64,000 nucleotides of DNA from Paraburkholderia aromaticivorans (lineage in GTDB: Bacteria; Pseudomonadota; Gammaproteobacteria; Burkholderiales; Burkholderiaceae), in the NCBI RefSeq assembly GCF_002278075.1, contig NZ_CP022990.1, forward strand, positions 372,001-436,000, read 5' to 3'. This document shows, in pieces, positions 1 to 64,000 of the stretch. How positions within the stretch are numbered: the first letter of the stretch is position 1; the number at the start of each line of letters is the position of its first letter. Made by a program: the position numbers and the translations under genes. The notes beneath the pieces were generated by a model. That model was not told the DNA's origin, did no database searches, and worked only from the letters and a program-made list of their open reading frames with translations.

Positions 1-183
1 CGGCGCTGGTGGTGGTCGGGCGCGGCGGTCGCGGGCGTCGGACTGCTGGGCGGCGTGGCAGGCGCGTTTGCCGTCTCGTTCTTCGTTCTCACGGGAGCGG
101 CGCAGCAGGTGCCGCCAATGCATGAGTCGTCTTATCTAACCTCGAGCTACGGTGGTTCGTCCACCGATTGGAGCGACGAATGA
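1..183 (+). CDS. C-terminal part of a small membrane protein, cut by the window edge
   Basis: An open frame runs from the first base to a TGA at 181-183, giving about 60 residues. It starts with Arg-Arg-Trp-Trp-Trp, continues with a Gly/Ala/Val/Phe-rich stretch that looks like one membrane segment, and ends in a Ser/Thr/Tyr-rich tail. Its stop codon overlaps the ATG of the next gene (ATGA), so the two are probably translationally coupled. The next gene encodes a Spy/CpxP-like periplasmic protein. Such genes often sit beside a sigma factor and a membrane anti-sigma factor, so an anti-sigma role is possible, but nothing in the visible piece proves it. Confidence 0.6.
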   Translation, partial: RRWWWSGAAVAGVGLLGGVAGAFAVSFFVLTGAAQQVPPMHESSYLTSSYGGSSTDWSDE

Positions 184-698
184 ACGGCCGGTCGTGGAAA
201 ATCGTGCTCGTGGCCTCGCTGGTGCTGAACGTGTTTCTGGTGGGCGCGATCGTCGGCGGTGCTTATCAATGGTTCGCCGCGCGCGGCGCGGCGGCGCCGG
301 TGCTGGCGCAACAGCACGCGCTGCGCTTCGCTGCGCAGACGCTGCCCGCCGAGCGTCAGAAGGCTTTCGCCGACAGCCTGAAGAACGGCCGCCGCGAGGG
401 CCGGCAATACGCCCGCGAAGGGCGCGAAGGGCGCCGCGAAGTGTTGCGCCTGCTGGCGGCGCCGCAGTTCGATCGTGCGGCGCTGGACGCCGCGCTCGCC
501 CGCACGCGCGACGCAGACAGCCATTTGCGCGCGCAAGTGGAAGGCAGTGTGGCGGATTTCGCGGCGACCTTGTCGCCCGAGGAGCGGGTTCGGTTCGCCG
601 ACAGCCTCAAGCTGCGTGGGCAGTGGCGCGAACCCCAGCCGGCAGCGAAGGCGGGTAAGCCGGAAAATCCGGCATCGAGCGAATCTTCGGGCGATTAG
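180..698 (+). CDS. Periplasmic heavy-metal sensor / Spy-CpxP-like protein
   Basis: A 172-residue protein with a short basic N-terminus, one hydrophobic segment at about residues 8-30, and a charged, mostly helical periplasmic part rich in Arg, Glu and Ala. Repeated motifs such as LPAERQKAFADSLK and LSPEERVRFADSLK are typical of the Metal_resist/Spy/CpxP fold, in which helical hairpins bind metals or unfolded proteins in the envelope. I chose the ATG at 180 because it overlaps the stop of the preceding gene. A TTG four codons upstream is also open. The family is clear by pattern; the ligand is unknown. Confidence 0.75.
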   Translation: MNGRSWKIVLVASLVLNVFLVGAIVGGAYQWFAARGAAAPVLAQQHALRFAAQTLPAERQKAFADSLKNGRREGRQYAREGREGRREVLRLLAAPQFDRAALDAALARTRDADSHLRAQVEGSVADFAATLSPEERVRFADSLKLRGQWREPQPAAKAGKPENPASSESSGD

Positions 699-777
699 GA
701 AGAAAAAAACCGGAGCGGGCGCGACGGATTGGCCTGCGGCAGCCGTTTAACGACTATCCAAAGCCGAAGAGGGTGGT

Positions 778-2352
778 ATGGCCAACTCACCGAACCTGAA
801 CGCCGCGGCGATCGCACTGAACCGCTTCGGCCTGGGCGCGCGTGCCGACGATATGCCGCCCGCCGAGCCGAAAGGCTGGCTGCTCGCCCAATTTGAACGA
901 TACGAGGCGCGGCCGGCCGCGTGGGCGGGCCAGCCCGGCTCGGTGGCGCTGTCGACCCAACTGCTGCAACAGCGTGCGCAGTTCACCCAGCAGGCTCGCC
1001 AGAACGCGGGCGAGGGCGCGGCCATAGAATCCGCGAACGCGGGTAATGCGGGTAATGCGGGTAATGCGACACAGCCCGATACGCAAACCAACGCACCGAC
1101 GAACGCTCAATCCGACCCACAAGGCCCGGCGCAAGCCAGCGCTCGAATTGCCAGGCAAGCCGAACGAAAAGCCCTGCGCGGCGAAATACTCGACCTGTAC
1201 CGCTCATCCGTGAATGCACGGGTGACGAGTGCGTTGACCACGCAAACGCCGTTCGTCGAACGGCTGGTGCATTTCTGGGCCAACCATTTCGCGATATCCA
1301 CCGAGAAGCCGGGCGTAGCGGCGTTGGCGGGCGCGTTCGAGGCCGAAGCGATTCGCCCGCACGTGCTGGGCCGCTTCGAAGACATGCTGACCGCCGTGGA
1401 ACGTCATCCTGCGATGCAACTGTTTCTCGACCAGACGCGTTCGGTGGGACCGGACAGCATGGCGGCCATACGTGCCGCCCAGCGCGATCCGGATCGCAAG
1501 CGCGGCCTGAACGAAAACCTGGCGCGCGAGATCATGGAGCTGCACACGCTCGGCGCGCGCAGCGGCTACACCCAGGAGGACGTCACCGAGTTTGCCCGCG
1601 CGCTGACCGGCTGGAGTGTCGCCGGCAATCCGGCCAACGCGGCGAGCTCCGGCAATGCGGGCCGGCTGGCCCGGCAGCAGAACGCGGCGCCGGGCACGTT
1701 CGTGTTTCGCGCCGCGCTGCATGAGCCCGGTTCGCGGACCATCATGGGCCGGCGCTACGACCAGCCCGGTGAAGAACAGGCGCTCGCGATCCTGCATGAC
1801 CTCGCGAGCGCACCGGCGACTGCGCAGCATATCGGCGGCAAGCTGGCCCGTCATTTCGTCGCCGATACGCTGCCGCCCGGCGTGAGCGAGCGGCTCGCCA
1901 GCGCGTTCGAGCGCAGCGGCGGCGATCTGCCGTCCGTGTACCGGGCGCTGATCGATCTGCCGCAAGCGTGGTCGCCCGCCGCCGTGAAGTTCAAGACGCC
2001 GTGGGAGTGGACCATTTCATCGATGCGCGGACTCGGCTGGCGCGAGCTCGGCAACCAGCAGGCGGCGCCCCTTCTCACTCAGCTCGGCCAGCCAGTGTGG
2101 CGGCCGGGCTCGCCGGCCGGTTACGACGACATCGCCGCGAGCTGGGCCGCGCCCGACGCGCTGGTGCGCCGGGTCGAAGTGGCCCAGCGTTTCGCCGCGC
2201 GCGTCGGCGACCGGCTCGACGCGCGCGCGCTCGGCCAGAGCTTGCTCGCCGGTTCGCTCAGCGCGCCGACGGCCGTCGCGGTATCGCGCGCCGAGAGTGC
2301 GTCCACGGCGATCGCGCTATTGCTGGTCTCGCCGGATTTTCAACGGAGATGA
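778..2352 (+). CDS. DUF1800 domain-containing protein
   Basis: A 524-residue protein with the DUF1800 pattern. It has an N-terminal AAIALNRFGLGAR element, then LVHFWANHFAIS near residue 165, the conserved NENLAREIMELHTLG near 245, and YTQEDVTEFARALTGW shortly after. An Ala/Asn/Gln/Pro-rich insert near residues 80-120 contains three Gly-Asn-Ala repeats encoded by a 9-bp tandem repeat. An AGAGGG-type ribosome site precedes the ATG. The gene overlaps or abuts a DUF1501 gene, and this pair is very common in bacteria. The biochemical function of the pair is not established; roles in secreted or envelope-associated processes have been suggested. Confidence 0.88.
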   Translation: MANSPNLNAAAIALNRFGLGARADDMPPAEPKGWLLAQFERYEARPAAWAGQPGSVALSTQLLQQRAQFTQQARQNAGEGAAIESANAGNAGNAGNATQPDTQTNAPTNAQSDPQGPAQASARIARQAERKALRGEILDLYRSSVNARVTSALTTQTPFVERLVHFWANHFAISTEKPGVAALAGAFEAEAIRPHVLGRFEDMLTAVERHPAMQLFLDQTRSVGPDSMAAIRAAQRDPDRKRGLNENLAREIMELHTLGARSGYTQEDVTEFARALTGWSVAGNPANAASSGNAGRLARQQNAAPGTFVFRAALHEPGSRTIMGRRYDQPGEEQALAILHDLASAPATAQHIGGKLARHFVADTLPPGVSERLASAFERSGGDLPSVYRALIDLPQAWSPAAVKFKTPWEWTISSMRGLGWRELGNQQAAPLLTQLGQPVWRPGSPAGYDDIAASWAAPDALVRRVEVAQRFAARVGDRLDARALGQSLLAGSLSAPTAVAVSRAESASTAIALLLVSPDFQRR

Positions 2353-2357
2353 ATCTC

Positions 2358-3506
2358 ATGTTCTCACGCCGCCAGTTTCTGAGCGTCGCCGCCGCGGGTG
2401 CGGGTGCGATGCTCGTGTCGCCGCGGATCGCTCTCGCGAGCGTCGCCACCGATCGTCGTTTCGTGTTCGTGATCCAGCGCGGGGCGGCCGACGGCCTGAA
2501 CCTCGTCGTGCCATACGCCGAGCCCGCTTATGCCACGCTGCGCGGCGCGCTTGCCATCGACACCTCGAACGCGCCGCGGCTGGACGGCACGTTCGCGTTG
2601 CACCCGGCGATGGCGCGGACCGCCGCGATGTATGCGGACCATCAGGCGCTGTTCGTGCACGCGGTGGCGTCGCCGTATCGCGACCGCTCGCACTTCGACG
2701 GACAGAACGTGCTCGAGACCGGCGGCGCATCGCCGTATCAGATCAAAGACGGCTGGCTGAACCGGCTCGTCGCGCAGTTGCCCGCCACGCGGGAGAACGC
2801 GATCGCATTCGCGCCGACCGTGCCGATGGCGTTGCGCGGCCCGGCGGCGGTGACGTCGTATGCGCCCTCGGCGCTGCCGCAAGCCCCCGACGATCTGCTC
2901 GCGCGGGTCTCGCAACTCTACGACGAGGACGCGCAGTTGCGCCCGTTGTGGGAGTCGGCGATGAACGCGCGCGGCCTCGCTGGCGACGCCGGCGCGCGTC
3001 AGGATCCGGCGAGCCTCGGCAAGCTCGCGGCGGGTTTCCTGTCGCGTGAGAACGGTCCGCGCATCGCGATGATCGAAACCGGCGGCTGGGACACGCATAG
3101 CGCGCAGAACGCGCGTCTCGCCAATCAGCTGAAGGCGCTCGACACGATGCTCGCCGCGTTGCGCGACGGCATGGGTCCGTTGTGGGGCAAGACCACCGTG
3201 CTGGTGGCGACGGAGTTCGGCAGAACCGCCGCCGCCAACGGCACGGGCGGCACCGATCATGGCACGGGCTCGGTGGCGATGGTATTGGGCGGCTCGGTGC
3301 AAGGTGGGCGTGTGATCGCCGACTGGCCGGGGCTCGCGCCTCACGACCTTTACGAGGCACGCGACCTCAAGCCGACCACCTCGCTCGACGCGCTGATTGC
3401 CGGCGCCGCGAGCGAAAGCCTCGGGCTCGATCCGCAGCGTACGGCGTCCGCATTGTTCGGCCCAACGCCGAAGGGGCGGCCGCTGACCGGCATCGTGCGC
3501 GCGTAG
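2358..3506 (+). CDS. DUF1501 domain-containing protein, Tat-type signal
   Basis: A 382-residue protein starting MFSRRQFLSVAAAGAGAML. The SRRQFL motif followed by a hydrophobic, Ala-rich run is a good twin-arginine export signal. The body has the DUF1501 motifs MIETGGWDTHSAQ and ATEFGRTAAANGTGGTDHG, resembling the sulfatase/alkaline-phosphatase superfamily fold. I prefer the ATG at 2358 because GGAG at 2345-2348 lies 9 bases upstream. The ATG at 2349, which overlaps the stop of the DUF1800 gene, has that GGAG directly against it. The frame stays open far upstream inside the previous gene, but that part is shadow. It is probably co-translated with the DUF1800 partner; function unknown. Confidence 0.87.
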   Translation: MFSRRQFLSVAAAGAGAMLVSPRIALASVATDRRFVFVIQRGAADGLNLVVPYAEPAYATLRGALAIDTSNAPRLDGTFALHPAMARTAAMYADHQALFVHAVASPYRDRSHFDGQNVLETGGASPYQIKDGWLNRLVAQLPATRENAIAFAPTVPMALRGPAAVTSYAPSALPQAPDDLLARVSQLYDEDAQLRPLWESAMNARGLAGDAGARQDPASLGKLAAGFLSRENGPRIAMIETGGWDTHSAQNARLANQLKALDTMLAALRDGMGPLWGKTTVLVATEFGRTAAANGTGGTDHGTGSVAMVLGGSVQGGRVIADWPGLAPHDLYEARDLKPTTSLDALIAGAASESLGLDPQRTASALFGPTPKGRPLTGIVRA

Positions 3507-3686
3507 CGGCGGTGAACGGACATCGGATAGATGCCCCGCGTGGATCCATTGCAGCAGGATCGCATGAGGCGAGCACGACGGCGGCCGTGTGTTTCAAATA
3601 CCGGGACGACAGGCGGCGCGTCATGCTGTTATCGAGCGGCGTCGCCTGTCGTCACCTCGCAAGTCGCCGGGTGAAAACCGTGACGT

Positions 3687-4046
3687 TTAACCTCCGCCGC
3701 CTTGCGTGCCGATCGTCAGCTTGTTATTCACCGACTTCACGCCCGCCACATTTTTCGCCACTTCCTCCGCCTGCGGAATCTGTGCGCCGTCGGGCACGGA
3801 TCCAGTAAGCGTCACGACTCCGCCGCGAGCCCGGACAAACACGTTCGACACGTCAAAACCCTGCGCCTTCGACAGAGCCTTGCGCACTTGCAGACCCAGC
3901 GAGCGGTCCGCCTTCTTTACCGTCTTGGCACTGGGCGCCGCCATGTCGCCGGACGCCATCGCGTCACTCGCCTGGGCATAGGCGCCGGATGCGGTTGCCA
4001 CACACAATGCGATGCCGAGCGCCTTCAAAAGATTGACTGTTTTCAC
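3687..4046 (-). CDS. BON-domain periplasmic protein
   Basis: A 119-residue protein with a clear signal peptide (MKTVNLLKALGIALCVATAS, cleavage near AYAQA) and one BON domain at about residues 45-115. The domain contains LGLQVRKALSKAQGFDVSNV and GGVVTLTGSVPDGAQIPQAE. BON domains occur in OsmY-like and other envelope proteins and are thought to bind membranes. The start is a GTG (CAC at 4044-4046 on the plus strand) preceded by GGAGAAAAC, a good ribosome site. It stands alone, facing the DUF1501 gene. Confidence 0.85.
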   Translation of the reverse strand: MKTVNLLKALGIALCVATASGAYAQASDAMASGDMAAPSAKTVKKADRSLGLQVRKALSKAQGFDVSNVFVRARGGVVTLTGSVPDGAQIPQAEEVAKNVAGVKSVNNKLTIGTQGGGG

Positions 4047-4415
4047 GTTTTCTCCATCCTCGAAAAATTAATGTCGCTTCGTTGCATGCAAAAAACCACG
4101 CGCTTGCGAGCACTTTCCGCTCACGAGGAGCACCCTGTCTTGTAGAAGAGTCATGCTGCCACGCTCCCGGCGCGCTTAAACAATACTCCAGCGCACGCGC
4201 TCATGCTGAAAAAACTGGCGCGCAACGCCGCGCGAGCCGGGGGGCGGACAATCGCTGCGGCCGCCGCCTTCGCTCGCGTGGATCGGGCATGGTGCGTGGT
4301 TCGGACTGCAGATTCGCGCGTGACGCGGTGCCTGGAACCACCGCGGCGCCATGCTGAGCGTGGTGTCGTCCAGAGCGCGCAGCATCTGGAGCAGCGGGGC
4401 GACGCGCGGCAGTTC
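4047..4415. other. Intergenic stretch with no supported gene
   Basis: About 370 bases between the BON gene and the acyl-CoA dehydrogenase gene, both on the minus strand. Short open frames occur on both strands, but they have Arg/Pro/Ala-rich shadow-type composition and no ribosome site. The part next to 4046 must carry the BON gene promoter. I could not pick a convincing -35/-10 pair. Confidence 0.5.
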
Positions 4416-6137
<1,722 letters not shown>

Positions 6138-6405
6138 GGAAGAAGACCCGTAGAAAAAGTAAGCCGCTATGCGCAACAGCGACGTGACGCATAGGGGAAA
6201 ACACGACGGAACGCCTCAGCACGGCATGCTTGAAAAGCACGCTATCCGGGTAATTCCCAATGCCTTGCCGCGCGGCTATGCGAGCCAGCTTATAACGAAA
6301 ACGAATGAGCGTGCTTTTATTTACAGGCTGAATTCCGGCACGTATGATGGGCGAACAGGACGGCCTACCAATCTGCACAGCAGAACAATCTGGAGGAGCG
6401 ACGCA

Positions 6406-7179
6406 ATGTCTGTGAAGGACCTGTTTCGACTGGACGGCAAGGTTGCACTCGTCACCGGCGGCTCGCGCGGACTCGGTTTGCAAATGGCCGAGGCACTCGG
6501 CGAAATGGGCTGCCGTGTCGCCATCACCGCGCGCAAGGCCGACGAACTTGCCGAAGCGAAAACGCATCTGGAACAACGCGGCATTCAAGTGCAGACGGTG
6601 GTCAACGACCTGCAACGCTTCGAAGGCATTCCCGGCCTCGTGGATGAAGTGCTGAACGTGCACGAGCGCATCGACATTCTCGTCAACAACGCCGGCGCGA
6701 CATGGGGCGCTCCCGCCGAAGACTATCCCGACGAAGCGTGGCACAAGGTGATGAATCTGAACGTGAACGCACCGTTCTTTCTCGCCCGCGAAGTCGGCAA
6801 GCGCAGCATGATCCCGCGGCGCGCGGGCAAGATCGTCAATATCGCTTCGGTGGCTGGGCTGAAAGGATCGCCGCCCGGCATGAACACCATTGCGTACAAC
6901 ACGTCGAAGGCCGCCGCGATCAACTTCACGCGTGCGCTGGCCGCGGAGTGGGGCAAGTACAACATCAACGTCAACGCGATTTGCCCGGGTTTTTTCCCTT
7001 CGAAGATGTCGGCGGGGCTGCTCGGCAAACTCGAAGACACGATCGTCTCGCGCACGCCCTTGCAGCGGCTGGGCGGCGACGAAGATCTCAAAGGCCCGAT
7101 CGTGTTTCTTGCGAGTGAAGCGTCGCGCCACATCACCGGTCAGGATTTCGCGGTGGACGGCGGCGCGATCATCGTCTGA
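6406..7179 (+). CDS. Short-chain dehydrogenase/reductase (SDR family)
   Basis: A 257-residue classical SDR. TGGSRGLG at residues 17-24 is the dinucleotide-binding TGxxxGxG motif, NNAGA follows in the middle, Ser148 lies in NIASVAG, and Tyr164-x3-Lys168 (YNTSK) forms the active site. The C-terminus AVDGGAIIV is typical. The sequence style resembles gluconate 5-dehydrogenase and 3-oxoacyl reductase-like SDRs, but the substrate cannot be read from sequence. GGAGGAG at 6392-6398 sets the ATG at 6406. An acyl-CoA ligase follows 88 bases downstream, so a hydroxyacyl-CoA substrate is a reasonable guess. Confidence 0.85.
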   Translation: MSVKDLFRLDGKVALVTGGSRGLGLQMAEALGEMGCRVAITARKADELAEAKTHLEQRGIQVQTVVNDLQRFEGIPGLVDEVLNVHERIDILVNNAGATWGAPAEDYPDEAWHKVMNLNVNAPFFLAREVGKRSMIPRRAGKIVNIASVAGLKGSPPGMNTIAYNTSKAAAINFTRALAAEWGKYNINVNAICPGFFPSKMSAGLLGKLEDTIVSRTPLQRLGGDEDLKGPIVFLASEASRHITGQDFAVDGGAIIV

Positions 7180-7267
7180 GCGAAGCGTGGGTCACGCGTG
7201 ACGATGTGAACGAAAGCGCGCGGCCGCAGAGAACCGCGCGCGGACACTACAAGATCAGGAGACGCTG

Positions 7268-8950
7268 ATGAACGAACGCCATCACGCCCATTGGCCGCCG
7301 CAAGTGCCATTGCATTTGACGCTGCCTGAAACGAGTCTTTTCTATAACGCCGAGGTGTCGGCAGCGCGCTTTCCCGCCAAGCCGTTCATCATCTTCTACG
7401 ATACGGCGGTGACGTTCTCGCAGTTCAAGGACGAAGCCGAGCGGATCGCGGGCTTTCTGCAGCAGGAGTGTCAGGTCAAGGCGGGCGACCGTGTGCTGCT
7501 CTATATGCAGAACAGTCCGCAATGGATCATCGCGTATTACGGCATCCTGCGGGCGAACGCGGTGGTGGTGCCGGTCAATCCGATGAACATGAGCGCCGAG
7601 CTGGCGCATTACGTCGAAGACAGCGGCGCGACCACCATCATCGCGCCGCAATGCCTGTTCGCGAACGTCGAGCCGCTGATCGGCAGCGGGCCCGGCAAGG
7701 GCATCGAGCACGCGATCGTGGCGACCTATAGCGATTATCTGCAGCGGCCGTCGCCGATTCCCGTGCCGGAGTTCGTCGCGGCGCCGCGCAAGACATTCAG
7801 CCTGGCCGGCGTCACGTCGTGGCACGACATGATCGAGCGGCGCATCGCGCCGGGGCCGCTCACCGCCGGTCCCGACGATCTTTGTGTGATGCCTTATACG
7901 TCCGGCACCACCGGCAAACCGAAGGGCTGCATGCATACGCACCGCAGCGTGATGAGCACGCTGCTTGGCGGCTGCGTCTGGTTCTCGGCGCCGCCAGACG
8001 GCGTCTATCTATCGGTATTGCCGCTCTTTCACGTGACCGGCATGCAAGGCGGCATGAACAGCGCGGTCTTCTCCGGCGCAACGATCGTCCTGTTGCCGCG
8101 CTGGGATCGCGAAGCGGCAGCGCTATGCATGCAGAAATATCGCGTCACCGCGTGGCAATCCATCTCGACGATGATGGTCGATTTCCTGTCGAACCCGAAA
8201 CTCGGCGAATACGATCTGTCGAGCCTCACCGGCACGCGCGGCGGCGGCGCGGCAATGCCGGATGCGATCGCCCGAAAGCTCAAGGCGCTGACCGGGCTCG
8301 ATTACGTCGAAGGCTACGGTATGACGGAAACGATTGCCGGCACGCATATCAATCCGCCGCACCGTCCGAAGCCGCAGTGTCTGGGCATTCCCGTGTTCGA
8401 CGTGGACTCGCGCGTGATCGATCCGGTCTCGCTGCAGGAATTGCCGCAAGGCGAGACCGGCGAGATCGTCGTGAACGCGCCGCAAGTCATGCTGGGCTAT
8501 TGGGGCAATCCGAAAGCGACGGCGGAGGCATTCATCGAACTCGACGGCAAGCGGTTTCTGCGAACCGGCGATCTCGGCCATATCGACGAAGACGGGTATT
8601 TCTTCATGACCGATCGCCTGAAACGGATGATCAACGCATCCGGCTACAAGGTGTGGCCGGCCGAAGTCGAGGCGCTGATGTACCGGCATCCGGCAATTCA
8701 CGAGGTGTGCGTGATCGGCGTGAAGGACGAAAAGCGCGGCGAGACCGTCAAGGCGCTGGTGGTAGCCGATGCGGCTCACGCCGGCACGATTACTGCGAAG
8801 GAGATCATCGACTGGGCGCATGAGCAGATGGCGTCGTATAAGGCGCCGCGCATCGTCGAGTTCCTCGAGTCGCTGCCGAAATCGGGCAGCGGCAAGATCT
8901 TGTGGCGGAAATTGCAGGAAGAAGACGCGGCGCGCACGGCCGGCTCGTGA
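7268..8950 (+). CDS. AMP-dependent acyl-CoA synthetase/ligase
   Basis: A 560-residue ANL-superfamily ligase. It has the ATP-binding YTSGTTGKPKG loop near residue 210, GYGMTET near 349, RTGDLGHIDEDGYF near 435, and the catalytic Lys motif GSGKILWRKL near 540. It activates a carboxylic acid to an acyl-adenylate and then to an acyl-CoA. AGGAG sits just upstream of the ATG. It is in the same direction as the SDR and near the divergent acyl-CoA dehydrogenase, so the three could degrade one acid. The motifs resemble medium/long-chain acyl-CoA ligases, but chain length is not predictable here. Confidence 0.87.
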   Translation: MNERHHAHWPPQVPLHLTLPETSLFYNAEVSAARFPAKPFIIFYDTAVTFSQFKDEAERIAGFLQQECQVKAGDRVLLYMQNSPQWIIAYYGILRANAVVVPVNPMNMSAELAHYVEDSGATTIIAPQCLFANVEPLIGSGPGKGIEHAIVATYSDYLQRPSPIPVPEFVAAPRKTFSLAGVTSWHDMIERRIAPGPLTAGPDDLCVMPYTSGTTGKPKGCMHTHRSVMSTLLGGCVWFSAPPDGVYLSVLPLFHVTGMQGGMNSAVFSGATIVLLPRWDREAAALCMQKYRVTAWQSISTMMVDFLSNPKLGEYDLSSLTGTRGGGAAMPDAIARKLKALTGLDYVEGYGMTETIAGTHINPPHRPKPQCLGIPVFDVDSRVIDPVSLQELPQGETGEIVVNAPQVMLGYWGNPKATAEAFIELDGKRFLRTGDLGHIDEDGYFFMTDRLKRMINASGYKVWPAEVEALMYRHPAIHEVCVIGVKDEKRGETVKALVVADAAHAGTITAKEIIDWAHEQMASYKAPRIVEFLESLPKSGSGKILWRKLQEEDAARTAGS

Positions 8951-9126
8951 GGTTCGTCTGACTGACATAGCGGCGGCTCGGGGCGCTGAAAATACGCTTC
9001 TGACGGTTTGCCTGTAAGCTTTGACCGCGAGTACGCCATGACTGCCGTGCGCGGCTCGCGGTAGTGAACAAAGGCCTGCTGACAGGCTTGAATGCTATTG
9101 CCAACTTTCGAGAGGGGATTTTGAAA

Positions 9127-9441
9127 ATGAAGAGCTTTGCCGTTAAACAGATCATGCTCGGACTGGCCGTTACCGCCCTGATGGCCGGCAGCATTCCGCT
9201 CGCCGCGGCGCAAGATGCCAGCGGCGCTGCGGCTACGGCGGCACCCGCCGCGGCGAGCAGTGCAAAACCGACCAAGGCCGAGCGCAAGGCGGCGCGCAAG
9301 CAAGCGCGTGCCAAGAAGAATGCCGAGTTAAAGAAGCTCGAAGATGCAGGCTACCAGCCGGGTCAGAACGATCCGAACTATCCGGACAAGCTGCAGAAGG
9401 CGGAGAAGAAGGCTGGCATCGGAGCGGGCGCGAGCCAGTAA
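9127..9441 (+). CDS. Small secreted protein, DUF4148-like
   Basis: A 104-residue protein with a signal peptide (MKSFAVKQIMLGLAVTALMA, cleavage near LAAAQDA), an Ala/Pro linker, a highly basic Lys/Arg/Ala stretch (KAERKAARKQARAKKNAELK), and a tail YQPGQNDPNYPDKLQKAEKK. Small proteins of this pattern are numerous in Burkholderia and are grouped as DUF4148-like. Their function is unknown. The ATG at 9127 follows a GAGAGGGGAT ribosome site. An in-frame GTG at 9064 is less likely, because it would bury the signal peptide. Confidence 0.7.
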   Translation: MKSFAVKQIMLGLAVTALMAGSIPLAAAQDASGAAATAAPAAASSAKPTKAERKAARKQARAKKNAELKKLEDAGYQPGQNDPNYPDKLQKAEKKAGIGAGASQ

Positions 9442-9569
9442 TCGTGACGCACGCCGCGCGGCGTGACTGCACTTCGCGCGGCTGCCGATAAGATCAACGG
9501 ATCAGCGGATCAACGTCCCACGTGCGCCCCGCGGCCGCGAACGATTCGCCTTGGGTCGGCTTGACCCAT

Positions 9570-9690
9570 TCAACGCGCGCCAGGCGTCTCGATCAGCATG
9601 TCCACGCACGCCTTGACGCGCGCCGTCATCTGTAACTGCTGCGGGTACACTGCGTAGATATCCGCACCCGGCGTGCGGTTGTCGGCCCGT
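9570..9690 (-). pseudogene. Remnant: C-terminal end of a LysR-type regulator
   Basis: Read on the minus strand, about 35 codons ending in TGA at 9570-9572 give IYAVYPQQLQMTARVKACVD followed by MLIETPGAR. This is the usual ending of LysR-type regulators (xxVYPxxxxLxxRVRxxVDFL). Nothing upstream continues the effector domain or the helix-turn-helix, and a different gene fragment begins at about 9680. It is a tail left by a deletion and is not expected to be functional. Confidence 0.6.
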
Positions 9691-9829
9691 TTGCGATCGG
9701 CTGGCTGAAGAGCGTGACGGGCGGATACGCCCCGGGCTCTATGTGGTGGCGGCGAGTCTCGCGGTGTCCGCTTTGCTGGCGCTGGCCGTCGGCCGGCGAG
9801 GACACCGGACCGCGCCCGCCGCGCATTGA
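9678..9829 (+). pseudogene. Remnant: C-terminal end of an MFS transporter, frameshifted
   Basis: On the plus strand the bases encode VVGPFAIGWLKSVTGGYAPG. After a shift of frame near 9730-9737 they encode LYVVAASLAVSALLALAVGR, ending in a basic tail with TGA at 9827-9829. This matches the last membrane helix and end of MFS carriers (GPxxxGxLxDxTGGYxxGL). Only the final 50 or so codons remain, and one base seems to be missing. It directly abuts the LysR tail on the other strand, so one deletion probably removed most of both genes. Confidence 0.6.
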
Positions 9830-9904
9830 TCCGGCCGGCGCGAGTGTCGACGCGAAGCATTGAAGTTCTCGCTCGAGCGACGTTTTAGGGCGTTGATGCT
9901 TTCC

Positions 9905-9952
9905 GTACCTGAATCGATTACGCTTTTGCGAGCGACTTAAAAATTCAGGTAC
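9905..9952. repeat. Perfect 10-bp inverted repeat just before the VIT1 gene
   Basis: GTACCTGAAT at 9905-9914 and its exact reverse complement ATTCAGGTAC at 9943-9952 flank a 28-base spacer. The right arm ends 6 bases before the ATG at 9959. It could be an operator for a dimeric regulator, or a stem-loop in the leader that hides the ribosome site. No good Shine-Dalgarno sequence is otherwise visible. Confidence 0.6.
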
Positions 9953-9958
9953 ACCGCC

Positions 9959-11089
9959 ATGGCATCCCGACAGGAAATAAAACGTTATAAAGCCAATCTC
10001 TCCGATGAACTGCACAGCGCCGCGCTGTACGAAACGCTCGCCGAGGCCGAGAAAGACGACACGCGCAAAGAGGTGTACAGCGACCTCGCCAAGTCCGAGC
10101 GCGCTCATGCGCAGGTCTGGGCCGACAGGCTCAAGGCCAGCGGGCTCGAACCGAAGGGCGCCGGCCCCGCCATAAAAACCCGCCTGATGAAGGCTCTGGT
10201 GCGCCTGTTCGGCGCGGGCTTCGTGCTGCCCACGCTCGCTGCCGCGGAATATGCCGACCGCAACAAATACGAGGGGCAGCCGGACGCGGGCCGGATGTCC
10301 GCCGACGAACAACATCATGCCGCGGTCGTCCGCACGCTGGCGCAAGGCGGCGGCGATGCGAACCTGTCGCCGGGCGCGCGGATCGCGGCCGCGGAGAAGT
10401 GGCACAAAGGCGCGGGCTCAGGCAACGATTTGCGCGCCGCCGTGCTCGGGGCGAACGACGGTCTCGTCTCGAACTTCTGTCTGATCATGGGCGTGGCCGG
10501 CGCGGGAACCGGCAACAAGGCGATTCTGTTGACGGGCCTCGCGGGGCTCATTGCCGGCGCCTGTTCGATGGCGCTGGGTGAATGGCTCTCGGTGACCAAT
10601 GCCCGCGAACTGGCCAGCACGCAGATCGCGAAAGAGGCGCAAGAAATCGAGGAAACGCCCGAAGCCGAAGAACACGAACTTGCGCTGATCTACCGCGCCA
10701 AAGGGCTCGACGCGAACGAGGCGAAACGGGTCGCCTCCCAAATGATGCGTGACAAGAGCAAAGCGCTCGATACCCTGACACGCGAGGAGCTCGGGCTCGA
10801 TCCCGCGGAGTTGGGCGGCAATCCGTGGTCGGCCGCGGGCGTGTCGTTCTGCCTCTTCTCGGTGGGCGCGATTTTTCCGGTGCTGCCGTTTCTGTGGGCT
10901 CGCGACTTCAGCGCGATCGTGCAATGCGTGGTGCTCAGCATGCTGGCGCTCGCGTCGATCGGCGTGTTTACCTCGCTTTTCAACGGACGCAGTGCGGGAT
11001 TTTCGGCGTTGCGGCAGATTGTGATCGGGCTGATCGCGGCGGCGTTTACGTTTGGAGTTGGGCGATTGCTGGGGGTGTCGGTTTCGTGA
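9959..11089 (+). CDS. VIT1/CCC1-family metal transporter with N-terminal ferritin-like domain
   Basis: A 376-residue fusion. Residues about 1-150 form a rubrerythrin/ferritin-like four-helix part (DELHSAALYETLAEAEKDD, then SERAHAQVW). The C-terminal part has VIT1 motifs: LGANDGLVSNFCLIMGVAGA starts the first membrane helix, followed by AGACSMALGEWLSV and four further hydrophobic helices to the end. CCC1/VIT1 proteins move ferrous iron or manganese across membranes, and the ferritin-like domain of bacterial members is thought to bind iron. Here it probably exports or detoxifies Fe(II)/Mn(II). The ribosome site is weak; a perfect inverted repeat lies immediately upstream. It appears monocistronic. 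Confidence 0.85.
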   Translation: MASRQEIKRYKANLSDELHSAALYETLAEAEKDDTRKEVYSDLAKSERAHAQVWADRLKASGLEPKGAGPAIKTRLMKALVRLFGAGFVLPTLAAAEYADRNKYEGQPDAGRMSADEQHHAAVVRTLAQGGGDANLSPGARIAAAEKWHKGAGSGNDLRAAVLGANDGLVSNFCLIMGVAGAGTGNKAILLTGLAGLIAGACSMALGEWLSVTNARELASTQIAKEAQEIEETPEAEEHELALIYRAKGLDANEAKRVASQMMRDKSKALDTLTREELGLDPAELGGNPWSAAGVSFCLFSVGAIFPVLPFLWARDFSAIVQCVVLSMLALASIGVFTSLFNGRSAGFSALRQIVIGLIAAAFTFGVGRLLGVSVS

Positions 11090-11480
11090 ACGCCGAACGT
11101 TGTCCGGGTAAGCGTTTACACTGACTCCCGGAAGACGCCTCGTCTGCTGCACCACCGCATCTCACGCGGCAACCCCGCCGAAACGCATTTTTTTTGCCGC
11201 CCACCGCGTCGACTTGCTCTGGCGCGACATGCGTCGGCGCCCCCCCGAACACCCTCCAAACCCTTGCCCAGTAACGCTTCGGCCGCCGCCGCGCGGCGTG
11301 CGCCAGATAGGGGTGTCGCATTTCCACATGTGCTTGTCGCAAATAGTCGGCTAGGCGTACTTTTTTCTGGCAACTATGTATGCACAGCGCGGACGGACGT
11401 CCGCCACTGCAGCAACTATCTTGCATGGGACTGGAGTCGGCGTTAAAGCGCTGGCTCAGGTCGACATAGGAGAGCATTCA
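11090..11480. other. Intergenic region carrying the transporter promoter
   Basis: About 390 bases with no credible gene. The last 170 bases hold two copies of TGTCGCA spaced 21 bp (11314 and 11335). A candidate -10 box (AACTAT/TATGTA at 11372-11380) lies about 37-40 bp after the second copy. There is no good -35 box, as expected for an activator-dependent promoter. AGGAGAG at 11468-11474 is the ribosome site of the downstream ATPase gene. Confidence 0.5.
11314..11341 (+). promoter_or_regulatory. Direct repeat TGTCGCA x2, 21-bp period: candidate GlxA/GbdR-type operator
   Basis: TGTCGCA occurs at 11314-11320 and again at 11335-11341, exactly two helical turns apart on the same face, upstream of choV. 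AraC-family activators, including GlxA-like ones, commonly bind such tandem half-sites next to the -35 region. Similar pairs with the same 21-bp period occur upstream of fdhA, sdaA, the betaine-binding protein gene and the porin gene. Binding is inferred from pattern only. Confidence 0.5.
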
Positions 11481-12659
11481 ATGAATTCCCCCAAGGTCGT
11501 GGTCGAAGGGCTGTGCAAGGTGTTCGGCACCAACCCGAAACAGGCGATCGGCATGCTGGCAGGCGGCGCAACGAAAGAGGAAGTGTTCGCGCGCACCGGT
11601 CAGATTGTCGGCGTCCACAACGTATCGTTCGAAGTCAAGGAAGGTGAGATCTTCGTGCTGATGGGCCTGTCCGGCTCGGGCAAGTCGACGCTGATCCGTC
11701 TGATCAACCGGCTGGTCGAGCCGAGCGCCGGCAAGGTGCTGATCGACGGGCGCGATGTGGCCAGCGTGCCGCGCTCGGAATTGACGGCGCTGCGCCGCAA
11801 GGACATGAGCATGGTGTTCCAGTCCTTCGCACTGATGCCGCAGCGCACCGTCCTGTCCAACGCGGCGTTCGGCCTCGAAGTGGCGGGCGTGGGCCGCAAG
11901 GAGCGCGAAAAGCGTGCGATGGCCGTGCTCGAACAGGTCGGCCTCGCGCCGTTCGCGGAAAAGCTGCCCGCGCAACTCTCCGGCGGTATGCAGCAGCGCG
12001 TGGGTCTCGCGCGGGCACTGGCGGTCAACCCGTCGCTGATGATCATGGACGAGGCGTTCTCCGCACTCGATCCGCTCAAGCGCAAGGAAATGCAGAACGT
12101 TCTGCTCGATCTGCAACGCGAGCAGCAGCGCACCATCCTGTTCGTGTCGCACGACCTGGAAGAGGCGATGCGTATCGGCACCCGCATCGCGATCATGGAA
12201 GGCGGCCGGGTCGTGCAGGTCGGCACGCCGCAGCAGATCATCACCAATCCGGCCGACGATTACGTCCGTGCGTTCTTCGAAGGCATCGACACGAGCCGCT
12301 ATCTGACCGCCGGCGATCTGATGCAGACCGACGCCGTGCCGCTCATGCAGCACTCGCCGCAGATCGATGCGTCGAGCGTGGCGGCCACGCTTAACGGCAG
12401 CGCCGACTACGCGTTCGTGCTCGACAGCGAACGCAAGATTCGCGGCTTCGTGTGCCGCGACGCGATGGGCAGCGCTTCGCCGCAACTCAATCAAATCGAA
12501 TGCATCCGCCGCACCACGCCGCTCGACGATGTGGTCGAACTGGTGGTGGCGAGCCGCGCGCCGCTGCCGGTTGTCGAAGCCGACGGTTCCTACTGTGGTT
12601 CGGTCAACAAGACGAACGTGCTGAACGTTCTCACACGCCATCGGAGTTCCCATGTCTGA
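11481..12659 (+). CDS. choV: Choline/glycine betaine ABC transporter, ATP-binding subunit
   Basis: A 392-residue ProV-type ATPase. Walker A GLSGSGKST is at residues 62-70, the ABC signature LSGGMQQR at 166-173, Walker B LMIMDEAFSALDP near 183-195, and the switch His in FVSHDLEEA. The extra C-terminal region from about residue 285 looks like a CBS regulatory domain, as in OpuAA/ProV. It powers uptake of quaternary amines. The ATG at 11481 follows AGGAGAG. The gene overlaps the permease gene by 8 bases. I call it choV rather than proV because of the ChoX-type binding protein and catabolic context; a cbcV name would be equivalent. Confidence 0.88.
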   Translation: MNSPKVVVEGLCKVFGTNPKQAIGMLAGGATKEEVFARTGQIVGVHNVSFEVKEGEIFVLMGLSGSGKSTLIRLINRLVEPSAGKVLIDGRDVASVPRSELTALRRKDMSMVFQSFALMPQRTVLSNAAFGLEVAGVGRKEREKRAMAVLEQVGLAPFAEKLPAQLSGGMQQRVGLARALAVNPSLMIMDEAFSALDPLKRKEMQNVLLDLQREQQRTILFVSHDLEEAMRIGTRIAIMEGGRVVQVGTPQQIITNPADDYVRAFFEGIDTSRYLTAGDLMQTDAVPLMQHSPQIDASSVAATLNGSADYAFVLDSERKIRGFVCRDAMGSASPQLNQIECIRRTTPLDDVVELVVASRAPLPVVEADGSYCGSVNKTNVLNVLTRHRSSHV

Positions 12660-13554
12660 AGTCATTCCACTTGGCGCCTGGGTCGATCACGGCGTTCATT
12701 ACCTGCTTGACCACGACGCAAAAACGTTTGATTCCATCGGCAAGGTCATCGAGAGCTTTGCAGCGGTGATCGAACACGGTCTGCAAGCCGTGCCGATGTG
12801 GGCGATGATGGCCTTTTTTGTCGGCATCGGTCTGTGGCGGGTGGGCTGGCGCTTCGCGCTGTTCACGCTGCTCGCCATGCTGCTGATCTACGGCACCGGG
12901 TTCTGGGATCAGATGGTGATCACGCTCGGCCTGACGTTATCGTCCACGTTGATCAGCTTGCTGCTCGGCGTGCCGCTCGGCATCTGGACCGCGAAGAGCC
13001 GTACCGTCGAGATGATGGTGCGCCCCGTGCTCGATCTGATGCAGACCATGCCGGCATTCGTGTACCTGATTCCGGCCGCGATGCTGTTCGGTCTGGGCCG
13101 CGTGCCGGGGATTCTCTCTACCGTCATTTTCGCCATGCCGCCGGCGGTGCGTCTCACGTCGCTCGGCATCAAGCATGTGAACCGGGAAATCGTCGAAGCA
13201 GGGCAGGCGTTCGGCTGCACGCCGTGGCAATTGCTCTACAAGGTGCAGTTTCCCAACGCGCTGCCTTCGATCATGACCGGCGTGAACCAGACCATCATGA
13301 TGGCGCTCTCCATGGTGATCATCGCGTCGATGGTGGGGGCGGGCGGTCTGGGCAACGACGTGCTGGCGAGTATTCAGCGGCTCGATATCGGGCTCGGCTT
13401 CGAAAGCGGATTGTCGGTGGTGATGCTGGCGATCATCCTCGACCGCATCACCGAGAGCTTCGGCCGGTCGCCGGGCATGGCGCGCGCGCCGCTACTGTCG
13501 GGCTTGCGCAGCCTCATGAAAGTGCGCCGCGAGCCGGCGGCACAACACGGCTGA
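12652..13554 (+). CDS. choW: Choline/glycine betaine ABC transporter, permease subunit
   Basis: A 300-residue ProW/OpuAB-type permease with about six hydrophobic helices. The conserved cytoplasmic EAA loop that docks with the ATPase reads EAGQAFGCTPWQLLYKVQFP. Other family motifs are VLDLMQTMPAFVYLIPA and ASMVGAGGLGNDVL. It forms the channel for choline/betaine uptake with the upstream ATPase, whose stop codon lies inside its first codons. The ATG at 12652 is the only sensible start. A GlxA-type regulator follows after 7 bases, so all three genes are probably one transcript. Confidence 0.88.
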   Translation: MSEVIPLGAWVDHGVHYLLDHDAKTFDSIGKVIESFAAVIEHGLQAVPMWAMMAFFVGIGLWRVGWRFALFTLLAMLLIYGTGFWDQMVITLGLTLSSTLISLLLGVPLGIWTAKSRTVEMMVRPVLDLMQTMPAFVYLIPAAMLFGLGRVPGILSTVIFAMPPAVRLTSLGIKHVNREIVEAGQAFGCTPWQLLYKVQFPNALPSIMTGVNQTIMMALSMVIIASMVGAGGLGNDVLASIQRLDIGLGFESGLSVVMLAIILDRITESFGRSPGMARAPLLSGLRSLMKVRREPAAQHG

Positions 13555-13561
13555 GCCGCCA

Positions 13562-14563
13562 ATGAAGCGCGACGCGATCACGCCGGTCGAGCCCCAAGCC
13601 GATTCGCCGCTGTCCGGGCTCGCGCACGTCGGCTTTCTGACGCTGCCGAACTTTTCGATGATCGCGTTCACCAGCGCGGTCGAGGTGCTGCGCATGGCCA
13701 ACTACGTGGGCCGCGCGCAGCACTACCGGTGGTCGGTGATCACGCCCGACGGCGAGCCGGCGCGAGCGAGCAACGGCATCACGGTGAAGCCCACCACCAC
13801 GCTCGCCGAAGCCGGCATGCCGGACGTGCTGATCGTCTGCGCCGGCTGGCATGTGCGCGAATACGTGGACGACACGGTGATTGCGTTGCTGCGCGACGTA
13901 GCCGCAAAAGGCATTCCGCTCGGCGGCATCTGCACGGGACCGTACGCGCTGCTGGCCGCCGGACTGCTCGACGGTTATCGCTGCACCGTGCACTGGGAAG
14001 ACATGTCGCCGCTGCACAAGACTTACCCGGATGTGCGTTTCGCCGACGAACTGTTCGTGATCGACCGCGATCGCCTGACCTGCACGGGTGGCACCGCGCC
14101 GCTCGATCTGATGCTTAACCTGGTCGGCATGCGGCTCGGGCATGCGGTCGCAGCGCAGGTGTCCGAACAGTTCATCGTCGAGCGGATTCGCGGCTCGACG
14201 GACTACCAGCACATTCCCGTCGATGCGCGGGTCGGTTTCTCGCGCGCGGAACTGATCGAGGTGGTGCGCCTCATGGAAGCGAATATCGAGGAGCCGTTGT
14301 CGCTCGACGAACTCGCGCGGCTCGTGCGTCTGTCGCAGCGGCATTTGCAACGCATGTTCAAGATGTTCCTGAGCGTGTCGCCGACGCACTACTATCTGAC
14401 GCTGCGTTTGCGGCGCGCACGTGAACTGCTGCGCAATACGGATGCGTCGATTGCGCGCGTGACGACGGTGTGCGGCTTTCATTCGCCGTGTCATTTCAGC
14501 AAGGCCTATCGCGCGCAGTTCGGTCATGCGCCGAGCGTCGAGCGGCGCTTGTCCGCACAGTGA
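13562..14563 (+). CDS. GlxA-family AraC-type regulator of the choline transporter region
   Basis: A 333-residue regulator with two domains. A DJ-1/PfpI-like amidotransferase-fold sensor spans residues about 18-190 (HVGFLTLPNFSMIAFTSAVE, GGICTGPYALLAAGLL). An AraC helix-turn-helix domain lies at about 225-325 (LSLDELARLVRLSQRHLQRM, then TVCGFHSPCHFSKAYRAQFG). GbdR and CdhR, the betaine and carnitine regulators of Pseudomonas, have this architecture. Its place between choVW and choX suggests control of quaternary-amine uptake. It is one of three such paralogues in the window, and I cannot assign the ligand. Confidence 0.82.
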   Translation: MKRDAITPVEPQADSPLSGLAHVGFLTLPNFSMIAFTSAVEVLRMANYVGRAQHYRWSVITPDGEPARASNGITVKPTTTLAEAGMPDVLIVCAGWHVREYVDDTVIALLRDVAAKGIPLGGICTGPYALLAAGLLDGYRCTVHWEDMSPLHKTYPDVRFADELFVIDRDRLTCTGGTAPLDLMLNLVGMRLGHAVAAQVSEQFIVERIRGSTDYQHIPVDARVGFSRAELIEVVRLMEANIEEPLSLDELARLVRLSQRHLQRMFKMFLSVSPTHYYLTLRLRRARELLRNTDASIARVTTVCGFHSPCHFSKAYRAQFGHAPSVERRLSAQ

Positions 14564-14663
14564 GTTGCGTCACGCTTGCATGATGCGCCGCCCGAAACGG
14601 TCGGCGTACAGGAATCCGCTTCGTCAACAACCAGTCAAGCATCTATCACCCTGAGGGAACGCC

Positions 14664-15599
14664 ATGAAACGTTTGTGGGCTGCGTCGTTGTGCGCGCTGT
14701 CTGTGTCATCTGTCTTTGCTGCGGAACCCGCCACTTGCCGCGACGTCCGGTTTGCCGACGTCGGCTGGACCGATATCGCGGCGACCACCGGGCTTGCGTC
14801 GACCGTGCTCGAGGGGCTCGGCTACAAGCCGACCAAGACGATCGCCTCGGTGCCGATCACCTTCGCCGGCGTGAAGAGCAAGCAGATCGACGTTTTTCTC
14901 GGTTACTGGTCGCCGACCATGGACCCGATGATCGATCCGTTCAAGAAGTCCGGCCAGCTCAGCGTTTTGCCCACGCCGAATCTGACCGGCGCGAAATACA
15001 CGCTGGCGGTGCCGGATTATGCGTATCAGTCCGGCATCAAGACGTTCGCCGACATCGCGAAGAACTACGACAAGCTCGACGGCAAGATCTATGGGATCGA
15101 GCCGGGCAACGACGGCAATGCGTTGATCAAGAAGATGATCGACAGCAATCAGTACGGGCTCGGCAAATTCAAGCTGGTGGAGTCGAGCGAGGCGGGTATG
15201 CTGGTCGAGGTGAACCGTGCGATTCGCGCGAAGAAGCCGATTGTGTTTCTCGGCTGGGAGCCGCATCCGATGAACGTGCAGATGAAGATAGATTATCTGT
15301 CCGGCGGTGACGACGTGTTCGGGCCAAATTATGGCGAAGCGAAAGTGCTGACGGTCACGCCGAGCGATTATTCGACGCGCTGCCCGAATGTGGCGAAGCT
15401 GGTGTCGAATCTGCAGTTCACGACCGATATCGAGAACCACGTCATGCTGCCGATCATGAACAAGACCGACCCGAACAAGGCCGCGCGCGAATGGCTGAAG
15501 GCGAATCCGGCGGTGCTGGACAAGTGGCTGGCCGGGGTGAAGACGTATGACGGGAAGGATGGGTTGCCGGCCGTGAAGGCTTATGTAGCAGGGAAGTGA
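14664..15599 (+). CDS. choX: Choline ABC transporter substrate-binding protein
   Basis: A 311-residue periplasmic protein with a signal peptide (cleavage after SSVFA). It carries the aromatic-box pattern of ChoX: GWTDI near residue 34, GYWSPTMDP near 87, VPDYAYQSG near 115 and GWEPHPMN near 195. Trp and Tyr residues there cage the trimethylammonium group, with an Asp for the hydroxyl side. It also shares the ChoX signature KIYGIEPGNDGNALIKKMID. It should deliver choline, perhaps betaine, to ChoVW. The ATG follows GAGGGAAC. The gene is 100 bases after the GlxA regulator. Confidence 0.85.
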   Translation: MKRLWAASLCALSVSSVFAAEPATCRDVRFADVGWTDIAATTGLASTVLEGLGYKPTKTIASVPITFAGVKSKQIDVFLGYWSPTMDPMIDPFKKSGQLSVLPTPNLTGAKYTLAVPDYAYQSGIKTFADIAKNYDKLDGKIYGIEPGNDGNALIKKMIDSNQYGLGKFKLVESSEAGMLVEVNRAIRAKKPIVFLGWEPHPMNVQMKIDYLSGGDDVFGPNYGEAKVLTVTPSDYSTRCPNVAKLVSNLQFTTDIENHVMLPIMNKTDPNKAAREWLKANPAVLDKWLAGVKTYDGKDGLPAVKAYVAGK

Positions 15600-15919
15600 G
15601 GTTGGGTTTGAGAATGGGGCGGCGGATCGGGCAGTCTTTTTGCGATGCCCTATACGTCGCTTTGTTCTTTTGTTTTCTGTTCGCTTAGCCCTCGGGCGGT
15701 GGTCTCGTGTGTTGCTGCCGGATCTGTTGTTTCTGCATCCCGATTGGATGTCGTTTGACAGCTGAGATTCAGGGTCCCTACAAGGCATGTCGGTGTTTAT
15801 CGACTCGCATTAGATTCCGTGTGTGGATACCTCAGTTTTAGGAGTTGTCGGATTTTTTGATTGTTGCAGTCCTTATAGGGTGCTTGGGCTAAATCCAAGT
15901 ACAACCGATAAGGACGACG
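15600..15919. other. Intergenic stretch before the Rhs locus
   Basis: About 320 bases with lower GC than the flanking genes and several T-rich tracts (for example TTTTGTTTTCTGTTCG around 15670). No gene is supported. An AGGACG ribosome site lies before the ATG at 15920. The base composition changes here, marking the start of the probably imported Rhs region. Confidence 0.45.
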
Positions 15920-17312
15920 ATGATAAGAAACAGAATTAAAGAGAGTCCGGGCGGAATGGTGGCCCGCCTGTTGGCCGCATTCATGCTGCTCATGTTGGCG
16001 TTCGGTGCGAACGCGGCTGATTGCAATGCGGGGTGGGCAGCCACCGGTGCAAAGCCGGGTTTGCCCACCTGCCCGCAGGACGCGTACGCCGGCGTACCAG
16101 GCGGCATGCAGTACTACAACTGCGTGAGTTTGCCGCTTATCGACGCGTGGTGTGCGACACCTGCGGATAATCAACCGGAGGCCAGTTATCCGGTCTCTGA
16201 CCCGGTGTTCCCCGGCAGCGGAGCGGTTACGCTGACTGAAGCCGACTTTGTCAGCGGCGACGATATTCCGATGCTTTTCACGCGGACATATCGTTCAAAG
16301 TCGCTGACAGCATTGGCGACGGCAATGGGGCCGGTCTGGTTCCATAGCTGGCAGCGAAGCCTGGGACTGGCAAATGCCAACAACGGCGGCACGTCAACCG
16401 TGCTGGCCTATCGGGAAAACGGTGAGCCCACTACTTTCATCTGGTCGGCCGGCACCTGGCGAACAAAGGCCTTTACCGGTCTGACGCTCGCGCAAAACGG
16501 CTCTGGCTGGACTCTCACCGACCTGAATACGGACACCGTAGAGTCGTACTCCGGGCAGGGTGTGTTGCTGACTGAGCGCACAAAGACAGGCTTTGTTCGT
16601 ACGCTGAGCTATGACGGCTCCGGTCTCCTGACCGCTGTTACACAGCACGCCGAAGGCACGGATGCCACCAGGGACATCACGCTTCGACTCGACTATGACG
16701 ATAAGCGTCGGCTGTTGCGTCTCAATGATCCGCTAGGTGGTCTAACCCAGTACGGATACGACGCGAATGGCAATCTTGTTTCGGTCACCTGGCCGGACGG
16801 TTATGTACGTCGCTACGTCTACGACGACACGCGCTTCAAGAACGGATTGACCGGAGAGGTCGACGAGTCGGGCAATCGTATTGCGACGTGGAACTACGAT
16901 GCTCAAGGTCGCGCAGCGGCGGTCAGTCACCCCAATGCAGTACAGAACGTGCAGTTGGCCTATAACGCCGGCTCAACGGTTATCTCCGGCAGCAAAGGTT
17001 CGACCACACTAAGTTTATCGTCGATCGGCGGTGTGCTCCGGCCTACCGGGAGCACTTCTACGGCCGGTAATACCGCCTCGGTCTGGGATGCGTCAGGCAA
17101 TCTGCTGAAAGACGTTGACGCCAGTGGCGGCGCCTCGGCTGGTAGAAAGCGGCTACACGCAGACGCTGAGCAAGGATGGTAAGGCCGACATCTTTACAAA
17201 AGATGGTGCACGGTACACAGTCAGAAATGAATCGAACTCAGGATATCCAACCGCCGAATATGTACCGGCTGGCGCACCACGAGGGACCATTAAGATACGG
17301 CTTCCATTATGA
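15920..17312 (+). pseudogene. Rhs/YD-repeat protein, internally deleted and frameshifted
   Basis: The first 400 codons look intact. There is a signal peptide (ending near FGANA), a Cys-rich secreted segment, a DUF6531-like start (PVSDPVFPGSGAVTLTEADF), and YD repeats (YGYDANGNLVSVTWPDGYVR, YVYDDTRFKNGLTGEVDESG). The frame then runs into a stop at 17182. The true Rhs tail, ESGYTQTLSKDGKADIFTKD and on to GTIKIRLPL, lies in another frame and ends at the TGA at 17310-17312. The switch lies near 17131-17145. About a thousand residues of Rhs core expected between these parts are absent, including the junction motif before the toxin tip. The gene therefore looks deleted and dead. Full Rhs proteins are polymorphic toxins used in contact competition. 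Confidence 0.75.
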
Positions 17313-17823
17313 CCAAACCAGACTTCATCTCCGATTCGGCGATCTTTTATCCACTGTGGGAACGGGCGAATGGGCGCGTGCAAGAGTTGGCTTCAGCGTC
17401 GCCGGGCGAGCTGCTCTATTTTGATTCTATTGATATATCGACGCAAAAATTTTTTGAACTTGTGCGAGCGTTGCTGGCCTTCGAAGGTGCGGAGGATTTT
17501 GTGACCATGGTGCTGAAGCCGGACCCTTTCAGCTACTTTAATTTCCATTTCATAAGTACCCCGGCTTCGTGCATCGTGCAGACCAGTCCGATGACGATTT
17601 TTTTGAATCTTGGCAAAAAGATCCCGGCGACAGTCCGGCAGATTGTCTATGGGCCAATTCTGAGCGTTATGCGGTTCTGCCGACGCCTGGGACGTGGTTT
17701 ATGTACGCGGACAGAAAATGGGAACTGGGCGTGCTGATGGGACCGCCTAATGTCATTGCGTTCGCCCGTAGCTTTTATCCGTTTTTTCTCCAGCCTGCCG
17801 AAGGGTTTAGTATCGTTAAATAG
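17309..17823 (+). pseudogene. Immunity-like protein 1 behind the Rhs tail, frameshifted
   Basis: The ATG at 17309 overlaps the Rhs stop codon (ATGA). It reads MTKPDFISDSAIFYPLWERA and on to VLKPDPFSYFNFHF. One base appears lost near 17548-17553, after which the other frame continues KYPGFVHRADQSDDDFFESW, GDSPADCLWANSERYAVLP and MGPPNVIAFARSFYPFF to the TAG at 17821-17823. The restored length is about 171 residues. It is clearly homologous to the second cassette at 18120-18619. Position directly behind an Rhs tip implies an immunity protein, but I do not recognise the family. Confidence 0.6.
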
Positions 17824-17969
17824 CTCGCGTTCGATCGGGGAGTTGGCTAGGGTCGAAACGACGTAACAATTTGCGTCGTTTCCGCATGCCACGTTGACCG
17901 CCCGAGCCTACGCAAAATCACTCGCAGTCGATCTTTGAGATAAACCTCCGCTATGACGGCTGAAAGCAG

Positions 17970-18123
17970 TTGCTTAGCGAGGGCGGCAAGATCGACATTT
18001 TCACTAAAGACGGGAATCGCTACGGTGTTCGTGACCAGTTGAACCACGGGCAGCCCACGACGGATTATTTTCCTGCAGGTTCGAAAGGCGCAACCGTCAA
18101 AAATCCGCCAGTGCAGCTTATGA
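17970..18123 (+). pseudogene. Orphan Rhs C-terminal tail (second cassette)
   Basis: This encodes LSEGGKIDIFTKDGNRYGVR and then PTTDYFPAGSKGATVK, a relative of the first Rhs tail (LSKDGKADIFTKDGARYTVR, PTAEYVPAGAPRGTIKIRL). An extra A in the run at 18099-18103 shifts the frame. If it is removed, the tail ends TVKIRQCSL with a TGA at 18121-18123 that overlaps the ATG of the next gene, exactly as in cassette 1. No Rhs core precedes it. It is therefore an orphan tip of the kind kept downstream of Rhs genes as a recombination reservoir. Confidence 0.6.
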
Positions 18124-18619
18124 GCAACATTGATTACATTAACGACCGTGAGATATTACGCCGCTTTGGCAGCGTGCACGTGAGTGCATGGAGCGGGTGT
18201 CATTCACCCCGGCCGTGGAGGTGTTGCACTACGACTCATCTAACCTTGTGACTCAAATTTGTCATGATCTTATCCGGAACATTGCGGCGTTCAACGGAAC
18301 CGGCGACTTCGCCGTGGTGGTTCTTAATCCGGACCCGTTCAACTACTTCAATCTGCATTTCGGGAAGTACCCGGGATTCATAGTCGAAGCGCAACATACC
18401 AACGACGACTTTTTCGAAATACTGATGAGGGACCCTGGCGACAGTCCGGCTGATGCGATCGGCTTTTATTCGGAGCAATATGCAGTCTTGCCCATATTGG
18501 GAGAATGGTTCTTCTATGCCGATCGAGGATGGGACGGTGGAACCGGCGTTCTCGGGGGTCCTCCGGATGTCATGCAATTTGCTCAGCAACGTTTCGGTTT
18601 TTACGAGAATCCGGTTTGA
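18120..18619 (+). pseudogene. Immunity-like protein 2, frameshifted paralogue of the first
   Basis: The ATG at 18120 overlaps the orphan tail stop. It reads MSNIDYINDREILRRFGSVH. Two surplus bases near 18178-18183 then shift the frame, which resumes as CMERVSFTPAVEVLHYD and VLNPDPFNYFNLHFGKYPGF, NDDFFEILMRDPGDSPAD, YSEQYAVLPILGEWFFYADR and GGPPDVMQFAQQRFGFYENP to the TGA at 18617-18619. The restored length is about 166 residues. Similarity to immunity-like protein 1 is strong in the middle and end (VLxPDPFxYFNxHF, KYPGF, DPGDSPAD, GPPxVxxFA). Family unknown; the role is inferred from position. The second half alone is an open 143-codon frame. Confidence 0.6.
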
Positions 18620-18740
18620 GTTTTCTGTTTTGCCAATGTCATTGCGACGTGTGGTCGCGGTGGTCGCGCGCGTGTACGGATCAATAGATCTGGACACGCG
18701 CCGAAACCGTCGCCGGCGAATTCGCGTCGCGTCACCCCCC

Positions 18741-19823
18741 TCAAATCGCCCGCGCCCGCCCCGGAAACGTCTCCTCATAATCCCCACTATCCACGCCTTC
18801 CGCCGCGGTGCCGCGCTGCTCGCGATACATCATCGGCGGCAAACCGAACTGCTTGCGGAATTCCCGCCCCAGATGCGACGCATCGGAAAACCCGCAACTC
18901 GACGCAATATCGGCCACCGTCTTATCCGAACTCGTGAGCAGCCACGCGGCGGTGCGCAAACGCACCTGCTTCGCATAAGCCTGCGGCGCCTTACCCGTTT
19001 GCGCCTTGAAAAGCCGCTCCAACTGACGCGGCGACAGATCGAGCTTGCCCGCAAGTTCGTCGAGCGACAATGAACGGCCCACATGCTGCTCCATCAGCAG
19101 AATCGCGCGCTTCACCTTCGGATGCGCGGCCGGCGCGAGTCCCGGTGGATGCGGCTGCGGCGCGTTACCTTTCTGCATGTCGTCCACAAGCAGAATACGC
19201 AGCGCCTTCTGCACCGTGGCGGTTTCGAAATGCCGCAGCAGAATCGCGGCGGCGACGTCGATCGACGCGCGTCCGCCTGAACACGTAATGCGGCGGCGGT
19301 CGATCACGAACAGCCGGTCGGCGACCAGCGCCTCCTCGTTGACCGACGGAAAGCGTTCGATGAAATCCCAGTAGTGAAACCAGCTCACGCAGATGCGGTG
19401 TCCCTCCAGCACGCCCGCGCGCATCAACGAAAACACGCCCGTGCACATGCCGACGAGCGTCGCATTCGTGGCGGCGGCGCGGCGAATGAAGGCGAGGGTT
19501 GCTTCGTTCGTGGCAGGCCCGGAATGCAGCAGGCCGCCCACCACCACCACGTAATCGAACGGCTCGGCGGTGTCGAAGGTTTCCCACGGTGTGATCTGAA
19601 TGCCACAACTCGCGCGCACCGGAGCAAGGGTTTCCCCTATTACGCTCCACGAACAGCGCACGGGCTTGCTGAAATCGCCTTCGTCCGCGGACAGGCGCAG
19701 CAGGTCGACGAAACCCGAAAACGCCGTCAGCGTGAAATTCGGCAGCAGGATGATGCCGAAGCGGATGCGCTGCTTCGAGGTGCCGTCAATCGATTGAAGG
19801 GGAAGCGGTTCAGCGGAATTCAT
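18741..19823 (-). CDS. GlxA-family AraC-type regulator divergent from sdaA
   Basis: A 360-residue regulator. The N-terminal DJ-1/PfpI-like domain at residues about 20-200 shows RIRFGIILLPNFTLTAFSGF and GMCTGVFSLMRAGVLEGHR. The C-terminal AraC domain at about 250-345 shows LSLDELAGKLDLSPRQLERL and DIASSCGFSDASHLGREFRK. It is divergent from sdaA and soxBDAG, so it is a good candidate sarcosine- or glycine-responsive activator, like SouR of Pseudomonas aeruginosa, which is also a GlxA-type protein. I chose MNSAEP at 19823. The frame opens 48 codons earlier, but that part would cover the direct-repeat operator and is Arg-rich shadow. Confidence 0.8.
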   Translation of the reverse strand: MNSAEPLPLQSIDGTSKQRIRFGIILLPNFTLTAFSGFVDLLRLSADEGDFSKPVRCSWSVIGETLAPVRASCGIQITPWETFDTAEPFDYVVVVGGLLHSGPATNEATLAFIRRAAATNATLVGMCTGVFSLMRAGVLEGHRICVSWFHYWDFIERFPSVNEEALVADRLFVIDRRRITCSGGRASIDVAAAILLRHFETATVQKALRILLVDDMQKGNAPQPHPPGLAPAAHPKVKRAILLMEQHVGRSLSLDELAGKLDLSPRQLERLFKAQTGKAPQAYAKQVRLRTAAWLLTSSDKTVADIASSCGFSDASHLGREFRKQFGLPPMMYREQRGTAAEGVDSGDYEETFPGRARAI

Positions 19824-19938
19824 GCGTGCAGCCAGCAAGGGAAAGGGTTGGATCAAGCATAGCACCAGCGACGGCGGCCGCAGCCTGCGCGCGGATTGGC
19901 GGCGTGCCGCCAGCATCGCCAGCCGCCAGCCCGGCGCC

Positions 19939-19974
19939 TTTCGCAAATGCGTCAGAAGTCTTCGCAAATACGTC
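19939..19974 (+). promoter_or_regulatory. Direct repeat TTCGCAAATrCGTC x2, 21-bp period
   Basis: TTCGCAAATGCGTC at 19940-19953 and TTCGCAAATACGTC at 19961-19974 agree at 13 of 14 positions and start exactly 21 bp apart. They lie between the divergent GlxA-type regulator and sdaA. The core TCGCAAATA is shared with the second half-site upstream of choV (11335). This is the best-conserved repeat pair in the window and probably an operator of an AraC-family dimer controlling sdaA-sox, its own gene, or both. Confidence 0.6.
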
Positions 19975-20106
19975 GCGCCCCTTTGCCGGCGGGCCGCTTG
20001 ACGCCACTATCCCACCGTCATGCCGTTTTTATTCTATCGATTCAATTTGACGTGCGGTGCAATAGAGGCAAATCCACCCAAGGCATCGCAACGCACAAGG
20101 CACGCC

Positions 20107-21501
<1,395 letters not shown>

Positions 21502-21544
21502 ACAGTAACGAAGCATCAAGCAAGCGTACCCACAAGGACCGACG

Positions 21545-22789
21545 ATGAGCCGCTATTCGATATTCAGCCTGTTGCGCAACGGGATGTCGTATCACGAGAA
21601 CTGGGAGCGACAGTGGAAGAGCCCCGAGCCCAAACGTGAATACGATGTCGTGATCGTCGGCGGCGGCGGGCATGGTCTTGCCACCGCGTATTACCTGGCG
21701 AAAGAACACGGCGTGCGCAATGTCGCCGTACTGGAAAAGGGCTGGATCGGTGGCGGCAATACGGCGCGCAATACGACCATCGTGCGCTCGAATTACCTGT
21801 GGGACGAGTCGGCCGCGCTCTATGAAAAAGCCATGAAGCTGTGGGAAGGACTCTCTCAGGACCTGAACTACAACGTCATGTTCAGCCAGCGCGGCGTGAT
21901 GAATCTCGCGCACACGCTGCAGGACGTGCGCGATACCGAGCGCCGCGTGAATGCGAACCGGCTGAACGGCGTGGACGCCGAATTCCTCACGCCCGCGCAG
22001 ATCAAGGAAATCGAGCCGACCATCAACCTGAACAGCCGCTACCCGGTGCTCGGCGCGTCGATTCAGCGCCGTGGCGGCGTGGCGCGTCACGATGCGGTAG
22101 CCTGGGGTTTCGCGCGCGGCGCGGATCAGGCCGGCGTCGATATCGTGCAGAACTGCCAGGTGACGGGTATTCGCCGCAATGGCAGCCAGGTGGTGGGCGT
22201 GGACACCACGAAGGGTTTCATCAAGGCGAAGAAAGTCGCGATCGTGGCCGCGGGCAATACCTCGACGCTCGCCGACATGGCCGGCGTGCGGCTGCCGCTG
22301 GAAAGCCACCCGTTGCAGGCGCTGGTGTCGGAGCCGATCAAGCCGGTGGTCAATACGGTGGTGATGTCGAATGCGGTGCATGCGTATATCAGCCAGTCCG
22401 ACAAGGGCGATCTGGTGATCGGCGCGGGCGTGGACCAGTACACGGGTTTTGGTCAGCGCGGCAGTTTCCAGATCATCGAAGGCACGCTCGAAGCGATCGT
22501 CGAAATGTTCCCGGTGTTCTCGCGGGTACGGATGAACCGGCAGTGGGGCGGCATCGTGGATGTATCGCCGGACGCGTGCCCGATCATCAGCAAGACCGAT
22601 GTGAAAGGGCTGTATTTCAATTGCGGCTGGGGCACGGGCGGCTTCAAGGCGACGCCGGGTTCGGGGTGGGCTTACGCGCACACCATTGCGAAGGATGAAC
22701 CGCATGCGCTGAACGCGCCGTTCTCGCTGGACCGCTTCTATACCGGCCACCTGATCGACGAGCACGGCGCTGCAGCCGTCGCCCACTAA
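21545..22789 (+). CDS. soxB: Sarcosine oxidase, beta subunit
   Basis: A 414-residue FAD-linked subunit. The N-terminal Rossmann motif [20 protein letters not shown] starts near residue 36. [20 protein letters not shown] follows, and the C-terminus carries [20 protein letters not shown] and [20 protein letters not shown]. This is the catalytic subunit of the heterotetrameric enzyme that oxidises sarcosine to glycine, transferring the methyl carbon to tetrahydrofolate or releasing formaldehyde. Length matches the family (about 405-416). AAGGACC precedes the ATG. It is first in the tight soxB-D-A-G operon. Confidence 0.94.
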
Positions 22790-22810
22790 CGCCACGCACT
22801 GGAGAACGCC

Positions 22811-23149
22811 ATGCTATTGATCGAATGCCCCTGGTGCGGGCCACGCGCCGAAACCGAATTTTCCTGCGGCGGCGAAGCGGACATTGCCCGTCCGCTCGAC
22901 ACCGACAAACTCACCGACAAGGAATGGGGCGACTACCTGTTCATGCGCAAGAACCCGCGCGGCGTGCATCGCGAGCAATGGCTGCACACGCAAGGCTGCC
23001 GCCGCTGGTTCAAGGCGCAGCGCGATACGGTGAGCTACGAGATCCAGGGCTACGAGACATTCGAGCGGCCGCTGCTCGCCATGGACAGCCACGAGGCTAG
23101 CGCACAAAACCAGGCACCGAACCAGGCACAAGAGGGCAAGGCATCATGA
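22811..23149 (+). CDS. soxD: Sarcosine oxidase, delta subunit
   Basis: A 112-residue subunit starting MLLIECPWCGPRAETEFSCG. The CPWC motif and a later Cys/His set (EQWLHTQGCRRWF) form the zinc site seen in SoxD. It is a structural subunit of the heterotetramer. GGAGAACGCC precedes the ATG. The last codons overlap the soxA start (ATGA at 23146-23149). The C-terminal 15 or so residues are Gln/Asn/Ala-rich and probably disordered. Confidence 0.92.
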   Translation: MLLIECPWCGPRAETEFSCGGEADIARPLDTDKLTDKEWGDYLFMRKNPRGVHREQWLHTQGCRRWFKAQRDTVSYEIQGYETFERPLLAMDSHEASAQNQAPNQAQEGKAS

Positions 23150-26148
23150 GCCAGAAAGACCGACTCCCCAACGGCGGGCGCATCAATCGCGCGATGCCGC
23201 TGACGTTCACGTTCAACGGCCGCCAGTATCAAGGCTATCAGGGCGACACGCTGGCTTCGGCGCTGCTTGCGAACGGCGAGCATTTCGTCGCGCGCAGCTG
23301 GAAGTATCACCGGCCGCGCGGCATCGTCACGGCGGGTGTGGAGGAGCCGAATGCCGTCGTGCAACTCGAAACCGGCGCATACACGGTGCCGAATGCGCGT
23401 GCCACCGAGGTCGAGCTGTATCAGGGGCTCGTCGCCACCAGCGTGAACGCGAAGCCGAGCATCGAGAAAGACCGCATGGCGGTCAACCAGAAGATCGCGC
23501 GCTTCATTCCGGCGGGCTTCTACTACAAGACCTTCATGTGGCCGCGCAAATTCTGGCCGAAGTACGAAGAAGTGATCCGCGACGCGGCCGGTCTCGGCAA
23601 GGCGCCGGAGCACACCGACGCGGACCGCTACGACAAGTGCTTTGCGCATTGCGACGTGCTGGTGGTGGGCGGCGGCCCGACCGGCCTCGCGGCTGCGCAC
23701 GCTGCCGCATTGTCCGGCGCGCGCGTGACGCTGGTCGACGATCAGCCGGAACTCGGCGGCTCGCTGCTGTCGTGCCGCGCGGAGATCGACGGCAAGCCCG
23801 CGCTGAACTGGGCGCACAAGATCGAAGACGAACTGCGGCAGATGTCCGACGTGAAGATCCTGTGCCGCAGCACGGCGTTCGGCTATCAGGACCACAATCT
23901 CGTGACGGTGACGCAGCGGCTCACCGAGCATCTGCCGGTATCGCAGCGCAAGGGCACGCGCGAACTGATGTGGAAGATCCGCGCGAAACGCGTGATTCTC
24001 GCGACCGGCGCGCATGAACGGCCCATCGTGTTCGGCAACAACGATCTGCCGGGCGTGATGCTGGCCTCGGCCGTATCGACGTATCTGCATCGCTATGCGG
24101 TGCTGCCGGGCCGCAACGCGGTGGTGTTCACCAATAACGACGACGGCTACCAATGCGCGCTCGATCTGAAAGCGGCCGGCGCTCAGGTGACGGTGGTCGA
24201 TCCGCGCGCGAGCGAATCGAAGGGCACGCTGCCCGCGCTTGCACGGCGCTATGGCGTCAAGGTGATGAACGGCGTGGTGATCACGGCGGCGCACGGCAAA
24301 CTGCGCGTAGCGTCCGTGGACTTGGCGTCGTATTCGAACGGACAGGTCGGGGCGAAGCAGGGCGAGCTATCGTGCGACCTGCTCGCCATGTCCGGCGGCT
24401 GGAGCCCGGTGCTGCATCTGTTCGCGCAATCGGGCGGCAAGGCGCACTGGCATGACGGCAAGGCCTGCTTCGTGCCGGGCAAGGCGATGCAGGCGGAGAC
24501 GAGCGTCGGCGCCTGCGCGGGCGACTTCACGCTCGGCCAGGGCATTCGCTTTGCGGTCGATGCGGGCGTCGAGGCGGCGCGCGCGGCGGGCTTCATCGTT
24601 GCGCGGCCGAATCCGGTGCAGGTGGCCGAGATCACCGAAGCGAAGATGCAGCCGCTGTGGCTGGTCGGCGGCCGTGAACTGGCCACGCGCGGGCCGAAGC
24701 AGTTCGTCGACTTCCAGAACGACGTGTCGGCCGCGGATATTTTCCTCGCGGCGCGCGAAGGCTTCGAATCGGTCGAGCACGTCAAACGCTATACGGCGAT
24801 GGGTTTCGGCACCGACCAGGGCAAGCTCGGCAACATCAACGGCATGGCGATTCTCGCGCAGGCGCTCGGCAAGACGATTCCCGAGACCGGCACCACCACC
24901 TTCCGGCCGAACTACACGCCGGTTACCTTCGGCACGTTTGCCGGCCGCGAGCTGGGCGAGTTTCTCGATCCGGTGCGCAAGACGGCGGTGCACGAATGGC
25001 ACGTGGAAAACGGCGCGGCCTTCGAGGACGTGGGCAACTGGAAGCGTCCGTGGTACTACCCGAAAGCCGGCGAAGACCTGCACGCGGCGGTGGCGCGCGA
25101 ATCGCTGGCGGTGCGCACGAGCGTGGGCATTCTCGACGCCTCGACACTCGGCAAGATCGACATTCAGGGCCCCGATTCGGCGAAGCTGCTGAACTGGGTC
25201 TATACGAATCCGTGGAGCAAGCTGGAAGTCGGCAAGTGCCGCTATGGCCTGATGCTCGACGAAAACGGCATGATCTTCGACGACGGCGTGACCGTGCGCC
25301 TCGCCGACCAGCACTACATGATGACGACCACCACCGGCGGCGCGGCACGCGTGCTGACGTGGCTCGAACGCTGGCTGCAGACGGAATGGCCGGATATGCG
25401 CGTGCGGCTCGCGTCGGTGACGGATCATTGGGCGACTTTCGCCGTGGTCGGTCCGAACAGCCGCAAGGTGCTGCAGAAGGTCTGCCAGGACATCGACTTC
25501 GCGAACGCGGCGTTCCCGTTCATGAGCTATCGCGAAGGCACGGTGGCGGGCGCGGCCTCACGCGTGATGCGCATCAGCTTCTCGGGCGAACTGGCTTATG
25601 AAGTGAACGTGCCGGCGAACGTCGGGCGCGCGGTGTGGGAAGCGCTGATGGCCGCGGGCGCGGAATTCGACATCACGCCGTACGGCACCGAAACGATGCA
25701 CGTGCTGCGCGCGGAGAAGGGCTACATCATCGTCGGCCAGGATACGGACGGTTCGATGACGCCGTACGACCTCGGCATGGGCGGGCTCGTCGCGAAGTCC
25801 AAGGACTTTCTCGGCAAGCGTTCGCTGACCCGTTCGGACACGGCGAAGGCGGGGCGCAAGCAACTGGTCGGCTTGCTCTCGGACGACCCGGCGTTCGTGA
25901 TACCGGAAGGGTCGCAGATCGTCGCCGGTCCATTCCAGGGCGACACGGCGCCGATGCTCGGCCACGTTACGTCGAGCTACTACAGCCCGATCCTGAAGCG
26001 CTCGATCGCGATGGCGGTCGTGAAGGGCGGACTCGAGAAGATCGGCGAGACGGTCACGATTCCGCTTTCGAGCGGCAAACAGATTGCAGCGAAGGTCACC
26101 AGTTCGGTGTTCTACGACAGCGAAGGAGCACGTCAACATGTGGAATGA
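23146..26148 (+). CDS. soxA: Sarcosine oxidase, alpha subunit
   Basis: A 1000-residue subunit. The N-terminal ferredoxin-like segment (LTFTFNGRQYQGYQGDTLAS) is followed by a NAD-binding Rossmann domain starting VLVVGGGPTGLAAAHAAALS near residue 170 and LATGAHERPIVFGNNDLPGV. The last 400 residues are a GcvT/aminomethyltransferase-like domain (VGILDASTLGKIDIQGPDSA, VLRAEKGYIIVGQDTDGSMT) that binds tetrahydrofolate and captures the methyl carbon as methylene-THF. Length matches the family (about 970-1005). It overlaps soxD by 4 bases and soxG by 11 bases. Confidence 0.94.
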   Translation: MSQKDRLPNGGRINRAMPLTFTFNGRQYQGYQGDTLASALLANGEHFVARSWKYHRPRGIVTAGVEEPNAVVQLETGAYTVPNARATEVELYQGLVATSVNAKPSIEKDRMAVNQKIARFIPAGFYYKTFMWPRKFWPKYEEVIRDAAGLGKAPEHTDADRYDKCFAHCDVLVVGGGPTGLAAAHAAALSGARVTLVDDQPELGGSLLSCRAEIDGKPALNWAHKIEDELRQMSDVKILCRSTAFGYQDHNLVTVTQRLTEHLPVSQRKGTRELMWKIRAKRVILATGAHERPIVFGNNDLPGVMLASAVSTYLHRYAVLPGRNAVVFTNNDDGYQCALDLKAAGAQVTVVDPRASESKGTLPALARRYGVKVMNGVVITAAHGKLRVASVDLASYSNGQVGAKQGELSCDLLAMSGGWSPVLHLFAQSGGKAHWHDGKACFVPGKAMQAETSVGACAGDFTLGQGIRFAVDAGVEAARAAGFIVARPNPVQVAEITEAKMQPLWLVGGRELATRGPKQFVDFQNDVSAADIFLAAREGFESVEHVKRYTAMGFGTDQGKLGNINGMAILAQALGKTIPETGTTTFRPNYTPVTFGTFAGRELGEFLDPVRKTAVHEWHVENGAAFEDVGNWKRPWYYPKAGEDLHAAVARESLAVRTSVGILDASTLGKIDIQGPDSAKLLNWVYTNPWSKLEVGKCRYGLMLDENGMIFDDGVTVRLADQHYMMTTTTGGAARVLTWLERWLQTEWPDMRVRLASVTDHWATFAVVGPNSRKVLQKVCQDIDFANAAFPFMSYREGTVAGAASRVMRISFSGELAYEVNVPANVGRAVWEALMAAGAEFDITPYGTETMHVLRAEKGYIIVGQDTDGSMTPYDLGMGGLVAKSKDFLGKRSLTRSDTAKAGRKQLVGLLSDDPAFVIPEGSQIVAGPFQGDTAPMLGHVTSSYYSPILKRSIAMAVVKGGLEKIGETVTIPLSSGKQIAAKVTSSVFYDSEGARQHVE

Positions 26149-26794
26149 AACGAGAGGCACGGCGTCGGTCGTGGATCGCGCTGTCGGCAAGCAGACCGGC
26201 GTGTGGCAGGAGTCGCCGCTGGTGGGCGCGGACGCGCTTCTGAAGAAGCATCAGGCGACGGCATCCGCGGCGTTCCGGCTGAGCGAGCGGCCGTTTCTGG
26301 AACTCGTGAACGTGCGCGGCGACACGCGTGATGCCGCGTTCGTGCGCGCTTTCGACAGCGTGATCGGCTGCCGCCCGCCCGAGAAGGCGAACACGGTGGC
26401 GCGCGGCAACGGCTACGACGTGCTGTGGCTCGGCCCGGACGAGTGGCTGGTGCGCTCGGCCGCCGCCCACGACGCGACGCGTACCGCGCCGTTGCAGGCT
26501 AAGCTCGGAGCGGCGTTCGCGGGCGTGTTCGCGGCGGCCGTGGATATCGGCAGCGGCTACACGGTGCTCGAAATCAGCGGCACGCGCACGCGCGACGTGC
26601 TGTCGCGCGGTTGTCCGCTCGATCTGCATCCCAAACTGTTCGGCGACGGACAGTGCGCGCAGAGCCATTTTTTCAAGGCATCGATGACGTTGCTGCCCAC
26701 TGGTGCGAGCAGTTTCGACCTGATCGTGCGCCGCAGCTTTGCGGACTACTTCGTCAAGATCATGCTCGACGCGGCCGAGCCGCTGATGTCGTAA
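26138..26794 (+). CDS. soxG: Sarcosine oxidase, gamma subunit
   Basis: A 218-residue SoxG subunit with FLELVNVRGDTRDAAFVRAF near the middle and YDVLWLGPDEWLV, followed by the conserved RGCPLDLHPKLFGDGQCAQS and RRSFADYFVKIMLDA near the end. It completes the heterotetramer. The ATG at 26138 lies inside the end of soxA with GAAGGAGCA upstream. An open extension of 18 codons inside soxA is less likely. Length is typical (about 180-215). Confidence 0.92.
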   Translation: MWNETRGTASVVDRAVGKQTGVWQESPLVGADALLKKHQATASAAFRLSERPFLELVNVRGDTRDAAFVRAFDSVIGCRPPEKANTVARGNGYDVLWLGPDEWLVRSAAAHDATRTAPLQAKLGAAFAGVFAAAVDIGSGYTVLEISGTRTRDVLSRGCPLDLHPKLFGDGQCAQSHFFKASMTLLPTGASSFDLIVRRSFADYFVKIMLDAAEPLMS

Positions 26795-26850
26795 GGCGCG
26801 GCGAGCGGTCGATGCCGAACCGCTCGCGCCTTTCGCGCTGAACAACCGCC

Positions 26851-27114
26851 ATGACGTCGACACGTCTAGCCACCGCGCGCCTCACCGAGCGCGCGTGCCA
26901 CGAGGGCGATGCGCATGCCGCGCTGGCGCTGCTCGATCAGAGCATCGTGCTGCGGCACCGGCGTATCGCGCTGATCCGCTATCTGCTCGCCCAGCAACTC
27001 GGCGCGCCGCTGCAGGCGCGTCATCACGAATACGTCGAAAAGATCGCCGCGCGGCTGAGTGCGGATACGCTCGCGCGCATTGCCGGTGCCGCGCGGGCGC
27101 GTCTGCGGCCGTAG
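26851..27114 (+). CDS. Small hypothetical protein after the sox operon
   Basis: An 87-residue reading frame starting 57 bases after soxG in the same direction. The protein (MTSTRLATARLTERACHEGD, then ALALLDQSIVLRHRRIALIR) is rich in Ala, Arg and Leu and looks mostly helical, with no membrane segment or known motif. The regular helical pattern and position suggest a real gene at the end of the sox operon. The GC-rich DNA makes chance frames common, so this stays uncertain. Function unknown. Confidence 0.4.
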   Translation: MTSTRLATARLTERACHEGDAHAALALLDQSIVLRHRRIALIRYLLAQQLGAPLQARHHEYVEKIAARLSADTLARIAGAARARLRP

Positions 27115-27256
27115 CGCCCGTCATGCACCTGTCTGGAACGACGCCCCCGTTCCATCGCGATGACGCATTTCTTCTATGTGGCCGATTTATGTCGGCGTCT
27201 ACTGAAAATTCCACGGAACACCCACGCGGCAGCCGCCGCATCAACCAGGGGATGAC

Positions 27257-28675
27257 ATGTCCACCGCTTATCCGCCTCGCGCGAGCGCCGCCGCCCGACT
27301 CGAACGACTGCCGTTCTCCGGTTACCACCGGACCATTTTTATCATCATCGCCATTGCGTTCTTTTTCGATTCCGTCGATCTCGGCACGATGACCTTCGTG
27401 CTCGGCTCGATCAAAACGGAATTCGGCCTGTCGAGTGCGACGGCGGGACTGGTGGCCAGCGCGAGCTTCTTCGGCATGGTGATCGGCGCGGCGATTGCCG
27501 GATTGCTGGCGGATCGCTTCGGACGGCGTCCCGTGTTTCAGTGGAGCATGGTGCTGTGGGGGCTCGCGTCGTATTTGTGTTCGACGGCGCAGAGCGTCGA
27601 AGCATTGATCTTCTATCGCGTGCTGCTCGGTTTCGGCATGGGGATGGAATTTCCGATTGCGCAGACGCTGCTGTCGGAGTTCGTGCCGGCTGCGTCGCGC
27701 GGCCGGCTGATCGCGCTGATGGACGGGTTCTGGCCGCTCGGCTTCATCACCGCGGGTGTGGTGTCGTACTTCGTGCTGCCGACATTCGGCTGGCGCACCG
27801 AGTTCGCGCTGCTCGCGATTCCCGCGGTATTCGTGCTGATCGTGCGCCGCGTGGTGCCGGAATCGCCGCGTTGGCTGGAGCATCGCGGACGACTCGGCGA
27901 AGCGGACAAGATTCTCGCGGAAGTCGAAGTGAAGGTGATGAAAGCGGCCGGCCTGAGCCAGTTGCGCGCGCCGGCCATGCTCGCCGAGCCGCCTGCCGCG
28001 AAGAGCACGGGCGCGTTTCGCGAGATCTGGAGCATCGCATACCGGCGTCGAACGATCATGGTGTGGACGTTGTGGTTCTTCGCGCTGCTCGGTTTCTACG
28101 GGTTGACGTCGTGGCTCGGCGCGTTGATGCAGCAGGCGGGCTTCGCGGTTACGAAGTCGGTGCTGTACACGGTGCTGATCTCGCTCGGCGGCATTCCGGG
28201 CTTCATTTGCGCGGCGTGGCTGGTGGAACGCTGGGGGCGCAAACCGACTTGCATTGCGTCGCTCGCGGGTAGCGCGGTGATGGCTTATGTGTATGGACAG
28301 ACCGCGCTGCACGCGCAGATGCCGACCTTGCTGATTTGCGCGGGGCTGGCGATGCAGTTCTTCCTGTTTGCGATGTGGGCGGTGTTGTACACCTATACGC
28401 CGGAGTTGTACGGGACTGGCGCGCGCGCGACGGGCTCGGGTTTCGCGTCGGCGATCGGCCGGGTGGGTTCGTTGATCGGACCTTATGTGGTGGGCGTGGT
28501 GCTGCCGGTGTTCAGCCAGGGCGGTGTGTTCTCGCTCGGCGCGATGTGCTTCGTGATCGCGGCGGCGGCGGTCTGGATTCTCGGCATCGAGACGCGTGGG
28601 TTGGCGCTGGAGACGCTGGTGTCCGAGGCGGTTGAGACTGATACGCGGGGTGTGTTGAGTCCGGTGCGGGAGTGA
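27257..28675 (+). CDS. MFS transporter (metabolite:H+ symporter type)
   Basis: A 472-residue carrier with about 12 hydrophobic helices. It has the family loop GLLADRFGRRPVFQW between helices 2 and 3, FRVLL-type GFGMGMEFPIAQTLLSEFVP, VPESPRWLEHRGRLGEADKI before the central loop, and YTPELYGTGARATGSGFASA in the second half. This resembles the sugar and aromatic-acid symporter branch. The substrate is not readable. It sits between soxBDAG and a beta-lactamase-like gene inside the choline island, so uptake of a methylated amine or related compound is possible but unproven. The ATG follows GGGGATGAC. Confidence 0.85.
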   Translation: MSTAYPPRASAAARLERLPFSGYHRTIFIIIAIAFFFDSVDLGTMTFVLGSIKTEFGLSSATAGLVASASFFGMVIGAAIAGLLADRFGRRPVFQWSMVLWGLASYLCSTAQSVEALIFYRVLLGFGMGMEFPIAQTLLSEFVPAASRGRLIALMDGFWPLGFITAGVVSYFVLPTFGWRTEFALLAIPAVFVLIVRRVVPESPRWLEHRGRLGEADKILAEVEVKVMKAAGLSQLRAPAMLAEPPAAKSTGAFREIWSIAYRRRTIMVWTLWFFALLGFYGLTSWLGALMQQAGFAVTKSVLYTVLISLGGIPGFICAAWLVERWGRKPTCIASLAGSAVMAYVYGQTALHAQMPTLLICAGLAMQFFLFAMWAVLYTYTPELYGTGARATGSGFASAIGRVGSLIGPYVVGVVLPVFSQGGVFSLGAMCFVIAAAAVWILGIETRGLALETLVSEAVETDTRGVLSPVRE

Positions 28676-28718
28676 AGATCACTGCTTGCGGATAGCGCGC
28701 ACCATCACGCTGCAGGTT

Positions 28719-29891
28719 TCAATGCGTGAGCCCGGCGACCGCCGTCAGAATCTTATAAGCCGCGCTCACCCGCTCCTCGATGGGGAAGTTCTTATTGGCC
28801 AGTATGACAATACCCAACTGCTTCTCCGAAACGAAAGCCACATACGCGCCGAACCCATTGGTTGAACCGGTCTTATTGATCCAGACATCCTGCCGAGGCG
28901 CGAGCGGCGGCTTGATCTCGACCGCGGGCGTCGCCTTTAAAGCCATTGCCGACGAATTGCCCGCCAGCAACGTGTTCAACGCGACCGGATACGCGTACTG
29001 CTCCCAGATCAGGTCCTGAGTCATCACGCCTGCCTTGAAGTAGCCGGTGTGCGTTTGCGTGATCGCGCGCTGCAACTTCGCATCGAGCTGGAGCTGATTC
29101 ATGTTTGCCTGCAGAAAGCGCGTCATGTCGGCGGCGGTGGACTTCACGCCATAGGCTTCGGCGGACAGGACGCCGGGGGCCATACGGATCGGCGCGCCAT
29201 CCTTCTTATAGCCTTGTGCGTAATCGGGCATTCGTGCTTCTGGAACGTCGATATAGCTGTTCTTCAACCCCAGTGCGGGAAAGAGGCGCTGTTCCATCAG
29301 CGGCGTGAAATCCAGGCCCATGCTCTTCGCCGTGATCAGGCCGAGCGTGCCAATGCCGGGATTGGTATAAGTCCGGCATGTGCCCGGCGCGCAACTGGGC
29401 TGCCACGCCTTGAAATACTGCATGAGTTCTGCGTCGTCGTGGATCTCGTCCGGCACCTGCAATGGCAGGCCGCCCGGCGTATGCGTGCCTAGATTGACCA
29501 GCCTCACGCGACCGAACGGGCTGCCTCGAAGAACGGGCAGATACTTGCTCGTCGTATCCGACAGCGAAAGCGCGCCGCTGACCTGCGCATACGAAGCCAG
29601 CGTCGCCGTGAAGGTCTTGCTGATCGAGCCGAGTTCGAATAGCGTGTCGCGCGACACGGGCTTGCCGCTCTGCGCTGACGCCACGCCGTAGTTGTACAGA
29701 TAAGTCTTGCCCCCGACGACGAGGCCGACCGCCATGCCGTGAATACCGTCTTTCGTCATGAGCGGGCGGATCGTTGCGTCGACGCTCCGTTGGATGCCGT
29801 CTTGCGTGGCGTCGGCTGCGCGACTTGCCGGAGCGCTCGCGCACAGAGTAAAGAGAACGGCCGCCGTGAGGCTGAGGGCTTTGCACTTCAT
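28719..29891 (-). CDS. Class C beta-lactamase / serine hydrolase
   Basis: A 390-residue secreted protein with a signal peptide (MKCKALSLTAAVLFTLCASA, cleavage near SRAADA). It has the three serine-penicilloyl-protein motifs: Ser89-x2-Lys92 in GSISKTF, Tyr-x-Asn in RTYTNPGIG, and KTG in WINKTGSTNGFG. Ending SEKQLGIVILANKNFPIEER is typical of AmpC enzymes (about 380-395 residues). It should act in the periplasm. No divergent ampR regulator is next to it; the neighbours are choline genes, so regulation differs from the classic ampR-ampC pair. Actual resistance spectrum cannot be told. Confidence 0.85.
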   Translation of the reverse strand: MKCKALSLTAAVLFTLCASAPASRAADATQDGIQRSVDATIRPLMTKDGIHGMAVGLVVGGKTYLYNYGVASAQSGKPVSRDTLFELGSISKTFTATLASYAQVSGALSLSDTTSKYLPVLRGSPFGRVRLVNLGTHTPGGLPLQVPDEIHDDAELMQYFKAWQPSCAPGTCRTYTNPGIGTLGLITAKSMGLDFTPLMEQRLFPALGLKNSYIDVPEARMPDYAQGYKKDGAPIRMAPGVLSAEAYGVKSTAADMTRFLQANMNQLQLDAKLQRAITQTHTGYFKAGVMTQDLIWEQYAYPVALNTLLAGNSSAMALKATPAVEIKPPLAPRQDVWINKTGSTNGFGAYVAFVSEKQLGIVILANKNFPIEERVSAAYKILTAVAGLTH

Positions 29892-30013
29892 CGCTCGCGT
29901 TTCCTTGAATGTCTGTCTGCGGATGAGGCCGCACTATCCGGCTTTTACGCGGCGCTGACAATCGACTATAAGTTGCGCGAGGGTAAAGAAAAACTTGTGG
30001 GCGGGCCACGGCG

Positions 30014-31699
30014 TCAAACCGTCGCACGCTCCCGTTTGCGCGACGCCATGCCGTTCGCCACGAAATAGGGCGTATCCACCCGCGCCAGCGCCTCGCGTCC
30101 GCGAATGCGATCGGCGATCTTCTCCGCCAGCATGATGGTCGGCGCGTTCAGATTGCCGGTGGTGATGCGCGGCATGATCGACGCATCCACCACGCGCAAC
30201 CCCTCAATGCCATGCACGCGGCCTTCGTTGTCGACCACGGCCATGTCGTCATAGCCCATCTTGCACGAACATGAGGGATGAAACGCCGTCTCCGCCCGCA
30301 TCCGCACGAAGTTGTCGAGCTGATCGTCGGTGGTGAGCTCGGCGCCGGGATTCAGTTCGCGGCCGCGATAACGGTCGAGCGCCGGTTGCCGCATGATCTC
30401 GCGCGTGATGCGAATGCCGTCGCGGAACTCGCGCCAGTCGAGCGGATCGGCCATGTAGTTGAACAGGATGCTCGGATGCGCGTTCGGATCGCGCGAGGTG
30501 AGCTTCACGCGGCCGCGGCTCGGCGAGCGCATCGAACCGACGTGCGCCTGGAAACCGTGCATCTTGATCGCATTCGAACCGTTGTAATTGATCGCGACCG
30601 GCAGGAAGTGATACTGGATGTTCGGCCACCCATCGTCGTCGCGCGTGCGGATGAAGCCACCCGCTTCGAACTGGTTGCTCGCGCCGATGCCGGTACCGTT
30701 TAGCACCCATTCGAGTCCGATGGCCGGCTGATTCCACCACTGCAAGGCCGGATAGAGCGAAACCGGCTCCTTGCACTCGTACTGGATATACATCTCCAGA
30801 TGGTCCTGCAGGTTCTCGCCCACCCCGGGCAGATCGTGAACGAGCGGCACGTCCAGTTCACGCAGCCACGTGGAGCGGCCCACGCCCGAGCGCTGCAGCA
30901 ATTGCGGCGATGCGATCGCGCCGCTGCACACCAGCACTTCACGGCGCGCGTGTGCATTTTGCGCCTCGCCATGATGCAGATACGCGACGCCGACCGCGCG
31001 CTTGCCGGAGAACAGCACGCGATCCGTCACGGCATGCGTGACGATGGTCAGATTCGGCCGCGCCTTCGCGCGATCCAGATAACCGCGCGCCGTGCTGGCG
31101 CGCCTGCCGTTCGCCGTGACCGTGCGATCCATCGGGCCGAAGCCTTCCTGCTGGTAGCCGTTCAGATCGTCGGTGCGCGCAAAGCCCGCCTGCACGCCGG
31201 CGTCGACCATCGCGGCGAAGAGCGGGTTGTTGCCGGGCTTGCTCGTGGTGACGTGCACCGGACCGTCGCCGCCGTGGTACGCGTTCGCGCCCACGTCGCG
31301 TGTTTCGGCCTTGCGGAAATACGGCAGGCAATCCAGATAGGTCCAGTTTTCCAGGCCGGCGTGCGCGGCCCAGCCGTCGTAATCGAGCGCATTGCCGCGG
31401 ATATAGCACATGCCGTTGATCAGCGACGATCCGCCGAGTCCCTTGCCGCGCCCGCATTCCATGCGCCGGTTGTTCATATGCGGCTCGGGGTCCGTTTCGT
31501 ACGCCCAGTTGTAGCGGCGCCCTTGCAGCGGATAGGCGAGGGCGGCCGGCATCTGCGTGCGGAAGTCGAAACGGTAGTCGGGGCCGCCCGCTTCGAGCAG
31601 CAGCACGGTCACGTTCGCGTCTTCGGTGAGGCGTGAGGCCAGCACGTTGCCCGCCGACCCCGCGCCCACGATGATGTAATCGTATTCGTTCGCAGCCAT
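30014..31699 (-). CDS. betA: Choline dehydrogenase
   Basis: A 561-residue GMC-family flavoprotein that oxidises choline to betaine aldehyde at the membrane. The N-terminus [20 protein letters not shown] is the FAD Rossmann motif. The GMC signatures [20 protein letters not shown] and [15 protein letters not shown] are present, and [10 protein letters not shown] and [20 protein letters not shown] near the end carry active-site residues. Length matches E. coli BetA (556). I prefer the ATG at 31699 because AAGGAG lies 7 bases upstream; the ATG two codons earlier is too close. It is last in betIBA, 11 bases after betB. Confidence 0.94.
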
Positions 31700-31710
31700 C
31701 GCCATGCTCC

Positions 31711-33180
31711 TTAGAACACCGGTTGATAGGGGCCGAGCTCGACCTGCACGGACTTGATGCGCGTGTAGTGTTCGAGCGTGGTGATGCCGTTTTCGCGGCC
31801 CACGCCCGATTGCTTATAGCCGCCCACCGGCATTTCCGCGGGCGACTCGCCCCATGTATTGATCCAGCAGATGCCCGCTTCCAGCCGATGAATCACGCGA
31901 TGCGCGCGTGCCAGGTTCTCCGTCACGACCCCCGCGGCGAGGCCATAAGCCGTGCGGTTCGCGCGTTCGACGGCTTCGTCTTCGTCGTCGAAAACGAGGA
32001 TGCTCATTACCGGGCCGAAAATCTCCTCGCGCACGATGCGCATGTCGTCGTGACAGTCGGCAAAGACGGTCGGCTCGACATACTGGCCGTTGCGGAAATG
32101 CCCTTCGGTGAGGCGCTTGCCGCCCGCCACCAGCCGTGCGCCTTCCTGCTTGCCGCTTTCGATGTAGCCCAGCACTTTCTGCAATTGCGCGGCGCTCGCC
32201 AGCGGGCCGAAGTTGGTGTCGGCGACCGTGGGCGCGCCCACGCGAATGCGCTTGACGCGTGCCAGCACCAATGCCTCGAAGCGCGCGAGCACGCTGCGTT
32301 GCACGAACACGCGCGTGCCGTTGGTGCAGACCTGGCCGGAACTGAAGAAGTTGGCGCTCATGGCGATGTCGGCGGCGCGTTCGAGGTTGGCGTCGTCGAA
32401 TACGAGCAGGGGCGACTTGCCGCCGAGTTCCATCGTCACTTCCTTCAGCGACGAGCCGCCCGCGAGCGACATCACCTTCTTGCCGGTCTCCACGCCGCCG
32501 GTAAACGAAATTTTTTCGATCTCCGGATGCGCGGCGAGCATTGCGCCGACCCGGCCGTCGCCTTGCACGACGTTGAACACGCCTGCGGGCACGCCGGCTT
32601 CGGTATAGATCTCGGCGAGCTTGAGCGCCGACAGCGGTGTGATTTCGCTCGGCTTGAAAATCATCGCATTGCCGGCGGCGAGCGCGGGCGCCGACTTCCA
32701 GCAGGCGATCTGAATCGGGTAGTTCCATGCGCCGATGCCCGCGCACACGCCGAGCGGCTCACGTCGCGTATAGACGAACGAGGTGGGCCGCAGCGGAATC
32801 TGCTGGCCCTCGATGGCCGTGGCGAGTCCCGCGTAATACTCGATCACGTCCGCGCCGGTGACGATATCCACCGCGAGGGTTTCGGCAATCGGCTTGCCGG
32901 TGTCGCGCGTTTCGAGCGCGGCGAGCTCGTCGTTGCGCTCGCGCAGAATCTCGACGGCGTGGCGCAGAATGCGCGAGCGCTGCATGGCGGTGAGCGCGGC
33001 CCATTCGCGTTGACCCGCCCGCGCGGATTGCACCGCACGGTCGACATCGGCCGCCGAGGCCTGCTGCACGCTCGCGAGCGTCTCGCCGGTGGCGGGGTCG
33101 TGCGTCTCGAAGGTTTCGCCGCTGGTTGCGTCGACGTAGGCGCCGCCGATATAGAGGCGTTGTGTCTCGAATACCGCCAT
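31711..33180 (-). CDS. betB: Betaine aldehyde dehydrogenase
   Basis: A 489-residue NAD(P)-dependent aldehyde dehydrogenase making glycine betaine. It has [20 protein letters not shown], the Glu motif [20 protein letters not shown], the catalytic Cys in [15 protein letters not shown], and [20 protein letters not shown]. Length equals E. coli BetB (490). It follows betI by 42 bases on the minus strand, with a GGAGCAAGTC-type ribosome site. It acts directly after BetA and protects the cell from toxic betaine aldehyde. Confidence 0.95.
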
Positions 33181-33222
33181 GACTTGCTCCTTTCTGAAGA
33201 TGTCGCCGATCTGCCCGCGTCC

Positions 33223-33810
33223 TTACTCGCGCGATGCGAGGACCAGATCGATATAGTCGTTGGCCACGCGCAGCGCCGCTTTGGTGTCGAACGGCTCGCC
33301 CGAGAGCGCGCCGCGCAGCCACAGTCCGTCGATCAGCGCCGCGAGGCCGCTCGCCGCGCGGCGCGCCGCCGCACGCGGCAGGGCCTTGGAAAAATCCGCG
33401 CACAGGTTCGAATTCAGACGGCGCGTGTTCACGTATTGCAGCCGCCGCAATTGCGGCTTGTGCATGCTTTCGGACCAGAACGCCAGCCAGGTTTTCATGA
33501 CCGGACCGCTGGTCTGCTCGGCGTCGAAATTCGCGGCGACCACGGCGCGCAGTTTCGAACGCGGGTCCGCCCGGGCCGCGCGGCGCCGACGCGAGGTGGC
33601 CTGCCACAGATCGCGCAGCACGTGGCGCATGGTGGCTTCGAGCAGACCGTCCTTATCACCGAAATAGTGGCTGACGATGCCCGTGGAAATGCTCGCGCGC
33701 TGCGCGACCGAAGCGAGCGTGGTCCCCGCGAGACCGGTGTGGTCGATGGTGAGGAGCGTGGCGTCGATCAGTTGCGCGCGGCGGATTTCGCGCATTCCGA
33801 GTTTGGGCAT
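33223..33810 (-). CDS. betI: Choline-responsive transcriptional repressor BetI
   Basis: A 195-residue TetR-family regulator, the same length as E. coli BetI. The N-terminus [20 protein letters not shown] and the helix-turn-helix [20 protein letters not shown] with [12 protein letters not shown] are diagnostic. It represses betIBA until choline is present. The start MPKLGM at 33810 was chosen by family alignment; the frame opens 25 codons further upstream without family similarity. A BetI-type operator lies upstream at 33904-33924. Confidence 0.93.
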
Positions 33811-33891
33811 GGTGCTGGCGTGGTTGCTGGCATGAGTTTCGGGCGGACTGCGCAAGACACAAACGATCCGCCCGAGTGGATTCAAGCGGCC

Positions 33892-33920
33892 ATGGTAGGT
33901 TTTTTATATTGAACGGTCAA
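33892..33920 (-). promoter_or_regulatory. betIBA promoter (TTGACC, 17 bp, TACCAT)
   Basis: On the minus strand TTGACC (33915-33920) and TACCAT (33892-33897) are separated by 17 bases, a sigma-70-like arrangement. Transcription would start near 33885, about 75 bases before the betI ATG. The -35 box lies inside the BetI-type operator, so bound repressor would block polymerase. Confidence 0.5.
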
Positions 33921-33924
33921 TCAA
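33904..33924 (-). promoter_or_regulatory. BetI operator
   Basis: The 21-bp site reads, on the minus strand, TTGATTGACCGTTCAAT followed by ATAA. Its core ATTGA-N4-TCAAT is a perfect palindrome (33908-33921). It closely resembles the BetI operator known in E. coli bet genes, as I remember it. It lies between betI and the divergent fdhA and overlaps the -35 box of betIBA. Confidence 0.75.
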
Positions 33925-33965
33925 TAAAAACCGGGTTGCATCAACGTGGACACGGGTTGCGCTTG

Positions 33966-33997
33966 CCGTGTCGGTTCCGGCCAAACCCGTGTCGCGT
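33966..33997 (+). promoter_or_regulatory. Direct repeat CCGTGTCG x2, 21-bp period, upstream of fdhA
   Basis: CCGTGTCG at 33966-33973 is repeated without mismatch at 33987-33994, 21 bp further on, about 105-135 bases before the fdhA start. A weak -10 candidate TACGCT (34027-34032) lies 37 bp after the second TGTCG. The same spacing and TGTCG core appear upstream of choV, which suggests a shared AraC-type activator. Confidence 0.5.
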
Positions 33998-34100
33998 TCG
34001 ATACATGCGTCCGGTTCAGCGGGCGCTACGCTCGTTGAACGGCGTGCCGCAGGAAACCCGGCGAATTGGGCGCGCCGCTCACAAGACATGGAGACAGACA

Positions 34101-35300
34101 ATGAGCAGCAATCGCGGCGTCGTGTATCTCGGGCAGGGCAAGGTGGAAGTGCAGTCGATCGACTATCCGAAGATGGTCGATCCGCGTGGCCGGTCGATCG
34201 GTCACGGCGTGATCCTGAAGGTGGTGAGCACCAATATTTGCGGCTCCGATCAGCACATGGTGCGCGGCCGCACGACCGCCGAGGTCGGCCTCGTGCTCGG
34301 TCATGAGATTACCGGCGAGGTGATCGAGATAGGCCGCGACGTGGAAACGCTGAAGATCGGCGATCTCGTCTCGGTGCCGTTCAACGTGGCCTGCGGGCGC
34401 TGCCCGACCTGCAAGGCGCAGCATACCGGCGTGTGCCTGAACGTGAATCCGTCGCGCGCCGGCGGCGCGTATGGCTATGTGGACATGGGCGGCTGGATCG
34501 GCGGTCAGGCCGAATACGTGATGGTGCCGTACGCCGACTTCAATCTGCTGAAATTCCCCGACCGCGCACAGGCGCTGTCGAAAATCCGCGACCTCACGTG
34601 CCTCTCCGACATTCTGCCGACCGGCTATCACGGCGCGGTGATGGCGGGTGTGAAGCCCGGCGCCACCGTCTATATCGCGGGCGCGGGGCCGGTGGGCATG
34701 GCGGCGGCCGCGTCGGCGCGCCTGCTGGGCGCGGCCTGCACGATTGTCGGCGATATGAACGAGGAGCGTCTCGCGCACGCGCGCAAGATGGGCTTCCAGA
34801 CCGTCGATCTGTCGAAGGACGCCACGCTCGGCGAGCAGATCGAACAGATTCTCGGCAGGCCGGAGGTGGATTGCGCGGTGGACTGCGTCGGCTTCGAAGC
34901 GCACGGCCACGGCAGCAGCGGCTCGCACGAGGAAGCGCCGGCCACGGTGCTCAACTCGCTGATGGAAATCACGCGGGCCGCGGGCGCGATCGGCATTCCG
35001 GGCCTGTACGTCACGGACGACCCCGGCGCCGCCGATGCCGCCGCGCGCAAAGGCAGCCTGAGCATCCGTTTCGGTCTGGGCTGGGCCAAGTCGCACTCGT
35101 TCCATACCGGCCAGACGCCGGTGATGAAGTACAACCAGAACCTGATGCAGGCCATCTTGTGGGACCGTTTGCCGATCGCGGATATCGTCAACGTGACGGT
35201 GGTGTCGCTCGACCAGGCGCCGGATGGTTACCGGCAGTTCGATGGCGGTGCGCCGAAGAAGTTCGTGATCGACCCGCATGGGCTGCTCAAGGCGGCGTAA
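34101..35300 (+). CDS. fdhA: Glutathione-independent formaldehyde dehydrogenase
   Basis: A 399-residue zinc-dependent alcohol dehydrogenase family member, the length of the Pseudomonas putida enzyme. It starts MSSNRGVVYLGQGKVEVQSI. NICGSDQHMVRGRTTAEVGL carries a catalytic zinc Cys, VLGHEITGEVIEIG the catalytic His/Glu, CGRCPTCKAQHTGVC the structural-zinc Cys cluster, and YIAGAGPVGMAAAASARLLG the NAD fold. It oxidises formaldehyde to formate without a thiol cofactor. In this island the formaldehyde comes from GbcAB, DgcAB and Sox demethylations. The ATG at 34101 has GGAGACAG upstream. It diverges from betIBA. Confidence 0.93.
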   Translation: MSSNRGVVYLGQGKVEVQSIDYPKMVDPRGRSIGHGVILKVVSTNICGSDQHMVRGRTTAEVGLVLGHEITGEVIEIGRDVETLKIGDLVSVPFNVACGRCPTCKAQHTGVCLNVNPSRAGGAYGYVDMGGWIGGQAEYVMVPYADFNLLKFPDRAQALSKIRDLTCLSDILPTGYHGAVMAGVKPGATVYIAGAGPVGMAAAASARLLGAACTIVGDMNEERLAHARKMGFQTVDLSKDATLGEQIEQILGRPEVDCAVDCVGFEAHGHGSSGSHEEAPATVLNSLMEITRAAGAIGIPGLYVTDDPGAADAAARKGSLSIRFGLGWAKSHSFHTGQTPVMKYNQNLMQAILWDRLPIADIVNVTVVSLDQAPDGYRQFDGGAPKKFVIDPHGLLKAA

Positions 35301-35568
35301 GCGGGCCTTCGCCAGCGACATCGTGTCATCGTTCGGTGTGCGTGAACTTTGTATAGGATCACGCTATTCGCGACGAAGCGTGCTCAGTCCTCGGGCCAAT
35401 GCGAGCCATTGGCGCAGTTCAACAGCTTTAATACCAGGCTGCCCGATGACTGGCACGAATCGTCGCGTCGAGGTTGCGTGCAATCGGCTTCGCTGAGCCG
35501 GAGCCTGTTGCGCATGGTGCAAACCCCATGGCGCAAATCTTCAACGCACCGGCTGGCCAGCAGTACCG

Positions 35569-35805
35569 ATGAGCAGCAACTTCTCTACCCTGGATCTGCG
35601 CAACGTGATGCCATGCGCGGCCGATTCGATCCACCCCGCGTTCGCCGCGCGTGCACTCGAGAACTCGGCGGCGCGGTGCGACTTCGCCGACGCGATCCTC
35701 TTCACGCACGCAACCGTACCCACCTCCGTGCGTACCGTGCTGATTCCCCGCCTGCAGTCCAAAGAAGACTATTCGGCGTTCATGGTCAAGCAGCTCCTCG
35801 ACTGC
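35569..35805 (+). pseudogene. Remnant: N-terminal part of a DUF5672-type protein
   Basis: About 79 codons from the ATG at 35569 read MSSNFSTLDLRNVMPCAADS, FAARALENSAARCDFADAIL and RLQSKEDYSAFMVKQLLD. This is the start of DUF5672, a glycosyltransferase-like family (FxDxILFT, SKEDYSxFMVKxL). The match ends abruptly near 35800, where a different frame takes over with an unrelated protein tail. It is a truncated leftover. Confidence 0.55.
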
Positions 35806-36218
35806 GCGCCGCAGCTTGCCGCTCGAGGCGCTCAACCGGATCACGACGGATTCCGCCCTCGCCGGGCGGATCTGTTTCGTGAACCTGCATCATCCGCTTG
35901 CCGAAGCGGCCGCGGGCGAGCCGGCCGGCGTAGTCGAGCGCTACCTGCCAGGCATTCATTTTTTCGACGACACCGCCGCGTGCATCGGAGAACTCGACGC
36001 AGTGGTCGCGGTTGATTCAGCGGTTGCGAATCTGGCCGCGATGATGGCCAAACCGACGTGTGTGCCGGTCAACACCTCCGGCGACTGGCGCTGGGGTCAT
36101 GTGGGACGCGCTTCGACGTGGGTGGAAGGCACGACGGTGTTGCGGCAGACGCAGGAAGGAGGAAGGCGACTGGCGTGCCGCGGTGCGGGATGCAATGGCG
36201 TGGCTAGCCGCGCTGTGA
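35806..36218 (+). pseudogene. Remnant: C-terminal end of a TPR/GT9-like glycosyltransferase, frameshifted
   Basis: This encodes RICFVNLHHPLAEAA, FFDDTAACIGELDAVVAVDS, AVANLAAMMAKPTCVPVNTS and GDWRWGHVGRASTWVEGTTV. After a frame change near 36160-36165 it ends GDWRAAVRDAMAWLAAL with TGA at 36216-36218. The pattern (DxVVxVDSxxAHLAGAxGKPxW, DWRW, xLFRQ, GDWxxAV) is the C-terminal half of TPR-linked, GT9-like glycosyltransferases. The N-terminal half is missing and replaced by the DUF5672 piece, so a deletion fused the two. Confidence 0.55.
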
Positions 36219-36320
36219 TCTTGCTGACTGCGAGTCGTCATGCCCGGAACGGGGCAGTTTCGCCGCTGTGATGTTGTGATGGTGTGAGGTTCGAATTCGC
36301 CGAGCGGGCGAGCATACCGC

Positions 36321-36350
36321 CTCAAGCCGCCTCAAGCCGCCTCAAGCCGC
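36321..36350. repeat. 10-bp unit CTCAAGCCGC repeated three times at a stop codon
   Basis: Three copies of CTCAAGCCGC lie head to tail. On the minus strand each reads GCGGCTTGAG, and the most upstream copy supplies the final Ala codon and the TGA of the GlxA-type regulator gene. The other copies lie in its 3' untranslated region. Copy-number change would not alter the protein. It is probably a slippage product. Confidence 0.7.
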
Positions 36351-37337
36351 CAGCACCGGCACCGCAGCCAGCGACGGCGCCTGCTTGCGTCTTTCGCGCG
36401 TGGGCGCGGTGCCGAACGCGTCGCGATAGCTCTTCGAGAAATGGCACGCCGACTGGAAGCCGCACGCCATCGTGATGTGCATGATCGACATGTCGGTTTG
36501 CAGCAGAAGCTCGCGCGCGCGCCGCAAACGCAGCGTCAGATAGTAATGCGTCGGCGTCATGCCCAGATGTTCGCGGAACAGGCGCTGCAATTGCCGTTGC
36601 GACATGCCGGCGAGCCGCGCGAGTTCTTCGCGCGAGAGCGGCTCCTCGATGTTGTTCTCCATCAGCGCGATCACTTCGAAGAGCGACTTGTTGGCCGAGC
36701 CGAGCCGCGCCACCAGCGGCATTTTCTGTTGCGCGCTGGTATCGCGCACATGTTCGACGATGAACTGCTCGGCGATCTGCGTGACACGTGCCGTGCCGAC
36801 GCGCGGCGCGATCAGGTTCAGCATCATGTCGAGCGGCGCCACGCCGCCGGTGCACGTGACGCGATCGCGATCGATCACGAACAGTTCTTTCAGAAAGCGC
36901 GTGTCGGGAAACTCTTCCTTGAGCGCCGACATGTTCTCCCAGTGAATCGCGCAGGCATAACCGGCCAGCAAACCGGCGCGCGCCAGCGCATAGGTGCCGG
37001 TGCACAGGCTGCCGAGCACGCTGCCCATACGGGCGAAGCGGCGCAGTGCGGAAAGATGGGCGGGCGTGGTCGCGCGCTGCACGTCGATGCCGCCGACCAC
37101 GAACACGATGTCCGGCTGGCCGACGCATTCCACCGGACCCGTGTCGACCGACAAGCCGTTGCTGGCCATGACCGGGCCACCCTCGGGACTCACGATCGAC
37201 CAGCGGTAAAGCGTTTGTCCCGTCAGATAGTTCGCCATGCGCAGGACTTCAATCGCGTTGGTGAACGCAATCATGGTGAAGTTGGGAACCGGCATGAATG
37301 CGAAATGCGACAGCGATGCCGTGCGATCGGTGGACAT
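36342..37337 (-). CDS. gbdR: GlxA-family AraC-type regulator, likely GbdR
   Basis: A 331-residue regulator. The DJ-1/PfpI-like sensor domain at residues about 10-190 has FAFMPVPNFTMIAFTNAIEV and GSLCTGTYALARAGLLAGYA. The AraC domain at about 220-315 has LSREELARLAGMSQRQLQRL and ITMACGFQSACHFSKSYRDA. In Pseudomonas, GbdR of this type senses betaine and dimethylglycine and activates gbcAB, dgcAB and sox genes. Divergence from the glyA-dgc-gbc operon makes this copy the best GbdR candidate of the three paralogues here. The name rests on context. Confidence 0.75.
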   Translation of the reverse strand: MSTDRTASLSHFAFMPVPNFTMIAFTNAIEVLRMANYLTGQTLYRWSIVSPEGGPVMASNGLSVDTGPVECVGQPDIVFVVGGIDVQRATTPAHLSALRRFARMGSVLGSLCTGTYALARAGLLAGYACAIHWENMSALKEEFPDTRFLKELFVIDRDRVTCTGGVAPLDMMLNLIAPRVGTARVTQIAEQFIVEHVRDTSAQQKMPLVARLGSANKSLFEVIALMENNIEEPLSREELARLAGMSQRQLQRLFREHLGMTPTHYYLTLRLRRARELLLQTDMSIMHITMACGFQSACHFSKSYRDAFGTAPTRERRKQAPSLAAVPVLAA

Positions 37338-37780
37338 GGGAGGAATGATTCCTTCGAATCTGTAATGTCGCGTCGCCGTGGGGAGCAGCGACTTCTCTAA
37401 TTCTGAGGACTAGGGCAACTACCGTGCCATCAGGCTAAACCCTCGGTTGCGCGCCGTTCCACTCAGATAGTTGAACAACCGGCACCAGAACGGCGCTATC
37501 GAGGTTCATCGGCGCACCTGAACTGCGCGCGACGGTCAGTTGCAGTGCAACATGCGCGGCGCGTACAGCACGCTCGTTCGCTTGCCGGCGAAGACAGACG
37601 GGTGCCGACTTGTCGAAAAAGGACGCTCATGGCGGAAAAGGCAAAGAACGCGTCTGAATTCATAAATTGACGCGCGTGTCGAGCGTCAAGAATAGACCCA
37701 ATGCACACCGGCGGCGGCAGGGGCGAAGCGAAGCCCAGGCGCGGCTTCCGGCCCTCCGTCAACGACTCCACGGACCTTCC
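37338..37780. other. Divergent control region between gbdR-like gene and glyA
   Basis: About 440 bases without a credible gene. It should hold the promoters of the regulator and of the long glyA-to-gbcB gene set. TTGACG at 37667-37672 followed 17 bases later by GAATAG is a weak promoter candidate for glyA. TGTCG occurs at 37366, 37611 and 37677, but no pair has the 21-bp period seen elsewhere. I see no riboswitch-like fold or terminator. Confidence 0.45.
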
Positions 37781-39055
37781 ATGTCGAACCCGAATCCTTT
37801 CTTCGAAGAATCGCTCGCCACACGCGACGCGGCGGTGCGCGGCGCTATTTTGAAAGAGCTCGAGCGCCAGCAGTCGCAAGTTGAACTGATTGCGTCGGAA
37901 AACATCGTATCGCGCGCGGTGCTCGAAGCGCAGGGCTCGGTGCTGACCAACAAGTATGCGGAAGGCTATCCGGGCAAGCGTTACTACGGCGGTTGCGAAT
38001 ACGCCGACGTGATCGAAACGCTGGCGCTCGATCGTATCAAGCAGCTTTTCAACGCGAAGTTCGCCAACGTGCAGCCGCATTCCGGCGCGCAGGCGAACGG
38101 CGCGGTGATGCTCGCGCTGGTGAAGCCGGGCGACACGGTGCTCGGCATGTCGCTCGACGCGGGCGGCCACCTCACGCACGGCGCGAAGCCGGCCATGTCC
38201 GGCAAATGGTTCAACGCCGTGCAGTACGGTGTGAATCGCGACACGATGCTGATCGACTACGAGCAGATCGAAGAACTCGCGCAGCAGCATAAACCCGCGC
38301 TGCTGATCGCAGGCTTCTCGGCGTATCCGCGCGCGCTCGACTTCGCACGGCTGCGCGCGATTGCCGACGGCGTCGGCGCCAAACTGATGGTGGATATGGC
38401 GCACATCGCCGGCGTGATCGCGGCGGGCCGTCATCAGAATCCGGTCGAGCATGCGCATGTGGTCACCTCGACCACCCACAAGACACTGCGCGGCCCGCGC
38501 GGCGGCTTCGTGCTGACGAATGACGAAGACATCGCGAAGAAAATCAATTCGGCGGTGTTTCCCGGCTTGCAGGGCGGTCCGCTGATGCACGTGATCGCCG
38601 GCAAGGCAGTCGCGTTCGGCGAGGCGCTGCAACCCGGGTTCAAGACTTATATCGACAGCGTGCTCGCCAATGCGCAGACGCTCGGCGAAGTGCTGAAGGC
38701 AGGCGGCGTGGATCTGGTGACGGGCGGCACGGACAACCATCTGCTGCTGGTCGATCTGCGGCCGAAGGGCCTCAAGGGCAATCAGGTCGAGCAGGCGCTG
38801 GAACGCGCGGGCATTACCTGCAACAAGAACGGCATTCCGTTCGACACCGAGAAGCCCACGATCACCTCCGGCATTCGCCTCGGCACACCCGCGGGCACGA
38901 CGCGCGGCTTCGGTGTGAGCGAGTTCCGCGAAGTCGGGCGGCTGATCGTCGAGGTGCTCGACGCGCTGCGCGACCACCCGGAAGGCCACGCCGCCACCGA
39001 ACAACGCGTGCGCCGCGAGATTTTCGCGCTGTGCGAACGCTTTCCCATCTACTAA
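37781..39055 (+). CDS. glyA: Serine hydroxymethyltransferase
   Basis: A 424-residue PLP enzyme interconverting glycine plus methylene-THF with serine. It has the N-terminal [45 protein letters not shown], and the PLP-lysine motif [17 protein letters not shown]. Length is typical (about 415-425). As first gene of the betaine catabolic set, it uses both glycine and the methylene-THF made by sarcosine oxidase. This is probably an inducible second copy beside a housekeeping glyA elsewhere (inference). The ATG at 37781 matches the family start; the frame opens 38 codons earlier. Confidence 0.93.
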
Positions 39056-39073
39056 GCACGCCTGGAGCAAACG

Positions 39074-40045
39074 ATGAGCACTTTGCACGACAACAGCATC
39101 ATCATCGACGGTCTGAACATTTCGAAGTTCGAGCGCTCGGTGTTCGAGGACATGCGCAAGGGCGGCGTGACCGCGGTGAACTGCACGGTCTCGGTCTGGG
39201 AGAGCTTCCAGAAGACCGTCGACAACATCGCCGAGATGAAGCAGCAGATCCGCGAGTACGGCGAAATCCTCACGCTCGTGCGCACCACGGACGACATTTT
39301 CCGCGCGAAGAAAGAGAACAAGACGGGCATCATTTTCGGTTTCCAGAACGCTCATGCTTTCGAGGACAACCTCGGCTATATCGAGGCGTTCAAGGATCTC
39401 GGCGTAAACGTGGTGCAGCTTTGCTACAACACGCAGAATCTGGTGGGCACCGGCTGCTATGAACGCGACGGCGGCCTGTCGGGCTACGGCCGCGAAGTGA
39501 TTCAGGAGATGAACCGCGTCGGCATCATGGTCGATCTCTCGCACGTGGGCGGCAAGACTTCTTCAGAAGCGATCGCGGCTTCGAACAAGCCCGTGTGCTA
39601 TTCGCATTGCTGCCCGTCGGGTTTGAAAGAGCACCCGCGCAACAAGAGCGACGAGCAACTCAAAGAGATCGCGGACGCGGGCGGTTTCGTCGGCGTGACG
39701 ATGTTCGCGCCGTTCCTCAAGCGCGGCGCCGACGCGACCGTCGAAGACTATATCGAAGCGATCGAGTACGTGGTGAATCTGATCGGCGAAGACCAGGTCG
39801 GCATCGGCACGGACTTTACGCAAGGCTACAGCACGGAGTTCTTCGACTGGATCACGCACGACAAAGGCCGCTATCGCCAGTTGACCAACTTCGGCAAGGT
39901 CGTGAACCCGGAAGGCATTCGCACGATCGGCGAGTTTCCGAACCTGACGGCCGCGATGGAGCGCGCCGGCTGGAGCGAGACGCGCATCAAGAAGATCATG
40001 GGCGAAAACTGGGTGCGGGTATTCGGCGAAGTCTGGAAGGTTTGA
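39074..40045 (+). CDS. M19 membrane-dipeptidase-like protein with altered metal site
   Basis: A 323-residue protein of the renal dipeptidase (M19) fold. His157 in DLSHVGGKTSSEA and His178 in PVCYSHCCPSGLKEHPRN keep the 21-residue spacing of the two zinc histidines I recall for the human enzyme. The usual N-terminal DGHxD metal motif is replaced by DGLNI (residues 12-16), and the bridging Glu appears replaced in GFQNAHAF. It starts 18 bases after glyA. A homologue with the same changes sits beside dgcAB in Pseudomonas aeruginosa (PA5396, from memory). Peptidase activity is doubtful; the true role in betaine use is unknown. Confidence 0.82.
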   Translation: MSTLHDNSIIIDGLNISKFERSVFEDMRKGGVTAVNCTVSVWESFQKTVDNIAEMKQQIREYGEILTLVRTTDDIFRAKKENKTGIIFGFQNAHAFEDNLGYIEAFKDLGVNVVQLCYNTQNLVGTGCYERDGGLSGYGREVIQEMNRVGIMVDLSHVGGKTSSEAIAASNKPVCYSHCCPSGLKEHPRNKSDEQLKEIADAGGFVGVTMFAPFLKRGADATVEDYIEAIEYVVNLIGEDQVGIGTDFTQGYSTEFFDWITHDKGRYRQLTNFGKVVNPEGIRTIGEFPNLTAAMERAGWSETRIKKIMGENWVRVFGEVWKV

Positions 40046-40094
40046 CGTCTTCCTGAAACGAAAACCATCCCACGGATAAAAGCGGAGCCTCCAC

Positions 40095-40631
40095 ATGCAA
40101 CCCCAACTGCCTATCGACGTCGATGCGAACACCGGCGTCTGGACCACCGACGCGCTGCCGATGCTGTACGTGCCGCGTCATTTCTTCACCAACAACCACA
40201 CCGCCGTGGAAGAAGCACTCGGCCTCGATACGTATGCCGGGATTCTCTACAAGGCCGGCTACAAGTCCGCCTATTTCTGGTGCGACAAGGAAGCCAAGCA
40301 GCACGGCATTGCGGGCATGGCCGTATTCGAGCATTACCTGAAGCGTCTGTCGCAGCGCGGCTGGGGCATCTTCACGATCACCGAAGCCGATCCGTCGAGC
40401 TCGCACGCGCGCATCGAGCTGCATCACTCGTCGTTCGTGCTGGCGCAGCCGGGCAAGGTGGGCAAGCTTTGCTACATGTTCGCCGGCTGGTTCGCGGGCG
40501 CGATGGACTGGGTCAACGACACCGCGCCGGACGCTTCGCGCAAGGGCCCGCCGTCCCATTCCAGAGAAGCGCAATGCGCCGCTGAAGGCCACGAACACTG
40601 CGTGTTCGAAGTGTCGCCGCTCGCGTCGTAA
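40095..40631 (+). CDS. DUF5943 / V4R-domain protein of the betaine operon
   Basis: A 178-residue soluble protein. The C-terminal SREAQCAAEGHEHCVFEVSP matches the Cys-bearing end of V4R (4-vinyl-reductase-like) ligand-binding domains (CxxxGxxxCxFxV). The N-terminal part (TDALPMLYVPRHFFTNNHTA, GILYKAGYKSAYFWCDKEAK) fits the DUF5943 family, known as PA5397 next to dgcAB in Pseudomonas. V4R domains bind small molecules or metals through their cysteines. It could be a sensor or assembly factor for the neighbouring iron-sulfur flavoenzymes. The function is not established. Confidence 0.8.
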   Translation: MQPQLPIDVDANTGVWTTDALPMLYVPRHFFTNNHTAVEEALGLDTYAGILYKAGYKSAYFWCDKEAKQHGIAGMAVFEHYLKRLSQRGWGIFTITEADPSSSHARIELHHSSFVLAQPGKVGKLCYMFAGWFAGAMDWVNDTAPDASRKGPPSHSREAQCAAEGHEHCVFEVSPLAS

Positions 40632-40716
40632 GCGCAACCGTAAGCACACACATAAACGGCTTCCGTCACGGCGCACGGCACAGCGCAACAAGCAATTCAT
40701 TCCGAGGTCGATCGCG

Positions 40717-42780
40717 ATGCGTTACCCGAACCTTTTCAAGCCTCTCACGCTGAACAAGCTGACCTTGCGCAACCGCATCGTCAGCACCGCGCACGCGGAG
40801 GTCTATGCGGAACCGGGCGGCCTGCCCGGCGACCGTTATATCCGTTATTACGAGGAGAAGGCCAAGGGTGGCGTGGGCCTCGCCGTGTGCGGCGGCTCGA
40901 GCCCGGTGTCGATCGACAGCCCGCAAGGCTGGTGGAAGTCGGTGAACCTGTCGACCGACAAGATCATCGATCCGCTCGCGCGGCTCGCCGAAGCCATGCA
41001 CACGCATGGCGCGAAGATCATGATCCAGGCCACGCACATGGGACGCCGCTCGGCGTTTCACGGCGAGCATTGGCCGCATCTGATGTCGCCGTCCGGCGTG
41101 CGTGAGCCGGTGCATCGCGGCAATGCGAAGATCATCGAGGTCGAGGAAATTCGCCGCATCATCGGCGACTTCGCGGCCGCGGCGAAGCGGGTGAAAGATG
41201 CGGGTATGGACGGCGTTGAAATTTCGGCGGCGCACCAGCATCTGATCGACCAGTTCTGGAGCCCGCGCACCAACTTCCGTACCGACGAGTGGGGCGGCTC
41301 GCTGGAGAACCGTCTGCGCTTCGGCACGGAAGTGTTGAAGGCCGTGCGTGAAGCAGTGGGCGCGGATTTCTGCGTCGGCTTGCGCATGTGCGGCGACGAG
41401 TTCCATGAAGACGGGCTCGATCACGAACAGCTGAAAGAGATCGCTCAGGCCATGAGCGAAACCGGTCTGATCGATTACCTCGGCGTGATCGGTTCGGGGG
41501 CGGACACGCATAACACGCTCGCCAACTGCATGCCGCCGATGGCGCTGCCGCCCGAGCCGTTCGTGCATCTCGCGGCCGGCATCAAGTCGGTGGTGAAGCT
41601 GCCCGTCATGCACGCGCAAAGTATTCGCGACGCGGGCCAGGCCGAGCGGCTGCTTGCCAGCGGCATGGTCGATCTGGTCGGCATGACGCGTGCGCAGATT
41701 GCCGATCCGCATATGGTCATCAAGATCCGCGATGGCCGCGAAGACGAAATCAAGCAATGCGTCGGCGCGAATTACTGCATCGATCGCCAGTACAACGGCC
41801 TCGACGTGCTGTGCGTGCAGAACGCTGCGACCTCGCGTGAAGCGACCATGCCGCATGTGATCGCCAAATCGCGCGGAGCGAAGCGCAAGGTGGTCGTGGT
41901 CGGCGCGGGGCCGGCGGGACTGGAAGCGGCGCGCGTGGCGAAGTCGCGCGGTCACGACGTGGTGCTGTTCGAGAAGAACGACTACGTGGGCGGCCAGATC
42001 ATGCTGGCCGCGAAAGCGCCGCAGCGTGAACAGATGGCGGGCATCGTGCGCTGGTTCGACATGGAGACGAAGCGCCTCGGCGTGGACCGGCGTCTCGGTG
42101 TCGCCGCCGACGAGAAAACCATCATGGCCGAGAAGCCGGACATCGTCGTGCTCGCCACGGGCGGTTCGTCGTTCACGTCGCAGGTGGCGGCGTGGGGCGT
42201 CGACGAAGGTCTTGCGGTGAGTTCGTGGGATGTCTTGTCCGGCAAGGTCGAACCGGGCAAGAACGTGCTGGTCTATGACGGCGTCAGCACGCATGCCGGC
42301 GCGGGCGTGGCCGATTTCATGTCGAGCCGCGGCTCGAACGTCGAGATCGTCACGCCGGACGTGAAAGTGGCCGACGACGTGGGCGGCACCACGTTCCCGA
42401 TCTTCTACCGCCGTCTCTATGCGCAAGGCGTGATCCATACGCCGAACTACTGGCTCGACAAGGTCTACGAGGAAGACGGCAAGAAGATCGCCGTGATCCG
42501 CAACGAGTACACCGAAGAGCAGGAAGAGCGCGCGGTGGATCAGGTGGTGATCGAAAACGGCAGCACGCCGAACGACGAGTTGTACTGGAAGCTCAAGCCT
42601 GAGTCGCTGAATCGCGGTCAGGTGGACGTGCACAAGCTGTTCGCCTCGGAGCCGCAGCCGTCGCTTGCCGAAGAACTCGGCAATGGCCGCTTCCTGTTGT
42701 TCCGTGTCGGCGACTGCATTTCCATGCACAACATTCACGGCGCGATCTACGACGCGCTGCGTCTTTGCAAGGATTTTTGA
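40717..42780 (+). CDS. dgcA: Dimethylglycine dehydrogenase, flavoprotein subunit DgcA
   Basis: A 687-residue enzyme of the trimethylamine-dehydrogenase/old yellow enzyme class. Residues 1-345 form the FMN barrel (RNRIVSTAHAEVYAEPGGLP, SAAHQHLIDQFWSPRTNFRT with DEWGGSLENR). A Cys cluster follows (C348, C354, C366), then an FAD/NAD Rossmann domain starting VVVVGAGPAGLEAARVAKSR near residue 390. It demethylates dimethylglycine to sarcosine, with electrons passing to DgcB or ETF. In the expected C-x2-C-x2-C motif the second Cys is Ala351. It abuts dgcB (2 bases). Confidence 0.9.
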   Translation: MRYPNLFKPLTLNKLTLRNRIVSTAHAEVYAEPGGLPGDRYIRYYEEKAKGGVGLAVCGGSSPVSIDSPQGWWKSVNLSTDKIIDPLARLAEAMHTHGAKIMIQATHMGRRSAFHGEHWPHLMSPSGVREPVHRGNAKIIEVEEIRRIIGDFAAAAKRVKDAGMDGVEISAAHQHLIDQFWSPRTNFRTDEWGGSLENRLRFGTEVLKAVREAVGADFCVGLRMCGDEFHEDGLDHEQLKEIAQAMSETGLIDYLGVIGSGADTHNTLANCMPPMALPPEPFVHLAAGIKSVVKLPVMHAQSIRDAGQAERLLASGMVDLVGMTRAQIADPHMVIKIRDGREDEIKQCVGANYCIDRQYNGLDVLCVQNAATSREATMPHVIAKSRGAKRKVVVVGAGPAGLEAARVAKSRGHDVVLFEKNDYVGGQIMLAAKAPQREQMAGIVRWFDMETKRLGVDRRLGVAADEKTIMAEKPDIVVLATGGSSFTSQVAAWGVDEGLAVSSWDVLSGKVEPGKNVLVYDGVSTHAGAGVADFMSSRGSNVEIVTPDVKVADDVGGTTFPIFYRRLYAQGVIHTPNYWLDKVYEEDGKKIAVIRNEYTEEQEERAVDQVVIENGSTPNDELYWKLKPESLNRGQVDVHKLFASEPQPSLAEELGNGRFLLFRVGDCISMHNIHGAIYDALRLCKDF

Positions 42781-42782
42781 CG

Positions 42783-44696
42783 ATGAGCCCCGTGTTTGTC
42801 ATCACCGTCCTGCTGTGGCTGTCGGTGGCCGGTCTGGCGTTCGCGCTCGTCAAGCGCGCCGCGTATTGGCGCGAAGGCCGCGCCACGGCGGCGGGCGCCT
42901 ATGGCTGGACCAATCTGCTGGCGATTCCCAAGCGCTATTTCGTCGATCTGCATCATGTCGTGGCGCGCGATCCGTACATTGCCAGAACGCACGTGGCGAC
43001 CGCCGGCGGCGCGATTCTCGCGATGGCGCTGGTATTCGTCAACTACGGTCTGGCGATTTACTCGCCGCGGCTCGACAAGCTGATCTTTCTGGCCGCGCTC
43101 GTGATGCTGGTCGGCGCGGTGTTCGTCTGGCGCCGCCGCCACGGCGCGAAAGCGGTGCCGGCGCGGCTCTCGCGCGGGCCGTGGGATCATCTGCCGCTGT
43201 TGCTCGGCTCGTTCGCGCTCGGCCTCGTGCTGTTCGTCGCACTGCCGGCTGCCGCGATGTCTGGCGCGCTGGCCGTCGTCGTCGCGTTGCTGATCGCGGC
43301 GGGCGCGTTCGCGATGACCTTCGGCGCGGCGCGCGGCGGTCCGATGAAGCATGCGCTCGCCGGTTTGCTGCATCTCGCGTTCCATCCGCGTCAGGAGCGC
43401 TTTGCCGAGCGCAACGACACCGACGTGGTGCCGCCGACCGCCTTGAAAGCACCGCTGCTCGACGCGAAGGAATACGGGGTCGGCAAGCCGGTCGAATTCC
43501 GCTGGAACCAGTTGCTCAGCTTCGACGCCTGCGTGCAGTGCGGCAAGTGCGAAGCGGCCTGTCCCGCGTTCGCCGCCGGTCAGCCGCTCAATCCGAAGAA
43601 GCTGATTCAGGACCTGGTCACCGGCATGGTGGGCGGCACGGACGCCGACTACGCGGGCAGTCCGACGCCGGGCATCCCGCTCGGCAAGCATGCGGGCGCG
43701 CCGGGCAAGCCGCTGATATCCAGTTTGATCGAAGCGGACACGCTGTGGTCCTGCACGACCTGCCGCGCTTGCGTGCAGGAGTGCCCGATGCTGATCGAGC
43801 ATGTGGATGCGATCGTGGATATGCGCCGCAACCAGACGCTGGTCGAAGGCAGCGTGCCGGGCAAGGGGCCGATCACGCTCGCGAATCTGCGCGAGACGGG
43901 CAGCTCGAACGGCTACGACATCGGCGCGCGTTACGACTGGGCCGTCGATCTGCAAGTGCAGGTCGCGCAGCCGGGCCGTCCGGTGGACGTATTGCTGATC
44001 GCCGGCGAAGGCGCCTTCGACATGCGCTATCAACGCACGTTGCGCGCGCTCGTCAAGGTGCTGAACCGGGCGGGCATCGACTATGCGGTACTGGGCGGCG
44101 TGGAAACCGACACCGGCGACACCGCCCGCCGTCTCGGCGACGAGGCCACCTTCCAGCAGCTCGCGCACAAACTGATCGGCACGCTGTCGCAGTACTCGTT
44201 CCGTAAGATCGTCACCGCGGACCCGCATGTGCTGCACAGCCTGCGCAATGAGTATCGCGCGCTGGGCGGTTTTTACGAGGTGCAGCATCACACGGCGCTG
44301 ATCGAGCAACTGGTCGCGAGCGGCAAGCTCACGCCGCGCGCGGTGGCCGCCTTCGCGGATCGCAAGATCACGTATCACGACCCGTGCTATCTGGGCCGCT
44401 ATAACGGTGAGACGGAGGCGCCGCGCCTTTTGTTGAAGTCGATCGGCATCAAGGTCGTGGAGATGGAGCGCAACGGAATGCGCGGACGCTGCTGCGGCGG
44501 TGGCGGCGGTGCACCCTTGACGGATATTCCGGGCAAGCGGCGCATCCCCGACATCCGTATCGACGACGCCAAAACCGTCGGCGCGGAGATCGTCGCAGTG
44601 GGTTGTCCGAATTGCACGGCCATGCTCGAAGGCGTAGTGGGGCCGCGTCCGGAAGTCCTGGACGTTGCCGAACTGGTTGCAGCGGCGCTGGAGTAA
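42783..44696 (+). CDS. dgcB: Dimethylglycine dehydrogenase, iron-sulfur membrane subunit DgcB
   Basis: A 637-residue protein with about five N-terminal membrane helices (for example FVITVLLWLSVAGLAFALV, then ILAMALVFVNYGLAIY). Two [4Fe-4S] motifs follow (CVQCGKCEAACPAF near 246, CTTCRACVQECPM near 324). The C-terminal part has CCG-type Cys-rich elements (HDPCYLGRYNG, GRCCGGGGGAP, GCPNCTAML). This is the layout of membrane quinone-reducing Fe-S oxidoreductases of the ETF-QO/GlcF/HdrD type. It likely moves electrons from DgcA and EtfAB to quinone. The ATG at 42783 directly follows the dgcA stop. Confidence 0.88.
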   Translation: MSPVFVITVLLWLSVAGLAFALVKRAAYWREGRATAAGAYGWTNLLAIPKRYFVDLHHVVARDPYIARTHVATAGGAILAMALVFVNYGLAIYSPRLDKLIFLAALVMLVGAVFVWRRRHGAKAVPARLSRGPWDHLPLLLGSFALGLVLFVALPAAAMSGALAVVVALLIAAGAFAMTFGAARGGPMKHALAGLLHLAFHPRQERFAERNDTDVVPPTALKAPLLDAKEYGVGKPVEFRWNQLLSFDACVQCGKCEAACPAFAAGQPLNPKKLIQDLVTGMVGGTDADYAGSPTPGIPLGKHAGAPGKPLISSLIEADTLWSCTTCRACVQECPMLIEHVDAIVDMRRNQTLVEGSVPGKGPITLANLRETGSSNGYDIGARYDWAVDLQVQVAQPGRPVDVLLIAGEGAFDMRYQRTLRALVKVLNRAGIDYAVLGGVETDTGDTARRLGDEATFQQLAHKLIGTLSQYSFRKIVTADPHVLHSLRNEYRALGGFYEVQHHTALIEQLVASGKLTPRAVAAFADRKITYHDPCYLGRYNGETEAPRLLLKSIGIKVVEMERNGMRGRCCGGGGGAPLTDIPGKRRIPDIRIDDAKTVGAEIVAVGCPNCTAMLEGVVGPRPEVLDVAELVAAALE

Positions 44697-44700
44697 CGCG

Positions 44701-45870
44701 ATGAACACTCTCAAACGAATCGATCCGCGCCGTCCGTTCACGATCACGGCGGACGGACTCCGGCGTATCACGCTCGGCGTGACGGGCGTGGCGGGTTCGC
44801 TGGAATTCGCCGCGCTCGGCGCCTCGCACCGCGACCAGGCCAAACCGCGCCGCACCACGGCGACGCCTCAGCGCGTGATGCTGGTAGCCGCCCATGCGGA
44901 CCGCGGCGCGCTCGACGATCACGCCCGCCAGGCGCTGGCCGGCGCCGCCCTGATTGCGGACGCGACGACCGAAGTCGTATTGCTGGTGTTCGGCGAGTTC
45001 AGCGGCGACGCCGCCGCGCTCGGCGCGGACAAGCTGATCGAATTGCCGATGTTCGACCGCCGCGCCTTCGCGCCGGTGGACGAATTGAACGCGCTGGCCG
45101 CGTGCGTCGCGGCCTACGCGCCGGTCCATATTTTCCTGCCCGATAACGCCACCGGCGACGGCGACCTGGGACGCCGCTACGCAGCCGCCGCGAATGCAAG
45201 CGTCGCGACGCATGTCGTCGAGATCGACGCCGCGCACGTGGCCGCCTATGTTCAGGCGAATACAGCGTTCGCCGTGCGCGCGTTGCCCGAGGTCGTGCTG
45301 CTCGCGCCCAATGCGGTCGATCCGAAGCTGCCGTTCGTCGGTGCCGGCGAACGGGTCATGTGGCGCTTCGACGGCGCTCCGGCTTCCGCGCGAGGCGCGG
45401 TACGCGATCTGGGCATCGAGGAAATCGACGCCGCGCAACTGGCGCTCGAAGAAGCGGATTTCATCGTCTCGGCGGGCAACGGCGTGAGCGACGTGCCGGC
45501 GTTCGAGCGTCTCGCGGCCACGCTCGGCGCGGCAATCGGCGCGAGCCGCGTGGCCGTGGACGACGGCAAGTTCACCCGCGACAAGCAGATCGGCGCGACC
45601 GGCAAGACCGTCGAAGCGAGCGTTTATATCGCCTTCGGCATTTCCGGCGCGGTGCAGCATCTGCAAGGGATCAAGGACTGCCGCCATGTGATCGCGGTGA
45701 ATCTCGACGCGAGCGCGCCGATCGCCAAACGCGCGAATCTGACCGTGATCGCGGACGCGCAGGAAACCATCGCGGCGCTCAACGAAGCAGCGGCCGTGGC
45801 GCGCACGGCACGCGGAACCGGTGCGGCGCTGCTGAATTCATCGGCTGTCGTCGAAGGAGCGCTCGCATGA
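44701..45870 (+). CDS. etfA: Electron transfer flavoprotein, alpha subunit (betaine-pathway paralogue)
   Basis: A 389-residue ETF alpha subunit. The C-terminal FAD-binding domain has VSAGNGVSDVPAFERLAATL, GATGKTVEASVYIAFGISGA and VQHLQGIKDCRHVIAVNLD, the classic ETF-alpha block. The N-terminal 70 residues are longer than in housekeeping EtfA and poorly conserved. It overlaps etfB by 4 bases and starts 4 bases after dgcB, so it is dedicated to this pathway. It likely links DgcA, and perhaps other flavoenzymes, to DgcB and quinone. Confidence 0.88.
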   Translation: MNTLKRIDPRRPFTITADGLRRITLGVTGVAGSLEFAALGASHRDQAKPRRTTATPQRVMLVAAHADRGALDDHARQALAGAALIADATTEVVLLVFGEFSGDAAALGADKLIELPMFDRRAFAPVDELNALAACVAAYAPVHIFLPDNATGDGDLGRRYAAAANASVATHVVEIDAAHVAAYVQANTAFAVRALPEVVLLAPNAVDPKLPFVGAGERVMWRFDGAPASARGAVRDLGIEEIDAAQLALEEADFIVSAGNGVSDVPAFERLAATLGAAIGASRVAVDDGKFTRDKQIGATGKTVEASVYIAFGISGAVQHLQGIKDCRHVIAVNLDASAPIAKRANLTVIADAQETIAALNEAAAVARTARGTGAALLNSSAVVEGALA

Positions 45871-46643
45871 AAATCGCCGTCCTTGTTTCCGTGGGCCGTC
45901 ATCCGGTGAGCGGCACGGCGCGGTACAGCCGTAACGACGCCGCCGCGCTGACCATGGCGCTCGCGCTCGCCAGAACGAACAACGCCACGCTCGAGGTGCT
46001 GCATGCGGGCGATCCATCGAACCCTGCGTTGCAGGAGTATCTGGCGCTCGGCGCGCGGTCGGTCGAAGTGCTGGACCTGGCCACGACGCCTGAAATGCAG
46101 GCGGACGCAGCCGCTGCGCTGGCGGCGCGGCTGGGCGGCTACGAGCTCGTGCTGACCGGCACGCGCGCCGAAGGCGCATTCGACAGCGGCATGCTGCCGT
46201 ATCGCGTCGCCCATGCGCTGGAGATCGCGCTGGTCGGCGCCGCGGTCGACATCACGTTGCGTGACGGCTGCGCGGAAGTCCGCCAGTTCATGCCGAAGGG
46301 TTTGCGCCGGCGCGTCGAAGTCCAACTGCCCGCGCTGATCGCGGTGCATCCGATGGCCAACGCCGCACCTACCTACGCCTACGCACGGTTGCGCGAAGGC
46401 ACGATCCGTCCGGTCGCCACGCAAGCGGCCGGCGGCCCTGAAGGCCTCGCCTGGAGCGTCCGTCCGGCGGCCGCCAAGCCGGTGCGTCTCGCCGCCGCCG
46501 AAAAGCGCTCGGGCCACGCCCGCATGCTATCGGCGACCACGACCGAAAGCCGCGGGGGCTCCGTCGTAATTGAAGGGAGTTCCGTCGAAAAAGCACAAGT
46601 GATCCTCGCGTATTTGCGCGAGCATCAACTCGTGGATTACTGA
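45867..46643 (+). CDS. etfB: Electron transfer flavoprotein, beta subunit (betaine-pathway paralogue)
   Basis: A 258-residue ETF beta subunit starting MKIAVLVSVGRHPVSGTARY. It has the ETF adenosine-binding pattern (ALTMALALARTNNATLEVLH, YELVLTGTRAEGAFDSGMLP) and the beta-type middle domain (RRRVEVQLPALIAVHPMANA). The ATG at 45867 overlaps the etfA stop. The frame is open far upstream inside etfA, but that is shadow. It forms the ETF heterodimer with the upstream gene. gbcA follows after 73 bases. Confidence 0.87.
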   Translation: MKIAVLVSVGRHPVSGTARYSRNDAAALTMALALARTNNATLEVLHAGDPSNPALQEYLALGARSVEVLDLATTPEMQADAAAALAARLGGYELVLTGTRAEGAFDSGMLPYRVAHALEIALVGAAVDITLRDGCAEVRQFMPKGLRRRVEVQLPALIAVHPMANAAPTYAYARLREGTIRPVATQAAGGPEGLAWSVRPAAAKPVRLAAAEKRSGHARMLSATTTESRGGSVVIEGSSVEKAQVILAYLREHQLVDY

Positions 46644-46716
46644 TTTCCGGTTCGGGCCAGCATGCGACCAGGAGGGCCTGGCGCGGCGCCAGACGTGACA
46701 TGCAACGGAGCACACA

Positions 46717-48030
46717 ATGAAAGTTTCGGCAGACGTTCGCGCAATGATCGAACGCCGTAAGACGAATTACACGCTGGAAGCGCCTTTCTATACGAGCGAG
46801 GATATTTTCGCGCTCGACATGGACGCGATCTTCCGGCAACACTGGATTCAGGTCGCGGTGGAGCCGGACGTGCCGGAACCGGGCGACTACATCACCGTGG
46901 AGGTCGGCAACGATTCGATCCTGATCGTGCGCGACGACGACATGCAGGTGAGGGCGTTTCACAACGTGTGCCGCCATCGCGGCGCTCGCCTGTGCAATAC
47001 CGACAAAGGCTCGCTCGGCAATATCGTCTGTCCGTATCACAGCTGGACGTATAGCCTGAACGGCGATCTGATGTTCGCCGAGCACATGGGCGATCAGTTC
47101 GACCGCTGCAAACATAGCCTGAAGGCCGTGCATCTCGAGAACCTCGCGGGCCTCATTTTCATTTGCCTCGCGGACAATCCACCCGCGGACTTCGCCGTGA
47201 TGCGTGCCGCGATGGAACCGTATCTGCTGCCGCACGATCTGGCCAGCTGCAAGGTCGCGGCTTCGATCGACATTATCGAAGACGGTAACTGGAAGCTCAC
47301 GATGGAAAACAATCGCGAGTGCTATCACTGCGTCGCGAACCATCCCGAGCTGACCATTTCGCTGTACGAATACGGCTTTGGCTATCAGCGCACGCCGGCC
47401 AACGAAGAAGGCATGGCCGCTTTCGAAGAGACGGTGGCGCGCCGTACCGCGCAATGGGAAGCGATGCAGTTGCCGTCGGCGGAAATCGAACGGCTTGCCG
47501 ATCTGGTTACGGGTTTTCGCACGCAACGCTTGCCGCTCGATCGCGACGGCGAATCGCAAACGCTCGACGCGAAAGTGGCCTCGAAGAAACTGCTCGGCGG
47601 CTTCGAGCAGGCGGATCTCGGCGGCCTGTCGTTCTGGACCCAGCCCAACTCGTGGCATCACTTCATGAGCGACCACATTGTCAGCTTCTCGGTGATTCCG
47701 CTCTCGGCGGGCAAGACGCTGGTGCGCACCAAGTGGCTCGTTCACAAGGACGCGCGCGAAGGCATCGACTACGACGTGAACAACCTCACGGCCGTATGGC
47801 GCGCGACGAACGACCAGGATCGCGCGCTCGTCGAATACTCGCAACGCGGCGCGACGAGCAGCGCGTACGAACCGGGTCCGTATTCGCCGTTCACGGAAGG
47901 TCTCGTCGAGAAATTCTGCGAGTGGTACATCGGCCGCCTGGCGGATTACAGCCATGCACCGGACACCCAGGACGCCGGCGAAACCGCGCCGGCTTCGCAC
48001 GGCGAGAAAGTCGTGTCCTTCATGCGCTGA
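46717..48030 (+). CDS. gbcA: Glycine betaine monooxygenase, Rieske oxygenase subunit
   Basis: A 437-residue aromatic-ring-hydroxylase-type oxygenase. The Rieske [2Fe-2S] ligands are Cys85-x-His87 (CRHRGARLC) and Cys105-x2-His108 (CPYHSW). The mononuclear iron site uses His204 and His209 in NRECYHCVANHPEL plus a downstream Asp. It demethylates glycine betaine to dimethylglycine, releasing formaldehyde. Length and motifs match Pseudomonas GbcA. It is followed after 33 bases by its reductase gbcB. CAACGGAGCAC upstream gives the ribosome site. Confidence 0.92.
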   Translation: MKVSADVRAMIERRKTNYTLEAPFYTSEDIFALDMDAIFRQHWIQVAVEPDVPEPGDYITVEVGNDSILIVRDDDMQVRAFHNVCRHRGARLCNTDKGSLGNIVCPYHSWTYSLNGDLMFAEHMGDQFDRCKHSLKAVHLENLAGLIFICLADNPPADFAVMRAAMEPYLLPHDLASCKVAASIDIIEDGNWKLTMENNRECYHCVANHPELTISLYEYGFGYQRTPANEEGMAAFEETVARRTAQWEAMQLPSAEIERLADLVTGFRTQRLPLDRDGESQTLDAKVASKKLLGGFEQADLGGLSFWTQPNSWHHFMSDHIVSFSVIPLSAGKTLVRTKWLVHKDAREGIDYDVNNLTAVWRATNDQDRALVEYSQRGATSSAYEPGPYSPFTEGLVEKFCEWYIGRLADYSHAPDTQDAGETAPASHGEKVVSFMR

Positions 48031-48063
48031 ACGCGCCGCCGCAACCAGGAGTCGGAGAAAACA

Positions 48064-49323
48064 ATGATGCGCGATCAGGCCACGTTTCAGCTCAGCACGG
48101 AGCCGGCTTCGGACCACGCTGCCAGCCGCGTCACGCAGCCGCGGTTCTGGGAGGCGCTGCCGGCGCGCTGGAACAGCGATACCGACGACACGCTGGTGTG
48201 CTGCCAGGTCCGGCAGGAAACGCATGACGTAAAGAGCTTTTTCTTTCGCGCGCCGTCCGGTCGGGCGTTCGTATTCGAGCCGGGCCAGTTCATCACGCTG
48301 GAACTGGAGATAGACGGCGAGTCGATCAATCGCTGCTATACGATCTCCTCGCCGCCCACGCGGCCGCATACGATCTCGATTACGGTGAAGCGCGTGCCGG
48401 GCGGCAAGGTGTCGAACTGGCTGCACGACAATCTTCACGCGGGCACCGAGGTTCGCGTGCTCGGACCGGCGGGCGAGTTCACCTGCGCGCGCCACCCGGC
48501 GCGCAAGTTCCTGTTTCTTTCGGCGGGCTCGGGCATTACGCCGCTAATGTCGATGAGCCGGGCGCATCATGAGCTCGGTGAAGACAGCGACATCGTGTTC
48601 GTGCACAGCGCCCGTACGCCGGACGACATTATCTTCGCGCGCGAACTCGATCTGATCGCGTCGAATCAGGCGCATTTCCGCACCGCGTTTGTTTGCGAAC
48701 GGCTCGGCGCGCGCACGAACTGGCCTGGTGTGACCGGTTTTCTGACGCTGCCGCTGCTCAAACTGATTGCGCCGGACTTTCTGGAGCGTGAGATTTTCAC
48801 CTGCGGACCCGCGCCGTACATGCAGGCCGTACGCAATCTGCTGGACGAGGGCGGGTTCGATCGCAGCCACTATCACGAGGAAAGTTTTTCATTCGAGACG
48901 GTGGCCGAGGTGGCCGCGCAATTGACCACCGCTCACGTCGCGGACGCATTGCAGGGTGCGAGCGCGCCCGTGAGCGCCGACAGCTTCATCGAGGCGCGCG
49001 AAGAGGCGGCCGGCTTCGCGCCCGTGTCCACGCCGTCGCCCGCAGCCGTTGAAACGGAAAGCCGCTTCAAGGTGAGTTTCGCCAAAAGCAATCGCGAGAT
49101 CGAATGCGGCAGTGGCCAGCACGTGCTCGACGCGGCGAAGAAGGCGGGCGTACGGTTGCCCGCGTCGTGCACGCAGGGTATGTGCGGTACCTGCAAGGTC
49201 AAGCTGGTGTCCGGTGAAGTCGCGATGAAACATGCCGGCGGCATTCGCCAGCGTGAAATCGATCAGGGCATGGTGCTGCTGTGCTGCAGCAAGCCGTTGT
49301 CCGATCTGGTCGTGGATAAGTAA
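48064..49323 (+). CDS. gbcB: Glycine betaine monooxygenase, reductase subunit
   Basis: A 419-residue ferredoxin-NAD(P)H reductase fusion. It has the FAD-binding motif RCYT (SINRCYTISSPPTRPH, near residue 90), the NAD motif SAGSGITPLMSMSRAHHE, and FTCGPAPYMQAVRNLLDEGG. A C-terminal plant-type [2Fe-2S] domain uses Cys369-x4-Cys374-x2-Cys377 and Cys407 or Cys408. It supplies electrons from NAD(P)H to GbcA. Two adjacent ATG codons (48064, 48067) are possible starts. About 60 residues before the ferredoxin are a low-complexity linker. Confidence 0.91.
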   Translation: MMRDQATFQLSTEPASDHAASRVTQPRFWEALPARWNSDTDDTLVCCQVRQETHDVKSFFFRAPSGRAFVFEPGQFITLELEIDGESINRCYTISSPPTRPHTISITVKRVPGGKVSNWLHDNLHAGTEVRVLGPAGEFTCARHPARKFLFLSAGSGITPLMSMSRAHHELGEDSDIVFVHSARTPDDIIFARELDLIASNQAHFRTAFVCERLGARTNWPGVTGFLTLPLLKLIAPDFLEREIFTCGPAPYMQAVRNLLDEGGFDRSHYHEESFSFETVAEVAAQLTTAHVADALQGASAPVSADSFIEAREEAAGFAPVSTPSPAAVETESRFKVSFAKSNREIECGSGQHVLDAAKKAGVRLPASCTQGMCGTCKVKLVSGEVAMKHAGGIRQREIDQGMVLLCCSKPLSDLVVDK

Positions 49324-49353
49324 GACGAGAAGGACGGCCCCGCCAGTGGCCGA

Positions 49354-49381
49354 AGTCGCGTGCGGACAACTGGATGTCGGA
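49354..49381 (+). promoter_or_regulatory. GTCG half-site pair, 21-bp period, upstream of betaine-binding protein gene
   Basis: AGTCGCG at 49354-49360 and TGTCGGA at 49375-49381 share GTCG and start exactly 21 bp apart. A candidate -10 TTCTAA (49414-49419) lies about 39 bp after the second. The geometry is like the choV and fdhA repeats, but the half-sites match less well. It could give the binding-protein gene its own promoter within the operon. Confidence 0.35.
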
Positions 49382-49461
49382 AAACAACGCTACCCGGCAA
49401 TTCTGGCTGGCGATTCTAAATGCACATTGGGTTGTTTTTGACGGCAAACGGGAGAGCGGCG

Positions 49462-50319
49462 ATGGGACTGATCAGAAAGATGTTTGTGTTGAGCGCTTTG
49501 AGCGCGGCGCTGGCGGCAAGCAGCGTAAGTGTGTCGGCCGATACCAAGCCGACCATCAAGATCGGTTACGTGGAAGGCTGGGACGATAGCGTCGCGACTT
49601 CGAACGTGGCCGCGCGCGTGATCGAAAAGCGCCTCGGCTATCAGGTGCAACTCGTGCCGGTCGCAGCAGGCGTGATGTGGCAAGGCGTGGCGCGCGGCGA
49701 TCTCGACGCGACGCTGTCCGCGTGGCTGCCGGTCACGCACGGCGCGTACTGGAACAACTTCAAGGACAAGGTGATCGATCTGGGTCCGAACTTCAACGAT
49801 GCGAAGATCGGCCTGATCGTGCCGGATAACGCCGACGTGAAGAGCCTCGGCGATCTGGAGGCGAAGAAAGCGGAGTTCGGTTCGCGCATTGTCGGTATCG
49901 ACGCCGGCGCGGGCGTGATGCAGAAGACCAGCGAGGCCATCAAGGCCTATGGACTCGACTACACGCTGATGCCGAGCTCGGGCAGCGCGATGACCGCGGA
50001 ACTGGCGCGCTCGGAAGCGGCGAGCAAGCCGATTATCGTGACCGGCTGGAAGCCGCACTGGATGTTCGCGAAGTACAAGCTCAAATTCCTCGAAGATCCG
50101 AAGAAGGTGTTCGGCGAAGCGGAGCATGTGGATAGCGTGGTGAACCCTGACCTCGAGAAGAAGGCGCCGCCGGTTGTCGCGTTCCTCAAGAAGTTTCAAT
50201 GGAAGCCGGGCGAGATCGACAGCGTGATGCTGGCGACGCAGAACGGCGAAAAGCCAACCGCTGCCGCCGACGCCTGGATCAGCGCGCACGGCGATCGTGT
50301 GGATAGCTGGGTGAAGTGA
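49462..50319 (+). CDS. Glycine betaine-type ABC transporter substrate-binding protein
   Basis: A 285-residue periplasmic protein with signal peptide (MGLIRKMFVLSALSAALAAS, cleavage near VSADT). It has the OpuAC/CaiX pattern: KIGYVEGWDDSVATSNVAAR, LDATLSAWLPVTHGAYWNNF, GIDAGAGVMQKTSEAIKAYG and VTGWKPHWMFAKYKLKFLED. Trp and Tyr in these places form a cage for betaine or carnitine. No permease or ATPase lies next to it, so it may use ChoVW, as the free-standing CaiX and BetX proteins of Pseudomonas do with CbcWV. The ATG follows GGGAGAG. Confidence 0.85.
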   Translation: MGLIRKMFVLSALSAALAASSVSVSADTKPTIKIGYVEGWDDSVATSNVAARVIEKRLGYQVQLVPVAAGVMWQGVARGDLDATLSAWLPVTHGAYWNNFKDKVIDLGPNFNDAKIGLIVPDNADVKSLGDLEAKKAEFGSRIVGIDAGAGVMQKTSEAIKAYGLDYTLMPSSGSAMTAELARSEAASKPIIVTGWKPHWMFAKYKLKFLEDPKKVFGEAEHVDSVVNPDLEKKAPPVVAFLKKFQWKPGEIDSVMLATQNGEKPTAAADAWISAHGDRVDSWVK

Positions 50320-50338
50320 TCCCGCTTTCCGTGTGAAC

Positions 50339-50400
50339 GGGTTGCCGCTTTGAAGAGGCGGCAACCCCCAAAGAAAACGCCGCTGAAAAGCGGCGTTTTC
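50339..50400. terminator. Two hairpins, bidirectional terminator between convergent genes
   Basis: Hairpin 1: GGGTTGCCGC (50339-50348) pairs with GCGGCAACCC (50358-50367). Hairpin 2: GAAAACGCCGC (50373-50383) pairs with GCGGCGTTTTC (50390-50400) around a 6-base loop. Hairpin 2 has an A-run before and a T-run after the GC stem, so it can stop transcription in both directions, between the betaine-binding protein gene and purU. Confidence 0.85.
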
Positions 50401-50402
50401 CG

Positions 50403-51278
50403 TTATTGCAGCACGACGGTCCGATCGCCGTTGATGAACACCCGCCGCTCGATGAATGCCTTGACCGCGCGCGCGAGGGTGATGCATTCGACGTCGCGCC
50501 CGGTGGCGAGCAGGCGCTCCGGACTATACGAATGATCGACGCGCTCCACCACCTGTTCGATGATCGGGCCTTCGTCGAGATCGTCGGTGACGAAATGCGC
50601 GGTGGCGCCGATCAGTTTGACGCCGCGCGCATGCGCCTGGTGATACGGCTTCGCACCCTTGAAGCCGGGCAGGAACGAATGGTGGATATTGATCGCGCGT
50701 GCCGCGAGCGCACGGCTCGTTTCGCCGGACAGAATCTGCATATAGCGCGCGAGAATCATCAACTCCGCGCCGGAAGTCTCGAACAGATCGAGCAGGCGTG
50801 CTTCCTGTTGCGGCTTCGTATCGGCCGTGATCGGCAGATGGTGGAAGGGCAGGCCATGCTGCTGCGCCAACGGTTCCAGATCGCGATGATTCGAACCAAT
50901 GCCGACGATGTCCATTTTCAGTTCGCCCATGCGCCAGCGGAACAGCAGATCGGCGAGACAGTGTTCGAGTTTCGACACCATGATCAGCACTTTCGGCCGC
51001 GTGTCGACGTCGTGCATCGCCCACGTCATGCGGAAGCGCTCGGCGATCGGCTCGAATTCGCGCTTGAGGGCCGCGGCGTGAAGCGTTTCGCTGCTGTCCA
51101 CGCCGTGGAATACGCAGCGCACGAAGAAGCGCTCACTGAGGTCGTCGTCGAAAACGGTCAGTTCGTCGATATAGCAATGATGCCGGTCGAGAAAGCCGAC
51201 GACGGCGGCAACCTGGCCCGCCGCGCTCGGACACGCGACGGTGAGAACCAGCTGATCGGGACGGGAATCGGCGGACAT
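50403..51278 (-). CDS. purU: Formyltetrahydrofolate deformylase
   Basis: A 291-residue enzyme with an N-terminal ACT domain (QLVLTVACPSAAGQVAAVVG) and a formyl-transferase-type hydrolase domain with IVGIGSNHRDLEPLAQQHGL, INIHHSFLPGFKGAKPYHQA and GATAHFVTDDLDEGPIIEQ. It cleaves 10-formyl-THF to formate and THF. Next to betaine demethylation genes it would recycle THF loaded with one-carbon units. Length matches E. coli PurU (280). The start MSADSRP at 51278 has GGAGAGC upstream; the frame opens 15 codons earlier. Confidence 0.92.
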   Translation of the reverse strand: MSADSRPDQLVLTVACPSAAGQVAAVVGFLDRHHCYIDELTVFDDDLSERFFVRCVFHGVDSSETLHAAALKREFEPIAERFRMTWAMHDVDTRPKVLIMVSKLEHCLADLLFRWRMGELKMDIVGIGSNHRDLEPLAQQHGLPFHHLPITADTKPQQEARLLDLFETSGAELMILARYMQILSGETSRALAARAINIHHSFLPGFKGAKPYHQAHARGVKLIGATAHFVTDDLDEGPIIEQVVERVDHSYSPERLLATGRDVECITLARAVKAFIERRVFINGDRTVVLQ

Positions 51279-51417
51279 GCGCTCTCCACTTGGACAATAG
51301 GGCGATGCCGCGGGGCGCGGCATGCATCATCGCAGTAGATCAAATCAGGCGCGCACGCGGATAGAAGCTAAACGCCGTCGCGCTGGAACGGGAGCGTCAG
51401 GTTCGCCGGGCCGGTGC

Positions 51418-52332
51418 TCATTCGGCGTCGAGTCCGCATTCGCCGAGCAGCCATTGGCGAAAGGCGCTGACCGCGGGTGTGGCGGCGCGCTGCGTGACGA
51501 GCAGATAGCCGCGCTCGGTGACGACCGGCGGATCGAACAGTTCGACGAGTTGCCCGGTGGCGAGCAGTTCGTCGACGAGCGGCGCCCAGCCCAGCGCGAC
51601 GCCCTGGCCCATGATGGCCGCATGGGCGACCAGCGTGAAACTGTTGAACGTGATGCCGCGGTGCGCGGGCGGTGCGTCCAGCCCATGCGCGCCGAACCAG
51701 TCCGCCCATGACAGCCAGCGCGCCGGCTGGGTCGGTTCGAGGTGCAGCAGCGGCAGGTGCAACAGGTCGGAGGGCGTGCGCAATGACGGGTGCGCCGCGA
51801 CAAAGGCGGGACTGCACACCGGCGTGACCCGCTCGGGAAACAGCTTGACCACGCCGCGCGCGCTCCAGTCAGCGTGTTCGTCGCCGAATGCAATGGCGAT
51901 GTCCGCCTGATCGTGCGATGGATCGAACACGCTTTGGGACGTGATGATCTTCACGTCGACGTCCGGCATCAGCGCCTTGAACTGCGATAGCCGTGGCATC
52001 AGCCAGTAGGTGGCGAACCCGAAGTCCGTGGAGAGCGTGAGGGTTTGCGGCGTGCGCCGCGCGCGGATCTCGGCCGTGGCGAGGCGAATCGTGTCGAGCG
52101 CGTGGCGCACCGCTTCGAACAGACGCACGCCGTCTTCCGTGAGCGTGACGCCGCGATGGCCGCGCTCGAAGAGCGGCGTGCCCAACGTTTCCTCAAGCTG
52201 CACGACGCGTTGACTGACCGCCGGCTGTGTCGAGCCCAGCTCGCGCGCGGCCGCCGTGAAGCTGGCCAGACGCGCCGCCGATTCGAACATGGTTAGCGCC
52301 TGCATCGGCGGCAAGCGATCCTGCCTCGGCAT
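51418..52332 (-). CDS. LysR-family regulator of choline sulfatase
   Basis: A 304-residue LysR-type regulator. The helix-turn-helix spans residues about 10-68 (PPMQALTMFESAARLASFTA, ELGSTQPAVSQRVVQLEETL). The effector domain resembles the GcvA-like branch (WLSWADWFGAHGLDAPPAHR, GQGVALGWAPLVDELLATGQ). It diverges from betC with about 160 bases between, the usual arrangement for a choline-sulfatase activator. Choline-O-sulfate or choline is the likely inducer (inference). Confidence 0.85.
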   Translation of the reverse strand: MPRQDRLPPMQALTMFESAARLASFTAAARELGSTQPAVSQRVVQLEETLGTPLFERGHRGVTLTEDGVRLFEAVRHALDTIRLATAEIRARRTPQTLTLSTDFGFATYWLMPRLSQFKALMPDVDVKIITSQSVFDPSHDQADIAIAFGDEHADWSARGVVKLFPERVTPVCSPAFVAAHPSLRTPSDLLHLPLLHLEPTQPARWLSWADWFGAHGLDAPPAHRGITFNSFTLVAHAAIMGQGVALGWAPLVDELLATGQLVELFDPPVVTERGYLLVTQRAATPAVSAFRQWLLGECGLDAE

Positions 52333-52355
52333 AACACCCCCTTATAGGCACATAA

Positions 52356-52393
52356 CGAATTGCCGTCTTCACAGTGGCGAATTGAACGGCAAT
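52356..52393. promoter_or_regulatory. Repeat elements between the LysR gene and betC
   Basis: ATTGCCGT (52359-52366) and ACGGCAAT (52386-52393) form an 8-bp inverted repeat. The same region holds CGAATTG twice (52356 and 52378). LysR-type activators bind such interrupted dyads between divergent genes. This is the best candidate operator here; binding is inferred. Confidence 0.4.
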
Positions 52394-52495
52394 AGTGGTA
52401 CGCATGGCGAGCCCGGCATGCGGGCCGCCGGCTCGCCGTCGTCATGACGGCGACATCCGCACCGACACTTGCGATTCTATTCGAGGCACGCCCCC

Positions 52496-54034
52496 ATGCT
52501 TGAGAGCAAAAAGAATATCCTCATTCTGATGGCCGATCAGATGACGCCGTTCGCATTGGCCGCATACGGACACGGTCTGACGAAAACCCCCAATCTCGAC
52601 CGCCTCGCGAAGCAGGGCGTGGTATTCGAATCGGCCTATTGCGCGAGTCCGCTGTGCGCGCCTTCGCGGTTTTCTTTTTTGTCGGGCAAGCTGCCGTCGG
52701 CAATCGGCGCGTATGACAATGCAGCGGAATTTCCGTCGCAAACGCTGACGTTCGCGCATTATCTTCGCGCCGAAGGGTATCGCACCATTCTGTCCGGCAA
52801 GATGCATTTCTGCGGCGCCGATCAGTTGCATGGCTTCGAAGAGCGGCTCACTACCGACATCTATCCCGCCGACTTCGGCTGGACACCCGACTGGGAACAT
52901 TTCGAAGCACGCCCCACGTGGTATCACAACATGAGTTCCGTGATCGATGCCGGACCCTGCGTGCGCACCAATCAACTCGACTTCGACGACGAAGTCACCT
53001 TCACGACTCGCCAGAAACTCTTCGACATCGCACGCGAACGTCATGCCGGAAAAGATGCGAGACCGTTTTGCCTCGTCGCCTCGCTCACGCATCCGCACGA
53101 CCCGTACGCGATTCCACAGAAGTACTGGGACATGTATCGCGATGAAGAGATCGACATGCCCACGTTTCGCGATTCGTTCGACGAGGCCGACCCGCACTCG
53201 AAACGTCTGCGCCATGTATGCGAAACCGACCGCACGCCGCCCACCGAACAGCAGATCCGTAATGCGCGCCGCGCCTACTACGGCGCGATTTCGTACGTCG
53301 ACGATCAGTTCGGCGCGATCCTTGAGGCGCTCGAGCAATCGGGACTCGCGCAGGACACGGTGATCGTCGTGACCTCGGACCACGGCGAGATGCTCGGCGA
53401 GCGCGGCCTCTGGTACAAGATGACCTTCTTCGAAGGCGGCTGCCGCGTGCCGTTGATCGTGCACGCGCCGCAGCAATTCGACGCGCATCGCGTGCGGGCC
53501 TGCGTCTCGCATCTCGATCTGCTGCCCACGCTGGTTGAACTGGCGCGCGGCGCGCCACCGGCCGTGTGGCCCGATTCGCTCGATGGACAAAGCCTTCTGC
53601 CGCATCTGCAAGGCGGCCAAGGCGGGCACGACGAAGCCATCGGCGAATATCTGGCCGAAGGGGCAATCGCGCCGATCGTGATGTTGCGGCGCGGCCGCTT
53701 CAAATTCATTCACACGCCCGCGGATCCCGATCAACTGTACGACGTGGCGGCGGACCCGCTGGAGCGCGAGAATCTCGCCGCGCGTGGCGAATACGCCTCA
53801 CGGGTCGCGGCTTTTCGTGACGAGATCGCGCAACGCTGGAACCTCGCCGCGCTGCACAACGAAGTGTTGCAAAGCCAGCGGCGGCGTCATTTTCATTTCG
53901 CAGCCACGACACAGGGCACGGTCGCATCATGGGACTGGCAGCCGCTCGTCGATGCGAGCCAGCGTTACATGCGCAATCACATCGATCTGGATACGCTCGA
54001 AGCGATGGCGCGCTTTCCCGCCGTCGCGCACTGA
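52496..54034 (+). CDS. betC: Choline-sulfatase
   Basis: A 512-residue type I sulfatase releasing choline from choline-O-sulfate. The sulfatase motif CAPSR has Cys54, the residue converted to formylglycine, at the same position as in Sinorhizobium BetC. ILILMADQMTPFALAAYGHG carries metal-binding Asp residues, SGKMHFCG follows, and VTSDHGEMLGERGLWYKMTF holds the Asp/His metal pair. The C-terminal extension (RRRHFHFAATTQGTVASWDW) matches BetC. Length is typical (about 510). The ATG at 52496 fits the family; a TTG nine codons earlier is unlikely. choX-type binding protein follows after 48 bases. Confidence 0.93.
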   Translation: MLESKKNILILMADQMTPFALAAYGHGLTKTPNLDRLAKQGVVFESAYCASPLCAPSRFSFLSGKLPSAIGAYDNAAEFPSQTLTFAHYLRAEGYRTILSGKMHFCGADQLHGFEERLTTDIYPADFGWTPDWEHFEARPTWYHNMSSVIDAGPCVRTNQLDFDDEVTFTTRQKLFDIARERHAGKDARPFCLVASLTHPHDPYAIPQKYWDMYRDEEIDMPTFRDSFDEADPHSKRLRHVCETDRTPPTEQQIRNARRAYYGAISYVDDQFGAILEALEQSGLAQDTVIVVTSDHGEMLGERGLWYKMTFFEGGCRVPLIVHAPQQFDAHRVRACVSHLDLLPTLVELARGAPPAVWPDSLDGQSLLPHLQGGQGGHDEAIGEYLAEGAIAPIVMLRRGRFKFIHTPADPDQLYDVAADPLERENLAARGEYASRVAAFRDEIAQRWNLAALHNEVLQSQRRRHFHFAATTQGTVASWDWQPLVDASQRYMRNHIDLDTLEAMARFPAVAH

Positions 54035-54082
54035 TTCTCACTCTGCCAGTCCACCCCACCTCACGAACAGGAAGCCGACATA

Positions 54083-55033
54083 ATGAAAAAGCTCTTCAAT
54101 CAGGCGGTAACCGGCGTGGCGCTGCTGTGCGCGTCGGCCACATTCGCATTGGCCGCCGAGCCGCAGTCGTGCACGCAGGTCAACATGGCGGGGCCGGGAT
54201 GGACCGACATCGACGCGACCAATGCGATGACCGGCGTGCTGTTGAAGGCGCTGGGCTACAGGCAGAACGTGGCGAATCTGTCGGTGCCGATCACGTATCA
54301 AGGCTTGAAGAAAGGGCAGATCGACGTGTTTCTCGGCAACTGGATGCCGGCGCAGGCGCCGGTCGTCAAGCCGTTCGAGGAAGAAAAGTCGATCGAGGTC
54401 GTGCATCCGAATCTAAGCAACGCCAAGTTCACGCTCGCCGTGCCCGACTACGTGGCGGCCTCCGGCATTCACTCCTTCGCTGATCTGGCAAAGAACGCCG
54501 ACAAGTTCGACAGCAAGATTTATGGCATCGAGCCCGGCGCGCCGGCCAATCAGAACATCAAGAAGATGGTGGACGACAAGGCGTTCGGGCTCGGCAACTG
54601 GAAGCTTGTCGAGTCCAGTGAAACCGGCATGCTGACACAGGTGGAGCGCGCGGTGCGCGAGAAAAAATGGATCGTCTTTCTCGCGTGGGAACCTCATTTG
54701 ATGAACACCCGCTTCAAACTCACCTACCTCGACGGCGGCGACCAATACTTCGGGCCCAACTACGGCGGCGCTACCGTCAATACGGTGGCGCGCAGCGGTT
54801 ATGCCGAGCAGTGTCCGAATGTCGGCAAGCTGTTCAGGCAACTCACGTTCAATGTGGATCTGGAAAACGGCGTGATCACGGAAGTACTGGAAAAGAAGAC
54901 CCCCGTGGACGCAGCCGCGGCGCAAGCGCTCAAGCGTCACCCCGAATTGCTGAAGTCGTGGCTCGACGGCGTGACCACGGCGAGCGGCGCCAATGGCTTG
55001 CAAGCCGTGCAAACCGCACTCGGCGTGAAATAA
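54083..55033 (+). CDS. choX: Second choline ABC transporter substrate-binding protein
   Basis: A 316-residue periplasmic protein with signal peptide (MKKLFNQAVTGVALLCASAT, cleavage near ALAAEP). It keeps the ChoX aromatic-box pattern: GPGWTDIDATN, GNWMPAQAP, VPDYVAASG and LAWEPHLMN. KIYGIEPGAPANQNIKKMVD replaces the matching stretch of the first copy. It is clearly paralogous to the protein at 14664-15599. It is co-oriented with betC, so it may import choline released by, or entering with, choline sulfate. It has no adjacent permease and probably relies on ChoVW. Confidence 0.85.
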   Translation: MKKLFNQAVTGVALLCASATFALAAEPQSCTQVNMAGPGWTDIDATNAMTGVLLKALGYRQNVANLSVPITYQGLKKGQIDVFLGNWMPAQAPVVKPFEEEKSIEVVHPNLSNAKFTLAVPDYVAASGIHSFADLAKNADKFDSKIYGIEPGAPANQNIKKMVDDKAFGLGNWKLVESSETGMLTQVERAVREKKWIVFLAWEPHLMNTRFKLTYLDGGDQYFGPNYGGATVNTVARSGYAEQCPNVGKLFRQLTFNVDLENGVITEVLEKKTPVDAAAAQALKRHPELLKSWLDGVTTASGANGLQAVQTALGVK

Positions 55034-55053
55034 GCGCGCATTCCTAACCATGA

Positions 55054-55081
55054 GGTCGCGCGACGACAGATTTATGTCGCA
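55054..55081 (+). promoter_or_regulatory. GTCGC half-site pair, 21-bp period, upstream of porin gene
   Basis: GGTCGCG (55054-55060) and TGTCGCA (55075-55081) share GTCGC and start exactly 21 bp apart. A -10 candidate TATTCT (55112-55117) follows 37 bp after the second half-site. This resembles the choV arrangement, so the porin may belong to the choline regulon. Confidence 0.4.
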
Positions 55082-55301
55082 TCCGGTCGAATCCTCGCCA
55101 ATCTGGCCTCGTATTCTTGATCCGGCGATATGGATGTGACTGGTCATCACATGTATCGCCGATAGCCTCAATCCGTTTTACTCGGTCTTAGCCGGTTTCG
55201 AACTGCCCGTCATGCGAGAAGCGCCGCGCGTTGGTCTACAGCGCGCGGCAGGGATCGCTTTATCCAACGAAATACGCAGGCAAAGAGCAGGGGAGAATTA
55301 G

Positions 55302-56450
55302 ATGAAGAAGAGCAATGCCGTCAGCCTTTCGGGACTCGCTATCGCGGCAAGCGCCATCTGCGCGCCAACGGCGGCCCATGCGCAAAGCAGCGTCACACTG
55401 TACGGCATTCTGGATGCCGGCATTACCTACGTGAACAATGCCGGTGGTGCCCACCAGTTCAAATTCGACGACGGTATTTCATACGGTAACCGGATCGGTT
55501 TCAAGGGCGTCGAAGATCTCGGCGGCGGTCTGCAGGCCGTGTTCGTACTGGAGTCGGGTTTTCACCTGGGCAACGGGCAGCTCGGATTCGGCGGAGCGGA
55601 GTTCGGCCGCCAGGCTTATGTCGGCCTGAAGAACAACTGGGGCACCCTGTCGCTGGGTAACCAGCTCGACATGACCGAAGAGTTCGTCTACCTCTACAAC
55701 ATCTCGTCATGGGCGAGCGGCTACGCGATTCATCAGGGCGACTTCGACCGGATGAACGGTGACCGGTTGCCGAATTCGGTCAAGTTTCTCTCCAACGACT
55801 ACGCGGGCTTCTCGTTCGGCGGCATGTATTCGTTCGGCAATACCGCCGGCGACTTCCACAACAAGAGCGCGTGGAGCGTGGGCGCGCGTTACGAGCACAG
55901 CGCGTTCAACATGGGCGCGGCCTATACGCAGCTGAACAACCCCTACGGCATCTATGCATTCGACCCGTACGCGATGATCGGCACGCGCACGTTCCTCGGC
56001 AAGCCGACCGTGTCCGTCGATCCGGCCACCGGCGCGGTGACGGATCTGTACAGCTCGACGGCGTTCCCGGTCGACAAGCAGGGGGCGTTCGCAGTGGGCG
56101 CGGCCTATACGATCGGCAAGGTCATGTTGAGCGGCGACTTCACGTACACGACGATCAAGGGTCTCGGCGAAACCTCGCATATGCAGGTCTATGAGCTGGG
56201 CGCGTCTTACACGTTCACCCCTGCGTTGATGCTGTACGGCGGGTATCAGCACACGCGGTTCGAGGGCAATCACTGGAACCAGGGCTCGCTCGGGCTGCAC
56301 TACCTGTTGTCCAAGCGCACGGACGTCTATATTTCCGGCGATTATCTGCGCGCCTCCGATGGCGTGAACGCGGTGATCGGCTACAGCTTCACGCCGTCCT
56401 CGTCGAACACGCAGAGCGATGTGCGGATCGGCATGCGGCATTCGTTCTGA
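55302..56450 (+). CDS. General porin (Burkholderia OpcP/OmpC-like)
   Basis: A 382-residue outer-membrane porin. The signal peptide ends at AAHA, and the mature protein starts QSSVTLYGILDAGITYVNNA. It has GNRIGFKGVEDLGGGLQAVF, GFGGAEFGRQAYVGLKNNWG, and ends GMRHSF with the terminal Phe needed for outer-membrane assembly. This is the trimeric 16-strand porin type common in Burkholderia. Position after betC and the choline-binding protein suggests uptake of choline or choline sulfate across the outer membrane (inference). GGGGAGAATTAG precedes the ATG. Confidence 0.9.
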   Translation: MKKSNAVSLSGLAIAASAICAPTAAHAQSSVTLYGILDAGITYVNNAGGAHQFKFDDGISYGNRIGFKGVEDLGGGLQAVFVLESGFHLGNGQLGFGGAEFGRQAYVGLKNNWGTLSLGNQLDMTEEFVYLYNISSWASGYAIHQGDFDRMNGDRLPNSVKFLSNDYAGFSFGGMYSFGNTAGDFHNKSAWSVGARYEHSAFNMGAAYTQLNNPYGIYAFDPYAMIGTRTFLGKPTVSVDPATGAVTDLYSSTAFPVDKQGAFAVGAAYTIGKVMLSGDFTYTTIKGLGETSHMQVYELGASYTFTPALMLYGGYQHTRFEGNHWNQGSLGLHYLLSKRTDVYISGDYLRASDGVNAVIGYSFTPSSSNTQSDVRIGMRHSF

Positions 56451-56463
56451 CAGGCAGCGAAGG

Positions 56464-56489
56464 GCGGTCTTCCGTGTGACGGAAACCGC
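56464..56489. terminator. Hairpin between convergent porin and LysR genes
   Basis: GCGGTCTTCCGT (56464-56475) can pair with ACGGAAACCGC (56479-56489) with one bulge around a GTG loop. It lies between the porin stop and the end of the convergent LysR gene. A strong T-run is absent, so termination is likely but not certain. Confidence 0.45.
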
Positions 56490-56497
56490 TCGCTCCA

Positions 56498-57424
56498 TCA
56501 CGATGTGCGTTCGAGCTGCTTCTTGAACGTCTCGATCAGCGCCCGCACTTTTGCCGGCGGATGGCTGGTGGGCGGAAACACCGCCTGAATGCTCGCGGGT
56601 TCGCTCGCCCACTCGGGCAGCAGGCGGATCAGCCGGCCCGCGGCGACATCGGCGCCGATCGAGAAATCCGTCAACAGCCCGAATCCGCCGCCGGCGAGGG
56701 TCGCCGAGCGGCACGCATTGGCCGTGTTCACCAGAAACGCGTTTTCGCAGCGCACGCTTTCGGCGTCGCCGTCGCCGTTGCGCTCGCCATTGCCGCGTCG
56801 CAATTCGAGCGTCAGCGGGTGCGGCAGAACCGTCAGCGCGCAATAGGGCATGGCCGACAGTTCGGCGGGCGTTTGCGGCTCTCCCCATATCTCGACGAAC
56901 TCCGGGCTCGCGACGATCCACTTGACGAAGCTGCCCAGCTTCACCGCACGGTAGTTGGAATCGGCCAGCCGGCCGAGGCGGATCGCCACGTCGATGCCGT
57001 CCGCGATGAGATCCACATATTGGTCGGTGCACAGCAATTCGACATTGAGCTGCGGATGCGCGCGGCGCAGTTCGACGAGTGCCGGCGCGACCGCCAGCGA
57101 GCCGTAATCGATCGGCGAACTGACGCGCAAGGTGCCGCGCACGGGCGCCGCTTCTCCGCCGATCGCCGTCAGCGCTTCTTCCGTGGCGCGCAGGATCTTC
57201 ACGCTGGCGTCGTAGAACGCGCGGCCCGGTTCCGTCAGACCGAGCCGGCGGGTGGTGCGGACCAGCAGGCTCGCGCCCACCTCGGCTTCAAGCCGCTGCA
57301 TGTGCGTGCTGACCATCGTTTTGGCGAGGCCCAGACGCGCTGCCGCGGCGGTCAGCGAGCCGGCCTCGACCACCGCGACGAAGATCGCCAGCCGGTTCAG
57401 GTTTACGTCGCGTACGTCGGCCAT
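56498..57424 (-). CDS. LysR-family transcriptional regulator
   Basis: A 308-residue LysR-type protein. The helix-turn-helix is at residues about 5-65 (LNRLAIFVAVVEAGSLTAAA, RLGLAKTMVSTHMQRLEAEV). The substrate-binding domain has GTLRVSSPIDYGSLAVAPAL and ADGIDVAIRLGRLADSNYRA, typical of the AaeR/DhcR-like branch. It diverges from a GST and a reductase-fusion gene 110 bases away and probably controls them. A small Gly/Asn/Asp insert near residue 220 is unusual. Confidence 0.85.
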   Translation of the reverse strand: MADVRDVNLNRLAIFVAVVEAGSLTAAAARLGLAKTMVSTHMQRLEAEVGASLLVRTTRRLGLTEPGRAFYDASVKILRATEEALTAIGGEAAPVRGTLRVSSPIDYGSLAVAPALVELRRAHPQLNVELLCTDQYVDLIADGIDVAIRLGRLADSNYRAVKLGSFVKWIVASPEFVEIWGEPQTPAELSAMPYCALTVLPHPLTLELRRGNGERNGDGDAESVRCENAFLVNTANACRSATLAGGGFGLLTDFSIGADVAAGRLIRLLPEWASEPASIQAVFPPTSHPPAKVRALIETFKKQLERTS

Positions 57425-57534
57425 GGTGGATTGTCCATCTTCGATTGATTGTGTTTCCCGGATTATCGGGCTTCTGCGAAGGCGCTCGTGCGCATTATGC
57501 TCGCTCCATCCCTTAACGCTTCATGGAGCCTGTT

Positions 57535-58176
57535 ATGCCCGCTGCCCAACCCGCCCAGCCGATCCGCCTGTACACAACGCCGCTATCCGGCCATGGGCAT
57601 CGGGTAAAGCTCTTTCTGACGCTGCTCGGCCTGCCGTTCGAAGTCGTCGAGCTGGATATGAAGGCCGGCGAGAACCGCAAGCCCGCGTATCTGGCGCTCA
57701 ACCCGTTCGGACAGGTGCCTACGATTCAGGACGGCGAAGTGACGCTGTTCGATTCGAACGCGATTCTGGTGTATCTGGCAAAGCGTTACGGCGACGCCTC
57801 GTGGTTGCCGGACGACCCGCTCGGCGCTGCCGCGGTGCAGCGCTGGCTGTCGCTCGCGGCCGGGCAGATCGCATACGGCCCTTGCGCCGCGCGGCTCGTC
57901 ACCGTATTCGGCGCGCCGCTCGATCACGAGAACGCGAAGAAGATCGCCGCGAAGCTGTTCGAGGTGCTCGACCGTGAACTCGCGGACAAGCCGTTCGCGG
58001 CGGGCAATCAGGTGACGATTGCCGACGTTGCGGCGCACACCTATATCGCGCATGCGCCGGAAGGCGGCGTGTCGCTCGAACCGTATCCGAACATTCGTGC
58101 GTGGCTGCGCCGTGTCGAGGCGTTGCCGCGGTTCGTCGCCATGCCGTCGACGAAGGCGGGGCTGCTCGCCGGGTGA
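57535..58176 (+). CDS. Glutathione S-transferase family protein
   Basis: A 213-residue GST. The N-terminal thioredoxin-like domain (IRLYTTPLSGHGHRVKLFLT, LALNPFGQVPTIQDGEVTLF, DSNAILVYLAKRYG) has a Ser near residue 18 in the catalytic position. The all-helical C-terminal domain has GNQVTIADVAAHTYIAHAPE. GGAG at 57524-57527 favours the ATG at 57535 over the ATG at 57523. It lies 33 bases before the PNPOx-FNR-ferredoxin fusion gene. The pair may handle one electrophilic or oxidised compound; substrate unknown. Confidence 0.88.
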   Translation: MPAAQPAQPIRLYTTPLSGHGHRVKLFLTLLGLPFEVVELDMKAGENRKPAYLALNPFGQVPTIQDGEVTLFDSNAILVYLAKRYGDASWLPDDPLGAAAVQRWLSLAAGQIAYGPCAARLVTVFGAPLDHENAKKIAAKLFEVLDRELADKPFAAGNQVTIADVAAHTYIAHAPEGGVSLEPYPNIRAWLRRVEALPRFVAMPSTKAGLLAG

Positions 58177-58209
58177 GCAGCCGATACTTGACGTCAACGG
58201 AGTCCGACG

Positions 58210-60267
58210 ATGTCCACGTTTATTCCTTTGAATGGCTGGGGCGCCGATGCCTCGCCGTTTCACGCGGCCGAACTCGCCGCCCAGCAGCGCGCGGGAGTGA
58301 GAAGCCAGGCGGAGTCGTCGGGACGCCGTGGAATCCGCCGCGCCATGCCGGACCAGCATCGCCAGTTCTTCGCCGGGCAGCCGTTCATGGTGTTCGGCGG
58401 TATCGACGCGCACGGGCAGCCGTGGGCGACCATGCGCGCGGGCGCGCCGGGTTTCGTGTCGTCGCCGGATGCGCGCACGCTGCGTATCGAAGGCGGCGTG
58501 CTGGCCGGGGACCCCCTGGCCGGCAGCTGGCGCAAGGGCGCGATGATCGGAGGTCTTGGGCTGCAGCCGCAGACACGGCGCCGTAACCGGATCAACGGTG
58601 TGGTGACCTCCGTGGACGGCGCCGCGTTGACGCTCGAGGTTCAACAGAGCTTCGGCAACTGCGCGAAGTACATCCAGAGCCGGTCGCCGAGCTGGGTGGA
58701 GGGCGGCGCGTCCCGGTCTTCCACGCCGCCGGACATAGCGGCGCAACTGAGCGACGCCGACCGCGCGTTACTGGCGAGCGCGGATACGTTTTTCATCGCG
58801 AGCGCGAATCTTGACGAGGACGCGGGTCTCGCTCGCGGCGTCGACGTGTCGCATCGCGGCGGGCCGCCCGGTTTCGTGCGTATCGACGATGAGCACACGC
58901 TGACGACGCCCGACTTCAGCGGCAATAACTTCTTCAACACGATCGGCAACCTGATCCACGATCCGCGCGCCGGCTTGCTGTTCATCGACTTTGCGAGCGG
59001 TGATCTGGTCTACGTTGCGGCGGATGCGGAAGTCGTTTGGGACGGCGCGGAACTGGCGGCGTTCGAAGGCGCGCAACGGCTCGTGCGTTTTCATGTGCGG
59101 GAAGTGCGGCGCAGCCGGGGCGCATTGCCGTTTCGCTGGTCCGACGTGGAGTTTGCCCCGCAGTTCGCTGCGGCGCTGCGCAAGCCGGTTGTGGCCTCGC
59201 CTTGGCGCACGCTCAAGGTTGCCGCGGTAGTCGATGAAACGCCGTCGATTCGTTCCTTCTACTTCGAATCGATCGACGGTGCGCCGTTGCCGCCGTACAA
59301 GCCGGGGCAGTTTTTGCCGATTCGCGTGCCGGCGCCGGGTTTCGACACACCGCTGACGCGAACCTACACGCTTTCCGACGCGCACGATCCGCAGCGGTAT
59401 CGGATCAGCGTCAAGCGCGAAGGCGTCGCCTCGAACTGGTTGCACGAGCATCTGGTTGCCGGCGTGCAGATCGAAGCCATGAAGCCGCGCGGCGCGTTCA
59501 TCTACGCAGAAGACAGCGCGCGGCCCGCCGTTTTCATTTCGGCCGGCATCGGCATCACGCCGATGATCGCCATGCTCCGGCATGCGTTGGCGGCGTCGCG
59601 CGATAACGGCGCGCAAGCGCGGCGGCTTTTTTTCTTTCACGGCGCGCGCAACGATCGCGAACGTCCTTTCAGTGTGGAGTTGAAGCAGATCGCGGCACGC
59701 AATTCGGCACTTTCGCTGCATCTTTTCGATAGCGCTGGTTCAGGACCGGCCGGCGGCGTATCGCGTGGACGCATCAGCATCGATGCATTGAAACGCGCGC
59801 TGCTTTTCGACGACTACGATTTCTATCTGTGCGGGCCCGAGTCGTTCATGCGCGACCTCTACGAAGGACTGCGTGGCTTGAATGTCGCGGATGAGCGTAT
59901 TCGCTTCGAAGCGTTCGGTCCGGCGAGCGTCAGGCGTACGCCGGCGAGGGACGAGACAAGCGCACGGGATGCGCCGGTGCAAGGCGCCGAAAGCGTACCG
60001 GTGACGTTTGCGCGTTCGGCGCGCACGATCCCGTGGCTTCCGCGCGACGGCAACCTGCTGGAGCTTGCCGAAACGCACGGCATTGCCGCGCCGTCGAGTT
60101 GCCGCTCGGGTGTGTGCGGTACGTGTTCGACGCGTGTGCTGGCGGGAAAGGTTGAGTACGAGGGTGAAGTCGAAGCGCAGATCGAACCCGGTGCGGCGCT
60201 GATCTGTATGTCGCATCCGGCTGCGGCGGATGCCGGTGGGGATGCAGGGGTAACGCTGGACCTCTGA
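58210..60267 (+). CDS. PNPOx-like / FNR-like / ferredoxin fusion oxidoreductase
   Basis: A 685-residue three-part protein. Residues about 40-330 form an FMN-binding split-barrel (PNPOx-like) domain (QFFAGQPFMVFGGIDAHGQP, NNFFNTIGNLIHDPRAGLLF). Residues about 335-575 are an FAD/NAD reductase (TRTYTLSDAHDPQRYRISVK, SAGIGITPMIAMLRHALAAS, YLCGPESFMRDLYEG). The last 90 residues are a plant-type ferredoxin (Cys631-x4-Cys636-x2-Cys639 plus a later Cys). It looks like a self-contained electron chain from NAD(P)H to a flavin-bound substrate. Similar fusions exist in proteobacteria; the substrate is unknown. A GST precedes it. Confidence 0.85.
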   Translation: MSTFIPLNGWGADASPFHAAELAAQQRAGVRSQAESSGRRGIRRAMPDQHRQFFAGQPFMVFGGIDAHGQPWATMRAGAPGFVSSPDARTLRIEGGVLAGDPLAGSWRKGAMIGGLGLQPQTRRRNRINGVVTSVDGAALTLEVQQSFGNCAKYIQSRSPSWVEGGASRSSTPPDIAAQLSDADRALLASADTFFIASANLDEDAGLARGVDVSHRGGPPGFVRIDDEHTLTTPDFSGNNFFNTIGNLIHDPRAGLLFIDFASGDLVYVAADAEVVWDGAELAAFEGAQRLVRFHVREVRRSRGALPFRWSDVEFAPQFAAALRKPVVASPWRTLKVAAVVDETPSIRSFYFESIDGAPLPPYKPGQFLPIRVPAPGFDTPLTRTYTLSDAHDPQRYRISVKREGVASNWLHEHLVAGVQIEAMKPRGAFIYAEDSARPAVFISAGIGITPMIAMLRHALAASRDNGAQARRLFFFHGARNDRERPFSVELKQIAARNSALSLHLFDSAGSGPAGGVSRGRISIDALKRALLFDDYDFYLCGPESFMRDLYEGLRGLNVADERIRFEAFGPASVRRTPARDETSARDAPVQGAESVPVTFARSARTIPWLPRDGNLLELAETHGIAAPSSCRSGVCGTCSTRVLAGKVEYEGEVEAQIEPGAALICMSHPAAADAGGDAGVTLDL

Positions 60268-60307
60268 TCGGCGAGCGATAGCGCCGGCCGATATCACGCG
60301 CGAGACG

Positions 60308-60535
60308 TCAATGCGTCGACTCGCGGACATCGGCGCCTGACAGGCAGCGTAGTGCCCGATCGCCGTCGCTACGGGCCGCGGCCTCGATCGGAAAGGTTTC
60401 CTTGCTGAACGCCACCACCTTGAATCCGGACCCCGCTGCGCGCGGCGTCGTAATACCCCAATGCCATCCGCCGTCCTGCTCGAAGACATGCAGAACCGGT
60501 GTGTTCGAACCGTGTAAAGCCTCATGAGTCGTCAT
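60308..60535 (-). CDS. Small conserved hypothetical protein
   Basis: A 75-residue protein starting MTTHEALHGSNTPVLHVFEQ. The centre reads GGWHWGITTPRAAGSGFKVV and AFSKETFPIEAAARSDGDRA, similar in style to small Burkholderia proteins of unknown function. GGAGG lies about 8 bases before the ATG at 60535, which supports this start over the frame opening 28 codons upstream. No signal peptide or membrane segment. Confidence 0.65.
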   Translation of the reverse strand: MTTHEALHGSNTPVLHVFEQDGGWHWGITTPRAAGSGFKVVAFSKETFPIEAAARSDGDRALRCLSGADVRESTH

Positions 60536-61009
60536 GGCACATTCCTCCGTCGCAGCACGACCGTGAGCGCAAATCGCAGACTCCTGACCCGAGTTTAGCC
60601 CTATTTTGCTGCACCGCAATATTTAGTTTGTTGCAGAAACGCTGAATGAGTGTGCGAGAGCCGCGGCCAGCACGGGAGGCGCGGATTAGAGCAGGCGTAC
60701 CAATACGCTCGAAATGATGACGGGTGGGCTAAACCGGGGGCGCCGGGCCACGATTACACAGCGGTGTCCACATCATTGGACGCGTCCTGACGGTGTAGCT
60801 CGACTCGCGGATGCAAGCGAACGGACGAACGAGCGTTCACACCAACGGACGTGAAATGCCAGGATTGCGATAACTGCTATGGACACGCATCGTGGCCTGT
60901 CACGCCCGCGTGAGGAAAGCGGAAACGCAACGGGCCGGTTCGCCGTGAAGCGCAACCGGCCCGTGCTTCCTGAGTCAATCGCCTGGTGTCAGGCGGGTGA
61001 GGCGAGTTC
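60536..61009. other. Intergenic region between the small gene and groEL
   Basis: About 470 bases without a supported gene. It includes an AT-richer patch (60600-60640) that probably holds the promoter of the small minus-strand gene, and a strong hairpin at 60930-60964 behind groEL. Short open frames on the minus strand lack ribosome sites and family features. Confidence 0.5.
60930..60964 (-). terminator. Rho-independent terminator candidate of groESL
   Basis: ACGGGCCGGTT (60930-60940) pairs perfectly with AACCGGCCCGT (60954-60964) around a 13-base loop. On the minus strand the stem is followed by TGCGTTTCC, a modest T-rich tail. It starts about 45 bases after the groEL stop. Confidence 0.6.
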
Positions 61010-62668
<1,659 letters not shown>

Positions 62669-62959
62669 TTATTGAGTGACGACTGCGACCACATCTTCTT
62701 CGCGCAGCACGAGCAGTTCATTGCCGTCGACCTTGACCGATTGCCCGGCGTATTTGCCGAACAGCACGCGTTCACCGACTTTCAGATCGGGCTCGATGCG
62801 TTTGCCGTCGCTATCGCGCTTGCCCGGCCCAATGGCGATCACTTCGCCCTGGTCGGGTTTTTCCGCGGCGCTCTCGGGAATCACAATGCCCGAAGCGGTT
62901 CTGTTTTCCTGGTCGAGACGCTTGACGATCAGGCGGTCATGCAAGGGACGTAGGCTCAT
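62669..62959 (-). CDS. groS: Co-chaperonin GroES
   Basis: A 96-residue co-chaperonin: [20 protein letters not shown] at the N-terminus, the mobile loop around [40 protein letters not shown] and the C-terminal REEDVVAVV. It caps GroEL. I chose the ATG at 62959, which fits the family exactly; the frame opens 43 codons earlier, across the CIRCE element. It is first in the groESL operon. Confidence 0.95.
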
Positions 62960-62982
62960 GGTTCGATTTCCACGGTTAATTT

Positions 62983-63009
62983 CTGGCACTCGTCGTTGGT
63001 GAGTGCTGA
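62983..63009 (-). promoter_or_regulatory. CIRCE element (HrcA operator) of groESL
   Basis: CTGGCACTC (62983-62991), a 9-base spacer, and GAGTGCTGA (63001-63009) match the CIRCE consensus TTAGCACTC-N9-GAGTGCTAA. The inner GCACTC/GAGTGC arms are perfect and the outer bases deviate. It lies between the promoter and groES, so HrcA should repress this operon outside heat stress. Confidence 0.85.
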
Positions 63010-63018
63010 CCGGGATCG

Positions 63019-63048
63019 AGTATAGAAACGAGGCGTGCGTTGCTCCAA
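63019..63048 (-). promoter_or_regulatory. groESL promoter (TTGGAG, 18 bp, TATACT)
   Basis: On the minus strand TTGGAG (63043-63048) and TATACT (63019-63024) are 18 bases apart, a sigma-70-type promoter. Transcription would begin near 63012, just before the CIRCE element. No good sigma-32 -10 box (CCCCAT-like) was seen. Confidence 0.6.
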
Positions 63049-63251
63049 TAACGGATTCATCGATCCTTATCGGCAATTCGCATTTCACAATCGCGCATAT
63101 TCATAGCTCGATTCGCTGGTCTTGCGCGGAGAGCCGCGTCCCTATACTGGTCCGTCATATCGGCATGGCCTGACGGCGCGCCGGATCAATCTCCCCACTC
63201 AAACCAGGCGGATCGAATGCGATCCGTGCGTTTTTTATAAGGAATCAACGC

Positions 63252-64000
63252 ATGCAGGTCTCTCAGGACACCACGGCGCGCGCCAGGCTCGAAGCGGCAC
63301 TCGCCGGGTTGCCGGCACTGGCTCAGGCGATTGGCGAAGACGCCGCGCAACGTGAGGTGCGGCGCGAGCTGCCATTCGACGGCTTCAGGCTGTTTCGCGA
63401 ATCCGGTCTGGGCGTGCTCCGTTTTCCGGTCGAGTGGGGCGGTCTGGGGGGAAGCCTGGAAGATCTCTTTCACGTGATCGCCACGCTGGCCGCGCATGAG
63501 TCGAATGTGGCGCACGCATTGCGGATTCACTTCGACCAGACCGAGCAATTGCTGTTATCGCCGCGCTCCAGCTTCAACGACACGCAGATCGAACGCATAC
63601 GGCAAGGGGCGATCTTCGGCGGTGCGTCGACGGAGCTGGGTACGGCGAGGCCGGGCGAAATCGTCACGAAGCTCGCGCGCGACGGCGAGCACTTCCGCGT
63701 GACGGGCAGAAAGTATTATTCGACCGGCACCGCATTCGCCGACTATGCACGGATCAACGTGCAGGACGAACGCGACGAGAAAGTGTCGATCGTGATTCCC
63801 GTGTCGCGCGAAGGGTTGCAGGTACTCGACGACTGGGACGGCATGGGGCAGCGCATGACCGCAAGCGGCACGCTCGTGCTCGACAACGTGCAGGTCTTTT
63901 CTCACGAGATCGCGACACGCGGCTATACGTCGCTTGCCGGCCGGCATGGCAGCGCAGTGCGGCAATTGCATCTGGTGACAGTCGCGGCGGGGATCGTGCG
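63252..64000 (+). CDS. Acyl-CoA dehydrogenase-like flavin monooxygenase, cut by window edge
   Basis: An open frame from the ATG at 63252 runs off the window after about 249 codons. It shows the acyl-CoA dehydrogenase fold in the style of DszC/SfnC-type flavin-dependent monooxygenases: PFDGFRLFRESGLGVLRFPV, EWGGLGGSLEDLFHVIATLA, FGGASTELGTARPGEIVTKL, GRKYYSTGTAFADYARINVQ and DDWDGMGQRMTASGTLVLDN. Such enzymes use reduced flavin from a partner reductase, often on sulfur compounds, but the substrate is not decidable here. TAAGGAATC is the ribosome site. Confidence 0.8.
   Translation, partial: MQVSQDTTARARLEAALAGLPALAQAIGEDAAQREVRRELPFDGFRLFRESGLGVLRFPVEWGGLGGSLEDLFHVIATLAAHESNVAHALRIHFDQTEQLLLSPRSSFNDTQIERIRQGAIFGGASTELGTARPGEIVTKLARDGEHFRVTGRKYYSTGTAFADYARINVQDERDEKVSIVIPVSREGLQVLDDWDGMGQRMTASGTLVLDNVQVFSHEIATRGYTSLAGRHGSAVRQLHLVTVAAGIV

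Follow-up and report, generated by a model that had tools for sequence, protein, structure and literature searches.

Tandem GTCG repeats with a 21-bp period form a putative GbdR-type operator at six promoters of a Paraburkholderia choline/betaine island

The window analyzed here, that is, the whole stretch under study, comprises 64,000 nt of Paraburkholderia aromaticivorans (contig NZ_CP022990.1 of assembly GCF_002278075.1, positions 372,001-436,000 of the forward strand). It carries a choline/betaine island with three GlxA-type regulator genes, gbdR1, gbdR2 and gbdR3 (Table 1), and no Rfam family was found in it at gathering thresholds. An earlier note on this sequence described pairs of short half-sites before choV, fdhA, sdaA, choX2 (whose product is a substrate-binding protein) and a porin gene, and all five pairs are present with a period of exactly 21 bp.

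Table 1. Positions of operators, -10-like hexamers and relevant genes in the window
Feature	Position	Strand	Details
Operator before choVW-gbdR1-choX	11314..11351	+	TGTCG at 11314, 11335; third GTCG at 11346
choV -10-like hexamer	11372-11377	+	AACTAT
gbdR1	13562..14563	+	lies between choW and choX; a second GbdR-like regulator and candidate choV activator
gbdR2	18741..19967	-	distant GlxA-type regulator, divergent from sdaA-soxBDAG
TTCG/TTCG pair between gbdR2 and sdaA	19939..19976	.	boxes at 19940/19961; not the same element
Operator before fdhA	33969..34005	+	TGTCG at 33969, 33990
fdhA -10-like hexamer	34027-34032	+	TACGCT; one base further on in 25/30 loci
gbdR3	36342..37337	-	GATase1/DJ-1-AraC regulator; candidate main activator
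Degenerate operator before glyA	37630..37693	+	TGGCG at 37630, CGTCT at 37651
glyA -10-like hexamer	37688-37693	+	AAGAAT
glyA	37782..39055	+	serine hydroxymethyltransferase; first gene of cluster leading to dgcAB, etfAB
gbcAB operator	46562..46628	+	within last etfB codons; GTCG at 46563, 46584
gbcA -10-like hexamer	46620-46625	+	GAGCAT
gbcA and gbcB	46717..49323	+	glycine betaine monooxygenase
Operator before choX2	49354..49392	+	GTCG at 49355, 49376; gene start 49462
choX2 -10-like hexamer	49412-49417	+	GATTCT
Operator before porin gene	55054..55092	+	GTCG at 55055, 55076; third GTCG at 55086; gene start 55302
porin -10-like hexamer	55112-55117	+	TATTCT

Such pairs might be chance repeats favored by the coding phase of GC-rich DNA, and their abundance speaks for this explanation. 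GTCG-N17-GTCG occurs 22 times in the window (15 on the plus strand, 7 on the minus strand). The 15 pairs are the highest plus-strand count among periods 12-40, which yield 0-17 pairs per strand, and other multiples of three give comparable totals (26 at period 24, 22 each at periods 15 and 33), as coding phase would produce. In the 8.9-Mb genome, TGTCG-N16-TGTCG is found 143 times versus 65 for the reversed control, and an extended pair pattern has 97 matches versus 56, five of them in the window. Given these counts, we reject any significance of the pairs from one sequence alone.

Conservation upstream of orthologous genes in related species, on the other hand, settles four of the five reported pairs as real operators. 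Counting the window's own locus, the exact pair is kept in 29 of 30 choV loci, the single miss being a locus (L126) whose upstream region stops at a contig end, and in all 30 fdhA loci. It is also kept in 74 of 76 choX2 loci (73 plus L044), with both misses in Cupriavidus, and in 43 of 45 porin loci. Other periods are prominent mainly where a third GTCG lies within the same site, which accounts for periods 10 and 31 at choV (28 and 27 of 30 loci) and for period 31 at the porin gene (22 of 46). Period 23 is seen in 14 of 30 fdhA loci, and no other period exceeds 11 of 77 loci at choX2. The sdaA pair is different and poorly conserved, and is discussed below.

The earlier note found no pair before glyA, betC or gbcA, which holds for betC, strictly for glyA, and not for gbcA. 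The gbcA pair lies inside the coding end of etfB and is kept in 80 of 80 loci. The GTCG core is directly repeated at choV, fdhA, gbcA, choX2 and the porin gene. This stretch is the most synonymously constrained part of the examined portion of etfB (0.98 at the operator versus 0.71), with a 14-codon run of near-invariant synonymous codons in the tail of the gene, where the uncommon codons GTA, GGG, AGT and GCA are fixed. A gbcA search across the class at E 1e-130 retrieved one of 369 genomes, the window's own, a threshold too strict to be informative on Pseudomonas. An activator site embedded in coding sequence would be missed by scans limited to intergenic regions.

Before glyA, the strict GTCG pair at period 21 occurs in 0 of 59 loci, but a degenerate pair absent from the earlier list stands at 37631/37652 (GGCG and GTCT in the window). 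Its first box is the canonical GTCG in 19 of 59 orthologs, and its second is GTCT in all 59. A GTCG pair at period 19 (11 of 59) was discarded, as it stems from an extra upstream TGTCG, and the geometry is matched by the pair at period 21. The strict pair is found in 1 of 49 betC loci on either strand, in 0 of 75 dgcA loci and in 0 of 72 gbdR3 loci. Relaxed G[TC]CG pairs at period 21 before betC (37 of 49, plus strand) and dgcA (48 of 75, minus strand) were taken for coding noise, because periods such as 30, 24 and 27 give similar counts.

The -10-like box noted earlier after the pairs is present and can be placed more sharply: the hexamer starts 36 bp past the second box. In the anchored rows, A at 58 bp and T at 62 bp after the first box are invariant at choX2 (73/73), the porin gene (43/43), gbcA (72/72), choV (28/28) and glyA (59/59); at fdhA they are in register in 5 of 30 loci and one base further on in 25. 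The mean over the six groups is 0.86 at this offset, versus 0.29 for the best other of 59 offsets tested. As far as sequence geometry goes, a downstream half-site adjoining -35 at a near-fixed distance from -10 is the position of a class II activator. The near-complete conservation at one exact period, this shared distance and the fixed uncommon codons of etfB together contradict the chance explanation for the six sites and make it exceedingly improbable; for the sdaA pair it is a possible one.

We propose that each half-site spans about 17 bp, with a GTCG box followed about 10 bp on by a CA-rich box in five of the six promoters. Half-site positions 15-16, which are AA in ArgR boxes, read AA at choX2, fdhA and glyA, AG at the porin gene, AT at choV and GG at gbcA. 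Two half-sites 21 bp apart would occupy the same helical face. Since the downstream one would end beside the -35 position, a bound dimer would be expected to contact RNA polymerase at a weak -10 element (nAnnnT) held at a fixed distance, in the manner of class II activation; the transcription start, too, is a predicted one.

Candidates for the binding protein lie within the island. GbdR3 combines DJ-1/PfpI-like and AraC helix-turn-helix (HTH) domains (PF01965, PF12833 and PF00165), and among the 120 relatives listed for it, 10 carry the name glycine betaine-responsive activator. The solved structures retrieved with GbdR3 as the only query were related to either of its two domains. GbdR1 is 55% identical to GbdR3, with a much similar HTH region, and GbdR2 is 33% identical to it; the domain makeup of these two is assigned solely by alignment to GbdR3. 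Against the NCBIfam GbdR model NF052371, GbdR1, GbdR2 and GbdR3 score 372.7, 183.8 and 376.8 bits, all below the 480-bit cutoff. The open reading frame listed for gbdR2 probably extends beyond the true gene.

We also built matrices from subsets of the promoters. A matrix from choX2 and porin orthologs only ranked choV, fdhA and gbcA fourth, fifth and sixth in the window, behind choX2, the porin gene and one site inside glyA; this third-best match, at 37872, was dropped. Low-scoring matches also occur at 60527 and 60562. A five-promoter model ranked exactly those five promoters first in the genome, with the window's own choV and fdhA sites among its 77 rows, orthologs of all five in the training set, and 150 of 2273 candidates scored. 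When each promoter was left out in turn, choV, choX2 and the porin gene were recovered with 0-2 equally good positions in about 0.8 million, whereas fdhA and gbcA were recovered only at about 1e-4 (66-123 positions as good). A genome profile from choX2, the porin gene and gbcA missed choV and fdhA, and the reverse profile missed the other three, with 150 first-look candidates scored of over 4000; with filters off, in the window only, left-out sites scored at most 7.1 bits or were absent.

These mutual misses suggest that operator subclasses may exist, each paralogue having its own: choV and fdhA, with TGTCG twice, would mainly answer to GbdR1, and gbcA, choX2 and the porin gene to GbdR3, with glyA in neither subset profile. 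All 30 choV loci have a gbdR1 homolog nearby, and of the 58 genus genomes, choV and gbdR1 are present in an identical set of 47. In addition, choV, its operator and gbdR1 are retained in one genome (G008) that has no match to fdhA and whose gbdR3 homolog is interrupted by two internal stops. However, this is a single case, the fdhA lost in it would itself be among the GbdR1 targets, and the HTH regions of the paralogues are much alike. Moreover, choV is recovered best of all when the matrix is built from the four remaining promoters (0 of 798,520 positions as good), and both choV and fdhA come out high in the window with the choX2 and porin matrix. We therefore regard this division as rather doubtful.

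The sdaA pair was rejected as a member of the operator class. Its core is TTCG, not GTCG; [GTA]TCG stands at both places in 7 of 20 close orthologs (own included); no -10 box lies at the shared distance (+57), where CTTGAC is found; and it scores -22.8 with the choX2 and porin matrix. Possibly, though at less than even odds, it is instead an operator of GbdR2 acting as a SouR-like sarcosine regulator of sdaA-soxBDAG. In line with this, gbdR2 adjoins sdaA in 13 of the 20 orthologs, 7 of which keep the pair, and the pair is degenerate in a locus (L082) whose 1.5-kb flank is without gbdR2. Nevertheless, gbdR2 persists (83-86% identical) in six orthologs that show no recognizable pair of this form, the geometry differs from that of the six island operators, and the sdaA promoter carries another strongly conserved block, CGTTTTTRTTCTATCG.

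Several described systems resemble the island operators. Pseudomonas has one GbdR paralogue. The GbdR regulon of Pseudomonas aeruginosa serves the same pathway, glycine betaine demethylation, and the island regulators match the GbdR model; they differ in falling below its equivalog cutoff and in including two close paralogues, and the island targets include choVW, choX2, the porin gene and an operator inside etfB. XylS at Pm and AraC at araI have a 21-bp period and a site ending at -35; AraC binds two direct repeats with two HTH motifs per monomer, and the effector domain of XylS is not of the GATase1 type. The half-site letters of XylS, with TGCA and GGTA boxes, are different. XylS likewise binds two direct repeats with two HTH motifs per monomer, according to the excerpt of PMC5481539.

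CdhR is, like the island candidates, a GATase1-AraC regulator of quaternary amine catabolism. In the available passages of PMC5806209, its site at caiX in P. aeruginosa consists of direct repeats of GGTCGC with a 15-bp spacer, described as 'very similar' to those of GbdR, SouR and ArgR, and in GTCG, the G and the T contribute to activation. The 6-bp core and the spacer give the 21-bp period seen in the island. However, the CdhR site is of class I and more distal, located between -216 and -112 or overlapping -112 (PMC5806209), whereas the island pair abuts the -35 position; the genes and the bacterial family also differ. The ArgR box of Pseudomonas, TGTCGCN6GNAA, is given in the excerpt of PMC10963909 as tandem and 5 bp apart; it shares the TGTCGC core, the tandem period of 21 and perhaps a second box at positions 13-16, but none of the six window sites fits its full form and its regulon is unrelated. 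GbdR, CdhR and ArgR are not mentioned in the main text of PMC8041468, the excerpt of PMC3900636 gives no site, and among the titles listed in our literature search, which covered a minority of subscription papers, none dealt with a GbdR operator from Burkholderiaceae.

As core and period match the CdhR and ArgR operators, the GbdR-like proteins of the island are likely binders. Another regulator with a similar site, be it an ArgR- or CdhR-like protein encoded at another place in the genome or one outside the GATase1 type, could use the same operators, given that CdhR and ArgR recognize nearly identical half-sites and that Pseudomonas has overlapping GbdR and CdhR sites, as far as the passages of PMC5806209 go. 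Nevertheless, each of the six targets is a choline/betaine gene or a neighbor of one, with two GbdR-like genes beside them, and the gbdR1-bearing genomes of the genus are the choV-bearing ones; we consider such a regulator very unlikely. Thus, with a probability of roughly 0.8 on sequence evidence, we suggest that the six promoters (choVW-gbdR1-choX, fdhA, the glyA cluster, gbcAB, choX2 and the porin gene) carry a tandem operator of the GATase1-like AraC family (GbdR/CdhR/ArgR), that GbdR3 is the likely binder, and that GbdR1 shares or competes for the sites. By analogy with Pseudomonas, either glycine betaine or dimethylglycine would act as the inducer. This is a known kind of operator, newly mapped in a choline/betaine island. 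The GlxA/GbdR-type regulon proposed in the earlier note is thus supported for the uptake genes (choVW and choX2), for those that demethylate betaine and remove the by-products (gbcAB, the glyA cluster, fdhA) and for the porin, by core, period, conservation, geometry and the three regulators in the island, and falls for sdaA.

The near-fixed geometry could help in predicting choline/betaine regulons throughout Paraburkholderia and Caballeronia, and it makes a division of labor between the two GbdR paralogues directly testable. As a tentative and, as a whole, somewhat unlikely picture, the choline-to-glycine pathway of Burkholderiaceae may run under one rigid promoter design, with the two paralogues dividing or competing for two operator subclasses and the promoter of the first committed enzyme, gbcAB, held in the coding end of etfB by synonymous-codon selection. 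The operator links the porin to the putative choline/betaine regulon, and in this same picture outer-membrane entry would be co-induced with catabolism.

The GTCG operators of the choline and glycine-betaine island, in which a GTCG box occurs twice as a direct repeat with a period of 21 bp, form a real and conserved set of a known kind and are candidate binding sites. The earlier note had placed such pairs before five genes, and four of these, choV, fdhA, choX2 (a betaine-binding protein gene) and the porin gene, are retained; sdaA is removed, gbcA, which had been missed, is included, and glyA, also missed, is added with less certainty.

All five reported pairs were present with a spacing of exactly 21 bp. 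The window contains 22 GTCG pairs with this period, and totals were similar at other multiples of three, so the five pairs are weak evidence from a single sequence. In orthologous promoters, where lack of conservation would by the earlier note's own criterion have refuted the idea, the four pairs were kept. For choX2, the porin gene and gbcA, we compared upstream regions in the best 80 named loci around gbcA among 591 confirmed relatives; in named genomes, GbcA finds its best matches in Paraburkholderia. The choX2 gene was found in 76 of these loci and its pair in 74 (73 within 145 bp and one, L044, further upstream), both misses being Cupriavidus. The porin pair lay within 420 bp in 43 of 45 loci (48 matched, three left out with alignments short of the gene start; misses L004 and L035). 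For choV, 30 loci were examined of 48 matches in 47 of 58 genus genomes, and the pair was found in 29, the sole miss (L126) stopping at a contig end; for fdhA, it was found in all 30 examined of 53 matches in 44 of 58 genomes. Both counts include the window's own copy. A third GTCG lies 10 bp past the second box at choV (spacing 31 in 27/30 loci) and at the porin gene (22/46 sequences, cut at 263 bases).

Contrary to the earlier note, a pair also precedes gbcA, in the last codons of etfB. It was present in 80/80 loci, as was any 21-bp pair within 450 bp of gbcA. Across the final 250 etfB codons in the same loci, the commonest codon was kept on average in 98% of sequences at the 14 site codons, versus 71% at the 232 other degenerate codons, and no 14-codon run exceeded the operator run in constancy. 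Among the codons held fixed, four are seldom used for their amino acid in this part of etfB (GTA 8%, AGT 9%, GGG 11%, GCA 13%). The site was also present in three of four further genomes; the fourth, G008 of the same genus, yielded no more than a fragment of gbcA plus a relative at 47% identity.

The statement that no pair precedes glyA holds for the strict GTCG pair (0/59 loci passing filters), but a degenerate pair lies within a block conserved in 60 sequences. Its first core is GGCG in 40 loci and GTCG in 19, its second is GTCT in 59/59, and AAGAAT follows in 58/59. Since the strict pair is absent from all 59, glyA is included for its position, its period and its geometry.

Distances in this geometry run from the initial G of the upstream box. 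The A and T that are the most conserved letters of a -10 hexamer fall at +58 and +62 in all rows for choX2 (73/73), porin (43/43), gbcA (72/72, the rows of 80 passing the position filter), choV (28/28) and glyA (59/59); at fdhA they are in register in 5/30 and one base further in 25/30. The mean over the six groups was 0.86 at offset 58 and at most 0.29 at all others between 36 and 94. Independent placement at gbcA gave GAGCAT in 79/80 and GAACAT in 1/80, letters that also serve as codons. The second half-site therefore ends at the expected -35 position, and transcription would start near +69.

The sdaA pair, assigned to the common regulon in the earlier note, was dropped from the set: it reads TTCG/TTCG, [GTA]TCG occurs at both places in only 7/20 orthologs (at least 84% identity, own included), and the window has CTTGAC at the -10 place. 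The gene gbdR2 adjoins sdaA in 13/20 orthologs (L098, with only 383 bp upstream, is indecisive), and the pair may be a GbdR2 site. A separate block in this promoter varies little at most across the 20 orthologs, with gbdR2 adjacent or not.

Features of the island in the 64-kb window, part of contig C2 of the 8.9-Mb genome (gene names from NCBIfam and Pfam matches)
Feature	Position	Strand	Remark
Third GTCG, choV	11346
choVW, then gbdR1, choX	gbdR1, 13562-14563		gbdR1, GbdR-like regulator
choX-type genes	14664-15599, 49462-50319, 54083-55033		three substrate-binding proteins in island; only one choVW permease/ATPase pair among scanned ORFs
YD-repeat ORF	15920-17182		adjoins choX
gbdR2	18741-19967	minus	divergent from sdaA and sox genes
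CGTTTTTRTTCTATCG	20024-20039		sdaA promoter block
Class C beta-lactamase gene	28719-29891		NF033085, 565.7 bits; between sox and bet genes
bet genes, fdhA			island members
gbdR3	36342-37337	minus	divergent from glyA
glyA block	about 37605-37697		TGGCG at 37630, CGTCT at 37651
TGTCG-like half-site	37611-37622		19 bp upstream of glyA pair; conserved in many relatives
gbcA pair	46563, 46584
dgcAB, etfAB, gbcAB, choX2, betR/betC, choX3, porin			further island genes
ORF beside choX2	50406-51338		no NCBIfam/Pfam match at thresholds used
Third GTCG, porin	55086
ORF beside porin gene	56561-57448		no NCBIfam/Pfam match at thresholds used

The labels gbdR1, gbdR2, gbdR3, choX2 and choX3 were coined here, and dgcA, dgcB and betR are presumed names, given from position and family. 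None of the three regulators reached the NCBIfam GbdR cutoff, and they are therefore termed GbdR-like. GbdR1 and GbdR3 share 55% identity and resemble each other in their HTH regions. Among 120 listed relatives of GbdR3, one source gives 10 the name glycine betaine-responsive activator. Of the 58 genus genomes, 47 carry choV, and exactly these also carry gbdR1; they include all 44 with fdhA. In the 5.2-Mb genome G008 (regions C2:25329-26123 and C2:35719-36249), the gbdR3 homolog has two internal stops and fdhA has no match at E 1e-150, while choV, its operator and gbdR1 are intact. Among known relatives, CdhR is described as recognizing GGTCGC repeats with a 15-bp spacer, called very similar to the GbdR, SouR and ArgR sites (PMC5806209); an ArgR box TGTCGCN6GNAA is given with repeats 5 bp apart (PMC10963909), and XylS, of the same family, recognizes a pair of direct repeats through two HTH motifs (PMC5481539).

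As to specificity, a matrix from choX2 and porin orthologs only gave as its six highest-ranked window sites, from first to sixth, choX2, porin, one within glyA, choV, fdhA and gbcA. When a model was built from sequence alone, on 77 sites of the five promoters other than glyA, exactly those five were the top genome matches (150 scored of 2273 first-look candidates), partly by construction, since the window itself supplied two of the 77 rows and orthologs the remainder. Harder tests gave a mixed outcome. When each promoter was left out in turn and 400 kb of the same genome (about 0.8 million positions) was scanned, choV, choX2 and porin were recovered with 0-2 equal-or-better positions, and fdhA and gbcA more weakly, with 66-123. 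A choX2, porin and gbcA model and a choV and fdhA model each placed their own members first, with those of the other set absent from the 150 candidates scored in each; when the window was scanned with filtering switched off, left-out sites reached 7.1 bits at best (porin). What the six operators have in common is therefore more a core and a geometry than a complete consensus. Either the shared core is simply short, or two related regulators divide the six operators between them.
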